Shown one piece after another: positions 1-64,000 of a stretch of 64,000 bases of DNA. The translations under genes were made by a program, and so were the position numbers. Every line of letters begins with the position of its first letter. Positions within the stretch are counted from its first letter, which is position 1. This DNA is from Mucilaginibacter aquariorum (GTDB lineage: Bacteria > Bacteroidota > Bacteroidia > Sphingobacteriales > Sphingobacteriaceae): the NCBI RefSeq assembly GCF_024498135.1, contig NZ_JANHOH010000001.1, positions 1,550,001 through 1,614,000 on the forward strand. The letters run 5' to 3'. The notes beneath the pieces were generated by a model. The model had not been told where the DNA came from, ran no database searches, and saw only the letters and a list, made by a program, of their open reading frames with translations.

Positions 1-2
1 AA

Positions 3-188
3 CTGGCGGGAGGGCTGCATTTAATAGCTATTCTTACGCTCGAATTCCTGGAGATGGATAGATCGATCTCCGAAATAGCCGCAATTACGGTGATTTGCTA
101 CCTGACCTCAATCTTTCTGCAACGCATCAATGAGGCTATGCCAATGATCTGTGAAGGCTTACTATCGGCCGGATCCTTAATTTACTAA
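3..188 (+). CDS. C-terminal end of an unknown, probably membrane-associated protein (partial)
   Basis: An open frame enters from the left edge and ends with TAA at 188, giving about 61 residues. It is rich in Leu and Ile, including a stretch that could span a membrane (ISEIAAITVICYL). No family is recognised. It lies upstream of rteC in the same direction, and a perfect hairpin at 209-227 follows it. The start lies outside the window. Confidence 0.4.
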   Translation: MAGGLHLIAILTLEFLEMDRSISEIAAITVICYLTSIFLQRINEAMPMICEGLLSAGSLIY

Positions 189-208
189 TTGACTTTAATG
201 ATTAATTG

Positions 209-227
209 CCCGGCTTCCAAAGCCGGG
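209..227 (+). terminator. Hairpin after the partial gene
   Basis: CCCGGCTT, loop CCA, AAGCCGGG form a perfect 8-bp stem. It sits between the end of the upstream gene and rteC. No T-run follows, so it may be a weak terminator or a structured element in the rteC leader. Confidence 0.4.
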
Positions 228-276
228 TGTGTCAACTATTGTCCATTTTTTTGAATCATCAACAAATATAATTACC

Positions 277-1110
277 ATGAAAACAGAACTTTACAATTTA
301 AAACAACAGCTTGAAGATGCTATTTCCAAAGAAAATGATTACCCCGGCTCCATCGAAAAATTAAAGGAAAATACAGCCATGATCGATGATGCCCTCGGCC
401 TGCTTAAATCGGAAATCTCCGGAAAAGGTTTTGATGGCGAAACCGACGAAATATCTTTTTTTAAAGCATTCAAACCGGGCATCCTATCGCTGAAAATCCA
501 TCAGATCTACACCTATAATTTAAAGCTCAATGAACCCGTTGATACACGCGAAACGATCACCAAATATTATGCATCCGAGATCAAAAGCATCCAAAGCTTT
601 TTTAGGATAAATGCTTTTCATTATCAATATTTTAAAAACAACCTGAACGATATGGATACCGTGTATTTCATCAGAAATGCTGCCCCCCTCGCGCTGCCAA
701 CAGAAGACGTCAATGACCTCGATCCCGTATTTAGTACGCCAATGAGTTTGTTGTTCGCAAAATTCCTGGGTTACGAATCGGTACAAAAATTCTGCCTGCA
801 ACAAATTGCTTTCGTATCCGAAACGCCAGGGAAAGGTGGCCACGATCCGAAAGATGGTTTAAAATGGACGGGGGATTCCATTAACATCGTTGAACTGGCA
901 TACGGACTTTACCTGACCGGACAGCTGAATTACGGGAACGCCAGCCTGAACCAGATCGTCAGGTGGCTGGAAGCTAACCTGGAGGTCAAAATAGGTAGTG
1001 TGCAAAGACGGTTTACAGAGATCGGCAGCCGCAAACGTCTGAGTCAAACCAAATACATCGACCAGATGAAAGATAATATACTTCATAAGATCGACCAGGG
1101 GAATGCCTGA
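277..1110 (+). CDS. rteC: RteC-family regulator of conjugative element excision
   Basis: The protein (about 277 residues from the ATG at 277) resembles RteC of Bacteroides conjugative transposons, a DNA-binding regulator that switches on excision genes. It has the mid-protein pattern FFRINAFHYQYFK and a C-terminal helical part (residues about 200-277) likely to bind DNA. An upstream GTG at 229 stays in frame, but the ATG at 277 begins the typical MKTELYNLKQQLE coiled start and is preferred. Mobilisation genes follow downstream, as in other Bacteroidetes ICEs. The family call is by recognition of sequence pattern; the targets are inferred. The CGGTA dyads at 1178 and 61058 are candidate sites for an element regulator. 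Confidence 0.8.
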   Translation: MKTELYNLKQQLEDAISKENDYPGSIEKLKENTAMIDDALGLLKSEISGKGFDGETDEISFFKAFKPGILSLKIHQIYTYNLKLNEPVDTRETITKYYASEIKSIQSFFRINAFHYQYFKNNLNDMDTVYFIRNAAPLALPTEDVNDLDPVFSTPMSLLFAKFLGYESVQKFCLQQIAFVSETPGKGGHDPKDGLKWTGDSINIVELAYGLYLTGQLNYGNASLNQIVRWLEANLEVKIGSVQRRFTEIGSRKRLSQTKYIDQMKDNILHKIDQGNA

Positions 1111-1171
1111 TCTGTCATTCTTTTTTGTCAGTATAACAGAACAGGCATCCCCAAATAGCCAAATTTATTTA

Positions 1172-1184
1172 TCGGTACTACCGA
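1172..1184 (+). promoter_or_regulatory. Operator-like dyad TCGGTA-C-TACCGA
   Basis: A perfect 13-base inverted repeat is centred at 1178. The TTTGC of a -7-like box starts exactly 43 nt downstream (1221-1225). The same core, at the same distance from a TTTGC box, stands before the excisionase-like gene at 60740-60997. The position near -50 suits an activator site. The binding protein is unknown. Confidence 0.6.
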
Positions 1185-1225
1185 AAAGCTACAGAAATCC
1201 CCCCGATTTACTCCACCACCTTTGC

Positions 1226-1440
1226 ATCAACGAAACAAAAAAAGGCATTAGCCTGAACAATTCTTTGACATGGTGGAATGAAGCATTATCCTGCGATAAA
1301 CAGGAAATTTTGCGAAGCTGAGATGATATCAACATAGCGAACGCGCATTGGCAGGCGAGAGCCCGTATTGTAGAATACGACGTGAGTAATTCCGAAACTG
1401 AATAGATAAAACCTAAAGGGGCCGCGTGCCCCTTTTTTTT
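1226..1440 (+). ncRNA. Candidate small RNA or attenuated leader between rteC and the primase gene
   Basis: A -7-like box (CACCTTTGC, ending at 1225) starts a unit of about 210 nt that ends in a strong intrinsic terminator at 1415-1440, just before the primase gene. Inside is a perfect hairpin CGTATT-GTAG-AATACG at 1364-1379. The only open frame over its 5' part (1103-1321) starts inside rteC and looks unlike a protein. CTnDOT encodes a small RNA (RteR) that lowers transfer gene expression. Position suggests an analogous RNA or a transcription attenuator, but no sequence identity to RteR is claimed. Confidence 0.45.
1415..1440 (+). terminator. Intrinsic terminator before the primase gene
   Basis: AAAGGGGC, loop CGCGT, GCCCCTTT form a perfect 8-bp stem that runs into an eight-T tract. 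It ends 13 nt before the primase start, so it ends the small RNA unit or attenuates transcription into the mobilisation genes. Confidence 0.85.
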
Positions 1441-1453
1441 ATGCCCCAGATTT

Positions 1454-2365
1454 ATGAACGATTACAAGATCAGCGCCAAAGAAATCAAAGAGCGGGTGTC
1501 CTTAGTCAACCTCCTGAGCCGGCTTGGCTACGAACCTGCAAAACGTGCCCGAAATGAACTCTTATATTTGAGCATGCTGCGCAACAGCGATTCAACGCCA
1601 TCGTTCTCTGTCAACGACAGAAAGGGCACCTGGTACGACTTCGGTGAAGGAAGGGGCGGTAATATTATTGATTTTGGCCTGCTGTACTGGCCAGGTAGAT
1701 CGTTTCAGGAAGTACTGGAAAAGATCAATGCCGTTATGGATGGTCTGCATCGCCAGCCTTCTTTAAATTATACCAGGGATTCTACACAACCCAAAGAGCC
1801 GCATTACGGCGTTCTTGACATAAAGGAATTGGGTGGAAACAGGGCGATTACTGATTATTTGGAAAGTCGCGGTGTAGGTGCCATATCTAAAGGCCGGCTA
1901 ATGGAGATTTATTATTATGTAGAAAATGAGCAAAAGCAACGGAACAACTTCTTTGCAGCGGGGTGGCAGAATGAGCAAGGTGCATGGGAAGTCAGAAACT
2001 TGACTTTCAAAGGCTGCCTGGGCCGCAAGGCAATCAGTTTCATTCCAAATTCCGAAAAGAAACTGGCTGTCTTTGAAGGCTTTGTTAACTACCTGAGCTG
2101 GTTAACAACGAACCCGTTTGCTGCAGACAGCGTACTTGTCCTGAATTCGATCTCTTTGCTACAGCAAGGGATTATTAAAGCTGAAGGTTTCAGCCATATC
2201 AGCCTTTATCTTGACAATGACATTTCCGGAAGGCAGGCGACAATCGATTTTCAGTCAGCCTTGCCATGGGCGAAAGACTGCGCCGGTATATATGCGGGAT
2301 ACAATGATTTCAACGATATGCTGGTATCCGGGCTAAACGGTGTCACACCTCACAGGAATTTGTGA
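1454..2365 (+). CDS. Toprim primase-like protein with degenerate CHC2 domain
   Basis: This 303-residue protein has the order of a DnaG-type primase fragment. Residues about 1-90 match the CHC2 fold (DSTPSFSV, then WYDFGEGRGGNIIDF), but the zinc-binding Cys and His residues are absent. Residues about 205-290 match a toprim domain, with the acidic motif in AVFEGF, the segment VLVLNS and the metal motif YLDND with GRQA. Such proteins are typical of the mobilisation region of Bacteroidetes ICEs and may prime the transferred strand or process plasmid ends. The activity is inferred. Confidence 0.75.
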   Translation: MNDYKISAKEIKERVSLVNLLSRLGYEPAKRARNELLYLSMLRNSDSTPSFSVNDRKGTWYDFGEGRGGNIIDFGLLYWPGRSFQEVLEKINAVMDGLHRQPSLNYTRDSTQPKEPHYGVLDIKELGGNRAITDYLESRGVGAISKGRLMEIYYYVENEQKQRNNFFAAGWQNEQGAWEVRNLTFKGCLGRKAISFIPNSEKKLAVFEGFVNYLSWLTTNPFAADSVLVLNSISLLQQGIIKAEGFSHISLYLDNDISGRQATIDFQSALPWAKDCAGIYAGYNDFNDMLVSGLNGVTPHRNL

Positions 2366-2457
2366 ACAAGTTATCTTTTGGTTTTTGTCTTTGCAAGATG
2401 TGCTCCTGTCCGACAAAAAATGCTTCGCTTATTTTTTGCCAGCCTGTCGCAATCTTG

Positions 2458-2521
2458 CCCTGGACGTCGCTTCGTACCTCTGCGAAAACCAGGGAATATC
2501 GTAAACTCGCAACTCGTTTAC
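2458..2521. other. Candidate origin of transfer (oriT) upstream of mobA
   Basis: Two inverted repeats lie in the non-coding gap just before mobA. One is CCCTGG...CCAGGG (2458-2463 and 2489-2494), with an inner TCGC/GCGA pair. The other is GTAAAC...GTTTAC (2501-2506 and 2516-2521). Placement directly before the relaxosome genes fits an oriT. No nick site can be assigned from sequence alone. Confidence 0.4.
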
Positions 2522-2525
2522 TCTG

Positions 2526-2933
2526 ATGAATGGTAAAGGCAGAACAGGCAGGCCGCTTAAAAACGGCCCGAAGAGAATCAAAAAGATAGATGTGCGCTTT
2601 ACGCAGGATGAATTTGACGCTATCCTGGAACTCGAAAAAACATTAGGCATTAGTAAAGCCGAGTTGGTACGCTCAAGGTTGCTGGAGAATGTAAAGACAA
2701 TGGTTATCAACGCTAAAGAATTGATAGTGCTGCTGGATAAAACAGGCGCCGAAATAGGGCGCTGTGGTAACAACATCAACCAACTCGCCAGGTATGCGAA
2801 CATCTTAAATAAACGAGACCTGCTATCCCCTGTAGTGATAGAGCGGTTTAACAATCTTTTCGAAACGTATCTTAAAAACCAGCAAGCTTTAGATAGCATT
2901 TTACGAAAAGTGATCAGGATGGCTGGTATTTAG
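2526..2933 (+). CDS. mobA: Relaxosome accessory protein, MobC-like (MobA in Bacteroidetes naming)
   Basis: This 135-residue basic protein starts with an unstructured Lys/Arg/Gly tail, followed by a ribbon-helix-helix-like segment (KKIDVRFTQDEFDAILELEK, residues about 20-40). Its C-terminal half carries the MobC motif GNNINQLARYAN. Such proteins bind oriT and help the relaxase nick. It lies upstream of mobB, with a 15-bp repeat array between them and an inverted-repeat region just before it. Confidence 0.8.
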   Translation: MNGKGRTGRPLKNGPKRIKKIDVRFTQDEFDAILELEKTLGISKAELVRSRLLENVKTMVINAKELIVLLDKTGAEIGRCGNNINQLARYANILNKRDLLSPVVIERFNNLFETYLKNQQALDSILRKVIRMAGI

Positions 2934-2941
2934 TTCCCGCT

Positions 2942-3151
2942 GAACTTGTTCGCTGAGGACTTGGACTTTTAGCACTTGATCGTTACGAATTTGCTCGTTG
3001 CGATTTCGTTCGCTGAGAACTTGTTTCGGTCGAACTTGTTTCGGTCGAACTTGTACTATTAGAACTTGTTCTATTAAAACATGTGCTTCACGAACAAGTT
3101 TTAAGCGGGCAAGCTTTGACAGAACTGGTTCGCAGTGCACAAGTTCGGTAA
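2942..3151. repeat. Tandem array of 15-bp iterons between mobA and mobB
   Basis: About fourteen consecutive 15-bp units fill the mobA-mobB gap without spacers. The consensus is near GAACTTGTTCGNTNA. Two neighbouring units at 3017-3046 are identical (GAACTTGTTTCGGTC), and several others differ only in the last six bases. Units from 3077 on are more diverged, and some show the reverse-complement core (GAACAAGTT). The array runs up to 17 bases before the relaxase ATG. It could be a relaxosome or repressor binding array, or part of oriT. Confidence 0.75.
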
Positions 3152-3167
3152 AAACAAATTCTTTGCA

Positions 3168-4466
3168 ATGATCGTCCACATCCTTCCACCAGCAAATGGC
3201 TTTCCAGCGGTTAACTATAACACAGATAAAGTTGACCGGAATAAAGGTGAGCTGATGAAGGTATGTGGTTTTGGCGCACTACAAGGTCTACAGCACATGC
3301 GGCCGGAAGATTATAAGAACCATTTGGCAATGATATCAGCGACCAAAAAACACGTTAAGCGGCCTCAATTCCATGTTGTGATCTCGGCGGAAGGCAAAAG
3401 CTATGATAAGCATCAGTTAACCGCCATCGGCGGGGAATGGCTGAAAGCAATGGGCTACGAAAAACAACCCTACCTGATTATTTTTCACAAAGACACCGAG
3501 AATAACCACGTTCACTTGGTGACCTCACGGATCGACCATAGCGGCAAGAAAATTAGTGACCGTTTTGAAAAGATCAGGGCGGTTGTTGAATTGAACCGGG
3601 TCATGGGTGTTGACGTAAAGCAGAATGCGAAAGCCGACATAGAGACCGCACTGGCATTCCGTTTTGCAACCGGGGCGCAATTCCGGATGATATTGGAAAG
3701 CAAGGGCTACGTTTTGCGGGAGCGCGATGGCCAATACCAGGTAGTCAAATTTGGAAAAGTATTAGACAGCGTGAACCGCGGTTTAGTAATGGGCCGGGTG
3801 AATCTCAAAGAAATAGATCAGCAAAGAAAAATGCAGGTCAAAGCCTTGTTTCACAAATATGCTGCAATGTATAATACCTCGCTGGAACATGTTCGTAATG
3901 GTTACCGTTCTGAGTTTTCCACCTTTCTTAAAGAAAGCTTTGGCATTGCGCTGATGTTCCATGCTTCAGGCGACAAACAACCATACGGTTACAGCATAAT
4001 AGATCATGCCGGTAGAAATGTTTTCAAGGGCAGTGAGATTATGCCCTTAAAGAATTTATTAGCAATACCGGTTGGGAAAAGACATTCAGAAATGACATCT
4101 GTACGGTACGAAGTCAACCCCGCTCAACTGAATTATTATGCAGCGCTTTTAAAAGCAGCACTTTATAATTATCCGGATTTCAGCCAGGGATTGCAGCATC
4201 AGGGTTTAGTTATTTTCAAGAGCAACTCAGGCTTCACGCTGCATGATCCCTCGTCAGGCGTTTCGATGAATACTTCCGACCTGCTAAACAAAAATGAACA
4301 CGATGTTCTCCAAAATAGCTTCAGCCAGGGACATCATGGTGATCAAGGCAATTCGAAAACTCCGTTACCACTTCCCGGCATCAGCCTGGCATCTGATGTG
4401 GATGACAACGCCATACTGGGTATGAAACGCAGGCGAAAGAAAAAAGCAAGAACCAATCTACGCTAA
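3168..4466 (+). CDS. mobB: Relaxase/mobilisation nuclease MobB
   Basis: This is a relaxase of the MobP type that nicks the element at oriT and pilots the strand. The three-part signature is present: an N-terminal VNYNTDKV with a candidate catalytic Tyr (about residue 17), FHVVIS (about residue 69), and the metal motif NNHVHLVTSRI (about residues 112-122). The protein is 432 residues from the ATG at 3168. A GTG at 3135 is in frame but lies within the iteron array, while MIVHILPP is the typical family start. Its C-terminus is basic (RRRKKKART). It sits upstream of the tra operon. Confidence 0.88.
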   Translation: MIVHILPPANGFPAVNYNTDKVDRNKGELMKVCGFGALQGLQHMRPEDYKNHLAMISATKKHVKRPQFHVVISAEGKSYDKHQLTAIGGEWLKAMGYEKQPYLIIFHKDTENNHVHLVTSRIDHSGKKISDRFEKIRAVVELNRVMGVDVKQNAKADIETALAFRFATGAQFRMILESKGYVLRERDGQYQVVKFGKVLDSVNRGLVMGRVNLKEIDQQRKMQVKALFHKYAAMYNTSLEHVRNGYRSEFSTFLKESFGIALMFHASGDKQPYGYSIIDHAGRNVFKGSEIMPLKNLLAIPVGKRHSEMTSVRYEVNPAQLNYYAALLKAALYNYPDFSQGLQHQGLVIFKSNSGFTLHDPSSGVSMNTSDLLNKNEHDVLQNSFSQGHHGDQGNSKTPLPLPGISLASDVDDNAILGMKRRRKKKARTNLR

Positions 4467-4481
4467 CACTAAATTATTTTT

Positions 4482-5111
4482 ATGGTCATTATCATAGGGA
4501 ACCAGAAAGGTGGTGCCGGAAAAAGCACGCTTACACTCTTGCTGGCTAATTACCTTACCCAAAACAAAAGCTGTAGAGTCACTGTGCTAGACATGGATTA
4601 TCAGCAGTCTATTTCGCAAAAGTTTGAGAAAGCAAAGATCCTGGAAAACACTGAACCTTACGACGTGCTGGCCTTCGCACTATCCGATTTCCCGGTTATG
4701 GCAGAAACGATCAAACATAATCCAAAGGATATCGTGCTGATAGACCTGCCCGGCAAACTGGATGACGACGGCTTGATCAAAGTCTTTAAAGCTGCACAGG
4801 TGGCGGTTTGTCCTTTTGCTTATGATGAGTTCAGTTTCGAGTCGACGGTACCGTTTGCGCTGGTGCTCAAAAAGATCAATCCTGATGTGCATATACTTTT
4901 TGTGCCCAACCGGATAAAGGCCAATGTGAAGTATGAGATCAAATCGGATGTTAACGAACAGTTGAACCAGTTAGGATTGGTAACCGCACCTATTGCCGAC
5001 CGCATCGATTTTCAGCGTACCAATACTTTTCAAACGCCGCTGGCGGTTCAGGCGCTGCTGTTGCCGGTATTCGACCGGATTTTTAAAGAATTTATCCACC
5101 CCTATCTATGA
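4482..5111 (+). CDS. traA: ParA-family ATPase, conjugal transfer protein TraA
   Basis: This 209-residue ATPase has the deviant Walker A motif KGGAGKST at residues about 9-16, VLDMDYQQS for the switch region, and VLIDLPG as Walker B. In Bacteroidetes ICEs this ParA-like protein opens the tra operon. Its role is probably element maintenance or positioning of the transfer machine. The stop overlaps the next gene by four bases, so they are co-translated. Confidence 0.85.
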   Translation: MVIIIGNQKGGAGKSTLTLLLANYLTQNKSCRVTVLDMDYQQSISQKFEKAKILENTEPYDVLAFALSDFPVMAETIKHNPKDIVLIDLPGKLDDDGLIKVFKAAQVAVCPFAYDEFSFESTVPFALVLKKINPDVHILFVPNRIKANVKYEIKSDVNEQLNQLGLVTAPIADRIDFQRTNTFQTPLAVQALLLPVFDRIFKEFIHPYL

Positions 5112-5443
5112 ACGAGATTAAAACGCTGGCCGACCAGTTACGCAGCAAAATGATAAAACCGGATACGCCGGAGAGATCAGTTAAAGCAGAAAAGAAAAAA
5201 GCAGGTAAACCCCAGGACATTCCGCAAATAGTCGAGACGCTTCGGGCATACGATGTCAGCAATCACAAAACATTGATCCATGCCCGCGTGGATGCGCAAA
5301 CTGCGCAGATGATCCATCACTTGAAAATAGCGACGGGCGTTGAGGTTACCCGCCTGATCTGCTTTTCCATCCGGCAACTTTTTGAGCAGCACCCTGAACT
5401 TAAATCAGTAATCAAAGCACACCTAGAAAATTTTGATATATGA
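5108..5443 (+). CDS. DUF3408-type conjugal transfer protein, copy 1
   Basis: This 111-residue protein has a disordered basic N-terminus and a C-terminal DUF3408-like domain (residues about 50-111, pattern ARVDAQTAQMIHHLKIATG then HPELK) that resembles a ribbon-helix-helix fold. It overlaps traA and the next gene by four bases each. The following gene is a paralogue: both share the core DNYTV/DAQTA, LK.ATG and HPEL. These fill the TraB/TraC positions of the operon. The function is not established. Confidence 0.65.
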   Translation: MNEIKTLADQLRSKMIKPDTPERSVKAEKKKAGKPQDIPQIVETLRAYDVSNHKTLIHARVDAQTAQMIHHLKIATGVEVTRLICFSIRQLFEQHPELKSVIKAHLENFDI

Positions 5444-5703
5444 ACCGGAAAATTTTTCGCGAACTGCGCGATCCTGCTTACAACGAATTGCTGGACCGCA
5501 TGAAAGCCTATGATACAGCCGACCACGATAAATTAGTGCATGTGCGGCTGGACAATTATACGGTCGTGATCCTCAACCAACTGAAACTGGCGACAGGCAT
5601 CGATATCACCAAAGTGATGGCATTTGCCGTAAGCGAACTCCTAAAAACACACCCGGAACTCCGGCTGGCCATCGACCAATTTCTTAATCAACTTAAAACA
5701 TGA
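5440..5703 (+). CDS. DUF3408-type conjugal transfer protein, copy 2
   Basis: This 87-residue paralogue of the preceding protein shares the pattern YD.ADHDKLVHVRLDNYT, NQLKLATGID and KTHPELR. It lacks the long basic N-terminal tail. The pair probably arose by tandem duplication and may form a heteromer. It overlaps the preceding and following genes by four bases each. Confidence 0.65.
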   Translation: MNRKIFRELRDPAYNELLDRMKAYDTADHDKLVHVRLDNYTVVILNQLKLATGIDITKVMAFAVSELLKTHPELRLAIDQFLNQLKT

Positions 5704-6011
5704 ACTGGACACATTTTTTACTCTGGCTGGCAGGAATTTACAGTTTGTATTACCTCATCGTATTCCTGCTTGATCTTATCGCAGGGAATCGGAAGGATTT
5801 GCCTGCCGGAACTTCACAGGAACTGACATTTTCCGAAGAGGTTACCCCTGTTCGACTAAGCCCGGAAGCGGAATCAACACCCGAACCGGAAAAACCAACA
5901 AAATCTCAAATTGCTACTGAAGTGATCGGCTCAGGCGGGGTGCCGATCACTGACTTGTTTCGGCTGGCCAAACAGGAAGCGATCATCTATACGCGCTCCG
6001 TTAGCTTTTAG
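5700..6011 (+). CDS. traD: TraD-position single-pass membrane protein
   Basis: This is a 103-residue protein with one N-terminal membrane segment (residues about 5-27, FLLWLAGIYSLYYLIVFLLDL). It continues with an acidic, Pro/Glu-rich linker and a short C-terminal helix. It lies between the DUF3408 pair and the pilin-like genes, the place of TraD in CTnDOT-type operons. The name rests on position. Its role in the channel is unknown. Confidence 0.5.
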   Translation: MNWTHFLLWLAGIYSLYYLIVFLLDLIAGNRKDLPAGTSQELTFSEEVTPVRLSPEAESTPEPEKPTKSQIATEVIGSGGVPITDLFRLAKQEAIIYTRSVSF

Positions 6012-6012
6012 C

Positions 6013-6306
6013 ATGAAGAAGCATTTTCTGATTTTTTGCTGTAGCCTGCTTGCATTGGGCGCAATGGCGCAACCCGGTATATCTGAAATGCAGCAGGCAC
6101 AGCAAAATCTTAGGTCAACTTTCTTTTCGGCGCTGGACTGTGCCCTTGCGCTTGCGGCCATATTCGGCATTATTGGTGCAGTGCGTATCTATCATAACTG
6201 GCAAATGGGACACCCGCGAATTGATGAACAAGTAGCGGCCTGGTTCTTTGCAGCCTTCTTTATGGTATTGGCAGGTGCGTTTCTGCGCGGTGTCTTCGGC
6301 CTTTAA
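6013..6306 (+). CDS. traE: DUF4134 VirB2-like pilin subunit TraE, copy 1
   Basis: This 97-residue protein has a signal peptide ending near AMAQ (residues 1-20) and two membrane helices, with the DUF4134 pattern GIIGAVRIYHNWQMG in the loop and a final helix ending in FLRGVFGL. This is the VirB2-like prepilin of Bacteroidetes conjugation systems. A second copy follows at 6391, with a terminator hairpin in between. Confidence 0.8.
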   Translation: MKKHFLIFCCSLLALGAMAQPGISEMQQAQQNLRSTFFSALDCALALAAIFGIIGAVRIYHNWQMGHPRIDEQVAAWFFAAFFMVLAGAFLRGVFGL

Positions 6307-6329
6307 ATTAATACCCCTCCATAACCCCC

Positions 6330-6362
6330 GGCGGTTCCCCATGACTGGGGGCCGCCTTTTTT
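6330..6362 (+). terminator. Terminator hairpin between the two pilin genes
   Basis: GGCGG-TT-CCCC, loop ATGACT, GGGG-G-CCGCC form a GC-rich stem followed by six Ts. It lies inside the tra operon between the two traE-like genes. Partial read-through would make the first pilin more abundant than the products downstream. Confidence 0.75.
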
Positions 6363-6390
6363 ATTCTTATTAAAATCTAATACCCCTAAA

Positions 6391-6705
6391 ATGAATTCAA
6401 AAATTAAAAAAATGTGGGCACTGGCCTCAGTGCTTTCTTTATGTATGACGGAGATCGTAAGCGCCCAAAACGGTGTTACCGGTTTGAACTCCGCTACCAC
6501 TTCCCTTAAAACCTATGTTGCCCCGGTGACCAACGTTACCCTCGTAATTGGTGGTATCGTCGGTATCGTCGGCGCTATCCGCGTGTATTCAAAATGGAAT
6601 AGCGGTGATCAGGACATCAATAAAGAGTTGATGGGATGGGGAGGATCGTGCGTCTTTCTGGTCGTATCCGCTGTTATCATCAAAGCTTTTTTTGGCCTAA
6701 CCTAA
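6391..6705 (+). CDS. traE: DUF4134 VirB2-like pilin subunit TraE, copy 2
   Basis: This 104-residue protein is a paralogue of the preceding one. It has a signal peptide to about residue 25 (IVSAQN), then two helices with the matching loop IVGAIRVYSKWNSGDQD and ending VIIKAFFGLT. The stretch TAATACCCCT precedes both the terminator and this gene. Its last base is shared with the ATG of traF, so translation is coupled. Confidence 0.8.
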   Translation: MNSKIKKMWALASVLSLCMTEIVSAQNGVTGLNSATTSLKTYVAPVTNVTLVIGGIVGIVGAIRVYSKWNSGDQDINKELMGWGGSCVFLVVSAVIIKAFFGLT

Positions 6706-7013
6706 TGGCTAAACAATTCCAGGTTTACAAGGGGCTCCAAAGGCCCCTCGTTTACCGGGGCTTTAAAGGCAAATTCATCTATTGGGGCGTAGGCACGCTA
6801 CTCGCGGGACTGGTCATCGGCGCGCTTTGCATGACCTTATTAAACATGTGGCTCGGGCTGATCGTCATGATCTGCTGTATCGGTGGTGGCCTTGTCTTTA
6901 TCGCCGCAAAACAAAAAAAGGGACTTCACATCAAATCCCGCCCAACGGGAATTTTCGTTCACCAGGTCAACATTAAAAATCTTCATCGTTATGGCCGCAA
7001 AACAAATATTTAA
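6705..7013 (+). CDS. traF: DUF4133 conjugal transfer membrane protein TraF
   Basis: This 102-residue VirB3-like protein starts MAKQFQVYKGLQRPLVYRG, the usual DUF4133 start, and has two membrane helices (residues about 25-68). An earlier in-frame start at 6636 lies inside traE and is rejected because the ATG at 6705 overlaps the traE stop. It probably anchors the VirB4 ATPase encoded next, whose start overlaps it by 23 bases. Confidence 0.8.
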   Translation: MAKQFQVYKGLQRPLVYRGFKGKFIYWGVGTLLAGLVIGALCMTLLNMWLGLIVMICCIGGGLVFIAAKQKKGLHIKSRPTGIFVHQVNIKNLHRYGRKTNI

Positions 7014-9537
7014 CATCCCTTATATCGGTATCAATCGTTATTTCGGCACCGATCTGTTAATCGGTTCGGGCGGAGAATGCTCTGTCGTTCTTAAGATCAC
7101 TAACCCTGTTACCCGCTTTTCAGCAGCATCCGCGGCTTACGATGAATTCCATGCCCTGATGATCAATATAGTAAAGATCATGGGTGACGGTTACCTGCTG
7201 CAAAAGTCCGATGTGATCAGCAAGGAAAAATATCCGCTAAAAGATTCTCCCGAATATTTGCAGCAGAAGTATAATGCACACTTTGAAGGCCGGGAGTTCA
7301 TTCAGGTCAACACCTATATCACGCTGACAAAACAGGTTCGTAAAGGCGCTTTTTATGTTTTTGACAAGAAGGCGCTGCGCGATTTCAGCCAGCAGATTAA
7401 CAAGGTGATGGATATCCTCATCGCGGGAAAAACCGGGCCGGTGGTACTGAAGGAGGCGCAGTTAAACCTGCTTATCATGCAGTTTCTGGCCATGGACTTC
7501 AAACCGCAACATATCTCCCTTAATAACTTTTCGCCTAACGACACCGAGATCAGGATGGGTGACCGGGCCATCCGAAGCATCCCCCTGATAAATATTGACA
7601 ATGTCGATCTGCCGCCCACCGTCTCCACGCATATCGAAATGACCGATAAGGACACCTTACGTGGTTTCCCGGTTGATTTTTTATCCTTCCTGTTTAGGGT
7701 GCCGGACTTCGAAGTCATTGTTTTTAATCAGGTCATTGATATTCCCAACCAGTTCATGACCATTAAAAAGCTGGAACTAAAGAAAAAGCGGCATTCGGGA
7801 ATTCCCGATCCCGCCAATACATTATGTGTTGAGGACATTGACTTGCTGTTAAACGATGTTGCCCGCGAAAGCCAGTTGCTGGTTAACAGCCATTTCACCA
7901 TTATACTGGCGGCGCAACAGGATAAAATTCAGAAGGCTGCAAATTTTATCGAAAGCGCGCTGTTTTCCCTCGGCATCATGGCCAGCAAAAACGGGTATAA
8001 TCAGTTGGAACTCTTTCGATGCGCATTACCCGGTAACAGTATAGAGCTAAAGGACTATGACTGGTTCTTAACCACCTGCGATGCTGCCGTTTGCTTCTTT
8101 TTCAAGGAATCCATGCCACTTGATGAGCCTTCGGATTTCCTGGTCAGGTTTACGGACCGCCAGGGCGTGCCCATTGGGATAGATGTCGCCGACCTTCCAA
8201 TGCGTAACAACCGTATCAACAATCGTAATAAGTTCGTTCTGGGGCCGAGCGGGTCAGGAAAATCCTTCTTTATGAACAGCCTGATTGAGCAATATATGCT
8301 TTACAATATGGACATGGTCATTGTTGATACAGGACACTCTTATTCCGGCTTGTGTTCTTACTATAACGGCAAATACATTACCTACACCGATAAAAAGCCC
8401 ATAACGATGAATCCCTTCCAGATAAAGAAGGAGGAATTTAATATTGAGAAAAAGGACTTTTTAAGTACGCTGGTAGGATTGCTTTGGAAAGGAGCCGACG
8501 GCATATTCAGCCAGGTGGAACGGGATGTGATCAGTAACGTGATCAATAGTTATTTTGTGCACTTCTTCAGCCAGCCTGTCGCAGATGAAATCCCTGAAAA
8601 ACTTGCCGGTGAAAAGCTTTTCATTGCTCAGCTGGATTTCAACAGCTTTTATGAATTTGCATTGTGGAAGATCCCTGAGATCAAGCAGGAAGAGCGCATT
8701 CCTTTTGATGTGGATGAGTTCCGGTACGTATTGAAAAAGTTCTACAAAGGCGGCGAATTCGCGCCGATCCTGAACGAGCCTGCCGATGAATCTTTGTTTA
8801 CCGAGCGTTTTATTGTCTTTGAAATCGATGCGGTAAAGGAAAACCGCGTGTTATTCCCTATCGTCACACTGATCATCATGGATGTATTCATCCAGAAAAT
8901 GCGCTTCCGGTCCTCCCGGAGAAAAACTTTAGTTGTTGAAGAAGCATGGAAAGCAATAGCAAGCCCACTGATGGCAGGCTATCTGCTTTATCTCTATAAA
9001 ACCGTCAGAAAGTTTTGGGGTGAAGCTATTGTGGTCACCCAGGAATTAGGGGACATTATCGGTAATGCCGTCGTAAAGGATAGTATATTAAATAACTCGG
9101 ATACCATTTGCTTGCTTGATCAAACGAAGTTCAAGGACAATTATGGTGCGATCGCATCGGTTTTATCCATCAATGAAACGGAACGTAAAAAGATCTTTTC
9201 GATAAACCAGTTGGAAAACACGGAAGGCCGTGGCCGCTTCAAAGAAGTTTATATCCGCCGAGGCGCTGTTGGCGAAGTTTACGGTGTTGAAGTTTCCCTG
9301 CACCAATATTTGACCTTTTCAACAGAAAAGCCGGAAAAATCGGCATTGGAGGTGTATTTCGGGCATTTTGGTTCCTATCAACGTGCGCTTGATCTTTTCG
9401 TGGACGACTTTCACGCCAGCAAATTGGCCCTCGGCCAATTCGTCAGCCATATCAATCAAAACGATAAACCATTTTTAAATCATTCCCATGAAGACAATCC
9501 TGATCCTTCTTTCCCTATTGCCCATACTGCTGTTTAA
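6991..9537 (+). CDS. traG: VirB4-like conjugation ATPase TraG
   Basis: This 848-residue ATPase powers the type IV secretion channel. Walker A GPSGSGKSFF is at about residues 417-426 and Walker B (TLVVEEAWK) at about 650. The start MAAKQIFNIPYIGINR is family-typical, so the ATG at 6991 is preferred to the upstream in-frame codon at 6883, which lies deep in traF. Its 3' end overlaps the next gene by 50 bases. Confidence 0.9.
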   Translation: MAAKQIFNIPYIGINRYFGTDLLIGSGGECSVVLKITNPVTRFSAASAAYDEFHALMINIVKIMGDGYLLQKSDVISKEKYPLKDSPEYLQQKYNAHFEGREFIQVNTYITLTKQVRKGAFYVFDKKALRDFSQQINKVMDILIAGKTGPVVLKEAQLNLLIMQFLAMDFKPQHISLNNFSPNDTEIRMGDRAIRSIPLINIDNVDLPPTVSTHIEMTDKDTLRGFPVDFLSFLFRVPDFEVIVFNQVIDIPNQFMTIKKLELKKKRHSGIPDPANTLCVEDIDLLLNDVARESQLLVNSHFTIILAAQQDKIQKAANFIESALFSLGIMASKNGYNQLELFRCALPGNSIELKDYDWFLTTCDAAVCFFFKESMPLDEPSDFLVRFTDRQGVPIGIDVADLPMRNNRINNRNKFVLGPSGSGKSFFMNSLIEQYMLYNMDMVIVDTGHSYSGLCSYYNGKYITYTDKKPITMNPFQIKKEEFNIEKKDFLSTLVGLLWKGADGIFSQVERDVISNVINSYFVHFFSQPVADEIPEKLAGEKLFIAQLDFNSFYEFALWKIPEIKQEERIPFDVDEFRYVLKKFYKGGEFAPILNEPADESLFTERFIVFEIDAVKENRVLFPIVTLIIMDVFIQKMRFRSSRRKTLVVEEAWKAIASPLMAGYLLYLYKTVRKFWGEAIVVTQELGDIIGNAVVKDSILNNSDTICLLDQTKFKDNYGAIASVLSINETERKKIFSINQLENTEGRGRFKEVYIRRGAVGEVYGVEVSLHQYLTFSTEKPEKSALEVYFGHFGSYQRALDLFVDDFHASKLALGQFVSHINQNDKPFLNHSHEDNPDPSFPIAHTAV

Positions 9538-10156
9538 AGTTGCATTCGCCCAGGAGATCGTTATTGACCCGCTAACCTCGGGAGCTATAGCAGTTAACAG
9601 TTCGGTGATCAACGGGCAACTCAACACCACAAATAATAACCTAAGCGCCATTCAGCGGGGACAGCTCGCCGTAACCGGTCAGCTCGTCATTGTTAACGAC
9701 CTGCAAAATAAGATCTACACCGGCCTGAGCCAGGTCGCTGCGATCATTAGCAATCTGACATCGGTCAAGGAAATAGCCAGCTGCGGAACGGACATCGTTA
9801 AAGACATCGGGCAGGCAGTGACCATCGCCCGGTCAAATCCTGCCTTGCTGCTATTTGCTGAAGAAGGAGCACGTGAATTTCAAACGAGGGCCGTCACCTT
9901 ATCGGCAGAGGTCAGCGCTTTTGTGCTAAAGGGCGGAAACAACCTGATGGATGCCGGTGAGCGCGGTAAGCTGCTGAATCACATTCAAAGTGAAATGCAG
10001 GTCCTTCGCGGTATCGCCTACGGGATGGGCCGTGCCATGTACTGGGCGAAAATGCGGGGTATCTGGGCGTCGCTAAATCCATGGGCGGAATGGCGGAACA
10101 TGGATGTTCAGATAGCAAATGACGTTTTAAACAATGCCAAATACTTAAAGCAATGA
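9488..10156 (+). CDS. Secreted conjugation-associated protein, tandem paralogue 1
   Basis: This 222-residue protein has a signal peptide (residues 1-21, ending AFAQ). The mature part is helical, with landmarks ARSNPALLLFAEE, SAFVLKGGNN, NPWAEW and a C-terminal NNAKYLKQ. It is clearly related to the gene at 10827 and more distantly to that at 10153. It sits at the TraH/TraI position of the operon between traG and traJ. A periplasmic VirB5-like role is possible but not shown. Confidence 0.6.
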   Translation: MKTILILLSLLPILLFKVAFAQEIVIDPLTSGAIAVNSSVINGQLNTTNNNLSAIQRGQLAVTGQLVIVNDLQNKIYTGLSQVAAIISNLTSVKEIASCGTDIVKDIGQAVTIARSNPALLLFAEEGAREFQTRAVTLSAEVSAFVLKGGNNLMDAGERGKLLNHIQSEMQVLRGIAYGMGRAMYWAKMRGIWASLNPWAEWRNMDVQIANDVLNNAKYLKQ

Positions 10157-10830
10157 CAGAAAAATTTAAGGTTTTGATTATCATTTTGCCTTTTTTGTTT
10201 CGCCTTTCACCTTGTATTGCCCAGAATAGCACCATCGACATACCTGGTGTGCATCAACTGATCAGCCAATCTAAATCGGAACATACACAGCAAGTTAAAG
10301 CCCGGAACAATCAGGCAATAGCGACCGCCAATGAGCAGGCGAACTTAACCTTGCTTACCAGGATGAAAAATGTGTACCGCACATTACAAAGCAGGTACAA
10401 TACGCTGGGTACTGCCATTAACATCGCGAATATTGGCATTTATGCGACACCGGCAGTTCGTCAGATTATACGAAACCAGGCTGAGATCATAAGGCTGGTT
10501 GAGGACCGTCCCGCCTTAGCGGCCCTGGGCTACCACACGGAAATCGAATTTGTCGAAAAGGCGAAGGGACTGATCGGCTACGTAACCGGGCTGACTTTAT
10601 CATTTGGCGATGTGAACCAGATGAAGGCATCCGACCGGAAATTGCTTTTTGATTATGCGCTCATGCAGCTTTCAGAGATACAGGAGCTGTCCGGGAACCT
10701 CGTTAACACACTGACGTATTCCAGCCTGAATTCTTTACTCCGCTCTGTAAACCCTTTCCAGGACTACATCGACCAAGATAAGTCCGTTGCGGAAAGTATT
10801 ATTCAAAATGCCAAATATCTCAAACAATGA
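10153..10830 (+). CDS. Secreted conjugation-associated protein, tandem paralogue 2
   Basis: This 225-residue secreted protein (signal peptide ends near CIAQ) is the most diverged of the three tandem copies. It keeps the C-terminal pattern SVNPFQDYI...IIQNAKYLKQ and the predicted helical layout. It overlaps both neighbours by four bases, so the three copies are translationally coupled. The function is unknown. Confidence 0.55.
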   Translation: MTEKFKVLIIILPFLFRLSPCIAQNSTIDIPGVHQLISQSKSEHTQQVKARNNQAIATANEQANLTLLTRMKNVYRTLQSRYNTLGTAINIANIGIYATPAVRQIIRNQAEIIRLVEDRPALAALGYHTEIEFVEKAKGLIGYVTGLTLSFGDVNQMKASDRKLLFDYALMQLSEIQELSGNLVNTLTYSSLNSLLRSVNPFQDYIDQDKSVAESIIQNAKYLKQ

Positions 10831-11495
10831 AGCGATCCATTCTTCTGATCCTTTTAGCTTTTGGCTTCAAAATTTCCGCATTCGCACAGGAATATGTTTT
10901 TGACCCCAAATACTTTGCATCCGTCTCGGCAAACCAGGCAGTCCGCAGCAGCGCCGAAGCTACACATAACCAGTATTTAGGGAAGATCAACGGCAATATC
11001 GAAGACCTGAATACCAATGTAGGTTCGGTAGTACTCGCGCAAACTATTATTTACAACGGCCTTTCCAATGTCAATTCGGCTTTGAAAGATGGGCTAGAAG
11101 TTAAGTATATGGCAACGCTGACAGCAGATATGATCAGCTACCTCAACCGGGCATTACAACTGGCACGGTCTGATCCTCATCTGCTTTTATTTGCTACAGA
11201 TATCGCGAATGAGATGAAGTTAAGATCGGTCGCATTGGTTAGCGAAGTTTCGTCCTACGTGCTTAAGTCTGGGAATAACATCCTCGCTGATTACAACGGC
11301 CGCGACCAGTTACTTAAAAAAGTCACAACGACCCTGCAAATTCTAAACAGTTTGGCGTATGGTGCATGGCGGGTCATGTTTTGGGCCAAACAGAAGGGCA
11401 TCATTTCTTCAATTAACCCCTGGCAGAACTATATCAATAAGGATAAGTACTTCGTCGGGGAAATTATAAACAACGCAAAATATTTACACCAATGA
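10827..11495 (+). CDS. Secreted conjugation-associated protein, tandem paralogue 3
   Basis: This 222-residue protein has a signal peptide to about residue 21 (SAFAQ). It shares with paralogue 1 the start QE.V.DP, the landmarks LARSDPHLLLFA, VSSYVLKSGNN and INPWQNYI, and the end NNAKYLHQ. Equal length and conserved landmarks show duplication followed by divergence. It overlaps the next gene by four bases. Confidence 0.6.
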   Translation: MKRSILLILLAFGFKISAFAQEYVFDPKYFASVSANQAVRSSAEATHNQYLGKINGNIEDLNTNVGSVVLAQTIIYNGLSNVNSALKDGLEVKYMATLTADMISYLNRALQLARSDPHLLLFATDIANEMKLRSVALVSEVSSYVLKSGNNILADYNGRDQLLKKVTTTLQILNSLAYGAWRVMFWAKQKGIISSINPWQNYINKDKYFVGEIINNAKYLHQ

Positions 11496-12289
11496 GCTTA
11501 GAATTAAAACTGTTTTGCCTGAGCCTGCTGGCCATCTCCTTGATATTATCCGGCAGGTCACAAGCACAATCGATCATCAAAGATGACGCGGTCGATAATC
11601 AAAGCCAGCGCATGGTTTTTCAGCAATGGGACCAAAACAAATTTTATCCTAAAAAGGGCTTTTTAAGTTTAAACCCTTATTACTGGCTGGTATGGGGTTT
11701 CTTTGATCCCGGTTACCATAACAATGACCTGCGTCCATTAAGCGCGAACGGGCAACAAACCCAAAGGCTCGCGCTGGTTGCTACGATGAATGGCATTGAT
11801 AGCCGCTACAAACTGCAATCAGATACCGCGCGAAATACGGCGCTATCGCAAATTGCATCTCAATCCGGCTTGCTGTCAGATGCAGATCCACTATGGTTGC
11901 TGTATTACAGGCAACAATTCAACCCCTTATTAAACTACTCACCTGTTTCCATTTTAGGTGGGATGCCCCCGCCGGTAAGCGCAAAATTGATATCTGAAGG
12001 CCTATACGGCTGGTACACCGGTGAACTTGATAAACTAAAAGAAAGGCTTAACGGCGCAAGGTCTACCGACATGGATCGTGGTTCCCGCATAATGGCCTAT
12101 TACCGGATGCTGAATGAATACAAGAACCTATCATCGGTATGGGCCATTCGTACTTCCACAGTTCAGAAAACAATAGATATGTCCGGCAGGCAGCAAGCTT
12201 TGCAAAAAGGAACAATAGCTATTCCCAACTGGTCACCCGGCAGTGATGTGGAGATCGCGAAAAAGGTACTTCAAAATGCTAAATATTAA
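11492..12289 (+). CDS. Secreted protein with the same NAKY C-terminus
   Basis: This 265-residue protein has a signal peptide (ends near SQAQ). Its body is unlike the three preceding paralogues and carries aromatic motifs (YYWLVWGFFDPGYH, LLYYRQQFNP). It ends in KKVLQNAKY, the same tail as its neighbours. That tail may be a shared docking signal. It overlaps the preceding gene by four bases and is followed by traJ four bases later. No family function is known to me. Confidence 0.5.
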   Translation: MSLELKLFCLSLLAISLILSGRSQAQSIIKDDAVDNQSQRMVFQQWDQNKFYPKKGFLSLNPYYWLVWGFFDPGYHNNDLRPLSANGQQTQRLALVATMNGIDSRYKLQSDTARNTALSQIASQSGLLSDADPLWLLYYRQQFNPLLNYSPVSILGGMPPPVSAKLISEGLYGWYTGELDKLKERLNGARSTDMDRGSRIMAYYRMLNEYKNLSSVWAIRTSTVQKTIDMSGRQQALQKGTIAIPNWSPGSDVEIAKKVLQNAKY

Positions 12290-12293
12290 AGTG

Positions 12294-13457
12294 ATGAAGA
12301 GGAGTATATTTTATTTATGCCTGTTATTGTCCTCGTGGGCGACGGCAGGATTCGCCCAAACGACTACCGTTGATACCGTCATTAGTCGAAAGTCCCTTCA
12401 ATACCTGCAAGGCGATGCGGTTTATGAAAGCGGCGTCATGGTATTTCTTAAAGGCCTTAAAAATTCGATCTGGACACATTTCGATCTGTTCATATCTGAT
12501 GCGCAGGCTTTGGCCGCAATTTTTATGATCATGTATTTCGCCGTTAAAAGTTATGAAATGATGGTTGGTGATAAGCGAATGGAGATCATGCCGCTGCTTC
12601 GTCCATTCGGTTTGGCCATGATCATTATCTGGTGGGGAGGCTTCGTAAAAATGGTAGCTTTTCCAACTGATCTGGTAGCAGCGCAAACCGAGCAAATGTT
12701 TGTCAGCGTGCAAAGTGATGTAGACGGGTTGCGCTTTACAAGGGCTAATCTGATGCTCCAGGTTGCGAATTCACTGTACACTTATCAGGCACAAGCCGAG
12801 GTAGCGGAAAAAGAAAGCGATACCTGGTACGGGCAAGCATGGAATTCCGTATCCAGCACCGTAAAGCAAGGCATTGCTGATGTGGTTTCACCCTTACTGG
12901 AATTAAAGAACAGGCTCACGGTCGGCATGCAGTTGTTGTTTACGCAACTGCTGGAACTTATGGGGATTTGGATATTGCGCATAGCGGTTTATATTATATT
13001 TATGATTCAGATCATTTACTCCTCCATACTGATTATCCTTGGGCCGTTCTCTGTTGCAGTAAGTATTTTACCCGCATTTCGTGATAGCTTCAGTACCTGG
13101 GTGGCACGGTTTATATCCGTTAACCTGTATTCCGGTATTGCGTTTCTGATCATGTATTTATGCGGTTTAATGCAGCAATATGCGCTTACCTCGGAGATAA
13201 GCAAATACCAGGAACTGGTAGGAAAAAATGGGGCGGCGGCGGACATGACCAAGCTGGCTGTATTTGCGGGTAATGGTATCCTGTCTTTCGGAACGGTAAT
13301 CATTGTATTCGTTATTGGTGCCATCTGCATGTTTACCGTACCAAGTATTTCGACCTGGATTATTTCTACTTCTGGTATCAGTTCGGCAGCTTCCAACTTT
13401 GGCCGTGGTGCCAGTACAATGGCAGGTGCCACCCGTATCGCGGGAAGTTTCATCTAA
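12294..13457 (+). CDS. traJ: TrbL/VirB6-like channel membrane protein TraJ
   Basis: This 387-residue protein has a signal peptide (residues 1-20) and several membrane helices, notably around residues 65-85, 110-130, 225-260, 280-305 and 330-360. It is the VirB6/TrbL-like inner-membrane channel component. The ATG at 12294 (MKRSIFYLCLLL) gives a proper signal peptide; the upstream in-frame codon at 12243 lies within the preceding gene. Confidence 0.8.
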   Translation: MKRSIFYLCLLLSSWATAGFAQTTTVDTVISRKSLQYLQGDAVYESGVMVFLKGLKNSIWTHFDLFISDAQALAAIFMIMYFAVKSYEMMVGDKRMEIMPLLRPFGLAMIIIWWGGFVKMVAFPTDLVAAQTEQMFVSVQSDVDGLRFTRANLMLQVANSLYTYQAQAEVAEKESDTWYGQAWNSVSSTVKQGIADVVSPLLELKNRLTVGMQLLFTQLLELMGIWILRIAVYIIFMIQIIYSSILIILGPFSVAVSILPAFRDSFSTWVARFISVNLYSGIAFLIMYLCGLMQQYALTSEISKYQELVGKNGAAADMTKLAVFAGNGILSFGTVIIVFVIGAICMFTVPSISTWIISTSGISSAASNFGRGASTMAGATRIAGSFI

Positions 13458-13476
13458 AAATTATCAACCACTTTTT

Positions 13477-14091
13477 ATGATCGTTAAAAATATCGAAGCC
13501 AAGATTAGGCTTGCGACATGGGTAGCTTTTGGCAGTTTCATCACTTCGATCATCCTATCGGCCATTTGCTGCTCCTACGCGTATCGTCAGGTAACCGACG
13601 CCCGGAAGAGCATTTATATCTTAAATAACGGCGTTCCCTTACAGGCTGGGCAAACCGACATGCAGGTCAACCGGCCCGCCGAGTACCGTGCACATATCGA
13701 CATGTTTCATTCCCTTTTTTTTTCGTTGACACCTGATGATAAGTACATCGAATATCAGTTAAAAAAAGCGATGTATCTGATAGATGAATCAGGTGTAGCC
13801 CAGTACAACAACCTGAAGGAGAATGGTTTTTTCAACTCTGTGCTATCCTCAAGCTCAGTAATTACCCTGCAAACAGATTCGATTTCGCTGGATTTGCCAA
13901 AGCGGTATTTCCGTTTTTATGGGCGCTTAAAAATTGACCGGCGAAGTTCAACAGTTATCCGCTCATTGATTACAGAGGGTTACCTGAAAGATATTCCGCG
14001 AAGTGATAACAACCCCCATGGTGTGCTGATTGTGAACTGGAAAACCCTTGAAAATAAAGATCTCGAAAATGTTCAGAAAAATACATTCTAA
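13477..14091 (+). CDS. traK: VirB8-like conjugal transfer protein TraK
   Basis: This 204-residue protein has a short cytoplasmic start MIVKNIEAKI, one membrane helix (about 15-38) and a periplasmic domain with the family landmarks HIDMFHSLFFSLTPDDKYI and AMYLIDESG. This is the TraK pattern of Bacteroidetes ICEs, a VirB8-like scaffold. The upstream in-frame start at 13303 is inside traJ and is rejected. The 3' end overlaps the next gene. Confidence 0.85.
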   Translation: MIVKNIEAKIRLATWVAFGSFITSIILSAICCSYAYRQVTDARKSIYILNNGVPLQAGQTDMQVNRPAEYRAHIDMFHSLFFSLTPDDKYIEYQLKKAMYLIDESGVAQYNNLKENGFFNSVLSSSSVITLQTDSISLDLPKRYFRFYGRLKIDRRSSTVIRSLITEGYLKDIPRSDNNPHGVLIVNWKTLENKDLENVQKNTF

Positions 14092-14488
14092 CCGCGATCC
14101 GAGGGATACGCTGTACAGTGAATTAAAAAAGGAATTCAGGGTCTACGCCAATAAAGGAAATCAAATAGGTAGATACATTGCTTTTAAATATCACAAACTA
14201 CTATTTGGCGCAATGATCACCTTAATGGCTGTTTCAGCGCTGACGGCTGTACTGTTGCATCATGCACCTGCGCCACAGGAAAAGGTTAAGCACAGGTCGG
14301 AAACGGCAGTGATCCGCAACGGCTTCGACCATATACTCGCGGCCAATGCGGCGCTGACGCTAACTATCCGTTTGAGGAACCAGGTAGACAGTATTTCTGC
14401 CAAAAAACAGCTGACCAAAACCGATAGCCTGACGCTCATCCGGGCCCTTGACAGCTTGCAGCACATTCAACTGACATTACCTCATTAG
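14069..14488 (+). CDS. TraL-position single-pass membrane protein
   Basis: This 139-residue protein has a basic N-terminus (RNPRD-like SNRDPRDTLYSEL), one membrane helix (about 47-67, LLFGAMITLMAVSALTAVLL) and a Ser/Thr-rich C-terminal helix. The ATG at 14069 is chosen over the TTG at 14048. It overlaps traK by 23 bases. Position matches TraL, but I do not recognise the domain with confidence. Confidence 0.5.
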   Translation: MFRKIHSNRDPRDTLYSELKKEFRVYANKGNQIGRYIAFKYHKLLFGAMITLMAVSALTAVLLHHAPAPQEKVKHRSETAVIRNGFDHILAANAALTLTIRLRNQVDSISAKKQLTKTDSLTLIRALDSLQHIQLTLPH

Positions 14489-14538
14489 CCCGGCGCAAGT
14501 AATGATGAGGGTCTTCTAAAAACTATAATCCGAATTTT

Positions 14539-15729
14539 ATGAAAATAAATTTAAAGCAACCGAAATACATCCTGCCGCTCATCCTGTTGCCATTTCTGTG
14601 CCTGTTCTTTTTTGTTTACCAAAGCGGCTTTGCCGGGAAACAAAAGGCTGAGGAGCCCAAAGATGGCATTAATTCATCTGTAGGCCAGGTATCAGGCGAT
14701 GTACAGAAAAAGCAACTTCAAGATAAGCTCGATGCCTATCGCAATACCTATAAGGAGGGCGACGGCTCGACGGCGGTGAACCCGCTGCCGGCGGAGAAAA
14801 CAAGTAACCCGACATTCAATAGCAGTTATTCCGGCAATGATCAGAAAATGCTGGATTCCATTGATCAGGTCATGAAAAGCAGGTATGGGCAGGGATCTGC
14901 TGATAGGCAGCCGAAGAAATCGCGTGACGCTGCCAGCAACGACCAGGCCATGATCGCGGCATTAAATGGCCTGAAGAACAGGCATCCACCGGCAAATGAT
15001 CCCGTTGCGGCTGATCCAACCGTCAAAGACCCCATGGAAACCTTCCGGCAGCAAATGTCCTACCTCGATAGTATGAATAAGGTTAATGACCCCGAGGTTA
15101 AAGCAGCGCGCAAAAAGGCAGATGATCTGGCCAAGGCTGCGGCCCTTAGATTAAGCGAACCGAAATTAGCGGTTAAGCTGGCAGATCTTACCGCGTCTGA
15201 TTTTAACACGGTGATGCCGGATAAACACCCGGATTTTATTAAGGTCGTCATAGACGAGAACCTGACCGGTTATGCAGGATCGCGCATCCGCCTCCGATTA
15301 TTGGACGATATCTTTGCAGGCAACTACAGGATTGCCAAAGGCACTTATATCTATGCCATCGTTACCGGCTTCTCCGGCCAGCGCGTGGAGTTGTCTGTAA
15401 AGTCTATACTTTTCGACAATAAAATATTGCCGGTAAAGCTGGAAATATACGATCTTGATGGCATGTCAGGGCTGTATGTTCCTGAATCGGCTTTCCGTGA
15501 TTTTACCAGGGACTTGGGCACCAACACCGTGCAGGGCGTAACCGTAGACGGCAGCGGTACGGGCTCAGTGGCCAGCCAGTTCGCTATGAGTACGGCCAGT
15601 AAATTATTTGAATCTACGTCATCGGCGATTGCCGGCCTGATCCGCAAAAACAAAGCGAAGATCAAGTACAATTCTTACCTCTATTTAATCGATAACGATG
15701 CGCTCGAAAAAGCGCAGCAACACTACTAA
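14539..15729 (+). CDS. traM: Conjugative transposon protein TraM (VirB10-like)
   Basis: This 396-residue protein has one N-terminal membrane helix (about 11-27), a long flexible region and a C-terminal domain (about 225-390) with KVVIDENLTGYAGSRIRLRLL and GTYIYAIVTGFSGQRV. These are typical of TraM, the VirB10-like protein spanning the envelope. It overlaps no stop but is followed by traN one base later. Confidence 0.85.
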   Translation: MKINLKQPKYILPLILLPFLCLFFFVYQSGFAGKQKAEEPKDGINSSVGQVSGDVQKKQLQDKLDAYRNTYKEGDGSTAVNPLPAEKTSNPTFNSSYSGNDQKMLDSIDQVMKSRYGQGSADRQPKKSRDAASNDQAMIAALNGLKNRHPPANDPVAADPTVKDPMETFRQQMSYLDSMNKVNDPEVKAARKKADDLAKAAALRLSEPKLAVKLADLTASDFNTVMPDKHPDFIKVVIDENLTGYAGSRIRLRLLDDIFAGNYRIAKGTYIYAIVTGFSGQRVELSVKSILFDNKILPVKLEIYDLDGMSGLYVPESAFRDFTRDLGTNTVQGVTVDGSGTGSVASQFAMSTASKLFESTSSAIAGLIRKNKAKIKYNSYLYLIDNDALEKAQQHY

Positions 15730-15730
15730 C

Positions 15731-16582
15731 ATGAAGAAAATACTTTATTGCCTTGCCATCATTTATATGGCAAGCTTAACGACTTATGCCCAATCTACAC
15801 CATTCCCAGCGGGCATAAAGAAAAGCAGCTTGCCCATCGTATACCTTCCCGAAAATGTTTCCGTACAATTCGTCTCACCGGAGCCGATCCAGTATGTGGA
15901 TATATCGTCAAAATCATTTATCGGTGACCTTCCTCTCAAAAATATTTTACGCATTAGGCTCAGAGATTCGATTGCTTCGTCCATTGGTACAGCTAATGCG
16001 GTTATAACAATCGCCGGTGAAAAGTTTATCGCGCAATACCAGGTCGTGCGCGCCGATTCGATCACCGCAAGGGATACCCGAACGGAAATCACGATTGGGG
16101 AGGATGATATGCGGCCTTTGGATATTTCAGGAATTGGTTTTTCTCAAAACCAACTGAAGCAATTCGCGCTCGATCTGTTTTCCAAAAAGCCGGGCAAACC
16201 TATCGAAAAAACAAAGTCGTTTGCCCTCCAAGGCACGGTCAACCATATCTATACGGCTGGAGAGTACATTTTTATTGACTTTGGCTACCGTAACAAAACC
16301 AACCTGGCCTACAATATTGCGGACCTGCGCTTCCATATCGATGATAAGAAGATCAATAAAGCCACCAACGTACAGTCAATTGAACTCAAGCCAGAGTTCA
16401 TCTTGTTTACTAAACCGCTTTTTCAAAAAACTTACCGCAACATCATTGTCCTGAAGAAACTGACCTATCCCGGAAACAAAATATTACATATCGAATTAAG
16501 CGAAAAGCAATTGTCAGGCCGGGTCATCACACTCAACATCTCTTATCAGGACGTACTGGACGCGGACACGATACCTATCTGA
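15731..16582 (+). CDS. traN: Conjugative transposon protein TraN (DUF4138, VirB9-like)
   Basis: This 283-residue protein has a signal peptide (residues 1-19, ending TYAQS). The mature body is beta-rich, with the DUF4138 landmarks EPIQYVDISSKSFIGDLPLKN and YIFIDFGYRNKTNLAYNI. It is the outer-membrane-associated VirB9-like component that pairs with TraM. The ATG at 15731 follows the traM stop by one base and gives a clean signal peptide. Confidence 0.85.
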   Translation: MKKILYCLAIIYMASLTTYAQSTPFPAGIKKSSLPIVYLPENVSVQFVSPEPIQYVDISSKSFIGDLPLKNILRIRLRDSIASSIGTANAVITIAGEKFIAQYQVVRADSITARDTRTEITIGEDDMRPLDISGIGFSQNQLKQFALDLFSKKPGKPIEKTKSFALQGTVNHIYTAGEYIFIDFGYRNKTNLAYNIADLRFHIDDKKINKATNVQSIELKPEFILFTKPLFQKTYRNIIVLKKLTYPGNKILHIELSEKQLSGRVITLNISYQDVLDADTIPI

Positions 16583-16833
16583 TGAATCCTTTGCAATTAC
16601 TGGAACCCGAAGAACGTGAACGGTATGACTATCTGCAGGAATTATTTGAGGCAGAATTTGAAGAAACACATCTGGCATATCATATCAGTGGCATTCTCAT
16701 CTACGAGCTGCTGAATTTATTAGCGGCCTGCGGCTTTTTGTTCGATGAATTCGGATTCCCGGAAAGCGAGGACAGTCGACTTTTCCGCTATGCCATTACC
16801 GGCACGATTGCCGAATACCTGAAAGGAGAATAG
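16582..16833 (+). CDS. Small acidic protein after traN
   Basis: This 83-residue acidic protein starts at the last base of the traN stop (TGATG) and ends three bases before the methylase-helicase start, so it is part of the operon. It is rich in Glu and Leu and predicted helical. No domain is recognised. Confidence 0.55.
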   Translation: MNPLQLLEPEERERYDYLQELFEAEFEETHLAYHISGILIYELLNLLAACGFLFDEFGFPESEDSRLFRYAITGTIAEYLKGE

Positions 16834-16836
16834 ATC

Positions 16837-19800
16837 ATGGCTTTTAACAGTTCGAAAAAACTGACAGGGAATACCGATGCACTGCGCATCGCTTTGTCAG
16901 GTCAGGAGCGCTATAACATTCAGGAGATTGAAACACTTAAAGCTTACGCCGGGTTTGGTGGCTTGAAAGCCATACTCTTTGGAGGCGGTCCTGTGGAAGA
17001 ATGGGTAGAGCAAAATGCATCAGCCAATGACTTGCGCCTGCATCCTTTAGTGATTGCTTTGCATAACTTATTACGGGAAAAGCTATCGCCGGACGATTAT
17101 AAGTCAGGCATCGATGCGATGAAAAGCAGCATCCATACCGCTTTCTACACACCCGACCTGGTGCCGGGCGCTTTGTATGGTGCCTTAAAAAGCCAGGGCA
17201 TCCTGCCGCAACGGCTCTATGAACCGAGCAGTGGCGCAGGCATTTTCCTAACCGAAGCCCTAAAAGCTTTTCCGGATTTACAGGAGATCAACGCGGTAGA
17301 AAAAGACCTGCTGACCGGCAAGGTTCTGACGGCGCTTGCTAAATCTTTTGAGGTGCCCTCACAGGTGCAGGTTCGAGGTTTTGAGGAAACCCCAGCCACT
17401 GAAAAAGGACGGTATGATATCATTACCAGTAATATTCCTTTTGGTAACTACCGTGTTTTCGACCCCGCCTACCAGGGCAGCGCGGTTACCGCCAAGATCC
17501 ATGATTATTTCTTCGCTAAGGGCTTAGATAAATTGGGTGATGGCGGTTTGATGGCCTTTCTGGTAACAGATGCCTTTTTGAATACCGCGTCAAACAGCCT
17601 GGCGCGCAAGCATGTGTTCACATCGGCTGATTTTATCAGCCTTTCTATTTTGCCGGACAACCTAATGAAGGACACGGCAAATACCGAAGCGCCAAGCCAT
17701 TTAATTTTAGTACAAAAAAACGATCAAAAAGATGTCTTTAGCGAAGCGGAACAATTGCTGATTGACACCGTTGACCGGGAAAACCGCTACGGCACATTTT
17801 CGGTAAACGCTTATATCGACCGGCACCCGGAACTTTTTTTAGCAGATACCATTGGCGAGGGCCATAACCAGTACGGCAAAGCCAGCCAGCTGATTTGGCA
17901 GAAAGGACCTCTTGAACAAATCAGGCAGCCGCTGACCGACCAGATCGCCGAAGGCTTAGCTGCGAATTTTGACCGGGATCGCTGGAAAGGCCTACAGCAG
18001 CGCTTATCAGATGAAAAATCTATGAGCAAAGCAAAAGGTAGATCAGAGTTGAAGGGCCGATATTTTACTTTTCTCGCCATGCCCGACCTACCGGCTGCCG
18101 ATGTTTCGGCGCAGGGTCAATTAGGGCTTTTTGAAACACCCACTTTTAATAATGACCGGGCGCAAAGGTATTTTTCCGACCTGGATAAAGCCTTAGTCGA
18201 TCCGGCAACAGGCAGACAGATCAGCACCATTCGTACGACCGCAACGCCTGAACATGATAGCATCGTGCTGATCACGGCACGGGCAAAGCAATCCGGCCGC
18301 TATTTGTATAAGTTATTTAGTAATATACTGGAATTAAGCTTTTCTGATAAATGGGTCAGCGGCAATACGTTGACCCATGAATTGAAAGCTTTATCCGCCA
18401 AACTTAAACATTTCGGGCATGATTTCCGGTATGAAGGCGACCGCAGCCTTGAACCGGTTTTTGATTTGCTACCTGACCGCCCGGTGCCATTTACAACTAT
18501 TAAACCGTTTTACAAACGGGACACTTTAGTGGTCCATGAAGGGCTGGCTGGCCTGACCGGCCTGATCGAGAACGGGCAGGCCGAATTTAAGCCTTTTGAC
18601 AGCCAGGCAGACCTGTCCTTTTTCCGTGCCTATATCGCTTTGCGGGATAGCTATATGGAGCTATTTGCCAAAGAGGCCGATACCTTACAAGTTCAGCCAC
18701 ACCTGCGCGTTTTACTTAACCGGAATTATGAAAACTTTACCGCAAAATTTGGTGAGCTGAATAAAGGAAACAACAGGAACCGGTTGCTACAGGACGCCGC
18801 GTTGGGTTTTGTGGTGCTATCTTCATTAGAGCGCCGCGAGAATGAAGCCTGGACAAAAGCCGACATTTTCTTCGGGCCGGTGTTTTCACAGCAGGAAAGC
18901 CTGCATACTGATGATCCTGCCGAAGCCCTGGCGCGTAGCTTAAATGATAAGGGCATCGTTGACCTCGACTACATGAGCGCCATGACCGGGCTGGATGAAT
19001 ACGCGATCATAAGGGAATTGGACGGCAAGATCCTGATGAACCCCGTCTTTAGAACCTGGGAAACCAACGATAGTTATCTTTCCGGGAATGTAGTTCAAAA
19101 GCTGTCGCTGGCGGAACGTGCGGCAGAATCGCATCCCGATGATTTGCAAATCGCAAGGAGTTTGGCTGCTATCCGCCGCGTACAGCCTGAGAAGATTCCG
19201 TTTGAGCTATTGGATTTTAATCTGGGCGAACGCTGGATGCCGGTAAATTATTACCAGCAATTCGCCAGCGATTTGTTTAGCCTCGATACACATATTGAAT
19301 ATTTTTCTTCAGCGGACTCTTTTAAGGTTACTTATAAGAATGGCAACGCCAAAACGGATGAGGAATTTGCCATCATGCCAAAATCCGGCATTAAAATGAA
19401 GGGCGCGGCCCTTTTGGAACATGCGCTGGAAAATACCAGCCCCTATTTCAGCTATAAAGTAGGTTCAGGTGATACGGCAGTTCGATTGCCCGACAACGAG
19501 GCGATCCAGTTAGGACACCAGAAAATCGAGTCGATCCGAAGCAGGTTCGAGGAATGGCTGCGGGAACTTCCAAACATCGAGAAAAATAATATTGAGGACT
19601 TATATAACGAGACCTTCAATTGTTACGTGCTGAGGGATTACGACGGAAGCCACCTAGTCTTCCCGGGCCTGGACCGTAAAGCATTGGGAATTGAAGATCT
19701 TTATAGTTCGCAGCGCGATGCCGCCTGGCGTATTATACAAAACCGCGGCGCTTTGATTGACCATGAAGTCGGTTTGGGAAAGACCCTGACCATGATTGTG

Positions 19801-22368
19801 GCTGCGCAGGAAATGAAGCGCCTTGGTATCGTTCAAAAGCCGATGATCCTGGCTTTAAAAGCCAACATCGGGCAAATCACCGATACCTACCATAAAGCAT
19901 ACCCCAAGGCCAAAATACTGGCTCCGGGTGAAAACGATTTTACACCGGTTAAACGGCAGGGGCTGTTCCATCAGATAAAAAACAACAATTGGGACTGCAT
20001 CATTCTCACGCACGATCAGTTTGGCAAAATTCCACAGTCGCCTGAAGTACAGCAGCAGATCTTAGAGGGCGAACTGGACAATATCGATGCCGATTTAAAC
20101 ACGCTTAAGTCATTGGGCGGGGAAGTTTCCCGCTCCATACTAAAAGGACTTGAACTACGCAAAAAAAACCTGGAAGCTAAGTTGAACGGGGTATTGTATG
20201 CACTGGAGAATAAAAAGGATACCGGGATCGATTTTCGGGAAATGAACATCGATCACCTGTTTGTCGATGAATCGCATAAGTTCAAGAACCTTACTTTCAC
20301 TACCCGGCACAATCGCGTGGCGGGTCTGGGCAACCAGGATGGCAGCCAAAAAGCATTGAATATGCTATTCGCCGTGCGCACTTTGCAACAAAAGTTTGAT
20401 GCGGATTTATGTGTTACATTCTTATCGGGTACGCCAATCTCCAACAGCCTGACGGAGATGTACCTTATCTTTAAATATCTCCGGCCAAATGAACTGGAAA
20501 GGCAAAGCATCGGCAACTTTGACGCCTGGGCCGCGGTATTCGCTAAGAAAACAACTGACTTTGAGTTTTCGGTCACTAACCAGATCGTTGCTAAGGAGCG
20601 TTTCCGTCACTTCATTAAAGTGCCCGAACTGGCTCTTTTTTATAATGAGATAACGGACTACAAGACAGCTAAACATATCAGCCTCGATAAACCTGAACTG
20701 GTCGAAACGCTAATAAATATTCATCCAACCCCGGACCAACAGGCCTTCATTAAAAAGCTGATGATGTTTGCGGAATCCGGCGATGCGACCTTGCTCGGCC
20801 GCGCAGAGCTAACGGCCGAAGAAGATAATGCCCGTATGCTCATTGCAACCAATTACGCTAAAAAGATGTCCGCCGATATGCGGCTGATCGACCCTGATTA
20901 CGAAGATCATCCGGATAACAAAGTAAATGTTTGTGCCAGGAAGATCGCCGAAGTGTATAACCTGAGTAAGGGACACAAAGGAACGCAGATCGTATTCAGT
21001 GACATCGGTACGCCAAAGCCTAATGATTTCAATATATATGATGCGCTAAAAAACAAGCTGGTCAGCGACTTTGATATCCCGGCGCACGAAATAACCTTTA
21101 TCCACGAATGGACAGACCGGCAAAAACCTGAGCTGTTCCGAAAAATGAATGCCGGCGAGATCAGACTGTTACTGGGCAGTACAGAAAAAGCGGGCACCGG
21201 TCTGAATGTGCAGGCACGTGTTTTAGCGATGCATCATTTTGATACGCCGTGGCGTCCGAGCGACCTGGAACAGCGTGATGGCCGGGGCGCGAGGCAAGGC
21301 AATTGGCTGGCAAAGAAGTTCTATGATAACAAGGTCCTCAACTTTATTTATGGTGTCGAGCAATCATTGGACGCCTACAAATTCAATTTGTTAAAGAATA
21401 AGCAAACCTTCATTTCACAGATGAAAAACTGTGAACTGAATGTACGGACACTGGATGAAGGCGCACTCGATGAAAAGAGCGGCATGAATTTTTCCGAATA
21501 CATCGCTATCCTTTCCGGCGACACTACGCTATTGGATAAGACCAAGGTAGAAAAGAAAGTGGCGCAGCTCGAAGGCTGGAAGTCGGCACATTTCCGGGAG
21601 GTGGCCCGCAACCGCTACAGCCTGGAGGCCGCGGAGAAAAGATTAAGTGAAATTGGCACCACACTGGAGGGTCTATTAAAGGACGAGGCTTTATACAATT
21701 CACAGCTGAAGCGTAATAAAGAAGGCAACAAAATGAACCCTGTTTTTTTGACTGGTTTCGAAACTGCTGATTCCGAAGTGCTGGGCAAGAAAATTATTGA
21801 GCTCTACAAGACCTGGGCACCTGCAATAGGCGAATCCGAAGAGAAACAAATAGGTAAGCTGTACGGCTTTAACCTCTATATCCGCCAGCAGCGCGAAGGC
21901 TACGAGGAACAAGGCCTCTTTAAATATCGCCTGCAAAATCACTTCTTCGCCGAAGGGCCGGCCGGGATCAAATACCAAAGCAATGGTGGACACCCTAATG
22001 TGGACAACCCAAAAATGGCCGCGCGTTATTTCTTGAATGCCATTGATAAAGTTACCGGTTTACGCGAAAAATACGAAAAAGAGCAAACCGAACTGGTAAG
22101 TGAGATCCCAACCCTGTCGGAATTGAGCCAGAAAACGTTTGAAAAGGAGCCCGAATTGACGGAATTGCGCATAGAGCTCCGACGCTTGGAAAACGAGATT
22201 GCCGCCAAAATAAGGGAGACGCAGATGAAGGCTGTTCCCGAAGAAGAAAGCGAAATTAAAGCCGAACAACAAAACGAAGATAACACGCTCGACCAGTCCG
22301 AAAATCTTCGGCCGCTGCGTTTGCCGGGAGTTAACCCGCCTGATTACCCTGCACAGGGAATTGCATGA
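16837..22368 (+). CDS. DarB-like fused N6 DNA methylase and SNF2-type helicase
   Basis: This 1843-residue protein combines a methyltransferase N-terminus with an SF2 helicase. The SAM-binding motif [10 protein letters not shown] is at about residue 128 and the catalytic-loop variant SNIPFGNY at about 198 (NPPY class, with Ile in the second place, as in DarB-like proteins). The helicase has VGLGKT (about 977), DESHKF (about 1143), SGTPISNS (about 1197) and [11 protein letters not shown] (about 1479). It ends in a coiled, Glu-rich tail. Relatives on phages and ICEs protect incoming DNA from restriction. An antirestriction role here is inferred. Confidence 0.8.
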
Positions 22369-23166
22369 CTATTGACAATATTCTTCAATCTTTTTATAAA
22401 CTGATGGCTTTATGCTAGTTAATTGGGCAATAGCTTGCGCTCCGATATCTTCATTAAACATATCATCAGACAAGAAATATAAAGCGGTTCGAAATTGATA
22501 CAGCGAGGTGATCACCGTAATAAGAAGTGTAATTTGATCAATCAAATTCTGGATATCTACTTGATATTGCTTTACTGTCCGCACGATTTTCTCATCCTGG
22601 GAATGAGATTTGAACTCATATGGTATAGAGAACTTCGGGTTATCTAATCTGCAATAACCATCCTGATGCTTGGTACAATTCGATATAAAGTTAACTAGGT
22701 GCACCGCTGGGTTTTTGAACCACTGATACGGACTAAAACCAAATTCTTTTTCAGCGAACTTGTCCAGCGGCGTGCCCGTATTCGTATCCTGCCGCTCGTC
22801 TAACATTTTAATTAATTGCTTGATAAATGACTCAAACTTATGAAAGGTAAAAACATATCCTAACCGCACGGTTTCGTCACGAAGATCTTCTAAATTATCA
22901 TCTATATTTCCAAGCATATTGGCGTAAACTGATTTTCTTAACATCTGCCGTGTTTTTACAATTGCCTTATTGGTAGCCGGGACGAAACTAGCCGATACCA
23001 AGTTTCTGGATTCAACAATTCCGGCCATACCAATTGCTATAAATGTATGCATGGCGCGGAGTTCAGGATCTTCCATGCTCTTTTCATAATTAGGTATCTT
23101 GTTAAATTCACCGGCGATTTGAAAGACCGTTTGGTCAAAAGCGTTTGCCTGTTTTGAATTTGTCAT
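22369..23166 (-). CDS. Helical protein with HEPN-like NxxKH motif, second gene of antisense pair
   Basis: This 265-residue helical protein has the motif SNCTKHQDGY at about residues 162-171. That pattern resembles HEPN-type helices in which the catalytic Arg is replaced. Its stop codon directly abuts the stop of the methylase gene with no gap. It lies five bases after the gene at 23172-23900 in the same direction, an evident operon. The pair is more AT-rich than its neighbours and opposite to the transfer genes, as expected of an acquired cargo module. A toxin, defence or immunity role is possible; none is established. Confidence 0.55.
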   Translation of the reverse strand: MTNSKQANAFDQTVFQIAGEFNKIPNYEKSMEDPELRAMHTFIAIGMAGIVESRNLVSASFVPATNKAIVKTRQMLRKSVYANMLGNIDDNLEDLRDETVRLGYVFTFHKFESFIKQLIKMLDERQDTNTGTPLDKFAEKEFGFSPYQWFKNPAVHLVNFISNCTKHQDGYCRLDNPKFSIPYEFKSHSQDEKIVRTVKQYQVDIQNLIDQITLLITVITSLYQFRTALYFLSDDMFNEDIGAQAIAQLTSIKPSVYKKIEEYCQ

Positions 23167-23171
23167 TTTAA

Positions 23172-23900
23172 TTAAATTAGTTTGATAAGCAATGGTTTTA
23201 ATTGATTAAGGAGTTTTGCAAGCGCTATTTGTGAGCTCAAAATATTATCTCTAAACATTTTGGTGCTTACATATTCTCCGGATGAAGAATAAAAAGTCAA
23301 TAGCCCGTTAGTTTCGCTGAACCGATCCCTATTATCAGGATAATTTGGTGGATAACGGTGTGTAAAGCTGTTTCGGTGATTTGTAGTCTGTTGGGTTTCT
23401 TTTAAGAATGCCTTCACAACTTTGCGAACATCACCTGATGGTAATTTACCTGCAAACCCACTGTTGAAATGAACTTCATTCTCTTTTAATCCAATATTGA
23501 AATATACATTAAGCAATTGCCCGATATTATCTTTGACCGTCGAGAAAAAATAGTAATAAGTTTCAGCATAAAAATCAAATTGAATACGGTTGATGTAATG
23601 GTGCTCGTCAAATTCCTTTTCTTTCTCCGGAATGCCTCGTTCGTAATGGGTTAAAGTATTAATGTAAGCATGCCAAAGGCTTCCAATTCTATTGTGAAGG
23701 CAATTATCCCACCAAAATAAATTGCTTTGCCTATGTGCTGTGGAAACTTCATTCCGGTTAGAAAGGAGTGTTCCTAATGTACTTGCATAGGGAAATCCAA
23801 AATTAGCCAACTGGGGTTCAGTAGCATAAAGTTTCTTACGTTCTTCCCTGGATGGATAACGATAATCATCGGCTTTAATGATAATTGATTTATTCAACAT
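23172..23900 (-). CDS. HEPN-domain protein (Cthe_2314-like), first gene of antisense pair
   Basis: This 242-residue helical protein carries RNSFTH at residues 176-181, which fits the R-x4-H RNase motif of HEPN domains, in the context TTNHRNSFTHRYPP typical of the Cthe_2314-like HEPN group. HEPN proteins often cleave RNA in toxin-antitoxin and abortive-infection systems. The start at 23900 opens toward the divergent coupling-protein gene at 24015. The partner gene five bases downstream could be an antitoxin or a second HEPN subunit. The motif is seen; the activity is inferred. Confidence 0.6.
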   Translation of the reverse strand: MLNKSIIIKADDYRYPSREERKKLYATEPQLANFGFPYASTLGTLLSNRNEVSTAHRQSNLFWWDNCLHNRIGSLWHAYINTLTHYERGIPEKEKEFDEHHYINRIQFDFYAETYYYFFSTVKDNIGQLLNVYFNIGLKENEVHFNSGFAGKLPSGDVRKVVKAFLKETQQTTNHRNSFTHRYPPNYPDNRDRFSETNGLLTFYSSSGEYVSTKMFRDNILSSQIALAKLLNQLKPLLIKLI

Positions 23901-24014
23901 GGTATTGGCTAAATTTGGTTAGGATAGCAATATACCATTACTCCCACTATCAATTCACGTGACCTGTATTTTATCAGCGAAAAATAATCACGGTTTAACA
24001 AAAATTCAAATTCT

Positions 24015-26027
24015 ATGGAAGAGACCCACGAGCAGCACAAGCTGCATGGTTTTATGCAATGCGGCATTTATTTTTCCGTTGCGCTCGAAGCCGCCATTTT
24101 TGTTTACAAGCAAGCCCCGTTCTGGGGCTTTTTTACTGGCGCCCTGGAAAAATTAAGCCATGTGTTGATCTATCAGCAATTGTTGTTTAGCAAGCTGTTT
24201 ACGCTCCTACTGATCTGCATGGTTAGTGTCGGCACACTAGCCAAAAAGAGACAGGAACTTGACCCGAAAAAGCACATCATTTATCCGTTGACCTTAGGGT
24301 TGCTCTTATTTTTTGGATCAGCTTTTTTGTATGGCAGGACCGGCCGATTAGTATTCGTTTATACCAGTTGTTGGAATCTTTTATACATGCTTTGTTCCCT
24401 CGTCGGCGCGGTGATGGTGAGCATTTCCATGGATAACGTTTCCAAAATGATCCGCTCAGGTTTGGGTAAAGACATCTGGAACGTGGAAGGCGAAAGCTTT
24501 ATGCAACCGATAAAAGCAGTCATCACACCTTATTCGGTCAATATTCCGATGCTGTTTTATTTTAAAGGGAAGGTGCGACATGGCTGGATCAATATTGTTA
24601 ATCCGTTCCGGGCTACGATTTTGATCGGTACACCTGGTTCCGGCAAATCTTTCGGCATTGTAAATCCATTCATCCGCCAATTGATCGCCAAAGAATTTTG
24701 CTGCTGTGTTTATGATTATAAGTTCCCTGATTTAGGGAAAATAGCTTACTACCATTACCTACTGGCGAAACAGCGGGGCAAATGCAAAAACCATGATTTT
24801 CATGTAATCAATTTGAATGACGTCGAACGCAGCAGGCGCACCAACCCCTGGCGCAGTGATTACTTAAAAACGTTGGCAGACGCTTCTGAAAGCGCCGAAG
24901 GTTTGGTAGAAGCCATGAAAAAGGGCGATAAGAGCGGTGGCAGCGATCAGTTCTTTACCCAGTCGGCAGTTAATTTTCTGGCTGCATGTGTTTTCTTCTT
25001 TAGTAAACATGCAGATGGTAAATATTCAAGTTTGCCGCATGTACTCTCTTTTCTTAACCACTCCTATGAGGACATCTTTAACACTTTATTTTCGGAACCG
25101 GAATTGATTTCCCTGCTATCACCTTTTAAAACTGCCTTCGTAGCTAAAGCATTTCCGCAACTGGAAGGACAGATCGGTACGCTTAAAATCTTCATTTCAC
25201 GACTTGCGACAAAGGAAACATTTTGGGTGTTTTCCGGTGATGATTTTAACCTGAAAATTTCTGACAAAGCTTCCCCTGCGATGGTCGTACTTGCCAATGA
25301 TCCAAGCACGCAAAACATCAACTCGGCCTGTTATTCGGTAGTGATGAACCGGCTTACTAAACTCATCAATAGCAAGGTCAATCTTCCGTCCGCTTTGATC
25401 ATCGATGAGATCCCGACATTATATATCTATAAGATCGATAACCTGCAAGCAGTTGCCAGATCGAATAAAGTGGCAATATTGATGGGGTTGCAGGAATTAC
25501 CCCAGTTTAATCAGCACTACGGTAAAGATACCGCGGCAACCATAACCGCTGTTGTGGGCAATGTGCTGGCCGGCTCGGTGCGAAATAAAGAGACACTGGA
25601 ATGGCTCGAACGGATCTTCGGTAAGAATAAACAAATTGGCGAAAGCCTTTCGATTGACCGGAATAAGACCTCCACCTCGCTACAGGAAAAGCTGGAGCCA
25701 CTGATCCCTGCCGGTAAAATGGCTTCACTGAACACCGGGGAAATGGTGGGCCTTATCGCTGCCGATGTGCAGGAGGTATATACGGGGAAATTTGAGACTT
25801 CCGCGGTCAATTGTAAAGTTAACTTACCTGCTGCTGAATTGGCTGCGGAGGAGAAAGGTTACCGGGACCTTCCGGTCTACTATGATTTCGACGGAAGAAA
25901 AGACGAGATCCTGCGGGAAAATTTTATGCGCATTAACAGTGAGGTCGATGCCGTGGTCGAGAGCTTTCGGAAACCCATTCCCCAGGTTCAGGTATTGCCG
26001 AAAGGCAGCATGAAACCGAAAAATTAA
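24015..26027 (+). CDS. VirD4-like type IV coupling protein
   Basis: This 670-residue protein has four membrane helices in its first 150 residues, then an ATPase domain with Walker A GTPGSGKSFG (about 205-214) and Walker B ALIIDEIPTLY (about 460). It recruits the relaxosome to the channel, the role called MobC or TraG-family coupling protein in CTnDOT relatives. In this element it is separated from the mob genes and placed after the antisense HEPN pair. The start MEETHEQHKLHG is the first ATG after the divergent gap. Confidence 0.88.
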   Translation: MEETHEQHKLHGFMQCGIYFSVALEAAIFVYKQAPFWGFFTGALEKLSHVLIYQQLLFSKLFTLLLICMVSVGTLAKKRQELDPKKHIIYPLTLGLLLFFGSAFLYGRTGRLVFVYTSCWNLLYMLCSLVGAVMVSISMDNVSKMIRSGLGKDIWNVEGESFMQPIKAVITPYSVNIPMLFYFKGKVRHGWINIVNPFRATILIGTPGSGKSFGIVNPFIRQLIAKEFCCCVYDYKFPDLGKIAYYHYLLAKQRGKCKNHDFHVINLNDVERSRRTNPWRSDYLKTLADASESAEGLVEAMKKGDKSGGSDQFFTQSAVNFLAACVFFFSKHADGKYSSLPHVLSFLNHSYEDIFNTLFSEPELISLLSPFKTAFVAKAFPQLEGQIGTLKIFISRLATKETFWVFSGDDFNLKISDKASPAMVVLANDPSTQNINSACYSVVMNRLTKLINSKVNLPSALIIDEIPTLYIYKIDNLQAVARSNKVAILMGLQELPQFNQHYGKDTAATITAVVGNVLAGSVRNKETLEWLERIFGKNKQIGESLSIDRNKTSTSLQEKLEPLIPAGKMASLNTGEMVGLIAADVQEVYTGKFETSAVNCKVNLPAAELAAEEKGYRDLPVYYDFDGRKDEILRENFMRINSEVDAVVESFRKPIPQVQVLPKGSMKPKN

Positions 26028-26051
26028 TTATTAAACTTTCAAATTCTATTT

Positions 26052-26477
26052 ATGAAACCGACCGATGAACTCACCGGGATGTTGGTATTGGTGCATCCTG
26101 AGCTAACACAAGACCCGGCAAACAATCAGGGCAAAATTGGAATAATAACCGGTGCGGAACTCGAACAAGACGATGTGTACGTCAGCTTCGGCAAAGGTGA
26201 ACAGGCTTTATACAGCACTGATGCCTTGCTCGTATTTAAACCGGAAAAAGATCTTTATACAACGATCATGACCGATGCCCGCGAAGCGGGCCCGGAAGTT
26301 TTTAAAACACTATTCCAGATTAATTTGATGCAACAGCATGGTACTACATCTGTAATGAAAAAAGCCATGGAGATGGTTGCTGACAATAAAATATTGCGTG
26401 ATCTCAGCATGGATACACTGGAAAACAGATTAGCCAATCAATTGCAACAGCAGCAGGACCAATCATTTTCCAGATGA
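26052..26477 (+). CDS. Small protein following the coupling protein gene
   Basis: This 141-residue protein has a small beta-rich N-terminal part that looks like a KOW/SH3-like barrel (GMLVLVHPE, GKIGIITGAEL, DVYVSFGKGEQALY). A helical C-terminus (about 75-141) follows. It overlaps the M23 peptidase gene by four bases. No named family is recognised; the barrel call is only a pattern impression. Confidence 0.5.
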   Translation: MKPTDELTGMLVLVHPELTQDPANNQGKIGIITGAELEQDDVYVSFGKGEQALYSTDALLVFKPEKDLYTTIMTDAREAGPEVFKTLFQINLMQQHGTTSVMKKAMEMVADNKILRDLSMDTLENRLANQLQQQQDQSFSR

Positions 26478-26905
26478 TCCGCCTAATCTTTTGTTGCTGC
26501 TACTTTCTGCCGCTGCAACATTTATCCCTAACATCCGGTTACGGTAATCGCATCCATCCTGTAACAGGGAATGTTCGTTTCCATCCCGGTATTGACCTTC
26601 GTGCACGGCAGGACACGGTCTTCGCAGTGATGCCCGGTTGTGTGCAGACTGTAAATTACAATCCCATTTTGGGCATACATATCATTTTAGTTAACGGCGA
26701 TCTTAAGCTACTGTTTGGGCACCTGTCGCAGGTGTTCGTGCTGCACGGCGATTCCATTGGGGCAGGTACACCGATCGCGATAACAGGTAGTACCGGCCGT
26801 GTAACCGGCGAGCATTTACACTTCAGTGTAAGTTACCGGAACAAACATCTTAACCCACTGCATTTCATTTATGCCTTAATGAATAATCTTAACAAAAATA
26901 AATAA
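26474..26905 (+). CDS. M23-family peptidoglycan peptidase
   Basis: This 143-residue protein has an N-terminal hydrophobic segment and a minimal LytM/M23 domain. Metal ligands are visible in FHPGIDLRA, FGHLS and GEHLHFSV. It probably opens the cell wall locally so that the conjugation channel can assemble. It is co-translated with the preceding gene. Confidence 0.8.
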   Translation: MIRLIFCCCYFLPLQHLSLTSGYGNRIHPVTGNVRFHPGIDLRARQDTVFAVMPGCVQTVNYNPILGIHIILVNGDLKLLFGHLSQVFVLHGDSIGAGTPIAITGSTGRVTGEHLHFSVSYRNKHLNPLHFIYALMNNLNKNK

Positions 26906-26915
26906 CGTAAAAACC

Positions 26916-28196
26916 ATGAGTACACCCTTCAAACCACTGTCCGAACAGATCGCTGGAAAAATGATCGCGGACCTGAAAGCCGGAACATCTATTTTGCAAC
27001 GGCCTAACAACAGTTTAAACTCGGCATTGCCGTTTAACATTGAAAGCGGGCATCGTTACGCCGGGCCATCGGCCCTGGTGCTGTTGATGCAGAAACGCGA
27101 CGACCCGCGCTGGGGCACGTCCAACCAGGCTAACCGCAACCATACAGCTGTGGTTAAAGGAGCTACAGGCACCCTGATCAATTTTATGTCCAGTTATGAA
27201 TACCAAAAAGTCGTAGATGAAAAAGGCGAACCTGTATTAAAAGAAAATGGTTTCCAACGCACAGAGCGTATAAAGCTGGACGAACCAAAACAGGTTGATG
27301 CCTGGCTGTTTAACGGCGAGCAAATGCGCAAAATGCCGAAATGGGAAAAAGAGCCCCTGGACTTGTCCCCGGCTGAGCGGGCTCAGGTGATCTTGGAAAA
27401 CAGTAAAGCGGTGATCGAACACGGGGGGGATGATATGTTTTACGATTCCCGTGCTGACGTGATCGTATTGCCGGAGATCGAGCAGTTCAAAGACCCGGAG
27501 CAATATTTTTCAGAAGCCCTGCATCAACTCGCGCATTGGACTTCGGCGGAAGACCGTTTGAACCGTCCGCAAGACATCAGTATGGATCAGACTGCTAATA
27601 TCCGGGAAGAGTTGCGCACTAACCTGGCTTCTTTATTTTTAAGCAAGGAACTCAATCTGCCTTACGATCTGAATGACCATGTGGGCTATGTAAATAGCTG
27701 GGCCGCTATCCTGAAAGAAGAACCTGCCGAACTGTTTAAAGCGGCATCCGACGCGCAAAAAATTGTCGATCATATCATGGGCTTTGAGCAAAAGATCGAA
27801 GAGAAACAGGACATCGCTGCCGAAAACGAGGTTGGTATGGTGACCGATGGGAACATTGCGCAGGACGCACCTATTGCCGAAACAGCTGACAGCTCTTTTG
27901 ACCGCACCAAGCTAAATAAGGGCGAGATCATCCCGCACAACGGCACGGAGTTCAAAGTAGTGGCTGAGTTAAAAAATAAAGTCTATCAGATGCAGGATCT
28001 TGGCAGCGAACGCAAATTCAAAATGAGTGCGAAAGATGCATTGTTTAACGAATTGCTGGAAGCAAGAAATAACTCGCAGGAATTAACATCGGGTTTAGGC
28101 TTGGGTGCTGATGCCTCGAATGCTGAAGAGAAGAGCAACAGGGAAAAAGATGCGGTTGAAGAGTTTTTGGACACGAATTACCAGATAGAGCGTTAA
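26916..28196 (+). CDS. ArdC-like antirestriction protein with altered metallopeptidase motif
   Basis: This 426-residue protein has an ArdC-type ssDNA-binding N-terminus (about 1-140) and a zincin-like region. Where the family has HExxH, here residues 203-207 read HQLAH in the context ALHQLAHWTSAEDRLNR, so the catalytic Glu is Gln. The downstream helix reads REELRTNLAS instead of the usual EELVAE pattern. ArdC proteins protect incoming single strands. A non-catalytic protective role is inferred. A Glu-rich tail follows. Confidence 0.72.
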   Translation: MSTPFKPLSEQIAGKMIADLKAGTSILQRPNNSLNSALPFNIESGHRYAGPSALVLLMQKRDDPRWGTSNQANRNHTAVVKGATGTLINFMSSYEYQKVVDEKGEPVLKENGFQRTERIKLDEPKQVDAWLFNGEQMRKMPKWEKEPLDLSPAERAQVILENSKAVIEHGGDDMFYDSRADVIVLPEIEQFKDPEQYFSEALHQLAHWTSAEDRLNRPQDISMDQTANIREELRTNLASLFLSKELNLPYDLNDHVGYVNSWAAILKEEPAELFKAASDAQKIVDHIMGFEQKIEEKQDIAAENEVGMVTDGNIAQDAPIAETADSSFDRTKLNKGEIIPHNGTEFKVVAELKNKVYQMQDLGSERKFKMSAKDALFNELLEARNNSQELTSGLGLGADASNAEEKSNREKDAVEEFLDTNYQIER

Positions 28197-28201
28197 AAAA
28201 C

Positions 28202-28984
28202 ATGCTTAGACAACAATTCAAAAGGGAAGAACTTCCCATGGAAGAATTCCAAAAACTAGGGCTGGCCGATTGGAATAAGCTGCATATCGATGAGGATGAC
28301 CTTTCGGCAATGCTTAATGGCAGGCGAACCGATATGCTGCGCCTGGAAAACCTGGACCAGCAGGGCTTGCATATACCGGCATTGGATGCAAAGCTATCGC
28401 TTAGACGCAATAAAGACGGTGGCGTCGAACTTTTAGCGCACCCAATCTACAAATTAGCGGAAGGGCCGAAATACCTGACCGATACCGAAATCGACAGCCT
28501 GGAAAAAGGTGAAGCAATAAATGTGTTGAAAACGATTGCCGATGGTGAAGGTGATAAGCGCGAGGTGTTGGTCGAGTTCGATAAGGATACCAATGAGTTT
28601 ATTGTCGTTGATACCGGCAAAGTGCAGGCACCGGAAGAGATCAATGGCGTACCACTAACTAAGAAGCAAAAGGATAATTTCCGCAAGGGTAAAGAAGTAG
28701 AAACTGAAGACGGTACGACCATCCAGTATTCCGCAAAAGATAAACAGGCAATTCGTTCCGACCGTTTAGCGCTGATCGCGTCAGTGCTGATTGACGGTGG
28801 AGTTTCGTATATCCTGTTTAAAGGTTTAAATGCCTTATTTAACAAGCCCCAACATAAAGAGCCAGGCAAAAACTTTTATAAAGCTTTGTCTTCCGTACAG
28901 GCAACACAGGAAAGTAAAGCTACTAAAACGGTGAGTGTTATGAATGATACAGATGAGGAGCAAACGAAATCTATCGGCCGCTGA
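28202..28984 (+). CDS. DUF4099/DUF3945-type ICE protein
   Basis: This 260-residue protein begins with the DUF4099-like block ELPMEEFQKLGLADWNKL and LLRL-type repeats to about residue 80. A DUF3945-like part follows (about 85-180, LTDTEIDSLEKGEAINV, GVPLTKKQKDNFRKGKEV). Both blocks occur in topoisomerase-linked proteins of Bacteroidetes ICEs. An internal ATG at 28238 is also possible as start. It overlaps the next gene by one base (TGATG). Confidence 0.65.
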   Translation: MLRQQFKREELPMEEFQKLGLADWNKLHIDEDDLSAMLNGRRTDMLRLENLDQQGLHIPALDAKLSLRRNKDGGVELLAHPIYKLAEGPKYLTDTEIDSLEKGEAINVLKTIADGEGDKREVLVEFDKDTNEFIVVDTGKVQAPEEINGVPLTKKQKDNFRKGKEVETEDGTTIQYSAKDKQAIRSDRLALIASVLIDGGVSYILFKGLNALFNKPQHKEPGKNFYKALSSVQATQESKATKTVSVMNDTDEEQTKSIGR

Positions 28985-29610
28985 TGCATCCTTATTTAAC
29001 CCGTTTAGGCGTACGGCCGGAAGTGCAGAGGTACTTCCGGCCGTTTTTTCATGCAGATGAGTTCGGTAACCTGATCTTTCCCTATGGGGATGAGAAGGAA
29101 CATTATGGTTTCGCTTTCCACCGCGTGCCGATAACCGATGAATGCTGGTTTGCAGGTAATTTTCATTTCGAACAGGTCCGCCTTATTATCCTGTCCTCTT
29201 CTGCCGTTGATGCTATTTCCTGGCTGAATAAAAAGTTCCATACCATTGCTCATACCCAAGATTTATTATTTGTTTCATTCGGCGCGGGTATAAGCATGGT
29301 GCAGCTTCGCTGGTTAAGGGAAAGACTTATTAGGAAGAAATACCAATTCATTTTTACAAACGACCTGCTCGGCAGGATGGCTGATGTTAAGGTGGCCGCC
29401 GCTATTCGTGGGTGGCCTATATCGGTTTATGTACCTGACGATCATCAAATCGCGGTAAGATTCAGGGCGGCTAAGTTTTTGTTCAGCCAGAATGACTTTA
29501 GCCTGTCCGCCTTTGAAAAGGCGGCCGGTGCACGTTTTGGTATAGCCGTTACCAAGCCAAAACTGCATAATTCATTCTTTGATGAGCTAAAGGCGGAAGC
29601 CGGGCTTTAA
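28984..29610 (+). CDS. Toprim-like ICE protein
   Basis: This 208-residue protein starts like an accessory of primase-type proteins (MHPYLTRLGVRPEVQRYFRP). Its middle reads like a toprim fold (LIILSSSAVDAISWL, DLLFVSFGAG, YQFIFTNDLLGR), although the acidic residues are mostly replaced, so activity is doubtful. It is coupled to the preceding DUF3945-type gene by a one-base overlap. Confidence 0.5.
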   Translation: MHPYLTRLGVRPEVQRYFRPFFHADEFGNLIFPYGDEKEHYGFAFHRVPITDECWFAGNFHFEQVRLIILSSSAVDAISWLNKKFHTIAHTQDLLFVSFGAGISMVQLRWLRERLIRKKYQFIFTNDLLGRMADVKVAAAIRGWPISVYVPDDHQIAVRFRAAKFLFSQNDFSLSAFEKAAGARFGIAVTKPKLHNSFFDELKAEAGL

Positions 29611-29627
29611 ATTTAATTACTTAATTT

Positions 29628-30101
29628 ATGGAAATACAACATTTCGGAGAGCCTCAGGAGATCACGATCCGTCCTGCGGCCATATTTGCTTTTGTGCATG
29701 TCACCTTATTTTTGCTGTGCAGTATCGCTTTGCTGTTAGTGGCCTGGCGTTTTTGGCCGGGCTTGATATGGCTCTCCTTACTTACGGCAGGAATGGGCTT
29801 TTACAGGTTTTGGTTTATCCGCAATATACGTTATGTGATCACGCCGGAAACCATTCGGATCTCGACCGGCATCTTTTTTAAACGTACCGACTATGTGGAA
29901 ATGTATAGGGTAAAGGATTACATTTTGACGCGGCCTTTCCTGTTACAATTTTGCGGACTGATGAACCTTACCCTGAAAAGCACCGACCCTGAAAACCCGG
30001 TCATCTGGCTCAGGGGAATACCAGCTTCAGAATTGGTTGATACGCTTCGTACCTATGTACAGCATGCCCGGCTAAACAACAAAATTGTTGAACTTAATTA
30101 A
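29628..30101 (+). CDS. Bacterial PH-domain membrane protein
   Basis: This 157-residue protein has two N-terminal membrane helices (about 18-62) and a bPH2-like domain (about 70-145: YVITPETIRISTGIFFKRTDYVEMYRVKDYILTR style, then NPVIWLRGIP). Such proteins resemble YdbS and are probably inner-membrane associated. The role in the element is unknown. Confidence 0.7.
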   Translation: MEIQHFGEPQEITIRPAAIFAFVHVTLFLLCSIALLLVAWRFWPGLIWLSLLTAGMGFYRFWFIRNIRYVITPETIRISTGIFFKRTDYVEMYRVKDYILTRPFLLQFCGLMNLTLKSTDPENPVIWLRGIPASELVDTLRTYVQHARLNNKIVELN

Positions 30102-30218
30102 ACTTTTCGTTGAAAAAACCTTCTAATTACTAATACATTTAGTATATTTATATAACGAATATCAGGCGATTCCTCCTTGCGCATGCCTAACATTTAGCAA
30201 TTAATAATTCTTAATTTT

Positions 30219-30446
30219 ATGAAAACGTTTGTCTACCTGGTCTTTACCTGCTTCATTTCTACCGGTGCCTTTCTGGGGGCGCTAAACGCTAACACACCAT
30301 TGCTGCTTTACGCAGTTGGCTTTGGGATCTGGGGGCTATTTCTTTGGGGCCTTAACCGTCGCATGAAAAAGAAAGCAGAAAGACAGGATATGGAAAGAAA
30401 TTTTCAGAATTATATGCGGTACCAAGCCCGAAGGCCCGGACGCTAA
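30219..30446 (+). CDS. Small two-helix membrane protein
   Basis: This 75-residue protein has two hydrophobic helices (about 3-22 and 27-47), then a strongly basic tail (RRMKKKAERQ). It has its own AT-rich upstream gap (30102-30218) with TAATACATTTAGTATATTT-like promoter sequence and ends before a strong terminator. The function is unknown. Confidence 0.5.
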   Translation: MKTFVYLVFTCFISTGAFLGALNANTPLLLYAVGFGIWGLFLWGLNRRMKKKAERQDMERNFQNYMRYQARRPGR

Positions 30447-30457
30447 ACTGTTATTTT

Positions 30458-30482
30458 AAGCCCCTCAACCGAGGGGCTTTTT
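30458..30482 (+). terminator. Intrinsic terminator after the small membrane protein
   Basis: AAGCCCCTC, loop AACC, GAGGGGCTT form a perfect stem followed by Ts. It probably ends transcription of the block from 29628. Confidence 0.85.
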
Positions 30483-30506
30483 GTTGTTTAATAAAATCTT
30501 ACACCT

Positions 30507-31001
30507 ATGGCGAATTATTGCTCCAACAGCGTCGTGTTTTCTGCGAATGAGACGACCTTAGAAAAGATTCGCGCCCTTTTTGAAGAAATTGAACTTAAAC
30601 AACACGAACACGGAAGATATTACCTGCCGGATTTTATCAAAAAGGAAGGCGGCTATATGCGGGATATTATCGTTAACAAAAGCCGGATCTCTTTCGAAAC
30701 AAGATGGGTACCAAATACGGAAACACTCATGGAGATCGCTGATTTCTACCAGGCAGATTTTACCTCCAGGTACAATGAAATAGCCATGGGTATCTACGGC
30801 GAAACTCGCTACGACCGAAACAGCCTGATCATGGTTACGCTTGACAGTGAGGATTTCCGGGCCATCCGGTATGATAAACAAAAAAATGGTTACCCCTGTG
30901 GTGAGCAGGTATTTGAATATGAAGGAGATTTGCTGGATTATATGCTTGATCAGAAAATTCTTATCAATCAGGTCAATAGGTATACCGTGCAACGGGATTA
31001 G
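30507..31001 (+). CDS. Api92/DUF1281-like protein with ferredoxin-like fold
   Basis: This 164-residue protein begins MANYCSNSVVFSA, the conserved opening of the YubB/Api92-type ferredoxin-like family found on plasmids and prophages. Later it has WVPNTETLMEIADFY and an acidic C-terminus. Members are common on mobile elements, with no settled function. It ends the transfer-associated block; the next gene is on the other strand. Confidence 0.65.
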   Translation: MANYCSNSVVFSANETTLEKIRALFEEIELKQHEHGRYYLPDFIKKEGGYMRDIIVNKSRISFETRWVPNTETLMEIADFYQADFTSRYNEIAMGIYGETRYDRNSLIMVTLDSEDFRAIRYDKQKNGYPCGEQVFEYEGDLLDYMLDQKILINQVNRYTVQRD

Positions 31002-31072
31002 CCCTTTGTCTAAAATCCGGCTCTACCCTTTCGTCAGTGCTGATCTGGCCGCAAGCGTTTATAATGATGATC

Positions 31073-32179
31073 TTAGGGTTGTTCATGATGATTGATTAAA
31101 AGCCCATACGGTATTTTAGGATCGATCCACGTTGCCTTTGGCGGCAGGTTGCGACCGGCTAAAGCAGCCGCGATCAGTTGTTCGGTGCTTACCGGGCATA
31201 ACGTGAAGCCAATAGCCTGCGGGTGCCCGCTAAAAAATTGTTGCATCTGTTCGGGTGCACTTTTACCACCGAAATGCTTCAGGCGCGTATCATTTGATGG
31301 GTCACTAATGCCGAAAAGTGGGCCAAATACCTTTTCTTGTAAAAGTTCAGCGTCGGTACAATCGCTGCAGCTACGGGGTTTGGCTACCATATGATACCAA
31401 CCGCCATCAATATACAGCCCGACATGGCGGTCTTTATCCGGACTGATAAATTTTCCGCTAAAGCTTTCGTGCAGATAAAAATTTGGCATCAGCAGCCTGA
31501 AAAGTTCCTTTTTATCAACCGGTGAATACGGTACAACTACGCGGTCATAACGGCGGATACGCAGTTCACTCGTATTCATGAAAAGCGCGCTGATCCTGTT
31601 AAATTTTGGCAGCAATTGTTGCGCCGATAAAATGCGGTGGTGCCCATCCGCTAAAAAAACCTGGCTGATCTGGTCAAAGGCAAGTGTTAAGCGGGCGGTT
31701 ATTTCAGGATCGCTGATACACCATAAACTGTGTATCTCAGTAGCATACTGATAGCAGGCGCTTGCGCGTTTGCTCTTGATCATTTGCGTTATTTCTTCCA
31801 CCTCGCTACTCGGTGAGTACGTGAGCAAAACCGGGCTGCCTTCAATACCGGTCGCTTCGCGATAATTTCGAAGCCTGCGAACGCTATCGTCAAAGGTTGC
31901 CTCATGGGTCAGGATCTGATCGTACAGGTCCGCCAGGGCCCAAATGCCTGTATGGGAAGATGTGCCGTCTTTCAGCTCGTAGACATATAGCGCTTGAGGA
32001 TTACGTCGCAATGTTCCGTTCGCCAGTAAACTCGCCCATGTTTCGTTGATCGAATGATAAGCCATTTGCTGGTTTTCGGAAATTTCGGGTCGCTGCCTCG
32101 CTACCCCTTCCAGTAAGGGTTTGAGGTCAAGTCCTCCGCTCACAGGAGACAAGGCAGCAAAAGGATAGATCTTAGCCAT
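31073..32179 (-). CDS. DUF1015-family protein linked to serine biosynthesis
   Basis: This protein is about 368 residues from the ATG at 32179 (MAKIYPFAALSP). It shows the DUF1015 landmarks YVYELKDGTSSHTGIWALADL, FLADGHHRILSAQ and a C-terminal GFTLCPVS...MPPK-like segment (LPPKATWIDPKIPYG). DUF1015 genes often stand beside serC in Bacteroidota, and a link to serine or phosphoserine metabolism is assumed from that. A TTG in frame at 32197 is less likely. It overlaps serC by eight bases. Confidence 0.8.
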   Translation of the reverse strand: MAKIYPFAALSPVSGGLDLKPLLEGVARQRPEISENQQMAYHSINETWASLLANGTLRRNPQALYVYELKDGTSSHTGIWALADLYDQILTHEATFDDSVRRLRNYREATGIEGSPVLLTYSPSSEVEEITQMIKSKRASACYQYATEIHSLWCISDPEITARLTLAFDQISQVFLADGHHRILSAQQLLPKFNRISALFMNTSELRIRRYDRVVVPYSPVDKKELFRLLMPNFYLHESFSGKFISPDKDRHVGLYIDGGWYHMVAKPRSCSDCTDAELLQEKVFGPLFGISDPSNDTRLKHFGGKSAPEQMQQFFSGHPQAIGFTLCPVSTEQLIAAALAGRNLPPKATWIDPKIPYGLLINHHEQP

Positions 32180-33203
32180 ATATATTTGAGTTTTCAAATT
32201 CTTGCATCGCGTCCACCAAAGCTATAACACTTGTTAGCGGCAACGCGTTATATAAAGATGCGCGAAAACCCCCAACCGTACGATATCCTTTGATCCCGAC
32301 CAGTCCTTTGCTTTCCGCGTAGGCTAAAAAGACCGGTTCTAACAAGGGTTCATGGGTTTTAAAAGTTACATTCATCAATGAACGCTCCGGCACAGATGCC
32401 GTCCCCGTAAAGAGTGAATTGCGGTCGATCTCTGCATATAACATTTCGGCTTTCGCCTTATTCTGCTTATAAATGGCAGGTACACCGCCTGTGGATTGCA
32501 GCCATTGTAAATTCAGCATGGCTGCGTAAATAGCAAATACCGGCGGTGTATTATACATTGATCCGTTATCCCGGTACACCCGATAATCGAGCATAGCCGG
32601 CACTTGATGTTTAACATCATCCAAAAAAGCATCGCGCGCGATGACAAGCGTCATTCCGGCAGGCCCCATATTCTTTTGCGCGCCGGCATAGATCAAAGCA
32701 AATTCCGAAACATTGATCGGACGGCTGAAAATATCAGAGGACATATCGCAGATCAAATTCGGCACATCAGGAAAGCTTTTCATCTGCGATCCTTCAATGG
32801 TATTATTGCTGGTGCAATGGAAATAATCTCCTGTTATTTGCGTGATGTCCCTGTTGACCGGACCGAATAACTCCGCTTCTTTGATGGCTTTTTTGCCGAA
32901 GAAACCGCCGTCCAGATACGTAGCTCCATCACGCAAAAAATTCATCGGGACCATGCAGAATTGCAGGCTCGCACCGCCCTGTAAAAATAAAACGCTATAA
33001 TCTTCGGGGACTTGCAACAGTTCGCGCACCAGGGTTTCTGTTTTTTTCACTACCGCCTCAAATGCGGGACTGCGATGGGAAACTTCCAATACCGAAAGGC
33101 CTTGTTCGTCCCAGTTCATGACGGCGTCGGCCGCTTTTTTTAAAACGTCTTGCGGCAATACGCAGGGGCCTGCTCCGAAATTGTGCTTGGTTACATTTGG
33201 CAT
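32172..33203 (-). CDS. serC: Phosphoserine aminotransferase
   Basis: This is a PLP enzyme of about 343 residues that converts 3-phosphohydroxypyruvate and glutamate to phosphoserine. Landmarks are HNFGAGPCVLP at the start, LFLQGGASLQFCMVPMN, and the PLP-lysine region YAGAQKNMGPAG. The ATG at 33203 begins MPNVTKHNFGAGP, as in the family. An in-frame start nine codons upstream is weaker. The usual partner serA is absent. Its presence between ICE genes suggests metabolic cargo. Confidence 0.92.
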   Translation of the reverse strand: MPNVTKHNFGAGPCVLPQDVLKKAADAVMNWDEQGLSVLEVSHRSPAFEAVVKKTETLVRELLQVPEDYSVLFLQGGASLQFCMVPMNFLRDGATYLDGGFFGKKAIKEAELFGPVNRDITQITGDYFHCTSNNTIEGSQMKSFPDVPNLICDMSSDIFSRPINVSEFALIYAGAQKNMGPAGMTLVIARDAFLDDVKHQVPAMLDYRVYRDNGSMYNTPPVFAIYAAMLNLQWLQSTGGVPAIYKQNKAKAEMLYAEIDRNSLFTGTASVPERSLMNVTFKTHEPLLEPVFLAYAESKGLVGIKGYRTVGGFRASLYNALPLTSVIALVDAMQEFENSNIYG

Positions 33204-33459
33204 GGTGTAAAATTCTATGGAAGCGACCAAAAAAACTATACAGCAGTTAATCTTTAGTGATTTCAGTTGTATTTAATCTTTGAACGACAGTAATCGTTGT
33301 TTTAATCATTGACGGATGGAAATTTTGTTGTTTTTAACTGTCCCGATACACTTAGTATGGCTTGTTCTGGTCGTTCTGATTTCGTTTTTTAAACTGAAAA
33401 TCACTAATTTTGGCGAAAATAACAGCGCAAATAATATTGTATATATTACACTAAGTACC

Positions 33460-34455
33460 ATGAATCAATTCCAGACCCTCGGGCAATTTATCATTGAAAA
33501 ACAGGCCGACTTTCCTTATGCCAAAGGCGAACTTTCGCGCCTGTTGAGGGATATTGGTATCGCTGCCAAGATCGTTAACAGGGAAGTCAATAAAGCAGGG
33601 TTAATGGATATTCTCGGAAGTGCCGGCAGTGAAAATATTCAGGGCGAAAGCCAGCAAAAGCTCGATATTTTTGCAAACGAGCAATTTATATCCGCGCTGC
33701 GTTCAGGCGGGGAATGTGCCATTCTGGCCAGCGAGGAGAATGAAGAAGTTATACATTTATCCAAGCATGCCAAATATATCGTAGCCATCGACCCGCTGGA
33801 CGGGTCATCCAATATTGATGTAAATGTGCCGGTCGGTACCATCTTTTCGATCTACCGTAAAAGCCATGATGGCCCGGCAACCATTGCTGACGTATTGCAA
33901 CAAGGCACATTTCAGGTTGCTGCAGGCTATATCATTTATGGCTCGTCAACCATGCTGGTTTACACGACCGGCTGCGGGGTAAACGGGTTTACGCTTGACC
34001 CGTCTATCGGTGAATTCTGCCTTTCGCACCCCAATCTTAAAACACCTCCAACCGGCACCATGTATTCTATCAATGAAGGTAACTATGTACATTTCCCATT
34101 AGGGGTAAAAAAGTATATCAAGTACTGCCAGGTGGAAGATCCCGGCTCTCATCGCCCGTATACCTCACGTTATATCGGCTCCATGGTTGCCGACCTGCAC
34201 CGGAACCTGATCAAAGGGGGTATCTTTATTTACCCCTCCACTGCTTCGGCACCAAAGGGCAAACTAAGGCTGGTTTATGAATGCAACCCCCTTGCTTTCG
34301 TTACCGAGCAGGCAGGCGGCAGAGCGACTGACGGATTGGGCCGACGGATTTTAGAGTTGCCGGTTATGGAATTGCATCAGCGGCCCCCTATCTTTATCGG
34401 CGCAACGGAAATGGTTCAGCAAGCAGAAGTTTTCATGATCGCATCCCTAAACTAA
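33460..34455 (+). CDS. fbp: Class I fructose-1,6-bisphosphatase
   Basis: This 331-residue enzyme hydrolyses fructose-1,6-bisphosphate in gluconeogenesis. It has the metal-binding signature [19 protein letters not shown], and the substrate region [15 protein letters not shown] [12 protein letters not shown] and GGIFIYP. The ATG at 33460 begins [11 protein letters not shown], the family start; the upstream in-frame codons from 33316 encode an unrelated hydrophobic stretch. It shares one base with the start of the following regulator gene and is divergent from serC. Confidence 0.92.
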
Positions 34456-34928
34456 TGAAGAAGACACCAATAGATAAAACAGATATTGGCATTTTAAATG
34501 CATTACAACTGAATGGCCGGATCTCAAACAGGCAGTTGGGTTCCACACTCCACAAATCCGAATCGGCTATTAAGGTGCGTGTCCAGCATTTGCAGGAGGC
34601 CGGCCTGATTAAACGGTTCGCCGCCATCGTGGAACCAAAACTCCTTGGCCGCGGTTTGATCGGCTATGTGCAGGTGATTGTGGAGCGGCATACAGAACAA
34701 GATCTCACGGCCTTTATGGAAAAAGCAAAAGCACTGGATGAGATCATGGAATGTTACCACATGACCGGTGCCTTCGATTTCCTTCTCCGTATTGCCGTTG
34801 CTGATATGGATGAATACAGCAAGGTCCTCATGAAAAAATTGGGTAACCTTCCCGGAGTACGGCACTTTGAAAGTTTCTTCGTCATGTCGGAGGTAAAGAA
34901 TGAAACGGCTTATTCCATTGGGGAATAG
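34455..34928 (+). CDS. Lrp/AsnC-family transcriptional regulator
   Basis: This 157-residue protein has a winged helix-turn-helix N-terminus (KTDIGILNALQLNGRISNRQLG, helix to about residue 50) and an AsnC-type ligand domain (about 70-150, FIVxV-like HMTGAFDFLLRIAVADMDEY). It overlaps the fbp stop by one base and is coupled to it. It may sense an amino acid and control the adjacent serC/fbp genes; the targets are inferred. Confidence 0.85.
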   Translation: MKKTPIDKTDIGILNALQLNGRISNRQLGSTLHKSESAIKVRVQHLQEAGLIKRFAAIVEPKLLGRGLIGYVQVIVERHTEQDLTAFMEKAKALDEIMECYHMTGAFDFLLRIAVADMDEYSKVLMKKLGNLPGVRHFESFFVMSEVKNETAYSIGE

Positions 34929-34982
34929 CGTTAATAACATTCCCTGTGTCAATGAATTAAATCATTTGGAAGAATTTGCAGA

Positions 34983-34999
34983 TGCTAATTCATTTAGCA
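34983..34999. promoter_or_regulatory. Operator-like dyad TGCTAA-N5-TTAGCA (SRAP operon)
   Basis: TGCTAA, TTCAT, TTAGCA is a perfect six-base dyad at 34983-34999. It lies about a dozen bases before the ATG at 35012, beside an ATATTTGC box. The same dyad, also with a five-base spacer, overlaps the promoter of the imuA operon at 44500-44516. It is a candidate repressor site. Confidence 0.6.
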
Positions 35000-35011
35000 A
35001 TATTTGCATTA

Positions 35012-35314
35012 ATGAATGATCCGAAAGCTTTTGATATTGAGTTAAATGGTCAGGTAGCACATGTTACCGGTCATACTATTAAATCTGCAAAAGTATTTCA
35101 TATCATTTTCCAGAGCCGCAAACCCCCTTTAAATATTACGATAGCTGAAGATACCGACGGCTTTAAATTTTGGACATCTCTTCCGGAGGGACGTCATGAA
35201 GAAGCGGAACTTGCGGGCAAGGTTATTGCTACGTATATTCGTGAATACAGGAGAAATCAGTTATGTGTTACTACAACGGACAAAAAGTTACCCGCACCGA
35301 ATTTATTCGATTGA
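35012..35314 (+). CDS. Small protein heading the SRAP operon
   Basis: This 100-residue protein runs from the ATG at 35012 (MNDPKAFDIELNGQVAHVTGH) and overlaps the SRAP gene by 52 bases. Its pattern is a small alpha-beta fold with a C-terminal helix. An earlier in-frame codon at 34976 lies within or before the operator and is unlikely. No family is recognised; overlap and shared operator suggest a role in the same damage response. Confidence 0.5.
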   Translation: MNDPKAFDIELNGQVAHVTGHTIKSAKVFHIIFQSRKPPLNITIAEDTDGFKFWTSLPEGRHEEAELAGKVIATYIREYRRNQLCVTTTDKKLPAPNLFD

Positions 35315-36087
35315 AAGGGATTGAGAAAGCAATAAAGAATTATAATTTTCTGAATGTTGGCGTACATAATGGGTTTATGTTTCAGCCGGCAGCTGTTGCA
35401 GTTCCTAATACCGCTAAAACCGATTTTGAACTTGTGCTTGGTCATTGGGGTTACATGCCACATAGTATCAAGTCTCATGCTGATGCGCAAATGTTTATTC
35501 GGAATTATACCACCATGAATTTCAAGTCCGAGAATATGTTTCTAAATGACAAAGGGGACATATCCATGTGGGCGGACGCTGTAAACAAAGGCAGAACCTG
35601 TCTGGTGCTATCAACCGGGATGGTTGAAAACCGGCATATCACCAGAATCGGAAAAAAGGGCGAACCTTTAAAAGCGACAGATGCTTACCCATATATGGTA
35701 ACCATGAAAGACCGGGAATACTGGTGGATGCCGGGCTTGTATAATCAAGTGTTGGATAAAGAAACCGGTGAACTCGATTACACCTTTGCCTTTGCAACGA
35801 CAAAGGCTAATGCATTATTCAAACAGATTCATAATAAAGATAACAAGTGGCGTATGCCTGCCGTTTTAAGCGACGATCTCGCCTGGGAATGGATGATGGG
35901 TAACGCAACGCCGGAACGCCTGCAACACATTGCGCGCACTCAAGTACCATCAAGAGACATGGATTACTGCACGATTACAAAAGAATATTTACAGCGCATC
36001 AATAATCCTACTGAATATCCAAACCTTGCTGCTATTGATATGAGCTACATGGATTCAGAAGAACAATTGTTGTATCCAGCTGCCTGA
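35263..36087 (+). CDS. SRAP-family protein (HMCES/YedK-like abasic-site crosslinker)
   Basis: This 274-residue protein belongs to the SRAP family, which shields abasic sites in single-stranded DNA through a thiazolidine link to Cys2. The start MCYYNGQ exposes Cys2 after Met removal. Other landmarks are the GHWGYMP core, a conserved Glu in STGMVENRH, and KWRMPAVL for the RMP motif. The residues around the active site differ from the canonical family (for example no NARxET string), so it is a diverged clade. It is paired with a TGCTAA-N5-TTAGCA operator shared with the mutasome. Confidence 0.8.
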   Translation: MCYYNGQKVTRTEFIRLKGIEKAIKNYNFLNVGVHNGFMFQPAAVAVPNTAKTDFELVLGHWGYMPHSIKSHADAQMFIRNYTTMNFKSENMFLNDKGDISMWADAVNKGRTCLVLSTGMVENRHITRIGKKGEPLKATDAYPYMVTMKDREYWWMPGLYNQVLDKETGELDYTFAFATTKANALFKQIHNKDNKWRMPAVLSDDLAWEWMMGNATPERLQHIARTQVPSRDMDYCTITKEYLQRINNPTEYPNLAAIDMSYMDSEEQLLYPAA

Positions 36088-36132
36088 CTAAATAAGATCA
36101 ATTTAAATTATTTATAGAACAAAATTTCATGA

Positions 36133-38610
36133 TTAAATTGGTTTGCCGTCGATGAACTCTTCGAGTAATGAATTAATTTTATCAAAATACTCCTCTGTGA
36201 TTTTTTTTCCATGAGCCATGCTGTTCCTAATTTCATCACGAAGAATTTGTGCAAATCTGATAAAATACGGTTCTTCCAATAACATTTTGCGATAGTGCTC
36301 AATTGTATATTTCCTACCTTGCGTATGGTAATATTTATTGATTTCGTCTAGCATTTGTTCGAATGGCTTGGCAATTGCTCCTCGCATTTCGTTTTCGGAA
36401 ACATTAGAATCAGCACTAAATTCATTCGAATCAAATATCTCAACGGTGTATTGAACATAACGCCGCCTTTTCTCTTTCGAAATATTTTTAATATCGGTAA
36501 GTTTATTTAAACTATCGAAAAGAGTTCTTGTCTTTTCATGGAGATCAAGACTATCCAAAATGGAAAGGTATTCGTGAGTCAGGCTTTTAGGATCAATTTT
36601 AAATGAAATGAGCGACATATGATTTAAAAATTTTGCTGGTGAAAACAGATGCCACAAAATTGGTTCATTACGATAAAATCGGCCCTTAAACGCTTTTCTA
36701 AATGCGGTAAAAGTTTTATCCCAGGTTAAGAAAAACGGTTCGTCGCTATGAAGTTTTCTATTAGATAAATGGCAAACCATCCAGGCATCATTCAAGAGTA
36801 CATTGGGAGCTTTGGGCGAATGGGTGGTTTGTCTCAAAACGCTCTCAAGCACAGTAATTGCACTTTCCCTGTTATCGGCAGGCGGTAATATTTCTACCTC
36901 GATATTATATTGATCGGTTAGCACATTCTTAAGACTTGACAAGAGAATTTGAGTAGAATCAATTTCATAAGCATCATCTTCACGTATATACAGCCAATGG
37001 TTTAGGAATTTTTCAAAGCTATCGTCATCTTCGTCCAGTTGGTTGGATTTTTTTAAAAAATTATAAAACTGGTAAAAAACATTTGTTGAAAACTCCGACT
37101 TAACAAAATCTTCATAAGGTATTAACATCAATGCTAACCTGAGTTGATGGGCTACTTCTAATAAGTAAGGCTTGGCGAATTTGAATTTAACTTGTTTATT
37201 ATCTTTGTCAAATGCAACCAACTCTTCTGCGATCTGATAAAAAGTATTTTCATAACCAGGATTTCTTAAATAACCTGTGCATAAGATATGCAAGACAATC
37301 TGTGTGTCAAGGTACACTGTTCTATGTCTCGCGCGTATATAAGCTTCAAAATTTTCAGGATTAGTTAGTTTCCCAAGAACCTTGCTAGCACTGACTCTAA
37401 CAATAAAGTCGCTATCTTCACACAATTTTAGCAGTTCTTTAAAAAATTGTTTGCCCAAATCTTCTGGCGATATTATTTGATAGATGTAGCTAATTAGATC
37501 ATCATATAGTTGATCCTCTTTAGGTATATCATTTCCATCATCGTAAGCCTCGCTGACATCAATATTAAAATTTTTTATAAAAAAATCGTACAGTTTCTCC
37601 AGCAACGCATCAAAATGAAGGATTGCTCCGTAAGACTCCAAAAGCTCTTTATAATAAAGCAAAAACAAATCTCTATTTTCAAGAAATTCATTATAGACAA
37701 CCTTGAGACGTTCAGCCTCATCTGATGTTAATATGTAATAAAGCACTTCAGACTTTATTATCTTGCGCTGCTCGCGAAGTTTTTCTAATCGTCGATCAAA
37801 AAAATTTTTTGAAAGGGTACTTCCAAAATATGCATCGCAATTACTTTTCAATTCCGTCGCAGTCGCCTTGCCTTTGCTGTACAATTCATGTAAAATAAAA
37901 GCATTTACGACCTGCGTTTTTAGTTCCGTTGCTGTGTTCCCAAAGCTAATGAAATCATAAAGAATTTTATTTTCCTCACTATTTAATTGTTCAGAAACTA
38001 TTGAATTAAACTCTTGTTTGGGAAGATTTTCCACAACTGCTACATTTTTTAGAATGGCAAAAAGCATTACCACCAAAATGTCCGTCAGATTACTATATAC
38101 TTTCGCTTCGCCCCAGCTTGGCGAATTGTGAACTTCATTGCGTACTAGATATGCATTGCAAATTTGATATAGATATTCCTTTTTATCTCGGAACGTATGT
38201 AATTTATCAGCAGCCAAATTCGGATATTGGTTTTCTCCTTGAGTAGTTAATTCTTGATTGAGTTCAATTAACTTTAGTAACGGAAGCAACGTTTTTCCAA
38301 CTACAGCAGCAGGTCTGTGACCAAGTACAACGATGGCATATTTTTTTAAAAACGGCTCGAACGAATCTGCTAAAGCTCGTAACGGCCCCATGTCACCTTT
38401 TTTATCAATGAAAGCCTCCTGCAATGCAGGGAAAATTGCTTTAGGTAAACCTTTTAAACTATTTTCTTCAACTGGATGAGCGATAAACTTAAATAGCAAC
38501 TCAATACCATTTTTTATTTGGCCGGCCGAATAATTAGGATCTCCAGTAGTTAAGATTTCCTCTACATTGTTCTTTATTTTTTCCCTTATAATTTCCCAGT
38601 CGATGTTCAT
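36133..38610 (-). CDS. Large protein with PIN-like nuclease core and HEPN-like motifs
   Basis: This 825-residue protein is unfamiliar as a whole. Residues about 430-645 look like a PIN nuclease. All four acidic positions are visible: D435 (VYLDTQ), E485 (PYLLEVAHQL), D608 (LLNDAWMV), D631 (LTWDKTF). The C-terminus has RNSMAH at 795-800, fitting the R-x4-H HEPN motif, and RNEVHNS at 157-163 is a weaker HEPN-like string. A wHTH-like segment (FFDRRLEKLREQRKII) is at about 270. It is AT-rich, alone on the minus strand between the SRAP operon and dnaE2. An RNA-targeting defence or toxin role is inferred. Confidence 0.6.
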   Translation of the reverse strand: MNIDWEIIREKIKNNVEEILTTGDPNYSAGQIKNGIELLFKFIAHPVEENSLKGLPKAIFPALQEAFIDKKGDMGPLRALADSFEPFLKKYAIVVLGHRPAAVVGKTLLPLLKLIELNQELTTQGENQYPNLAADKLHTFRDKKEYLYQICNAYLVRNEVHNSPSWGEAKVYSNLTDILVVMLFAILKNVAVVENLPKQEFNSIVSEQLNSEENKILYDFISFGNTATELKTQVVNAFILHELYSKGKATATELKSNCDAYFGSTLSKNFFDRRLEKLREQRKIIKSEVLYYILTSDEAERLKVVYNEFLENRDLFLLYYKELLESYGAILHFDALLEKLYDFFIKNFNIDVSEAYDDGNDIPKEDQLYDDLISYIYQIISPEDLGKQFFKELLKLCEDSDFIVRVSASKVLGKLTNPENFEAYIRARHRTVYLDTQIVLHILCTGYLRNPGYENTFYQIAEELVAFDKDNKQVKFKFAKPYLLEVAHQLRLALMLIPYEDFVKSEFSTNVFYQFYNFLKKSNQLDEDDDSFEKFLNHWLYIREDDAYEIDSTQILLSSLKNVLTDQYNIEVEILPPADNRESAITVLESVLRQTTHSPKAPNVLLNDAWMVCHLSNRKLHSDEPFFLTWDKTFTAFRKAFKGRFYRNEPILWHLFSPAKFLNHMSLISFKIDPKSLTHEYLSILDSLDLHEKTRTLFDSLNKLTDIKNISKEKRRRYVQYTVEIFDSNEFSADSNVSENEMRGAIAKPFEQMLDEINKYYHTQGRKYTIEHYRKMLLEEPYFIRFAQILRDEIRNSMAHGKKITEEYFDKINSLLEEFIDGKPI

Positions 38611-38694
38611 GGATGTCCAATTTTATTATAATCACGAATGTACGTATAGTTGCTCATTTTTCATGTTAAGAACCGCTACCTGCCAATGAGATTA

Positions 38695-41600
38695 TTACCT
38701 GAAATTTCTTCCTTTATGTATAACGTCTTCCACTTGTTGGGTCTTCAGCGGTTTTTCAATAGGAATAAATGGCGAAGCTTTTTCATCAGCGCGTGATAAT
38801 GTCAGCAGAGGCTGTTGCTCATTGCGAATGACTGTCAGGTCGCCTAAGAGTTTGGTAACGTCGAAAATACGGCGCACTATAATGTGCGTAACCTCGCTTC
38901 GTTCAACTACCCCTTCCACCATCAGTAAACGGGCGCGCGATATCTCCTTGCGGTACTTATCAAACAGTTTGGGGAACACCACCAGATTGGTCGTTCCGGT
39001 TTCATCCTCCAGCGTAATGAAGCAAACACCTTTAGCAGTACCCGGACGTTGGCGGATGAGGATCAAACCCGCAGTTTTGATAACTGTTTTATTTTCTGTT
39101 TGGTTAGCACTTCTGGCTGTTTTTATATGCAGCAAGTCAAGTGTATGCCGGATAAAACTGAGCGGGTGGCCTTTAATAGAAAGACCTGTAGTGGCATAAT
39201 CCTGTACTACATGCTCTGATAATCGCAAAGTTGGCAGGTCGACCTCAGGTTCATAAACGCTTTCCGACGGTTGGCCTTGCATCAACTGCACGGGACGGTC
39301 GTGCAGTGCGCTAACTTCCCAAAGCGCGCGCCTGCGATCGAGATCCATCGAGCGAAATGCATCGGCATTGGCAAGGCGCTCCATAGTGGCCACGCTGACA
39401 CCGGCATCACAAATCTGGTGTGGTGCAGTGTACGTTTTTATCCTTCCTGCCACCAGTTTGTCCATTTCTTCCTTCTGAATGCCGTCGATCTCCCGAAAGC
39501 CCAAACGAACCGCAAAGTACTTTCCCTGGTTGGCTTCCAGCGTATTATCCCATTGCGAACGGTTGACATCGATGGGAAGCATTTTAACGCCATGTTCGCG
39601 GGCATTCCGTACAATTTGGGCGGGCTGGTAAAAACCCATTGGCTGGCTGTTAAGCAACGCCGTCGCGAATACTTCAGGATAATAAAATTTAAGCCAGCAG
39701 GAAACGTAAACCAATAAGGCGAAGCTGGCTGCATGGCTTTCGGGGAAACCGTAGCTACCAAATCCTTCCAGTTGCTTGAAAATGCGTCTAGCGTATTCTT
39801 CGGTATAACCCCGGCTGGTCATGCCGTTGATCAGCTTATGCTCGAACTTACTGACCATGCCATTAAACTTAAAGGTCGCCATCGTTCGGCGGAGCAAATC
39901 AGCCTCGCCGGGCGTGAAACCCGCGGCAACAATGGCCAGCTCCATCGCTTGTTCCTGGAACAGCGGAACGCCGAGCGTGCGTTCGAGTATGGATCTGATC
40001 TCTTCAGAAGGATAATTCACCGCCTCTTCGCCATTCCTGCGCCGGATATAGGGATGCACCATATCACCTTGTATCGGGCCGGGCCGGACGATAGCTACTT
40101 CGATCACCAGATCATAGAAACAGGTTGGCTTCATGCGTGGCAGCATGGACATTTGCGCCCTGCTTTCGATCTGAAAAACACCAAGCGTATCGGCGGCAGT
40201 GATCATTGCGTAAACTTTGGGATCATCCTGCGGGATATTGGCTAATGTGAGTTCATTCCCGTAATTGGATCGAACAAGATCGAAAGCCTTACGGATACAG
40301 GTTAGCATGCCCAAAGCCAAAACATCAACTTTCATAAAACCGAGCGTATCAATATCATCCTTATTCCATTCAATATTGGTTCGGTTTTCCATGCGCGCAT
40401 GAAAAATTGGGCAAAGGTCGGTCAGTTTGCCATCGGTTATCACGAAACCGCCGGTGTGCTGACCAAGCTGGCGCGGAAAGCCGATCATTAACGAGGTCAA
40501 TTCAATAACCTTGATCAAATGCGGGTCTTTTGCATTTAGCCCTAATGCCGCGACCTGATCTACGGTAATTTCTTCGTCGGTCAGTTCGCCGAACGCATCC
40601 GATAATTGTTTAACCACATCTACGGAAAGCCCCATGGCACGGCCAACGTCCTGAATCGCACCTTTGTAATGCAGCATGGTGACGGTCGGCAGGATTGCCG
40701 CCCGGTCACGGCCAAAGCGATTGTATACATACTGGATCACTTCTTCCCGGCGCTCATGCTCAAAGTCTACATCAATATCAGGAGGTTCATTGCGTTCTTT
40801 TGATAAAAAACGGGCAAACAAAAGATTGGATTTGTCCGGTGCTACCGAGGTAATGCCCAGCACAAAGCATACAGCAGAATTGGCCGCTGACCCCCTCCCC
40901 TGGCATAAAATACCCTGATTTCTGGCCCAGGTAACATAATCTTCTACGGTCAAAAAATAGTCAGGAACATCCAGTTCAGCAATGATCTCCAGTTCCTCTT
41001 CAATTGCTTTTGTAACTTTTGGGGGTATGTTGTTATCGTAAAAGGTGTTCGCCCCTTTCCAGGCAAGGTGTTTCAATTGCTGTTGAGGTGTCCGTCCTTC
41101 AGTGGTTAGTTCACTCGGATATTTGTACTTCAGTGATTTGAGATCAAAATTACAGGAATCGGCAATGATCCCGGCGTTGGTGATCGCTTCAGGATAATTG
41201 CGGAATAAACGCTCCATTTCTGTTTTTTCCTTAAGGTGCCGCTCTGCATTTTGGTGCAGCTTGTAGCCGGCGTTAAAAATGGTGCACTTTTCCCTCACAC
41301 AGGTCAAAACATCTTGCAATTCCCTGCGGGCAGCATGATGGTAATGAACGTCATTGGTAGCAACCAGGGGTATGCCTAATTCCGCTAAAAGGAATAAGCG
41401 CTTGGCATCATCACCCGTGTAATACTTAGTCGCCGCCAGATAAAGGTTAGGCAGGTTTTGCTGATAATCTTTAACATGGTGTTGAAAACCAAATTCAAAT
41501 TCAAAATCCTGGCTGATTTTGTCAGGGGGGACAATGATGAAATAAGAGCCTTCAGCATATTCGTAAACATCCCTTTTGGAAATATGGCATTGCTCTTTTT

Positions 41601-41898
41601 CAGCGCGGAGGTTACCGAGTGTCAGCAGCGCGGAAAGTCGTGCGTAAGCTTCCTTATCGGTTGGATAAGCCAACAAGCTTGGACCATCAAGCAGGTCAAG
41701 CCGAACAGCAGGGATGAGCCTGATGTTGCGGTCTTTCGCCACCTGGTAACCTCTTACAATCCCGGCGAAGGTATTACGGTCAGTGATCGCAATGGCATCA
41801 TAGCCAAGATCAGCTGCCTGGTCGACAAGTTCCTCCGGATGGCTACCGCCTCGCCGGAAACTAAAATTGCTGGTTACCTGTAATTCAACGTAACTCAT
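38695..41898 (-). CDS. dnaE2: Error-prone DNA polymerase III alpha subunit, DnaE2/ImuC
   Basis: This 1067-residue polymerase has an N-terminal PHP domain (start MSYVELQVTSNFSFRRGGSHPEEL), the palm catalytic motif PPDIDVDF, an HhH region and a C-terminal OB fold. It extends mismatched or damaged templates together with ImuA and ImuB. Its start overlaps the imuB stop by four bases, so the operon runs imuA-imuB-dnaE2 on the minus strand. The length is typical of the family. Confidence 0.93.
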   Translation of the reverse strand: MSYVELQVTSNFSFRRGGSHPEELVDQAADLGYDAIAITDRNTFAGIVRGYQVAKDRNIRLIPAVRLDLLDGPSLLAYPTDKEAYARLSALLTLGNLRAEKEQCHISKRDVYEYAEGSYFIIVPPDKISQDFEFEFGFQHHVKDYQQNLPNLYLAATKYYTGDDAKRLFLLAELGIPLVATNDVHYHHAARRELQDVLTCVREKCTIFNAGYKLHQNAERHLKEKTEMERLFRNYPEAITNAGIIADSCNFDLKSLKYKYPSELTTEGRTPQQQLKHLAWKGANTFYDNNIPPKVTKAIEEELEIIAELDVPDYFLTVEDYVTWARNQGILCQGRGSAANSAVCFVLGITSVAPDKSNLLFARFLSKERNEPPDIDVDFEHERREEVIQYVYNRFGRDRAAILPTVTMLHYKGAIQDVGRAMGLSVDVVKQLSDAFGELTDEEITVDQVAALGLNAKDPHLIKVIELTSLMIGFPRQLGQHTGGFVITDGKLTDLCPIFHARMENRTNIEWNKDDIDTLGFMKVDVLALGMLTCIRKAFDLVRSNYGNELTLANIPQDDPKVYAMITAADTLGVFQIESRAQMSMLPRMKPTCFYDLVIEVAIVRPGPIQGDMVHPYIRRRNGEEAVNYPSEEIRSILERTLGVPLFQEQAMELAIVAAGFTPGEADLLRRTMATFKFNGMVSKFEHKLINGMTSRGYTEEYARRIFKQLEGFGSYGFPESHAASFALLVYVSCWLKFYYPEVFATALLNSQPMGFYQPAQIVRNAREHGVKMLPIDVNRSQWDNTLEANQGKYFAVRLGFREIDGIQKEEMDKLVAGRIKTYTAPHQICDAGVSVATMERLANADAFRSMDLDRRRALWEVSALHDRPVQLMQGQPSESVYEPEVDLPTLRLSEHVVQDYATTGLSIKGHPLSFIRHTLDLLHIKTARSANQTENKTVIKTAGLILIRQRPGTAKGVCFITLEDETGTTNLVVFPKLFDKYRKEISRARLLMVEGVVERSEVTHIIVRRIFDVTKLLGDLTVIRNEQQPLLTLSRADEKASPFIPIEKPLKTQQVEDVIHKGRNFR

Positions 41899-43397
41899 GC
41901 GAAAAAGCCGTGTAAATACCAGTGTTGGTTGCTTTCGGCATTATAATGGCCCGAACGGAAAAGCCAGTAACGACAACCCGCTTCATCTTCAGCGATATAG
42001 TAATCCCGGTGTTCGCCCGGCTCCAACCACCACTCACGTTCAATACGCTCAGGACCATCAGCGCCGACAATGACATGCTGCACGCCTTTCCAGATAAACA
42101 GCTTAGGCGGATAATCGGGCGTCAGTGCCATTGCTTCAATGGGCTCCGGATGGTCAAGTATCTGCATGGGGCGCGGTTTATCTGTACGCCATTCACTTTC
42201 AGGTGCTTTTTTCACATCGGTGTTTGGTGTAGGGGTTCGTTCCGGCCAGTAATGTTCGCCGGGCAGGTAGCGACAAATATGAGCCGTGCCGATCCGTCCC
42301 GCCACCCGGTCCAGCAGTTCTGCCACTTCTTCACTGTCCGCGCCGCCCGTTGCCGACCATAGCTCACTTTGCTTATCGCTGACAGGTTCCGTTTTGAGGG
42401 CATCTAAAACAAATAATTCAATGCCCATACCAGGCGTAACGGTATCGAGTTTATTAAAAAATAATTTGAAGAGGTGTTCGGTCCGGTTACTGGCGTGGTT
42501 GGTGCCGATAGAGATGTTTCCATTTTTACCGTCGACCCGGTACCAGGTAAACGTAGCCGCCCTAAGGCCCAGTCCTTCACCATACAGCCTTTCGCAAAGT
42601 TTTTCGAGCAAACTATTTAAAGCGATCTCTATAGCCGGCCTGGTTTTAATAGCTTCCAGGCATTCCAATCGTTCACTATAGGGAACAGGTTCTTTCAATG
42701 GGAATAAGTATTCCACTTCCTGGCCGAGCGCTTGTTGCAGGCGAAGCACCATGTCCTTACCAAAACGGCGACGCAGTACAGAATTTGGAATGTAAATAAT
42801 ACTGCTGATCTGGTGCAAACCGAGGTTGCGCAGTTTCAACAGCTGCGCCGTTGGTAAACGTAGCGCTGAGGGCGGCAATGGCATAAGCGCGTTACGGTGC
42901 TCACCTTCCGGCACGATAAGGCCGGAGCTTGCACAGCGTGCCACGCCCCAGGCCGTGCCAATGGTATCAGCGATTGCAGGACGAACATCGTAGCCCAGTA
43001 TTTTTAATCTGGACACGATCTCTTGTAAATAAGCTTTTTCGCCGCCCTTAAGGTGCGTACAACCAGTAACATCAAGCAATAAACCGTCCGGCGGGTCAAG
43101 CTGGATAAGCGGTGTATAACGCAGGCACCACTCCGCAAGGCCGGTCAGCAGTTTCAGGTTGCGGCCGGGCTTGCCATCAAAAACATGCAGCTCAGGCGCA
43201 ATGACTCGGGCATCTGCTACAGTCATGCCTTCCGTTACGCCGTATTTAGCGGCTTCGTCCGTCAGCGCAGTGATCAGCATACGTCCATGATCCGGTTCGG
43301 CAAAGACATAGGCCTTCCCTTTCAGTCCGGGCTGGCGGATCGCCTTCCAGTCTGTCAGCAAATGCCGGAACCATATGGACGCAAAACGCTTAGGCAT
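41895..43397 (-). CDS. imuB: Y-family polymerase-like mutasome protein ImuB
   Basis: This protein of about 500 residues is a Y-family homologue that links ImuA and DnaE2 to the clamp and usually lacks polymerase activity. It starts MPKRFASIWFRHLLTDW, the common ImuB start. A palm-like DGLLLDVTGCTHLKGG and the finger/HhH segment LRNLGLHQISSI are visible. An ATG six codons upstream (43415) is also in frame. It overlaps imuA by eight bases. Confidence 0.9.
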   Translation of the reverse strand: MPKRFASIWFRHLLTDWKAIRQPGLKGKAYVFAEPDHGRMLITALTDEAAKYGVTEGMTVADARVIAPELHVFDGKPGRNLKLLTGLAEWCLRYTPLIQLDPPDGLLLDVTGCTHLKGGEKAYLQEIVSRLKILGYDVRPAIADTIGTAWGVARCASSGLIVPEGEHRNALMPLPPSALRLPTAQLLKLRNLGLHQISSIIYIPNSVLRRRFGKDMVLRLQQALGQEVEYLFPLKEPVPYSERLECLEAIKTRPAIEIALNSLLEKLCERLYGEGLGLRAATFTWYRVDGKNGNISIGTNHASNRTEHLFKLFFNKLDTVTPGMGIELFVLDALKTEPVSDKQSELWSATGGADSEEVAELLDRVAGRIGTAHICRYLPGEHYWPERTPTPNTDVKKAPESEWRTDKPRPMQILDHPEPIEAMALTPDYPPKLFIWKGVQHVIVGADGPERIEREWWLEPGEHRDYYIAEDEAGCRYWLFRSGHYNAESNQHWYLHGFFA

Positions 43398-44115
43398 ATA
43401 ATCGGGCTGGTTCAATGATTTGTGGTGCTATGACGGTTTGGAAATTCTGATTTTTCCATTCGACCGTCCAGCTGCCTGGCTTGCCATTTCTGACCTTGAG
43501 CAAATTGACCTGCCAGCGTGGATGACCGACGCCCGGCATTCCGCTACGTAACTGGCTGCGTACCGGGCGAATTTGCCAGCGAGCCGCACAAGCTGTCGTA
43601 TTTATTTTTTTCACATCCTTTCGCAGGACGAAACCGGTTACCCTGCTTTTCTCAACGGCCAGTTGCAAACGTTGTGATTCGGCAAAGCTGAGGTCTTTTG
43701 TTTCGCAGATGACCGTGGCGACGCCTTCGCATTTGAGTGCTTCTTCAGTAACCCAAAGCACATCCTTTTGCATGGGGACATCAACAAAAATAACTCGGTC
43801 GGGATCGACACCGAAAAGCTTAAGCGCAGGCGGATAGATCCGGCGGGTATAACTGATCCAAAGGCAGGCACCGCCGTTGGTTAGTAACTTTTGAACGAGG
43901 CCGGCAATGAAGCCGCCGCTGGCGGCAGTATCTTCCGGGCTGTTACTGATAAGCTCATGGATCGCGCCGGTTGGAAAAACGCCATCCGGAAAAGCAGCGG
44001 CAACCGGACCGAGGCCCAGGTCATTGTTTATGCCGGGCTGCGGCGGGCGGAAACCTTCCCAGCGGATCATGTCCTGACGGAGTTTGCTGATTATTTCTTG
44101 TTTCGTGGCGGTCAT
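43390..44115 (-). CDS. imuA: Mutasome protein ImuA
   Basis: This 241-residue RecA-like protein has the ImuA layout, with FPTGAIHELI, a degenerate nucleotide-binding region (SPEDTAASGGFIAGL) and VIFVDVP. ImuA recruits the mutasome to damaged DNA. The ATG at 44115 (MTATKQEIISKLR) is preferred to the TTG at 44124. It is the second gene of a four-gene operon after the small protein at 44125. Confidence 0.85.
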   Translation of the reverse strand: MTATKQEIISKLRQDMIRWEGFRPPQPGINNDLGLGPVAAAFPDGVFPTGAIHELISNSPEDTAASGGFIAGLVQKLLTNGGACLWISYTRRIYPPALKLFGVDPDRVIFVDVPMQKDVLWVTEEALKCEGVATVICETKDLSFAESQRLQLAVEKSRVTGFVLRKDVKKINTTACAARWQIRPVRSQLRSGMPGVGHPRWQVNLLKVRNGKPGSWTVEWKNQNFQTVIAPQIIEPARLYA

Positions 44116-44124
44116 GGCTATCAA

Positions 44125-44469
44125 TTAAAAGTCGAAGTTCATTTGATCAAAATTCAGTTTACGACTGAAATTGTACTCGCGAATGGCTTTGGCAATCGCA
44201 ATTGCCTCATCCGTAGTAAAAATATCATCCAAAGTATACCCGATGCCCTGCTCAGGATATTGCAGGGTTTCAAAATAATCTTCAGCGTCCTGGGGCGTAA
44301 GCGGGATTCGCTGCTCGTCTTCAATGTTTACATAAACTACCGTAGTGCGGTCAGCCGCTTTGACCTGGTAGCGCATAAAGCCCACTTCATCAGCCAATTG
44401 GTCAAGTTGTTCGGCCGAGATTTTTACCTGTCGGGCGTTGAGTTCGAGTTGTACATTAATGGGCACCAT
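44125..44469 (-). CDS. Small protein heading the imuA operon
   Basis: This 114-residue acidic protein lies nine bases before imuA. The promoter region carries the TGCTAA-N5-TTAGCA dyad and a TAACTTTG box on the minus strand. No family is recognised. Constant linkage to a mutasome operon would suggest a role in its control or activity. Confidence 0.55.
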   Translation of the reverse strand: MVPINVQLELNARQVKISAEQLDQLADEVGFMRYQVKAADRTTVVYVNIEDEQRIPLTPQDAEDYFETLQYPEQGIGYTLDDIFTTDEAIAIAKAIREYNFSRKLNFDQMNFDF

Positions 44470-44491
44470 ATTTTTGCAAATTTGAGGAGTA

Positions 44492-44517
44492 CAAAGTTAT
44501 GCTAATATTTTTAGCAT
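44492..44517 (-). promoter_or_regulatory. imuA operon promoter with overlapping operator dyad
   Basis: On the minus strand a TAACTTTG box (44499-44492) matches the Bacteroidota -7 consensus TAnnTTTG. Directly upstream is a perfect dyad ATGCTAA-TATTT-TTAGCAT (44499-44517), which would block polymerase when bound. The same dyad precedes the SRAP operon at 34983. Confidence 0.65.
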
Positions 44518-44576
44518 TATTCGTATATTTTTTACATTTTTTTCTGCACATTTGTTTTAAGTAAATTACAAAACAC

Positions 44577-44961
44577 ATGGACAGATCATTTCTGAAAGGA
44601 GCGAAACAGGTGGAGATCAAGCGAAAAAATGGTCATCAGCTAACCGTTCGTGTAGAGCCGGAATTGCGAGTTAAAGGCGAGTTATCGCCTGATGGTGCGG
44701 TAACCTTCGAGCTTTCCCGGGAAAATTATGGCATGTTCGAATTATTCCATGTAAAAGTACCGGGGTATCAGGCACCGGAACCTATGCCACAGGGAAGGTT
44801 GTTATTCGATACCGGGAGGTAACTGGATTTATGACGGGGGGGCGCTGGCCATTGAAGAGCAGGAAGAAATTGCCGGGCAGATAACCGGTCATCACGGTGA
44901 GATGGAAAAGTTGCTTAAAACCATGGCCACCTCCATTGTATTGGCTAAGTGTTGGCTTTGA
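44577..44961 (+). pseudogene. Frameshifted member of the repair-island paralogue family
   Basis: The frame from 44577 to 44822 encodes 81 residues (MDRSFLKGAKQVEIKRKNGH...LLFDTGR) and then stops. In the next frame, from 44824 to 44961, the reading continues as WIYDGGALAIEEQEEIAGQI and on to a TGA. That tail fits the W-x-Y-x-G-x-x-L-x-x-x-E pattern of the genes at 44945 and 46204, and the first half shares their IKR.DG start. One lost or gained base near 44820 explains both halves. It is divergent from the imuA operon. If the stop is genuine, the 81-residue form may still be made. Confidence 0.5.
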
Positions 44962-45550
44962 TACGTCTTAAAATTTCAGCTAAGAGGTCAGCGTCATCAA
45001 TTTCGCCGCCGGTAATTTCCCAATCTTGTTCTAACAGTTCGAATTGCGCGGTCGGGTCACCGTTAACGAGAACAACAAAATGGCCTTCCATTTCTTCAAG
45101 GCGGATATCGCGGACGATTTGATCTTTACCGTATTTGAAATGCAGCGATATATCTTCCGGTTGCTCGGGTTTGGGAAGAATGATCCCATTATCCATCGGG
45201 TGTACTTTCCCGGCGGCATAATCCTGTAAACAATCCACGATCTGCCAGACCTCACCATCCTGTAATTGATTGCCCACATATTTCCACTCGAAAAAACCGA
45301 TGCCGGGAAAATGAAGCTCTCCGAGATAACCGGGATTATCTTCACCTGTTAATTCAAGACTTTCTACATAGCGTTCCCGCATGGTTTGAAAGTCAAAAAG
45401 ATTGCTGTCAAATTCAGGGAAGCCGCGATAAAGCTGGTAAGTACCGGTGGGAACAAGTTCATGACCTTCTTCGATCAGCAACGGGGCAGCTTCGATAATA
45501 TCCCAGGTACCATCGAGGCGTTTAATTTGTAAGTTGATTGGGCTGGTCAT
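44945..45550 (-). CDS. Repair-island paralogue family protein A
   Basis: This 201-residue protein runs from the ATG at 45550 (MTSPINLQIKRLDGTW). It shares with the gene at 46204 the pattern DGT...EEGHELVPTGTYQL, EDNPG, FEWKYVG and a C-terminal VLVNGDPTAQFE module that ends in a short amphipathic helix. The C-terminal module also occurs in the genes at 47644 and 48955. The upstream in-frame extension to 45625 is Cys/Arg-rich and unlikely. The function is unknown. Confidence 0.6.
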   Translation of the reverse strand: MTSPINLQIKRLDGTWDIIEAAPLLIEEGHELVPTGTYQLYRGFPEFDSNLFDFQTMRERYVESLELTGEDNPGYLGELHFPGIGFFEWKYVGNQLQDGEVWQIVDCLQDYAAGKVHPMDNGIILPKPEQPEDISLHFKYGKDQIVRDIRLEEMEGHFVVLVNGDPTAQFELLEQDWEITGGEIDDADLLAEILRRIKANT

Positions 45551-45590
45551 TTTTAAATCTATTAAATGCCGATAATGGCTATCACGGTAA

Positions 45591-46007
45591 TTACAGCAAC
45601 TGCAAAGTCGCCTTATCCTTTTCACCTTGAAAATACTTTTTCAGCACTGCTTTAAAAACAGGGTCCGCACCAGGTACTTGTGCGAATAAAGTCATAGATG
45701 ACCGCAGTTTCAGGTCATCGGGACTGCCCATCACACTATTTGCATTGCGGGATTCTAATTCCAGCAGGACCGCTGCAATCTCCACCAGGCGCTTACCCAA
45801 TACAGGATGCGCCAGGTACGCGATAGCTTCCGGCAGATCTTTGATCGCATAACGTTTCGACATTTCACTATAGCCCAGCCCGTCAATCTGCGGGAAAATA
45901 TACCAGATCCAATGACTACGTTTACGGCCTGATTTTATTTCTGTTAAAGCGGTAGCATAATCACGTTGTTGAGCATCTAAAAATCGCTTGAGGTTGTCGT
46001 TACTCAT
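45591..46007 (-). CDS. DUF1810-family protein
   Basis: This 138-residue protein has the DUF1810 landmarks LKRFLDAQQRDYATAL, SHWIWYIFPQIDGLG, HPVLGKRL and KLRSSMTLFA. Members are soluble and of unknown function, distantly compared with calpastatin-like proteins. It overlaps the following upstream gene by eight bases, forming an operon with it. Confidence 0.75.
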   Translation of the reverse strand: MSNDNLKRFLDAQQRDYATALTEIKSGRKRSHWIWYIFPQIDGLGYSEMSKRYAIKDLPEAIAYLAHPVLGKRLVEIAAVLLELESRNANSVMGSPDDLKLRSSMTLFAQVPGADPVFKAVLKKYFQGEKDKATLQLL

Positions 46008-46191
46008 CTTTTTTTTTCTTCTTATCCAGGTTTGCGAAATGTAACCTGGCTTGTTTCAGACCGGTCGCGATGGCCTCACCTTCGTCACCGGTGGTCGTTA
46101 ACACTTCATTGGCTATCTCGGTAGCCTTATCTCTGATCTTCTTAGGTTGGTTTTTATATGATGGTGGGTAATCGCCGTTATACCATGGCAT
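46000..46191 (-). CDS. Small basic protein with conserved YNGDYPPSYKNQP start
   Basis: This 63-residue protein starts MPWYNGDYPPSYKNQPKKIR. It has a central DEGEAIATGLKQAR and a Lys-rich tail. Similar small proteins occur widely in Bacteroidota, with no known role to me. It overlaps the DUF1810 gene by eight bases. Confidence 0.6.
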   Translation of the reverse strand: MPWYNGDYPPSYKNQPKKIRDKATEIANEVLTTTGDEGEAIATGLKQARLHFANLDKKKKKDE

Positions 46192-46203
46192 AAATACTTC
46201 CTT

Positions 46204-46734
46204 TTATCTTTTTTCAAATTTTGCTTCGATCGCTTGTTTCACTGACACGAAAACATCTTCTTCCAACGGATCACCACTAACTTGTTCCCATTTATGATTA
46301 TGTTCCAGTTCGGCGATGACTTTGCCATCATAAGCTACAGCATAGATGCCTTCCTGCGCTTTTACTTCAAAACTGTTCATGCCGCCATGATAGAATGCCT
46401 GCACATAAAAACCCGCTGTATGTGCGTCCTTATCTTCCAGACGCTGTAGATGATCTGCAACCTGGGATTGCTCTTCCTCATCCAAAAAATCACCGAGATA
46501 AACCCATTCAAATTTATTATCCTGCTTATGGGCGAATGTACCGATCTCTGTTGTGTCGCCGGGATTGTCTTCGGTATATTCACCGGCAGGGTCATCGTGG
46601 CGCGTCGCCTGCAACTGATAAACCCCGGTAAAAACAAGTTTGCCTTCTTCCTGATAGGTTACCGGCTCAATATCGACGTATAATTTCGTTCCGTCTGTAC
46701 GTGTTAGTTCGAGTGAAGATGTAGCGATGATCAT
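46204..46734 (-). CDS. Repair-island paralogue family protein B
   Basis: This 176-residue protein has an IEPV...EEGKLVFTGVYQL block, EDNPGDT, FEWVYLGDFL and a C-terminal VAYDGKVIAELEHNHKWEQ module. The whole layout matches the gene at 44945. The last part also resembles the genes at 47644 and 48955. The function is unknown; clustering with DNA-repair genes is the only clue. Confidence 0.6.
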   Translation of the reverse strand: MIIATSSLELTRTDGTKLYVDIEPVTYQEEGKLVFTGVYQLQATRHDDPAGEYTEDNPGDTTEIGTFAHKQDNKFEWVYLGDFLDEEEQSQVADHLQRLEDKDAHTAGFYVQAFYHGGMNSFEVKAQEGIYAVAYDGKVIAELEHNHKWEQVSGDPLEEDVFVSVKQAIEAKFEKR

Positions 46735-46831
46735 ATTATTGGTTATTTACTATTCATAAGACAACGCGCCGTTGCCTTTGTTTTGTAATGTCGCAACATC
46801 TGAACCTTTAAATCAAGTCATCATTGTAGCT

Positions 46832-47605
46832 TTATTCGAAGAGTTCCTGACTTTCTGTATAATAGGTTTTGCGTGAATTTATTTCGGCTTTTAAGATAGT
46901 TTCACCGGATGGAGTAAGGTCATGCCTGGGCAGATGCACCTGAAGGAAATCACGTTCCTTTTCCGTAATTGTATCAGGGAAATTCTTTGATATATGGCTT
47001 TCCGCATCCTCCAGGACCGTCTTTATAGCTTTTAGGATATCATTAACTTTATTTTCAGGAATCTTATTGGCTTTGGAAAACGGTGATATCTTGGCGGAAT
47101 ACAGAATTTCGTCAACATACGCATTCCCAATACCCCGAACCATCTTTCCTTCCGTTAAAACGGTTTTAATAGGGCGGGAAGTTGCTTTTAATGCACTGCT
47201 CAGGTAACCGTCAGGTATGCTCAAAGCGTCAGGCACCTTTGTGGGCATGGGGTCAAGCATTATGATCACCGCCTTTTGCCAGTCGGTAATGGCTAAGCCG
47301 GTCCCATCAGAAAACATGAGTTCAGCGATGGTGAACTTATTTTCGTTTGAACCCTCGTACCAATACATGGTTCCATGCAGCATTAAATGAAGGCCCAGCA
47401 CGTGCCCGTTTCCAAATGCGAAATGTAATTCCTTACCTTCCCTGGTGATAGCAGCTAACTTTTGTCCGTCGAAAGCTTCTTTCAAAACAGATTCCGGTAC
47501 TTTAAGTTGCCTGGGAACAAGAATCGTGATCTCTGTAAGCGTTTTACCTACAAGGCGCTTACTTAGATTTTTATTGAAAATATTTAAGTCTGGGATTTCC
47601 GGCAT
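46832..47605 (-). CDS. Fpg/Nei-family DNA glycosylase
   Basis: This 257-residue glycosylase keeps the catalytic start MPEIPDL with Pro2 and Glu3. It has GLHLMLHG, the helix-two-turn-helix GKMVRGIGNAYVDEIL and a C-terminal zincless-finger-like segment RKTYYTES in place of a Cys4 zinc finger. It removes oxidised bases in base-excision repair. The substrate is unknown. A broken second copy lies at 51076 and 52535. Confidence 0.85.
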   Translation of the reverse strand: MPEIPDLNIFNKNLSKRLVGKTLTEITILVPRQLKVPESVLKEAFDGQKLAAITREGKELHFAFGNGHVLGLHLMLHGTMYWYEGSNENKFTIAELMFSDGTGLAITDWQKAVIIMLDPMPTKVPDALSIPDGYLSSALKATSRPIKTVLTEGKMVRGIGNAYVDEILYSAKISPFSKANKIPENKVNDILKAIKTVLEDAESHISKNFPDTITEKERDFLQVHLPRHDLTPSGETILKAEINSRKTYYTESQELFE

Positions 47606-47643
47606 AGTATAAGTGTAAATGATATTATGCTTAAATTTATTAT

Positions 47644-47865
47644 TTAATTATAGTGGCTTTCTATTTTTTGCCCGATCTCGTCGATGATACTTTGTGGTAA
47701 AATTACGCCAGATGCTTGAATCCAGTTCAGGTACTCCGTGTGTTCGACGGAGGCCATCCACTTTCCATTGAAATATATTTCATAACTCCGTTCGGCCATA
47801 CTTGCTTCACAATAGATGATTTCTTCACCATACACTATTCCGAATCCAATTATAGGGTTTACCAT
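47644..47865 (-). CDS. Repair-island paralogue family protein C
   Basis: This 73-residue protein starts at the ATG at 47865 (MVNPIIGFGIVYG). It consists of the short module IYFNGKWMASVEHTEYLNW followed by an amphipathic helix, as in the C-termini of the genes at 44945, 46204 and 48955. The upstream extension to 47919 is hydrophobic and less likely. The function is unknown. Confidence 0.5.
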   Translation of the reverse strand: MVNPIIGFGIVYGEEIIYCEASMAERSYEIYFNGKWMASVEHTEYLNWIQASGVILPQSIIDEIGQKIESHYN

Positions 47866-47976
47866 TAGCACAATGTAAAAATTTGTGATCAGAGTTGCAA
47901 TCGCTGGTTGCTTCTGCAATAGACTGAGATTTTAACAACCCAATGCAAAACTTGTGTTGTTAACTGTTTACTTTGC

Positions 47977-48876
47977 ATGATGGAATTTGGCAGAATTGAC
48001 CCTTTAGAATTATCAGCAATAGATTTCACGCTACCAACTGATTCGGATTTAACGAATAAAACGCTGGCGACATCGAAGGATAGTGACGATCTAATTATTC
48101 AAGTCGGCTCCACCAAATGGGGGAACCGGGGATGGCTAGGCCGAATTTATCCGCCTAAAACCCCTGATAAACAATTTTTAAATGAGTACTGTAAACAGTT
48201 TAATACGCTGGAATTAAACGCTTCGTTTTACGCTATTCCCAAATTAGATGATGTAAAAAGATGGAGAGATCAGGTTGAAGACCGTACCGATTTTACATTT
48301 TGCCCCCGGTTTCCGCAAAGCATTTCCCACATCAGAAGGCTTGCAAATGCCGAAATACAGACGGCCCAATTCTATGAAGCAATTAGTGGATTTGGTGGCA
48401 AACTTGGTGGGCTTATGCTACAACTTAGCGACAACTTCAGCCCGAAAAGTTTTGATAACCTGAAAACATACCTGGAAGCCTTGCCAACCACTACTCCGGT
48501 ATTTGTTGAGGTTCGGAATAAAGAGTGGTATAAAGAAGGTGAAGCCAAAGAAAAATTATTTAATACGCTGCACAATCTGAAGATCGGCACGGTAATAACC
48601 GATTCGGCCGGTCGAAGAGATTGTGCCCACATGGAATTAACAACAACTCAAACCATGATCCGATTTGTGGGCAGCAATTTGCACCCCACCGATTACACGC
48701 GTGCAGATGCATGGGTTCAAAGAATTAAAACCTGGAGAGAGAAGGGCTTAAAGAGGATTTGGTTTTTCGTGCACCAACTGGACGAAAACAATAGCCCTGT
48801 CATGTGTGAATACATTATAAAACAATTGAATAAAGAGTTAGGCACGAACCTAAAGCCTCCTACATTCATAATTTAA
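47977..48876 (+). CDS. DUF72-family protein
   Basis: This 299-residue protein is a TIM-barrel-like DUF72 member with GSTKWGNRGWLGRIYP, TLELNASFYAIPK, FCPRFPQSISH and FVEVRNKEWY. DUF72 proteins often cluster with DNA-repair genes, but their reaction is unknown. The start MMEFG follows a TTTACTTTGC box. The first two codons are both ATG. Confidence 0.8.
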   Translation: MMEFGRIDPLELSAIDFTLPTDSDLTNKTLATSKDSDDLIIQVGSTKWGNRGWLGRIYPPKTPDKQFLNEYCKQFNTLELNASFYAIPKLDDVKRWRDQVEDRTDFTFCPRFPQSISHIRRLANAEIQTAQFYEAISGFGGKLGGLMLQLSDNFSPKSFDNLKTYLEALPTTTPVFVEVRNKEWYKEGEAKEKLFNTLHNLKIGTVITDSAGRRDCAHMELTTTQTMIRFVGSNLHPTDYTRADAWVQRIKTWREKGLKRIWFFVHQLDENNSPVMCEYIIKQLNKELGTNLKPPTFII

Positions 48877-48954
48877 CGCTTTTAATTCTTCACTATTTCG
48901 CCATCAAGTTAGCTTCAGATTATCAATTCTGATAAGTAAACAATAGCCGACGCT

Positions 48955-49242
48955 ATGGGTTATACTGATATGGAGAATTACCCGATCACGATAAGTCTGG
49001 ATAAAGCCGTGCATCATTTCGAGGTGGGCGAATATGCGCACCATGAGGATGATAAATGCAAGTTTCGTATATATGAAAATGGCGCTTATGTAGCCAGCTT
49101 TGAGCCGGACGCGCATGACTTTTTGCATATCTGCCAAAACCCCGGAAACGTTGAGGAAGAAATATTGCATTTGCTGGCCGACAAGATCGAAGCGCATCAC
49201 CCGCATGGTGTTAATGATAATGTTAGAAAACTAAAGTTATGA
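48955..49242 (+). CDS. Repair-island paralogue family protein D
   Basis: This 95-residue protein carries the module FRIYENGAYVASFEPDAHDF and a C-terminal amphipathic helix (LLADKIEAHHPHG), as in the genes at 44945, 46204 and 47644. It overlaps the ku start by four bases, so it is translationally coupled to Ku. A role in end joining is possible. Confidence 0.6.
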   Translation: MGYTDMENYPITISLDKAVHHFEVGEYAHHEDDKCKFRIYENGAYVASFEPDAHDFLHICQNPGNVEEEILHLLADKIEAHHPHGVNDNVRKLKL

Positions 49243-50009
49243 GAAGCATTTGGACTGGCTCCATCGGTTTTGGCCTTGTGAGCATACCCATCAAATTATT
49301 TTCTGCGGTACAGGAAACCCGGCTTGATCTGGATATGCTGGATAGCCGTGACCATGCACACATCAAGTTCCAGCGGGTCAATGAGAATACAAAAAAGGAA
49401 GTACCTTACGACAAGATCGTTAAAGGCTATAAATACGATGATGATTATGTGATCATCGAAGAAGCAGACTTCGAGGCTGCCGCTCCAGAAAAAACAAAGG
49501 TGATCGAGATCGAGAACTTTGTCGATATCGCGGCGGTGAACCCCATGTATTACGAAACCTCTTACTATACGGAACCTGCGACCAAAAACAACAAGGCTTA
49601 TGCCCTGCTGCTCGCCGCGCTGAAAAAATCAAAGAAGGCAGGTCTCGCGCGTTTCGTACTGCGAAGTACGGAGAGCCTTTGTATTGTACACCCGGTGGAT
49701 AAGGCCATTGTCGTTACCCGTATCCGCTTCGCCCAACAGATCCGCGACCAGGAAGACCTCAAACTGGATGATAAGATCGACGTCAGCGATAAAGAACTCA
49801 AAATGGGCCTGGCGCTCATCGATCAGTATGCCGAACCCCTTGACCTCTCCAAATATAAAGATGAATATCACGGTGAGCTCCTGAAGATCATCGAACAAAA
49901 AGCGAAAGGCAAACGCCCGACCATTAAGAAACTAAAACCAAAAGCAGCCAAAGGCGATGACCTGTATGACCAGCTCATGAACAGTCTACAGGTGAAAAAA
50001 GGCGCATAA
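49239..50009 (+). CDS. ku: Ku DNA-end-binding protein
   Basis: This 256-residue Ku homodimer-type protein starts MRSIWTGSIGFGLVSIPIKLFSA. It has the beta-barrel core with FVLRSTESLCIVHP and the basic C-terminal tail (KRPTIKKLKPKAAKG). It holds double-strand ends and recruits LigD (53967). It is coupled to the preceding gene and followed by a YtxH-like gene and exonuclease III. Confidence 0.93.
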   Translation: MRSIWTGSIGFGLVSIPIKLFSAVQETRLDLDMLDSRDHAHIKFQRVNENTKKEVPYDKIVKGYKYDDDYVIIEEADFEAAAPEKTKVIEIENFVDIAAVNPMYYETSYYTEPATKNNKAYALLLAALKKSKKAGLARFVLRSTESLCIVHPVDKAIVVTRIRFAQQIRDQEDLKLDDKIDVSDKELKMGLALIDQYAEPLDLSKYKDEYHGELLKIIEQKAKGKRPTIKKLKPKAAKGDDLYDQLMNSLQVKKGA

Positions 50010-50021
50010 TCAAAAACAGAT

Positions 50022-50261
50022 ATGAAAAACCTATTCGAAAAAGAGAACCACAACGGCCTGATCGCAGCCGCCATTATCGGAGGCCTGGCCGCGGCAGCGG
50101 TCGCTTACTTTTATTTAACAGATGACGGCGAAGAACGCTTTGCGGAACTTAAACATAAATTAAAGGACCTGGCCAAGGATTTAGCATCCGGTATCATCAG
50201 TGATAAAACAGGTATCGCCAAAAACACGGTCAAGTCGGCGGCTGATCATATTGTGAAATAA
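50022..50261 (+). CDS. YtxH-like small membrane protein
   Basis: This 79-residue protein has one glycine- and alanine-rich membrane helix (about 12-30, GLIAAAIIGGLAAAAVAYFYL) and a helical C-terminus. This resembles YtxH-type stress proteins. It lies 12 bases after ku in the same direction. Confidence 0.6.
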   Translation: MKNLFEKENHNGLIAAAIIGGLAAAAVAYFYLTDDGEERFAELKHKLKDLAKDLASGIISDKTGIAKNTVKSAADHIVK

Positions 50262-50289
50262 TCTGGTAGATATTGTTTCCGGCAACCCC

Positions 50290-51060
50290 ATGAAGATCGC
50301 TACCTATAACATTAATGGCATCAATGGCCGGATCGCTAATCTCGTCCGTTGGCTGAAGGAAGCGGAACCTGATGTGGTATGCTTACAGGAACTCAAGTGT
50401 GAAAATCATAAGTTTCCGGAGCAGGCCTTGCTGGATGCGGGTTATCATGCGATCTGGCACGGCCAGAAAAGCTGGAACGGTGTGGCCATTCTTTCTCGTT
50501 ACGGCGAAATTCAGGAAACGCGCCGCGACCTTGACGGTGACCCGGACGATACGCATAGCCGTTATATCGAAGCATTTGTCAATGGTGTGGTGATCGGCTG
50601 TCTCTATCTCCCTAACGGCAATCCATTTCCTGGCCCGAAATTCGACTATAAACTTAAGTGGATCAAACGACTGACCGCCCATGCCAAAAAACTGCAGCAG
50701 TTTGGCTTGCCTGTCGCACTCATCGGCGATTACAACATTATGCCCACCGAGCTGGACACCTATAAACCCGAAAAATACCTCGAAAATGCTTTGTTCCGCC
50801 CGGAAGCGCGAAAGCTGTTCCGCGCGTTGCTCAAACTTGGCTGGACGGATGCTGTCCGGCACTTATTTCCCGCTGAACCGGTCTACACTTTCTGGGATTA
50901 TCTCCGTAACGCCTATGGCCGAAATGCGGGTTTAAGACTTGACCATTTTCTACTCAATGATAAACTCCTGCCTCGCCTGAAAGCAGCGGGCATAGATAAA
51001 AGCGTTAGAGGCTGGGAACACAGCAGCGACCATGCACCCGTCTGGATTGAACTTTCTTAA
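50290..51060 (+). CDS. xth: Exonuclease III-family AP endonuclease
   Basis: This 256-residue enzyme of the EEP fold has KIATYNINGIN, CLQELKCEN, the catalytic motif GDYNIMP, RLDHFLLN and the final SSDHAPVW. It nicks 5' of abasic sites and trims 3' ends, which suits the nearby glycosylase and end-joining genes. Confidence 0.9.
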   Translation: MKIATYNINGINGRIANLVRWLKEAEPDVVCLQELKCENHKFPEQALLDAGYHAIWHGQKSWNGVAILSRYGEIQETRRDLDGDPDDTHSRYIEAFVNGVVIGCLYLPNGNPFPGPKFDYKLKWIKRLTAHAKKLQQFGLPVALIGDYNIMPTELDTYKPEKYLENALFRPEARKLFRALLKLGWTDAVRHLFPAEPVYTFWDYLRNAYGRNAGLRLDHFLLNDKLLPRLKAAGIDKSVRGWEHSSDHAPVWIELS

Positions 51061-51075
51061 ACGAAATTATAACCT

Positions 51076-51370
51076 ATGGCAGAATTACCCTACCTCAACG
51101 TATTTGCAAACATCCTGACAAGGAAATTCTGTGAGAAAACGCTTAACAGGATTGATGTAACCGTAGCACAATAATTAAATGTCAGCCCCGCCGAATTCAG
51201 GTCGGCTTTGGAAGGCGTCAACTTCCCGCTGTAAAACGGGCAGGCAAAACCCTGCAATTTCATTTTTCCGGTTAACAGGTACCTGGCCTCCACCTCATGC
51301 TGCAGGATGAGCTGGTGGCCATTCAGGATGAGGAGACACCAAGGACAGTATCGGCTCAAGCAATTAAAGA
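51076..51370 (+). pseudogene. 5' fragment of a second fpg gene
   Basis: From ATG 51076 the reading MAELPYLNVFANILTRKF matches the start of the intact glycosylase at 46832 (MPEIPDLNIFNKNLSKRL), but Pro2 is Ala. Two in-frame stops follow. After a frameshift the text GKTLQFHFSG and VPGLHLMLQ matches residues about 58-77 of the intact protein. The 3' part of the gene appears at 52535, after the DedA-rhodanese gene. Confidence 0.65.
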
Positions 51371-51533
51371 TGCCATCACGGGGTCACTGAGAAACCACGA
51401 ATGATCCTTAAGATGTGCTCTGATCACTTATTTACTGCGGGCATTCCTTAAAGGCATATTTAAGTCAAAATACCAAGTTGGAAGCACTATGATAATCAAA
51501 TTCGGTAATTTAGCGTCATATCAGCTATGATCA

Positions 51534-52463
51534 ATGAATACATTAATTGAATTGGTGCAAGCTTACGGGCTTTGGATAATTTTTCTTATTACGCTGATTC
51601 AAAGCATCGGCTTACCAATACCTGCATTTGCTATCGTTATTGTTACTGCAGCCGTCACCCCTGCCAATACTTTCGATGTAATTTCACTCGTGCTGACCGC
51701 GACTTTCGGATCTTTAATCGGTGACATTATTTTATACTTCGCCGGTAAAAAACTAGGGACAGGTGTTCTGGGAAAATTGTGCAGGATATCGCTATCGCCT
51801 GACTCCTGCGTAAAGAGCAGCGGAGATATTTTTGAACGTTACGGCCCGCCTGCGCTAACGGTTGTGAAATTCATTCCGGGCCTTTCTACATTAGCCCCCG
51901 TAATAGCTGGTGTTTACGCCATGCCGATATTTTCATTCATAGCTTACTCTTTGATTGCCGCGGCCATTTATAGCATTGCGGCTGTCAGTCTCGGCGTCTT
52001 ATTTCACCATGAGATTGGCAGCTTAATTGCCACACTGACCGAATATGGCAAACTTGGAGTTTTGATCGTTATTATTTCATTTTGCATCTTCCTTTTTGCC
52101 AAATGGTTGCAGCGGCACCTCCTTATCAGGCAATTCAAAACTGATCGTGTGACTGTCAATGACCTGCACGAATTAATACGTGACAAATCAGGACATGTAA
52201 TATTTGACGCGCGTCCCGAAGATCAACGGACAAGAAACGGGTTCATTCCCGGTTCTATACCCATCAGCGAAAATAATTTGAGTGAGATCGCTAATCTTTA
52301 TTCCGCCCACGATGAGATAATTGTTTATTGCTCCTGTCCAGACGAACTCACGGCGGCAAGATATGCTCAGAAACTGCGCAGGTCAGGGTTAAAACGAATT
52401 AGACCCTTACTTGGTGGCGTTGATGAGTGGGCTAAATCCGGAGGCCAAATATCATTCAATTGA
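51534..52463 (+). CDS. DedA-family membrane protein fused to a rhodanese domain
   Basis: This 309-residue protein has a DedA/SNARE-associated membrane part (residues about 1-200, with GLPIPAFAIVI, FERYGPPALTVVKFIPGLS) and a C-terminal rhodanese domain (about 205-305). The rhodanese loop is IVYCSCPDE, with a candidate catalytic Cys. DedA proteins help maintain membrane potential and lipid flipping. The gene sits between two halves of a broken fpg copy and so probably inserted there. A likely alternative start at 51527 is out of frame. Confidence 0.8.
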   Translation: MNTLIELVQAYGLWIIFLITLIQSIGLPIPAFAIVIVTAAVTPANTFDVISLVLTATFGSLIGDIILYFAGKKLGTGVLGKLCRISLSPDSCVKSSGDIFERYGPPALTVVKFIPGLSTLAPVIAGVYAMPIFSFIAYSLIAAAIYSIAAVSLGVLFHHEIGSLIATLTEYGKLGVLIVIISFCIFLFAKWLQRHLLIRQFKTDRVTVNDLHELIRDKSGHVIFDARPEDQRTRNGFIPGSIPISENNLSEIANLYSAHDEIIVYCSCPDELTAARYAQKLRRSGLKRIRPLLGGVDEWAKSGGQISFN

Positions 52464-52534
52464 ATTGCGCCATTCGTAGAGTTAGAAACATCAACACATG
52501 TAATTCACTGACAATAAGCCCATAAGAACTATGA

Positions 52535-53037
52535 TTCGAATCTCTCCCTCTCCATTTCGATAAAGGTGAAGGGTTTGCCGTTATCGATCTTCAAAAACAT
52601 GCTACGCAGACCCTGCAGCCAGCACCGGTCCCTGTGCCAGAGGCACTCGCGTTAAGTAAGGAATATTTTTCATCACTACTTTCCAAAAAGCACACGGTCA
52701 TCAAACCCTGCTCATGGACCAGAAGCTCATCCGTGGTATCGGTAATTCCTATGCCGACGAGATCCTATACGACGCCGGAGTTTCCCCGTTCCCAACCGCG
52801 AAGGCCATACCCGCTCCATACATTGACCGGCTTTTTAACAGCATTAATGAAGTCCTAAAAAGCGCGATCAAACAGATCGGGGCAGCAAATGGGGACGAAC
52901 TTAAAGGAGAATTAAAAGATTTTATGAATATTCACAGCCGTACATTAAAAAAAACTTCAAAAGGCGAGGAAATCAAAACGGAGAAGATTGGCGGACGGAC
53001 CACCTACTACACTGACGAGCAACAGCTATTTCTGTAA
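52535..53037 (+). pseudogene. 3' fragment of the split fpg gene
   Basis: The text LHFDKGEGFAVIDLQK (from about 52550) matches residues about 96-111 of the intact glycosylase. After a frameshift near 52700 the frame LIRGIGNSYADEIL...RTTYYTDEQQLFL matches the helix-two-turn-helix and zincless finger. The 107-residue tail from ATG 52714 is open but lacks the catalytic N-terminus. Together with 51076-51370 it covers nearly all of the gene. Confidence 0.7.
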
Positions 53038-53084
53038 TTGATTACAGTATTTGTTTATTGCTATCCGCTTTTCTAAATTTGACG

Positions 53085-53513
53085 ATGTCATTTAATTTAG
53101 ATAGCGAAGGCTTTGAAAAGATCATCGGCATTTTAGACCGGGCTTTCCAAGTGAGTTTTGATGAAGGACTGATGGAAGATCTCGGTAAAAAATCACCGTT
53201 TTATTACAATAACATTCCTGTTGTAAGCCAAGCTAATGACAGTGATATTGGTGAAATTTTATCATCGGTTCTAAATATCTTCAGAGACGCCGTTGAAGAA
53301 AAATTTAGTTTTGTAAGCGATGAGCTTGCCGAACAATTAAATAGTACCCTGTTCGAATTATTCGAAGAAAGTTTTATCTCCAAGCCGGGCAAGTTCTCAG
53401 CATTTTATTTCGAGAATGTCGCCATATTTCCAAAAAACCGGGACGCAGGGAATTTGAATAAGTTTATCGAAGACAGTAAATTCCTGTTCCTGTTCGCTAT
53501 CCGCGGATATTAA
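53085..53513 (+). CDS. Hypothetical acidic protein
   Basis: This 142-residue acidic protein runs from the ATG at 53085 (MSFNLDSEGFEKIIGIL). It is helical, with repeated FE/DE pairs, and carries no recognised motif. A TAAATTTG box lies directly upstream at 53074, very close to the start. Its end overlaps the convergent gene by four bases. Confidence 0.5.
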   Translation: MSFNLDSEGFEKIIGILDRAFQVSFDEGLMEDLGKKSPFYYNNIPVVSQANDSDIGEILSSVLNIFRDAVEEKFSFVSDELAEQLNSTLFELFEESFISKPGKFSAFYFENVAIFPKNRDAGNLNKFIEDSKFLFLFAIRGY

Positions 53514-53965
53514 AGTCCGCTGCTTTTGGAACGTAGCCCTTTGATCGCCAATGCCGTAACCAAACCGCCAACCAGGTACCAGGCCACCGTCAGCACTTTT
53601 GTTTTATCCGTTCTCGTCACCGGCTCATCGCTCAGACCCAATGGTTCGGTCAAGGTCAGTGCTCCAATTCCGGCGGCCGCACCGATCGCCGCCCCGCGCA
53701 ACAGCAGGTATTTCTTTTTGCCCAAGCCGATCGTGCTGAAATAAAGCGCGTTACTGAGTAAGTCTCCAGCCAGTGTAGCCACAAAAAGGGCGTTGCCCGT
53801 CGGAGGGGTCAGGTTCATGGCTTCCATGCCTTTTGTCAGGGCCTCCTCACCCACCAGGTCGACACGCGGCGCTTTATGGTCAAATGCTTTTACGGTCTGG
53901 TGAATGATATTTAGGGTAACCGCCCCCGCCAGTCCTCCAATGATGTTACTGATCAATTTTTTCAT
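53510..53965 (-). CDS. Hypothetical membrane protein upstream of the ligase end
   Basis: This 151-residue protein has about four hydrophobic segments (near 5-20, 60-80, 88-108 and 125-145) with many Gly and Ala. It lies one base after the ligD stop in the same direction and is probably co-transcribed with it. No family is recognised. Confidence 0.6.
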   Translation of the reverse strand: MKKLISNIIGGLAGAVTLNIIHQTVKAFDHKAPRVDLVGEEALTKGMEAMNLTPPTGNALFVATLAGDLLSNALYFSTIGLGKKKYLLLRGAAIGAAAGIGALTLTEPLGLSDEPVTRTDKTKVLTVAWYLVGGLVTALAIKGLRSKSSGL

Positions 53966-53966
53966 T

Positions 53967-56711
53967 TTAGCTAAATATGGTTTGTGCTTTTTTGATGGTT
54001 TTGGCCAGGTCGATGCCTTCGCCTAACACGCCTTTGAACAGGTCACCGGTCTCTTTCAGGCGGTCCAGCGCGTTATGGATATTGAAATGCTGGATCGTCA
54101 GGCCCGGTTTTACTTCGTCCCAGGTGAGGGGCATAGACACCGTCGCGCCCGGTTTCGGGCGGAGTGAATACGGCCCTGCGATCGTTGCGCCCGGACGGTT
54201 CTGTAAAAAGTCCAGGTACATTTTGCCTTTGCGCGCGGCAATACTGCGTTCGAGGCTGGTAAAATGCGGGATCTGTTTATGCACCAGCTTGACAATGATA
54301 TTGGCGAACATCTGCGACTGGTCATAGGTGTATTTACCTCCCAGCGGGATATAAATATGCATACCGGTCGAGCCCGAAGTTTTCGGGTATGCCGGCACAT
54401 CAATGGCATCCAGCACTTTCTTTACTTCGAGGGCGGCCTGTACCACCTGGTCATAAGTGTGCTTATCCGGGTCCAGATCAATCACGCAGTAGTCCGGGTT
54501 ATCCGGTGTTTCCGCTCGGCTGAACCAGGGGTTGATCTCGATGCAGCCTAAAGAGTTCATCCATAGGAGACTGGCTTCATCAGTTGCTACTAAATATTTG
54601 GTCACCTTTCCTTCTCCGGTTACGTGGTCAAATGTTTTAGCCCAGTCCGGTGCTTTGTCCGTAACATTCTTCTGGTAGAAGCTTTGGCCATGAATGCCAC
54701 CAGGAAAGCGGTTTAAGGACATTGGCCGGTCTTTCAGATAGGGCATCATGTATTCGCCTACCTTATAGTAATAATTCAGCATTTGCCCTTTGGTGATCTT
54801 ATCCTCCGGCCAATACAGTTTAGTAACGTGGTTGAATTTGAGGTCATGCCCGCAAACTTTTTTGGTTTGTGTATCCTCAGTCGGATTGAGCAATGTTTTC
54901 CGTTCGGTGGTTTTGACCGGCTCCAATTTTAGATCGGCATCTTTCGTTTTGCCTTTCGTCTTGGCTTTTGATTTTTCCCTAACTACAGACGTTTCTGTGG
55001 TTTTGGAAACTATTGGCTCAGTTTCAGTTATGGTTTCTGCTGTATCGACAGGCGTCTCCAGTATTACATCTTTTGCTTTTTTGTCATTGCGCATCCCTTT
55101 AAAGGATGCCTGGCGAAACACGCCATCACTGGTCACTTCGGCGAAACCTACTTCACAAACCAGTTCAGGTTTTAACCAGGTCGGTTTTGCACCCATCCGT
55201 TTAGGGCGGAAGCGGGTCGGTTTATCGACATCGACCTCATAATCAAAAGGGCTTCTATCCGTGATGAGCGGCTTGAATTGCGTCATCATTTCTTTTTGCA
55301 GTTTGTCTGAAAAGCCAGTACCTACTTTGCCTACGAATTGCAATTCCTTGCCTTTGTAAACACCCAGCACCAAAGCGCTGAATGATTTGCCGGTGCCTTC
55401 ATTTTTGGTAAAACCGGCGATCACTACTTCCTGCCTGCGCTGCACTTTAACTTTGAGCCATTCTTTACTGCGCAGATCGGAAGTATAAACACTATCCGCT
55501 TTTTTGGCGATGATGCCTTCCAGCCCCATCTTTTCCGCTGCCGCGAAAAAGTCAATGCCATTTGCATCGAACACTTTGCTTTGGCGAATATGGTCATTGT
55601 CTGTCGGCATAATCGATTGTAGAATAGCCTGGCGCTCGATAAGGGGCAGTCCCATCAGGTTCTTACCTTCATACCATAAAATATCGAAAATGTAATAAAC
55701 CAGGTTGCCGTCCGCTTCACTGCGCCAGTTCTGCATTGCGCCGAAATCAGATATCCCTTTATCGTTCAACACCAGTAGCTCACCGTCCAAAACGGCATCC
55801 ATGCCCCAGCCTTTCAGCGCGTCATTGATGGGGTAATATTTTTCAAAAGGAAGATTATTGCGCGAGATCAGCTGTGCGCCTTCTTTTTTGCTAAGCACCG
55901 CAACCGCCCGGTAACCATCCCACTTTACCTCAAAGAGCCAGCCCGGTTCATTAAACGGTTTGTCAACCAAAGTCGCTTTCATCGGTTTAATGTTTGCCGG
56001 AACCTTGGATTTTGGGGCAGCTTTCAATATTGCTTTTATATCCAGGTCTGCTGCTTCTTCTGTAGCAACTTCTTCTTCCAGTTCCTCGTCCGGCACCACG
56101 TCTTCTTCGTGGCCATGTTGCCAAACCTTTTCACTGGTTTTTTCCATCGTTTCAATGGTTTTACCGGAAAGCACGGATTTGTCCTTTTTAGTGATGTCCT
56201 CGCTGGTCGCGAACTCATCCTTGTGCTTGATCATCAGCCAGCCGTTTTCTCCCATACCATGCGTTTTAACCATGGCAAATTCACCATTGAGCTTTTCGCC
56301 ATGCAACTTGATCTTTAGCTGTCCCGAAGCGAGTTGTTTGAGCAGATGTTTTTCCTGAGCTTTTTTGCCTTTAATTGGCTCTATCGGCTCATAGGTACCT
56401 TCGTCCCAAACAATCACCGTACCGCCGCCATATTCTCCTTTCGGAATAATTCCTTCAAAGTTCAAATAGTCAAACGGGTGATCTTCGACCATCATGGCCA
56501 GGTGCTTAACTTTTGGATCAAGGCTCGGGCCTTTTGGTACCGCCCAACTTTTCAGTACGCCGTCCATCTCCAGACGGAAATCATAATGCAGCCTCGAGGC
56601 ATCGTGCTTTTGCACAACGAAAATGAGGTTGTTCTTATCCTTGCTTTTTCCGGCTTTAGGTTCGGCGGTCTTTTTAAAATCCCGCTTTTTGGCGTATTCA
56701 ATCAGCCCCAT
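53967..56711 (-). CDS. ligD: Multifunctional DNA ligase D for non-homologous end joining
   Basis: This 914-residue enzyme has the order phosphoesterase, ligase, polymerase. The phosphoesterase domain (about 1-165) shows HDASRLHYDFRLEMDG and GEYGGGTV. The ligase domain (about 240-540) has the adenylation Lys263 in EVKWDGYRAV. A Lys/Thr-rich linker precedes the polymerase/primase domain (about 610-905) with the metal motif DLDPD. It seals ends held by Ku. The domain order matches the Pseudomonas-type LigD rather than the mycobacterial type. Confidence 0.93.
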   Translation of the reverse strand: MGLIEYAKKRDFKKTAEPKAGKSKDKNNLIFVVQKHDASRLHYDFRLEMDGVLKSWAVPKGPSLDPKVKHLAMMVEDHPFDYLNFEGIIPKGEYGGGTVIVWDEGTYEPIEPIKGKKAQEKHLLKQLASGQLKIKLHGEKLNGEFAMVKTHGMGENGWLMIKHKDEFATSEDITKKDKSVLSGKTIETMEKTSEKVWQHGHEEDVVPDEELEEEVATEEAADLDIKAILKAAPKSKVPANIKPMKATLVDKPFNEPGWLFEVKWDGYRAVAVLSKKEGAQLISRNNLPFEKYYPINDALKGWGMDAVLDGELLVLNDKGISDFGAMQNWRSEADGNLVYYIFDILWYEGKNLMGLPLIERQAILQSIMPTDNDHIRQSKVFDANGIDFFAAAEKMGLEGIIAKKADSVYTSDLRSKEWLKVKVQRRQEVVIAGFTKNEGTGKSFSALVLGVYKGKELQFVGKVGTGFSDKLQKEMMTQFKPLITDRSPFDYEVDVDKPTRFRPKRMGAKPTWLKPELVCEVGFAEVTSDGVFRQASFKGMRNDKKAKDVILETPVDTAETITETEPIVSKTTETSVVREKSKAKTKGKTKDADLKLEPVKTTERKTLLNPTEDTQTKKVCGHDLKFNHVTKLYWPEDKITKGQMLNYYYKVGEYMMPYLKDRPMSLNRFPGGIHGQSFYQKNVTDKAPDWAKTFDHVTGEGKVTKYLVATDEASLLWMNSLGCIEINPWFSRAETPDNPDYCVIDLDPDKHTYDQVVQAALEVKKVLDAIDVPAYPKTSGSTGMHIYIPLGGKYTYDQSQMFANIIVKLVHKQIPHFTSLERSIAARKGKMYLDFLQNRPGATIAGPYSLRPKPGATVSMPLTWDEVKPGLTIQHFNIHNALDRLKETGDLFKGVLGEGIDLAKTIKKAQTIFS

Positions 56712-56714
56712 GTT

Positions 56715-56888
56715 TTATTTTTTTAGTTCACGCTTTACATCCGGCGCGGCAGTGCCTGCCGCCAATACAGCAGCTTTTACTTTATCCTGTGACACGTTGA
56801 ATTCCCTCGCCCAAAATTCGAGGGCATAGGCATCATCGATGTCAATTGTCCGTGCATCCGCGGTATTTGCTTTTATCTTTCGGTTCAT
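56715..56888 (-). CDS. DUF3606-type small protein, copy 1
   Basis: This 57-residue protein from the ATG at 56888 (MNRKIKANTADARTIDIDD) has the DUF3606 pattern DAYALEFWAREFNVSQDKVKAAV. It ends three bases before the ligD start, so the two may be co-transcribed. The function of the family is unknown. Confidence 0.65.
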   Translation of the reverse strand: MNRKIKANTADARTIDIDDAYALEFWAREFNVSQDKVKAAVLAAGTAAPDVKRELKK

Positions 56889-56912
56889 CTTATAGATAAG
56901 TAAGTTGACAAC

Positions 56913-56932
56913 AAAGCCCCTTGCGGGGCTTT
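56913..56932 (-). terminator. Hairpin between the two DUF3606 genes
   Basis: AAAGCCCC, loop TTGC, GGGGCTTT form a perfect eight-base stem. It lies between the stop of the upstream DUF3606 gene (56953) and the start of the next (56888). A clear T-run is missing, so termination may be partial. Confidence 0.5.
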
Positions 56933-56952
56933 GCATTATGGTTTCGGATGGG

Positions 56953-57135
56953 CTATTTCTTCTTCTTATCAGCAAGATATTTTTCGATAACCTTACGGTC
57001 ATTGGAGCCCGTGGCCCTCTTTGCGCCGACGAGCGCTTGTGTACTGATGCCTAACTTCTCGGCTTCGTACTTTACCTCATACTTTTCGCCGGAATTGACT
57101 TTCTTACGGTCTGTGGTCGTTCCTTTAGTTGCCAT
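56953..57135 (-). CDS. DUF3606-type small protein, copy 2
   Basis: This 60-residue protein from the ATG at 57135 (MATKGTTTDRKKVNSGEKY) has the DUF3606-like core YEVKYEAEKLGISTQALVGA and a Lys-rich tail. It is a tandem relative of the gene at 56715. A role near LigD is suggested only by position. Confidence 0.6.
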   Translation of the reverse strand: MATKGTTTDRKKVNSGEKYEVKYEAEKLGISTQALVGAKRATGSNDRKVIEKYLADKKKK

Positions 57136-57296
57136 TGTTTTGATGTTAGATTTAACTGAGTAACAACGTTTAGAAAGGATGGTTTTAACCCGCAGGTAAT
57201 GAATTCTATTAAAAGAATAATAGGGCCACAATTCGTATGATACAAGGCGGGGTTGAAGAATTGTTGATTTGCTTTTGCAAAGCTTATGATCCTGTA

Positions 57297-58517
57297 TCAA
57301 CGATTATGCAAAGCATAACCTAATGCCAGTCCTACCAATATAGCGATAATGACGGCGATCCAGTTAAGAGAAGATTTGTTTTCCAGGCCTGTTATTTGCG
57401 CCCTGTAAGTAGCCAGTTGCTCGTTAAGGATGCTTAACTTTTCCTGTTGCAGCTTTTGCGTTTCGCCAAGTTGCTGGTTGTAGTTATTGGTGATCAATGT
57501 TATTTGGTTGTTCAGGCCGGAAATTTTCTCGTTATATACTTTTTCCAGGTCGTCGTTATTCTTCTTTTTTAGTTCTTCAACGGACTGTAGTTGTTGCTTC
57601 AGGTTATCAATTTCCTTTTGATAATTAGCGGTTAACTGCTTTTTTACGGATTCGACTAATTGCGCCCTGGAATTTTGGACTTCCTCAACAGTTTGATTGT
57701 ACGTATCATTCAGGAATTGCCCAAACTCTGACGGCGTGATGAATGCCTTATCGGCAATTTTTTGTAAAAGAGTCACATCATCTTTGTGCCCGATTGCAGT
57801 AACGAACAGTGATTTTAAATAAATTACTTTTTCAGCTAATGCTGCCTTATTAAAAATTTCCAGGTTTTCTCCACCACCTCTTGAAATTACGATGATATCG
57901 GTATCCTGCTCATCCAGTTGTCCGAGCATTTGAACGATCTCTGTTTCCGAACTTAAATTGATCTTATGGAATTCAAGCTGGTAGAACGCTATCGATTCCC
58001 TGAGCTGATGTTTGATGTCATTATCGATAATGGCTGTTTTCCCAATGATGACCCCAATTTTAAAGGGTTGCTCCTGGATGATCTTTTCTTTGATCCAGCT
58101 CTGTACATCGCGGAAACCATTGGCAGCCTTCGCCTGCTGTATCTCTATACGCCTTATTTCTTCACCGGAATATTTGTTTTGTGTCTGACCGACCAGCTCT
58201 GTAACGGTTAATTGTATATCAATGCGGCTTGCATTATTTATTACCCTTCGCGTAATGAAGCCGTTGATTATAATGGTCTTGTTATGCTGCATCTCGTTCC
58301 GGATCAGTGCCGGCACGATCAGCGTTATTTGCGCGTCTGAAGATTCATCCCGCAAGCTATCATAGTAGGCACCGTTATATATGCTTCCTTTTCCTAACTG
58401 GAAAACACCCTTTAATTGTATGATCTTTTGTGTTTGTTTCAGCGAGATCGAATTATTAAACAAGTTCAATACAGCTGCAGGCGAGTAAATAACAGGTGCC
58501 GGATTTTCTAATTCCAT
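57297..58517 (-). CDS. XseA-like exonuclease VII protein with C-terminal membrane anchor
   Basis: This 406-residue protein resembles the large subunit of exonuclease VII. It has an OB-like N-terminus (about 30-110) and the catalytic block IIVISRGGGENLEIFN (about 208-223), then VTAIGHKDDVTLLQKIADKAFITPSEFG (about 239-266, in two parts). A long coiled coil follows (about 275-380). Unlike ordinary XseA it ends in a membrane helix (about 386-403, WIAVIIAILVGLALGYAL). No xseB partner is nearby. It probably degrades single-stranded DNA at the membrane; that is inference. Confidence 0.7.
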   Translation of the reverse strand: MELENPAPVIYSPAAVLNLFNNSISLKQTQKIIQLKGVFQLGKGSIYNGAYYDSLRDESSDAQITLIVPALIRNEMQHNKTIIINGFITRRVINNASRIDIQLTVTELVGQTQNKYSGEEIRRIEIQQAKAANGFRDVQSWIKEKIIQEQPFKIGVIIGKTAIIDNDIKHQLRESIAFYQLEFHKINLSSETEIVQMLGQLDEQDTDIIVISRGGGENLEIFNKAALAEKVIYLKSLFVTAIGHKDDVTLLQKIADKAFITPSEFGQFLNDTYNQTVEEVQNSRAQLVESVKKQLTANYQKEIDNLKQQLQSVEELKKKNNDDLEKVYNEKISGLNNQITLITNNYNQQLGETQKLQQEKLSILNEQLATYRAQITGLENKSSLNWIAVIIAILVGLALGYALHNR

Positions 58518-58870
58518 TGCTGTAAAATTATCAAAAATATTATTAGCAGGCTGTTAAGAATACGGAAGTACCACGGTAAACCGTGGCCCGCGCTTTCCGC
58601 TATATCTTTTTTTCAAAAAGGATGTCGCTGCAATCGCTACTTCGCCCATGCCTGCAAACAAGGTTCGTCGTTCCGCCAGGCTACACTTCTCACCACGTTT
58701 GCGAGCCGCTCAGCAAAAGCCTGCCAGCCGCATTCCCGCAGCACCGTCCGAATTGGACCGTACGCTACGCTTAACCCGGCCATTTCCACCCGCCCATCCG
58801 GCTGGAAGGCATTTGCTTTTCCGGGAGATGATGGGTAATTCAATTTACAGGCTAAATTTAAAATCTATGT
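58518..58870. other. GC-rich block without a clear gene
   Basis: This gap begins with a perfect dyad CCACGGT-AA-ACCGTGG at 58571-58586 and a CTTTTTTTCAAAAAG palindrome near 58610. No reading frame looks like a protein. The block is GC-richer than its flanks and could be a dispersed repeat or the remains of a mobile sequence. Confidence 0.35.
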
Positions 58871-58925
58871 AGCGTAAGCGATTTTTTCATGCCCAGGACT
58901 TTTCAAAACATTTTACAATTTAGCT

Positions 58926-59317
58926 GTAAATGATGCCAGAAATATCACGATAAAAACATTCAAAAATTCACGCTTGAACTTCCTGTTACCGTCTGCGATC
59001 AATTACTGCTTGATGATCATAAAAGCGATTCAAGTTTGACTATAAGCCATCATTTAAGGCATGAGCTGGAAAGGTTCCGATTGGTATTAATAGTCGCTGT
59101 GCAACGAGATTCAAATATTGGAACTAGGAAACAAATCAGAGTAGGTGCCGCACTTATCCTGGGGATTTGTGTTATCGTAATGTTTAGATTCCACATCGTG
59201 ACTACATTTCCGTCTTTCAAATGGCTGATATATATTGGTATTTCCATTCTTGGGATATACGCCAGTTATCAATTGTTAACCAAACTATTTATTCTCACAA
59301 CGCAAATCCCTAATTGA
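58926..59317 (+). pseudogene. Possible fragment of a small membrane protein
   Basis: An open frame without a good start encodes KFTLELPVTVCDQLLLDDHK, then a stretch with two membrane helices (VGAALILGICVIVMF and LIYIGISILGIYASY), ending TTQIPN. No ATG lies in frame near the start, and the family is not recognised. It may be a decayed gene or a real one with an unusual start. Confidence 0.3.
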
Positions 59318-59543
59318 GCAATTGGAATTATTAGCGATACATCAACGGATCAAAGATGAATTTACCTGTTAAGTTTTACGTAATTATCAAATTTCGATAC
59401 CTTAAATATTATCCTGACATACTTGTGCGGCAACATGCACATAATACCTTGCGCTTTTAGGATCATTAGCTTCTTAAGCTTCCGCCATTGCACTGTTGAT
59501 CCAGATTCAACTATGTATTTCTTTGTGATGATTTACGGCTTAC

Positions 59544-59681
59544 CATATAATTTATTTTTTGGAATGCAAAGGTGAAGCCAGCCCCCACGGCTGTCAAGGG
59601 TATATAAACCCCGGCAAGCCAGGGCCCTTGACAGCCGCAACGCCAGGCTTCTTTTACCTGCATTAAAAAATAAATTATATG
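59544..59681. repeat. Long inverted repeat with 57-nt arms before the gene at 59684
   Basis: The arms 59544-59600 and 59625-59681 have equal length. They share an outer 17 bases (CATATAATTTATTTTTT), an inner 13 bases (CGGCTGTCAAGGG) and a middle GAAGCC, with mismatched internal loops between. A 24-nt loop separates them. The structure ends three bases before an ATG. It could fold as a single-stranded promoter or origin during transfer. Confidence 0.65.
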
Positions 59682-59683
59682 TT

Positions 59684-60283
59684 ATGGAAAGCCTGGTATT
59701 AAATCTTCGATCAAAAAAACAAATTACAGATTACATCGCCGATAATCACCTCATTAGATATGAGAAGGACATTTTCAATGAATTGCTAATGGCTATCGAA
59801 AATAATGAGCAGCAAAATCTTGACTGGTTCCGCAGCTTCGGCGATAGTTTAAGAGCAATTGCCATGAACCTGCATGCTTACCGCAAAGGCTTGGAATTTG
59901 GGTTTACAGAAATCGCTTTTGATCAATATGGTTGGTTCAAGCGTCCGCAATGGTTAGACACAGAAGAACACGCTTTTGGTGATACCAGTCGGTACGGCAA
60001 CCACAGCACCATTACCATTGGACATGGCCCGAATGGCCTTTGGACTTATGCAATGAGTTATAGTTTTGGTTGCGCAGGCGGCGGTTACGCGCTTTCTGTA
60101 TATGATAAAAAATACAATACTCGTGACGAAACGTTTACCGCCGCGCTAGATGATTTAAAAATAAAAATGACATCGCGCATCGGTAGTACTGATACTACTA
60201 ATGATAAACAGCCGATCATACTGGCAACGCTTCGTGATATTGAAAAAGCGAAGATTGCTATGGTGCAGCTAACACTCTTTTAG
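59684..60283 (+). CDS. ICE-type hypothetical protein behind a long hairpin
   Basis: This 199-residue protein has DWFRSFGDSLRAIAMNLHAYR, then a Gly-rich core (GHGPNGLWTYAMSYSFGCAGGGYALSVY, read in two parts) that looks like a small beta fold. Similar proteins occur on Bacteroidetes mobile elements, without a known role. Its start follows a 138-nt inverted repeat, which may control it during conjugation. Confidence 0.55.
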   Translation: MESLVLNLRSKKQITDYIADNHLIRYEKDIFNELLMAIENNEQQNLDWFRSFGDSLRAIAMNLHAYRKGLEFGFTEIAFDQYGWFKRPQWLDTEEHAFGDTSRYGNHSTITIGHGPNGLWTYAMSYSFGCAGGGYALSVYDKKYNTRDETFTAALDDLKIKMTSRIGSTDTTNDKQPIILATLRDIEKAKIAMVQLTLF

Positions 60284-60429
60284 CAGAGTTTGCGTAATGA
60301 ATATTAAATTATATCGTAACCATTTGACGACGATATATCAACGAAAATGTACCCATGCCCTACTTTAGCATTCGTTAAAGTCAGGCGATATTTTATGGTT
60401 AGCTGCTCTTTGCTTTTACTATATTCTAA

Positions 60430-60735
60430 TCACTGGGTTTTAAATTTGGACAGGTTCAAAAACCTAACCTGGGTTCCAATAAACCTATCATAGGACGGGC
60501 TATATTCGATGAGCCCCCATTCTGATATTTCACGTATGCATTTATGATAGGTCGCCATTGATCGGATTTTTGCCATATCCATAATTGTACTTCTCGATAT
60601 CTTAAAAGGTGTGTGATAATTATCGTTCCTCCAGCTACAAAACAAAGCAAGGTAAATGCTAATGTGCGTTGCCTTAAGCTTTTTATTACTTTTGCCTGCC
60701 TGAATAAAAAAGATAAGTGTATTTACTTCCTTCAC
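60430..60735 (-). CDS. Winged-helix-like ICE protein
   Basis: This 101-residue basic protein has ATHISIYLALFCSWR, the segment FKISRSTIMDMAKIRSMATYHKCIREISEWGLIEYSP (in two parts) typical of a replication-initiator or GntR-like winged helix. It lies four bases after the excisionase-like gene, in the same operon. It probably binds DNA. The target is unknown. Confidence 0.6.
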   Translation of the reverse strand: MKEVNTLIFFIQAGKSNKKLKATHISIYLALFCSWRNDNYHTPFKISRSTIMDMAKIRSMATYHKCIREISEWGLIEYSPSYDRFIGTQVRFLNLSKFKTQ

Positions 60736-60739
60736 GATT

Positions 60740-60997
60740 CTAACTGCCCTCCAATAATCGCCTGACTTCGGTTGCCCTGTAATAATGGATACTGCCTACC
60801 TTTGTAGAGCGTAATTTGCCGCTTATACGCAGCCCTTGAAGTGTGTTTGGAGAAATGCTGAGCATTTGCCGGACCTGCCTGGTTCGTAACCATTCATTGT
60901 TGAGGTTATCCGGCTTTTGAATAAGTAATTTAATTTCTTTAAGTAAGTCTTCTTTAAATAATTGAAGATCCTCTTTAGTTATGATTTCTGCTGACAT
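60740..60997 (-). CDS. Excisionase-like helix-turn-helix protein
   Basis: This 85-residue protein ends in a MerR/excisionase-type HTH (EWLRTRQVRQMLSISPNTLQ, then GSIHYYRATEVRRLL). Such proteins act with integrase to excise ICEs. The promoter region has a CGGTA-TACCG dyad 53 bases upstream of the start and a TTTGC box 43 nt from the dyad centre, the same geometry as at 1178-1221. It is followed by the winged-helix gene. Confidence 0.75.
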   Translation of the reverse strand: MSAEIITKEDLQLFKEDLLKEIKLLIQKPDNLNNEWLRTRQVRQMLSISPNTLQGLRISGKLRSTKVGSIHYYRATEVRRLLEGS

Positions 60998-61049
60998 AGG
61001 ATTATTTAAAGCAAATAACCTGTGAAACTATCGGATTACTTGACAAGCA

Positions 61050-61066
61050 TTTCGGTAGTACCGAAA
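61050..61066 (-). promoter_or_regulatory. Operator-like dyad before the excisionase-like gene
   Basis: TTTCGGTA-G-TACCGAAA is a perfect 17-base dyad. On the minus strand a TTTGC box starts 43 nt from its centre (61015-61011). A related partial copy, CCGGTAATACC, lies at 61127-61137. The same core is found at 1172-1184. Confidence 0.65.
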
Positions 61067-61139
61067 GATAAATCATCAGAAAATCGATTACAAATGGCAA
61101 AATAATTATTCATTATACCAATAATTCCGGTAATACCAC

Positions 61140-61501
61140 CCGCCATAAAAAGAACTTTTAATTATCATAGGGAAATATTCCGGTATTGGTATATCCTTGC
61201 TTCCTACCTGGGCTATCCAATCGGATAGCAATTATGTGGAGCGCGTAACAAATAAATGGCAGAATATGGTCAACAGGATTGCTAGCGTGTTCTGACAAGT
61301 TCCGACTACTCAAATGTGTCAGAAGAATGATGAGCAACCGCTCGATCAGTCTCGTGGCAGGATTTGCCACATAGATTTTGCAAACCGACTTATGCAAAAT
61401 CGCCAACTTAGAATGCTCTACCATTCTTTCACTGCAGGTTGGGATTGACCCAAGGCTATTTTAATATCGGTAGGCAAACATGACGTTTACATCGTAGGAA
61501 A
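61140..61501. other. Gap without a supported gene
   Basis: I see no convincing gene here. A minus frame at 61158-61424 encodes a His- and Leu-rich text with no family signal. The gap may contain the end of the element, but no direct repeat or tRNA end could be found by eye. Confidence 0.4.
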
Positions 61502-62152
61502 TTATTCGGCCCAAGGAGAATCTAATATGCAATTACAGAAATTCTTACGATGGAAGTTAGGTAACATAAAGGCGCAAACATCAGCTTTAATATTGCCAAA
61601 TGTTGTTTCTGTTTTGTGTTCAAACCCGCTAAAAAAAGCAGGTATAATTTTCTTTTTAAAATCATTTCTTGGAAATGCTTTTATAATCTCTTCGCGATTC
61701 TCTTCACTTAAATTTTCGTAACCATCTCCCATTACATCCAAGCCAACACCACTATACATTAATGCTACTTCATTCTCTTTATGTTCAGCAATACCAATAG
61801 TTGTATGCAGGGCGATGGTATCCCATACAAGCTGCAACTTATCCTTCGCAATTCCATGTCCTCTGAGGAATTCCCGCGCTGCGTTGGCACCGTCTACTTC
61901 AAACCTCAGGTTGGGGCTGCTGTAAGGTGAAACCAAACCCAAATCATGGAAAACGGAAGCTACGTATAGTAATTCCGAATCATGAGGTAAACTATTTCTT
62001 TTCGCGTTTAATGAAGAAAATAGGAACACGCGCAGGGAGTGATTATAGATAAACTCAGTGCCATGTTCTAATAAGAGTTCTGTCGCCTGTCTTGCAATTG
62101 AACTATCCGGAATAGTAATGCCTGCTACTGCTTTTAATTGATTAATTGCCAT
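61502..62152 (-). CDS. HD-domain phosphohydrolase-like protein
   Basis: This 216-residue protein has the HD-domain metal ligands H38 (YNHSLRVF), HD at 69-70 (VFHDLGL) and H116 (IALHTTIGI), in the arrangement of cyanamide hydratase-like HD proteins. The substrate is not known. It is in the same direction as the AraC regulator upstream and may be controlled by it. Confidence 0.75.
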   Translation of the reverse strand: MAINQLKAVAGITIPDSSIARQATELLLEHGTEFIYNHSLRVFLFSSLNAKRNSLPHDSELLYVASVFHDLGLVSPYSSPNLRFEVDGANAAREFLRGHGIAKDKLQLVWDTIALHTTIGIAEHKENEVALMYSGVGLDVMGDGYENLSEENREEIIKAFPRNDFKKKIIPAFFSGFEHKTETTFGNIKADVCAFMLPNFHRKNFCNCILDSPWAE

Positions 62153-62239
62153 GATATGTTTTTTATCAAAAGTAAGTCACCGATCAGCGTGTACGAATAG
62201 CAATAAAAGCGTTTGACATGCTAAAATTGACATCGAACA

Positions 62240-63097
62240 TTATTTTCCTCTTTGAACAAATTTATCCCTGAAGTTGGCTGGAGAAAACGTTGTGCACTTC
62301 TTGAAAAAATGACTGAACTGCTCAGGTGTGGTGAAATTAAGCGAGTATGCAATTTCTTTTATGGGAGCTGGACTAAATTGGAGCGTCCTTTTTGCTTCCG
62401 ATACCAATTTGCTATTAATAATGTTTTTGGTGCTTTTTTTATTGCATCTTTTACAGATGTCACTAAGGCGTCTCGCTGTAATTCCCATCATTTCCGCATA
62501 ATCCTGCACTTCATGCAGGGTTTTGTAATTTGTGGTTAACAAATCCATGAATTTTCTATAAATAATATAGTTCTGGCTATCAAAAGTGCTTTCATCAGTG
62601 ATCCTGACATTGGCAACCTTGATCATGATTATTTTTAGATAGGCGGCCATTGCATCAATTTGGTTTATATAGGGCACTTTTTTAAACTCATGCTCAAGCG
62701 TTTTAAAAAGCAATCTAAGCTCATTAAATTGAGCAATATTTAACTGTAGACATTGATTTGTTGTTACATCACTAAATAACACGGCTTTGCAATTACTTGC
62801 GCTTTTGGGTGCTTTTTCCCAAAAGCAATCGGCAAAACATAGTACATATCCGCTAACAATCGCTGGTTTTTCAAACATGTAAACCTGCGCTTTAGCAAGT
62901 ATATACAATTCCTTGCTTTTGATTTGAAAGGAATGATCGTCCACACGCAAGGTACTCGACCCCTTTTCGATCAAAAGTAAACGGTGGTAACTTAAACGAT
63001 TGGGAAACTCTGTATCAAGGGAGGTATTGCTCAGTTGATCAATGGAAAAAGAGTTATCCATTGCGGTTTCAACAACAACTTTTAAAGATGATTTCAT
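62240..63097 (-). CDS. AraC-family transcriptional regulator
   Basis: This 285-residue regulator has an N-terminal cupin-like sensing part (YHRLLLIEKGSSTLRVDDHSF-type, about residues 33-55) and a C-terminal pair of HTH motifs (MMGITARRLSDICKR, then APIKEIAYSLNFTTPEQFSHFFKK). The nearest candidate target is the HD gene 87 bases downstream. The ligand is unknown. Confidence 0.85.
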   Translation of the reverse strand: MKSSLKVVVETAMDNSFSIDQLSNTSLDTEFPNRLSYHRLLLIEKGSSTLRVDDHSFQIKSKELYILAKAQVYMFEKPAIVSGYVLCFADCFWEKAPKSASNCKAVLFSDVTTNQCLQLNIAQFNELRLLFKTLEHEFKKVPYINQIDAMAAYLKIIMIKVANVRITDESTFDSQNYIIYRKFMDLLTTNYKTLHEVQDYAEMMGITARRLSDICKRCNKKSTKNIINSKLVSEAKRTLQFSPAPIKEIAYSLNFTTPEQFSHFFKKCTTFSPANFRDKFVQRGK

Positions 63098-63722
63098 GAC
63101 GTAGGCATTTTAGAATTTATCCGGCGAACTAAAAGTAGTTACCGCTATCACTCCTTTTAAATAAATATAATTAGTGATTGAATACAAATATTTTGACAAC
63201 GAAAGGAAAGGGTGTTTGACTGCGAATATGTGGTTAGATCAACTTTTCAGGTGAAATTTTTTTAAAGAATAGCAATGACTCCATTTTGGATTTTGTTACC
63301 TTATCAAACGAAGTGCAAAGTTCTATCTTAAGCGCAGCCGAAAATTTCCCGGATAATCTAGCTAAACCAAAGGTTATGGTTTGACGACCTGTTTACTTTA
63401 GCCCATCATCAGGATTTAAATCACTTTGCTCAAATTTAGGTGGACATTACGTCACCACTCATCTCCGGATTCCGGAACAGCGAACAATAGGTTCCAAAAC
63501 ATTTTGTCTATTCAATTTATTGATTCTTAACTGGTATTATTAAAATACGACACAAATCGGCGCTCGTCATCCTACGGAATGCATGGGGAACGCCTATGGA
63601 ATGTTCAGTCATATGCGGATAGAACATTTATAAGTACCAAGAGGTTATCATCTTATAATAAGCGGGTATTTCAGCTAAAACAAACATGTAGCGACCAGAC
63701 GTCATTCTTTACAATGATTAAT
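63098..63722. other. AT-rich gap without a supported gene
   Basis: I see no complete gene. A minus-strand frame from about 63400 to 63234 reads LSGKFSAALKIELCTSFDKV and continues to a stop, but it has no good start and no clear family. It may be a decayed gene. Confidence 0.35.
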
Positions 63723-64000
63723 TTATAACAAATGAGCTCTTAACATCCAGGCCATTGTCTCATGTGTTTCCATTAAATTGGTGATGTAATCGCTAGTTCC
63801 CGCATCCTTTAGCGCCCCAGCGTAGTTATCGATATTTCCCCTTAAGTGAATGAGTATACTTTCGTGATCGGCCAGCAACATTTTGATATAGCCCTGAGCG
63901 TCGTTTTTAAACCTATCATCTTCGGTCAGGTGTGTCAGTTCCAAAAATTGTTTAAGCGATCCGGGAGCATAATGACCAAGCTTTCGGATGCGCTCACCAA
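63723..64000 (-). CDS. dps: Dps-type DNA protection protein, C-terminal part (partial)
   Basis: The frame enters from the right edge as GERIRKLGHYAPGSLKQFL and continues ELTHLTEDDRF, MLLADHESILIHLRG, ending ETHETMAWMLRAHLL. This is the C-terminal half of a Dps ferritin-like protein (landmarks LGHYAPG, LADHE, HE..AWMLRAHL). Dps protects DNA from oxidative stress by binding iron and DNA. The start and the ferroxidase site lie outside the window. Confidence 0.85.
   Translation of the reverse strand, partial: GERIRKLGHYAPGSLKQFLELTHLTEDDRFKNDAQGYIKMLLADHESILIHLRGNIDNYAGALKDAGTSDYITNLMETHETMAWMLRAHLL

Follow-up and report, generated by a model that had tools for sequence, protein, structure and literature searches.

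One stretch of 64,000 nucleotides from Mucilaginibacter aquariorum, analysed here as a whole and called the window, contains two inverted repeats almost 60 kb apart, each set in front of a similar promoter box. This raises the question of whether one regulator switches on what lies behind both, and what is gained by such an arrangement. Most of what is known about excision under RteC control comes from CTnDOT of gut Bacteroides, and one of the two sites follows an rteC-family gene.

Two operator-promoter sites in the window

The initial annotation had described dyads centred at 1178 and 61058, and both are present (Table 1). The TTTGC boxes start at 1221 on the plus strand and at 61015 on the minus strand, so that the described distance of 43 nt from dyad centre to box is found at both sites, with one refinement: among related sites only TTTG is invariant and the following base varies. 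An A at +40 is present in 18 of 19 related sites, the right-hand window site having T there. The boxes can be compared with the Bacteroidota-type -7 consensus TAnnTTTG (PMC7366714), and the transcript starts are predicted from the sequence near 1230 and 61005. The window has two exact operator matches, among seven with at most two mismatches (1.33 expected). The 5.97-Mb genome has three, two of which are the window operators; the third, a stem whose arms are 14 bp long and which adjoins a sequence resembling a tRNA by eye, is probably a terminator. A sigma-70-type promoter scan (15 matches versus 26.5 in shuffles, with one match, at 1265-1292, falling within the RNA core) was left unused, its consensus not being that of Bacteroidota.

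Table 1. Positions of the features discussed, numbered from the first nucleotide of the window
Feature	Position	Strand	Basis
Gene of an rteC-family regulator predicted to read both operators; an ATG at 277	229..1110	+	PF09357, E 1.2e-53
Left operator dyad, TCGGTA-C-TACCGA	1172..1184, centre 1178	+	read in sequence
Left third direct half-site, CTACAGAA, 11 bp after CTACCGAA	1189..1196	+	sequence and shift-11 peak
Left -7-type box, AnnTTTG, TTTG 43 nt from dyad centre	1218..1224	+	sequence; -7 consensus comparison
Core of the conserved RNA, predicted to be structured; 134 nt, 32 pairs	1262..1395	+	comparison, covariation
Intrinsic-terminator-like hairpin and U tract, between RNA and primase gene	1415..1440	+	sequence, terminator scan
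Primase-like gene (CHC2 zinc ribbon; Toprim-like match below cut-off)	1454..2365	+	Pfam
mobA/NikA-like relaxosome gene	2526..2933	+	PF21983 6.7e-11
MobB-like relaxase gene	3135..4466	+	PF03432 1.7e-18; NF041325 2.4e-26, below its cut-off
Second small ORF, possibly in the operon of the excisionase-like gene	60430..60735	-	ORF; no Pfam match
Excisionase-like HTH_17 gene	60740..60997	-	PF12728 1.2e-07
Right box, TTATTTG, TTTG start 61015, 43 nt from dyad centre	61012..61018	-	sequence
Right weak third half-site, CTTGTCAA, 11 bp downstream	61040..61047	-	sequence and shift-11 peak
Right operator dyad, TTTCGGTA-G-TACCGAAA (TTTCGGTA-C-TACCGAAA on the minus strand)	61050..61066, centre 61058	-	read in sequence

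Pfam matches bear out the gene assignments at both sites, with rteC before the left one and the excisionase-like gene behind the right one. In genome G082, a gene 61% identical to the latter stands behind the same operator, and an integrase gene that adjoins this xis ends about 50 bp before the operator. The window likely holds a mobile DNA element. The further proposal that everything between the two sites belongs to a single element is only plausible: none of the 14 tyrosine recombinase (PF00589) matches in the genome lies within the window, and the nearest such gene starts about 18 kb beyond the excisionase gene on the right. The cargo genes, also scanned against Pfam, have no bearing on the operators or the RNA.

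The 43-nt spacing recurs in related elements

When promoters of related rteC-type elements are compared, the two-promoter layout with 43-nt spacing is found again. In 301 genomes of the family, 21 of the 85 TCGGTANTACCGA...TTTG matches have a spacing of 43, with any other offset reaching at most 4; these are 21 of the 48 matches within the genus of the window, versus 0 of the 37 in other genera. The 61 RNA-bearing loci, which were picked by RNA similarity alone, have a dyad of at least 5/6 pairs at TTTG-43 in 14 cases (other offsets from 34 to 53, at most 2) and lack one in 47; in some of these loci there is a second geometry, with the dyad centre 36.5 nt before TTTG. Upstream of excisionase genes, the dyad is at 43 in 13 of 46 regions (other offsets from 36 to 50, at most 2), four of the 13 coming from loci fetched for having the operator and one being the window. 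Across the phylum, 12 of 29 loci have the dyad at 43 downstream of rteC (other offsets from 30 to 56, at most 2); the cassettes found 3' of rteC have different half-sites with the spacing unchanged and mostly precede excisionase-like genes.

Wider searches gave less sharp results. When the 29 phylum loci were scanned on either side and on both strands, the peak was weaker, with 14 hits at 43 versus 9 at 47 and 8 at 37. A search of the RNA loci for gapped inverted repeats placed 43 behind 46.5, with 11 loci versus 13, the scan being noisy and the 46.5 class consisting mostly of one recurring hairpin type 65 to 345 nt before the RNA. A looser pattern, GGGTMNKACCC...TTTG, matched at least 66 of 69 genomes, mostly by chance, and was dropped. 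A third half-site is indicated by the 8-mer identity at a shift of 11, which is 4.44/8 and 4.67/8 (16 and 12 sites) versus at most 2.42/8 at other shifts from 8 to 16. Several of the compared sites are near copies of each other. Judged by these sequence comparisons, the 43-nt geometry of the window sites is not a product of chance.

Matched half-sites point to one regulator, most likely RteC

Six elements have two pairable promoters, and in each the same half-site type is present at both, including two types other than TCGGTA. The paired promoters share a contig: G000, G082, and G270 have the CGGTA type at both (the second gene of the G270 pair is another HTH gene), G228 combines AAGGGTC/GACCCTT with GAGGGTG/CACCCC, G162 combines AAGGGTC/GACCCC with AGGGCA/GACCCT, and G219 combines AAGGTTT/AAACCT with AAGGTTT/AACCCTT. 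Searches with longer arms had missed the operators in the excisionase regions of G228 and G162, which came to light once imperfect dyads were allowed. Operators also precede mobA-like genes on two contigs of G273. It is very improbable that the window sites are a chance likeness or a recent duplication devoid of regulatory meaning; the window does hold only two exact sites, but the spacing of exactly 43 nt is repeated in other elements, including promoter pairs built on half-sites of another type.

The matched half-site types and the recurrent spacing therefore suggest one regulator, most likely RteC, and the co-activation by a single regulator proposed in the initial annotation appears well supported at this level. 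Two candidates had been named, RteC and an RteB-like regulator, and RteC is favored since operator type clusters on the RteC tree: the type labels require 3 changes versus a shuffled mean of 7.5, and 0 of 200 shuffles were as low. This clustering could partly reflect shared descent because operator and rteC are often neighbors. RteC scores at least 200 bits in 16 of the 69 genus genomes, and an exact operator at 43 is present in 10 of these 16 versus 3 of the 53 others (Fisher 5e-6), the 200-bit line having been chosen after the list was seen. Exact operators at 43 without a close RteC occur in G036, whose RteC adjoins an operator of another type, and in G095, and without any RteC match in G237. 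A structure model of RteC (pLDDT 83.6, pTM 0.61) had no PDB fold match at E 0.001.

The reader of the dyads might instead be a repressor or another protein, for example the excisionase or a response regulator of the RteB kind. The two operators of G237 would fit such a reader, as would the activation of rteC by RteB in CTnDOT (PMC1976400). However, the tree clustering, the recurrence of the cassette 3' of rteC across the phylum with drifting half-sites, and the activator-like position of a dyad upstream of the TTTG box all argue against it, and we regard it as unlikely. RteC most likely reads both operators, as far as their sequences indicate. RteC of the element would bind both dyads. With dyads centred at about -52 and third half-sites immediately before the -33 region, it would activate from a class-II-like position and switch on together the excisionase-like gene and the predicted structured RNA that precedes the primase and mob genes. 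We thus consider it probable that both sites are copies of one cassette, read by the RteC of the element and turning on the xis-like gene and the RNA jointly. RteC as the reader, activation by its binding, the two start positions, and the primase and mob genes as one operon are what we infer from this arrangement.

An inverted repeat is found upstream of the CTnDOT xis2c promoter, and in the window likewise an inverted repeat, the dyad at TTTG-43, precedes the predicted promoter of an excisionase-like HTH gene. Control of the CTnDOT type also has tetracycline and RteA-RteB as input, and an IntDOT-like tyrosine recombinase forms part of such an element. In CTnDOT, RteC activates excision functions including Xis2c (PMC5729914; PMC1976400). 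An RteC-family regulator and an excisionase-like gene are thus common to both systems, the control being predicted in the window element, which differs from CTnDOT in having a second cassette copy, placed before a predicted structured RNA that is followed by primase and mob genes. The present analysis is the source of the 43-nt spacing, the third half-site, and the matching of half-site types. Putative ICEs of Mucilaginibacter have been described with CTnDOT-like conjugation modules and an RteC-like gene (PMC6316836); in the accessible part of that description the RteC-like gene is named, and operators and the RNA are absent. A literature search, thin for subscription journals, found no paper on these promoters or the RNA.

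A conserved, predicted structured RNA precedes the primase and mobilization genes

What had been annotated behind the left site as a leader or small RNA after rteC proved to be a conserved predicted structure of 134 nt, with compensatory changes in 25 of its 32 pairs. It has matches in 79 of the 301 family genomes, and its covariance model, run on 395 phylum genomes, matches 6, each from the family of the window. Folded singly, the window RNA does not stand out clearly from shuffled sequences (z -1.56, with 16 of 200 shuffles equally low). Rfam gave only Flavo-1 for the whole window at the gathering threshold, elsewhere than the RNA, and for six RNA loci at E ≤1 a single weak match (E 0.97, below the gathering score, opposite strand); plasmid records had no match to the RNA. 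Primase or mob genes lie downstream and co-directional in 60 of 61 loci, and rteC lies within 3.5 kb upstream in 25 of 61. In 27 of 61 loci a terminator follows the RNA at a distance of up to 260 nt; none was found that close in the other 34, 22 of which carry a conserved hairpin instead.

In the window, a predicted structured RNA thus stands before co-directional conjugation genes with a terminator behind it. We favor, with lower confidence, a cis-acting leader of the antiterminator kind (canT, put, EAR) that may let polymerase pass the terminator; transcription would read through the hairpin thanks to the RNA and then enter the primase gene. Because the primase ATG is only 13 nt past the U tract, there is hardly space for another promoter, and expression from the annotated primase start would need read-through. 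The leader reading is weakened by the number of loci with a terminator in this range, only 27 of 61. A parallel is the canT RNA of Tn916, which heads ICE conjugation genes with a terminator downstream and is thought to permit read-through, active pieces of 341 to 452 nt having been shown by experiment (PMC11658703). The likeness of the window RNA to canT, which is from a different phylum, is one of position.

RteR of CTnDOT is encoded next to rteC, directly downstream of it, and the window RNA has the same place in an ICE-type element of the same phylum. RteR is 90 nt long (PMC7366714), whereas the window RNA has its 134-nt core and about 210 nt from predicted start to terminator. It is conceivable, if somewhat doubtful, that the window RNA is a trans-acting small RNA of this kind, ending at the terminator and tuning tra, with RteC activation as a feedback arm; the nearby rteC genes and the 27 loci with a terminator are consistent with this. 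A trans-acting RNA would not need the co-directional position seen in 60 of 61 copies, however, and the 34 loci where no terminator was found, with their 22 conserved hairpins, also speak against it, as does the primase gene, whose annotated start would hardly be expressible if the RNA ended at the terminator. One probe complementary to the invariant 5' segment gave 5 window matches, one of them the RNA itself, versus 5.42 expected, which is not above chance.

The segment precedes primase and mob genes and could form the same fold as single-stranded DNA, so a function as an oriT or single-strand initiation origin was also considered. This seems quite improbable: the segment follows a predicted activated promoter, inverted repeats suiting an oriT occur in the window at 2393-2494, directly upstream of mobA, and on the plus strand G-U cells number 117 versus 15 A-C cells, although DNA also allows G-T wobble.

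Implications for RteC-type elements

One promoter chassis before both the excisionase-like gene and the RNA would link excision to a structured RNA for which Rfam has no matching family. A fixed chassis with changing half-sites provides a search rule for RteC targets in Bacteroidota genomes, and from the half-site type one could predict on which neighbors the regulator of a given element is able to act, for instance at the operators before mobA-like genes in G273. The timing of excision with mobilization, and the role of the RNA, become directly testable by reporters. More tentatively, RteC-type elements across Bacteroidota may use private operator dialects within a fixed chassis of three half-sites and 43 nt, copied in Sphingobacteriaceae before a new class of processive-antiterminator RNA; one activator word might then license excision as well as transcription past the terminator into the mobilization genes, with satellites sharing the word to ride along.

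Two promoters share one operator geometry

The initial annotation had placed matching dyads at the two ends of the element, and both were recovered, each with a TTTG box starting 43 nt from the dyad centre. The 5.97-Mb genome contains three copies of the exact 13-mer: the two window dyads and one stem with 14-bp arms, probably a terminator, that adjoins tRNA-like sequence (by eye). The pattern TCGGTANTACCGA followed by TTTG about 26 to 56 nt from its centre was searched in 301 genomes of the family (G numbers denote genomes, L numbers single loci, and C numbers contigs), yielding 85 matches in 49 genomes. An offset of 43 nt accounts for 21 matches, and every other offset for at most 4. All 21 lie within the genus of the window, spread over 13 genomes (21 of the 48 matches in that genus versus 0 of 37 outside it). 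For this spacing, a binomial value of 5e-19 serves as a guide only, as palindromes are countable on both strands, two TTTG may belong to a single dyad, and near copies occur among the sites (G062/G216, G082/G237).

With one member of each near-copy pair removed by hand, column conservation was read over 19 of the 21 sites, the dyad itself being fixed by the search. Outside the dyad, every site has C at +11 and T at +12, while A is found in 18 of 19 sites at +17 and in 18 of 19 at +40, the sole exception at +40 being the right-hand site of the window. The resulting AnnTTTG box agrees with the Bacteroidetes -7 consensus TAnnTTTG, as excerpted from PMC7366714; no conserved TTTG-type -33 box was seen across the 19 aligned genus sites. 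The right half-site is repeated in direct orientation 11 bp downstream; L121 and L194 have a perfect copy (TACCGAA), and the other sites a degenerate one. At a shift of 11, mean 8-mer identity was 4.44 of 8 in 16 hand-picked sites of the 21, versus 1.06 to 2.31 at shifts 8 to 10 and 12 to 16; the corresponding values for 12 phylum sites were 4.67 and 1.25 to 2.42.

Features of the Mucilaginibacter aquariorum window and genome (G000)
Feature	Position	Strand	Remark
Left operator	1172-1184	+	After rteC (229-1110)
Third half-site, left promoter	1189-1196		CTACAGAA
Conserved RNA core	1262-1395	+	134 nt, predicted structured; ahead of primase and mob genes
Terminator-like hairpin	6330-6356	+	Strong; inside the mob-tra module, between ORFs 6013-6306 and 6391-6705
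Cargo	36133-56711		Ku, LigD, DNA polymerase III alpha-like protein, IMS (ImpB/MucB/SamB) family protein, Fapy-DNA glycosylase
Rfam Flavo-1 match	58582-58645	-	45.1 bits, above gathering score; near the excisionase gene
Third half-site, right promoter	61047-61040	-	CTTGTCAA; weaker
Right operator	61050-61066	-	Before the excisionase-like HTH_17 gene (xis)
Second, distant RteC	G000:C1:2339493-2340128	-	

Half-site type changes in concert at paired promoters

Within the genus, the operator precedes the structured RNA in the window, L109, L110, L112, L121, L123, L126, L142, and others, and an excisionase-like HTH gene in the window, L164, L165, L194, L196, L198, and L201; another HTH-like gene follows it in L011 and L199. 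Unless Pfam is cited, genes of relatives were named by eye or by similarity to the window's proteins. Among 61 loci picked by RNA similarity alone, 14 have a dyad of at least 5 of 6 pairs 43 nt before TTTG, versus at most 2 at each other offset from 34 to 53. Permitting TTCG as well gives 15 loci at 43 versus at most 3 elsewhere, and perfect arms of at least 6 give 10 (next-best offset, 4). On the excisionase side, 46 upstream regions (the window plus part of the listed matches) contain 13 with a dyad at 43, of which four (L194, L196, L198, and L201) were fetched for an already known operator and one more is the window; other offsets from 36 to 50 have at most 2 each.

The two promoters could be paired on six contigs, each pair being assumed, from distance, to belong to one element. 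Both promoters carry CGGTA in G000 (59.9 kb apart), G082 (55.6 kb), and G270 (45.5 kb, the second gene being another HTH gene). GGGT-type half-sites are found at both in G228 (18 kb) and in G162 (26 kb), where the dyad on the excisionase side reaches just 4 of 6 pairs and a manual count gave its 43-nt spacing. In G219 (106 kb) both have GGTTT; its RNA side uses TTCG, and among the 61 its RNA (L106) alone has neither primase nor mob genes downstream. Three further pairs, separated by more than 600 kb, whose half-sites match in G192 and differ in G225 and at the second site of G219, are probably different elements. For the remaining 9 of the 15 RNA-side operators, no same-contig partner was found or fetched. 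The proposal that one regulator serves both promoters is well supported, at the level of sequence comparison, by the same half-site type at both on six contigs, and we consider this concerted change the strongest evidence that a single regulator would read both.

It had also been proposed that everything between the two sites is one element. By this comparison the two sites would mark a single regulon and, probably, a single element. A mob-tra module and DNA-repair cargo lie between them; none of the 14 tyrosine recombinase matches in the genome falls inside the window, the nearest being about 18 kb to the right of xis and 29 kb to the left of rteC. In G082, about 50 bp separate the end of an integrase gene from the excisionase operator that follows it.

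A conserved, predicted structured RNA follows the left promoter

A DNA search with window positions 1225-1445 matched 79 of the 301 family genomes, in 7 of 25 genera, and the core was present in all 60 fetched listed places and in the window. For 51 sequences less than 95% alike, RNAalifold predicted 29 pairs, 23 of them with changes on both sides. We added three pairs at the end of one helix, two of which fail in 31 of the 51 sequences; in the resulting 32-pair fold, 93.4% of cells are paired and 25 pairs are changed on both sides. None of 500 shuffles equals it on any of the five measures, and a slide by one column makes the score collapse. Folded alone, the window sequence does not clearly stand out (z -1.56). 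With the invariant U-G pair excluded, there are 117 G-U cells versus 15 A-C cells, and therefore the + strand is the strand that folds. With strict filters, at the cost of weak matches, the covariance model found the RNA in 6 of 395 phylum genomes, all from the window's family; no Rfam family matches the RNA at threshold.

Primase follows the RNA on its strand within 7 kb in 55 of the 61 loci, and primase or mob genes do so in 60. In 25 loci, rteC lies within 3.5 kb upstream. A terminator within 260 nt after the RNA was found in 27 loci and a CCGGCAG-type hairpin in 23, with both in one locus; a stricter scan of 6.8 kb after the RNA gave 26 sense terminators versus 1 antisense. The CCGGCAG ... 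CTGCCGG hairpin (L109, L110, L112, L114, and others) has no terminator found beside it in 22 of 23 loci. A second geometry before the RNA, in L107, L128, L132, L134, L137, and L161, consists of wide dyads centred 36.5 nt before a TTTG that stands 22 nt before the core.

In the window, the primase ATG lies only 13 nt past the U tract, so there would hardly be room for a primase promoter of its own, unless the true start is further in. We favour a predicted cis-acting leader that would permit terminator read-through, because of this closeness and of the strict position of the RNA before primase or mob genes; canT of Tn916 is a model for such a leader, as excerpted from PMC11658703. A trans-acting RNA like RteR, the small RNA of the Bacteroides element CTnDOT, is a serious rival to the cis-acting leader.

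RteC is the predicted reader of the operators

In a tree of 50 RteC proteins, 21 were labelled by operator (13 CGGTA, 4 GGGTA, and 4 of the wide 36.5 type; 29 rows unlabelled), and the labels change 3 times, versus a shuffled mean of 7.5 (0 of 200 shuffles as low). In L008, L036, and L037, about 1.4 kb separate the operator and rteC. The three named RteC relatives found are all Mucilaginibacter. At 200 bits or more, a line chosen after the list was seen, RteC is present in 16 of 69 genus genomes; the exact operator at 43 occurs in 10 of these 16 versus 3 of the 53 others (Fisher, 5e-6). The three exceptions (G036, G095, and G237) count against a strict RteC-operator rule; elements borrowing a regulator, or decaying, could explain them, and the operator next to the resident RteC of G036 (L268) is of another type. 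The RteC model gave no fold match against PDB, so its presumed DNA binding rests on the CTnDOT literature, where excision functions are described as activated by RteC (excerpts of PMC5729914 and PMC1976400).

RteC was found in 34 of 296 sampled phylum genomes, and promoters were scanned at 29 fetched loci, one per genome, three of them (L268, L265, and L278) belonging to the same family as the window. The initial scan, which covered both strands of both flanks, gave more noise, with 14 dyads at 43, 9 at 47, and 8 at 37. Limited to the same strand 3' of rteC, a dyad of at least 6 of 7 pairs stands at 43 in 12 of 29 loci, and other offsets from 30 to 56 have at most 2. In eight of the 12, the gene that follows clearly resembles the excisionase of the window, and in a ninth it is HTH-like (by eye). 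Their half-sites include CACAA/TTGTG, CCCAA/TTGGG, and CCGTA/TACGG. Because the 43-nt cassette 3' of rteC recurs across the phylum with differing half-sites, the chassis is, judging from these sequences, old, and its half-sites drift.

Other genes also lie behind such promoters. In L017, L021, L262, and L268, a cassette of 42 or 43 nt 3' of rteC precedes a small membrane-protein-like ORF (by eye), not an excisionase. Behind the 43-nt operator of L200, on contig C21 of G237, a genome without an RteC match, stands a small ORF and then a serine-recombinase-like frame (by eye). On contigs C12 and C15 of G273 (43.7 and 28.3 kb), the 43-nt operator precedes a mobA-like gene (by eye; L195 and L197), which suggests mobilizable elements that answer to the regulator of an ICE.
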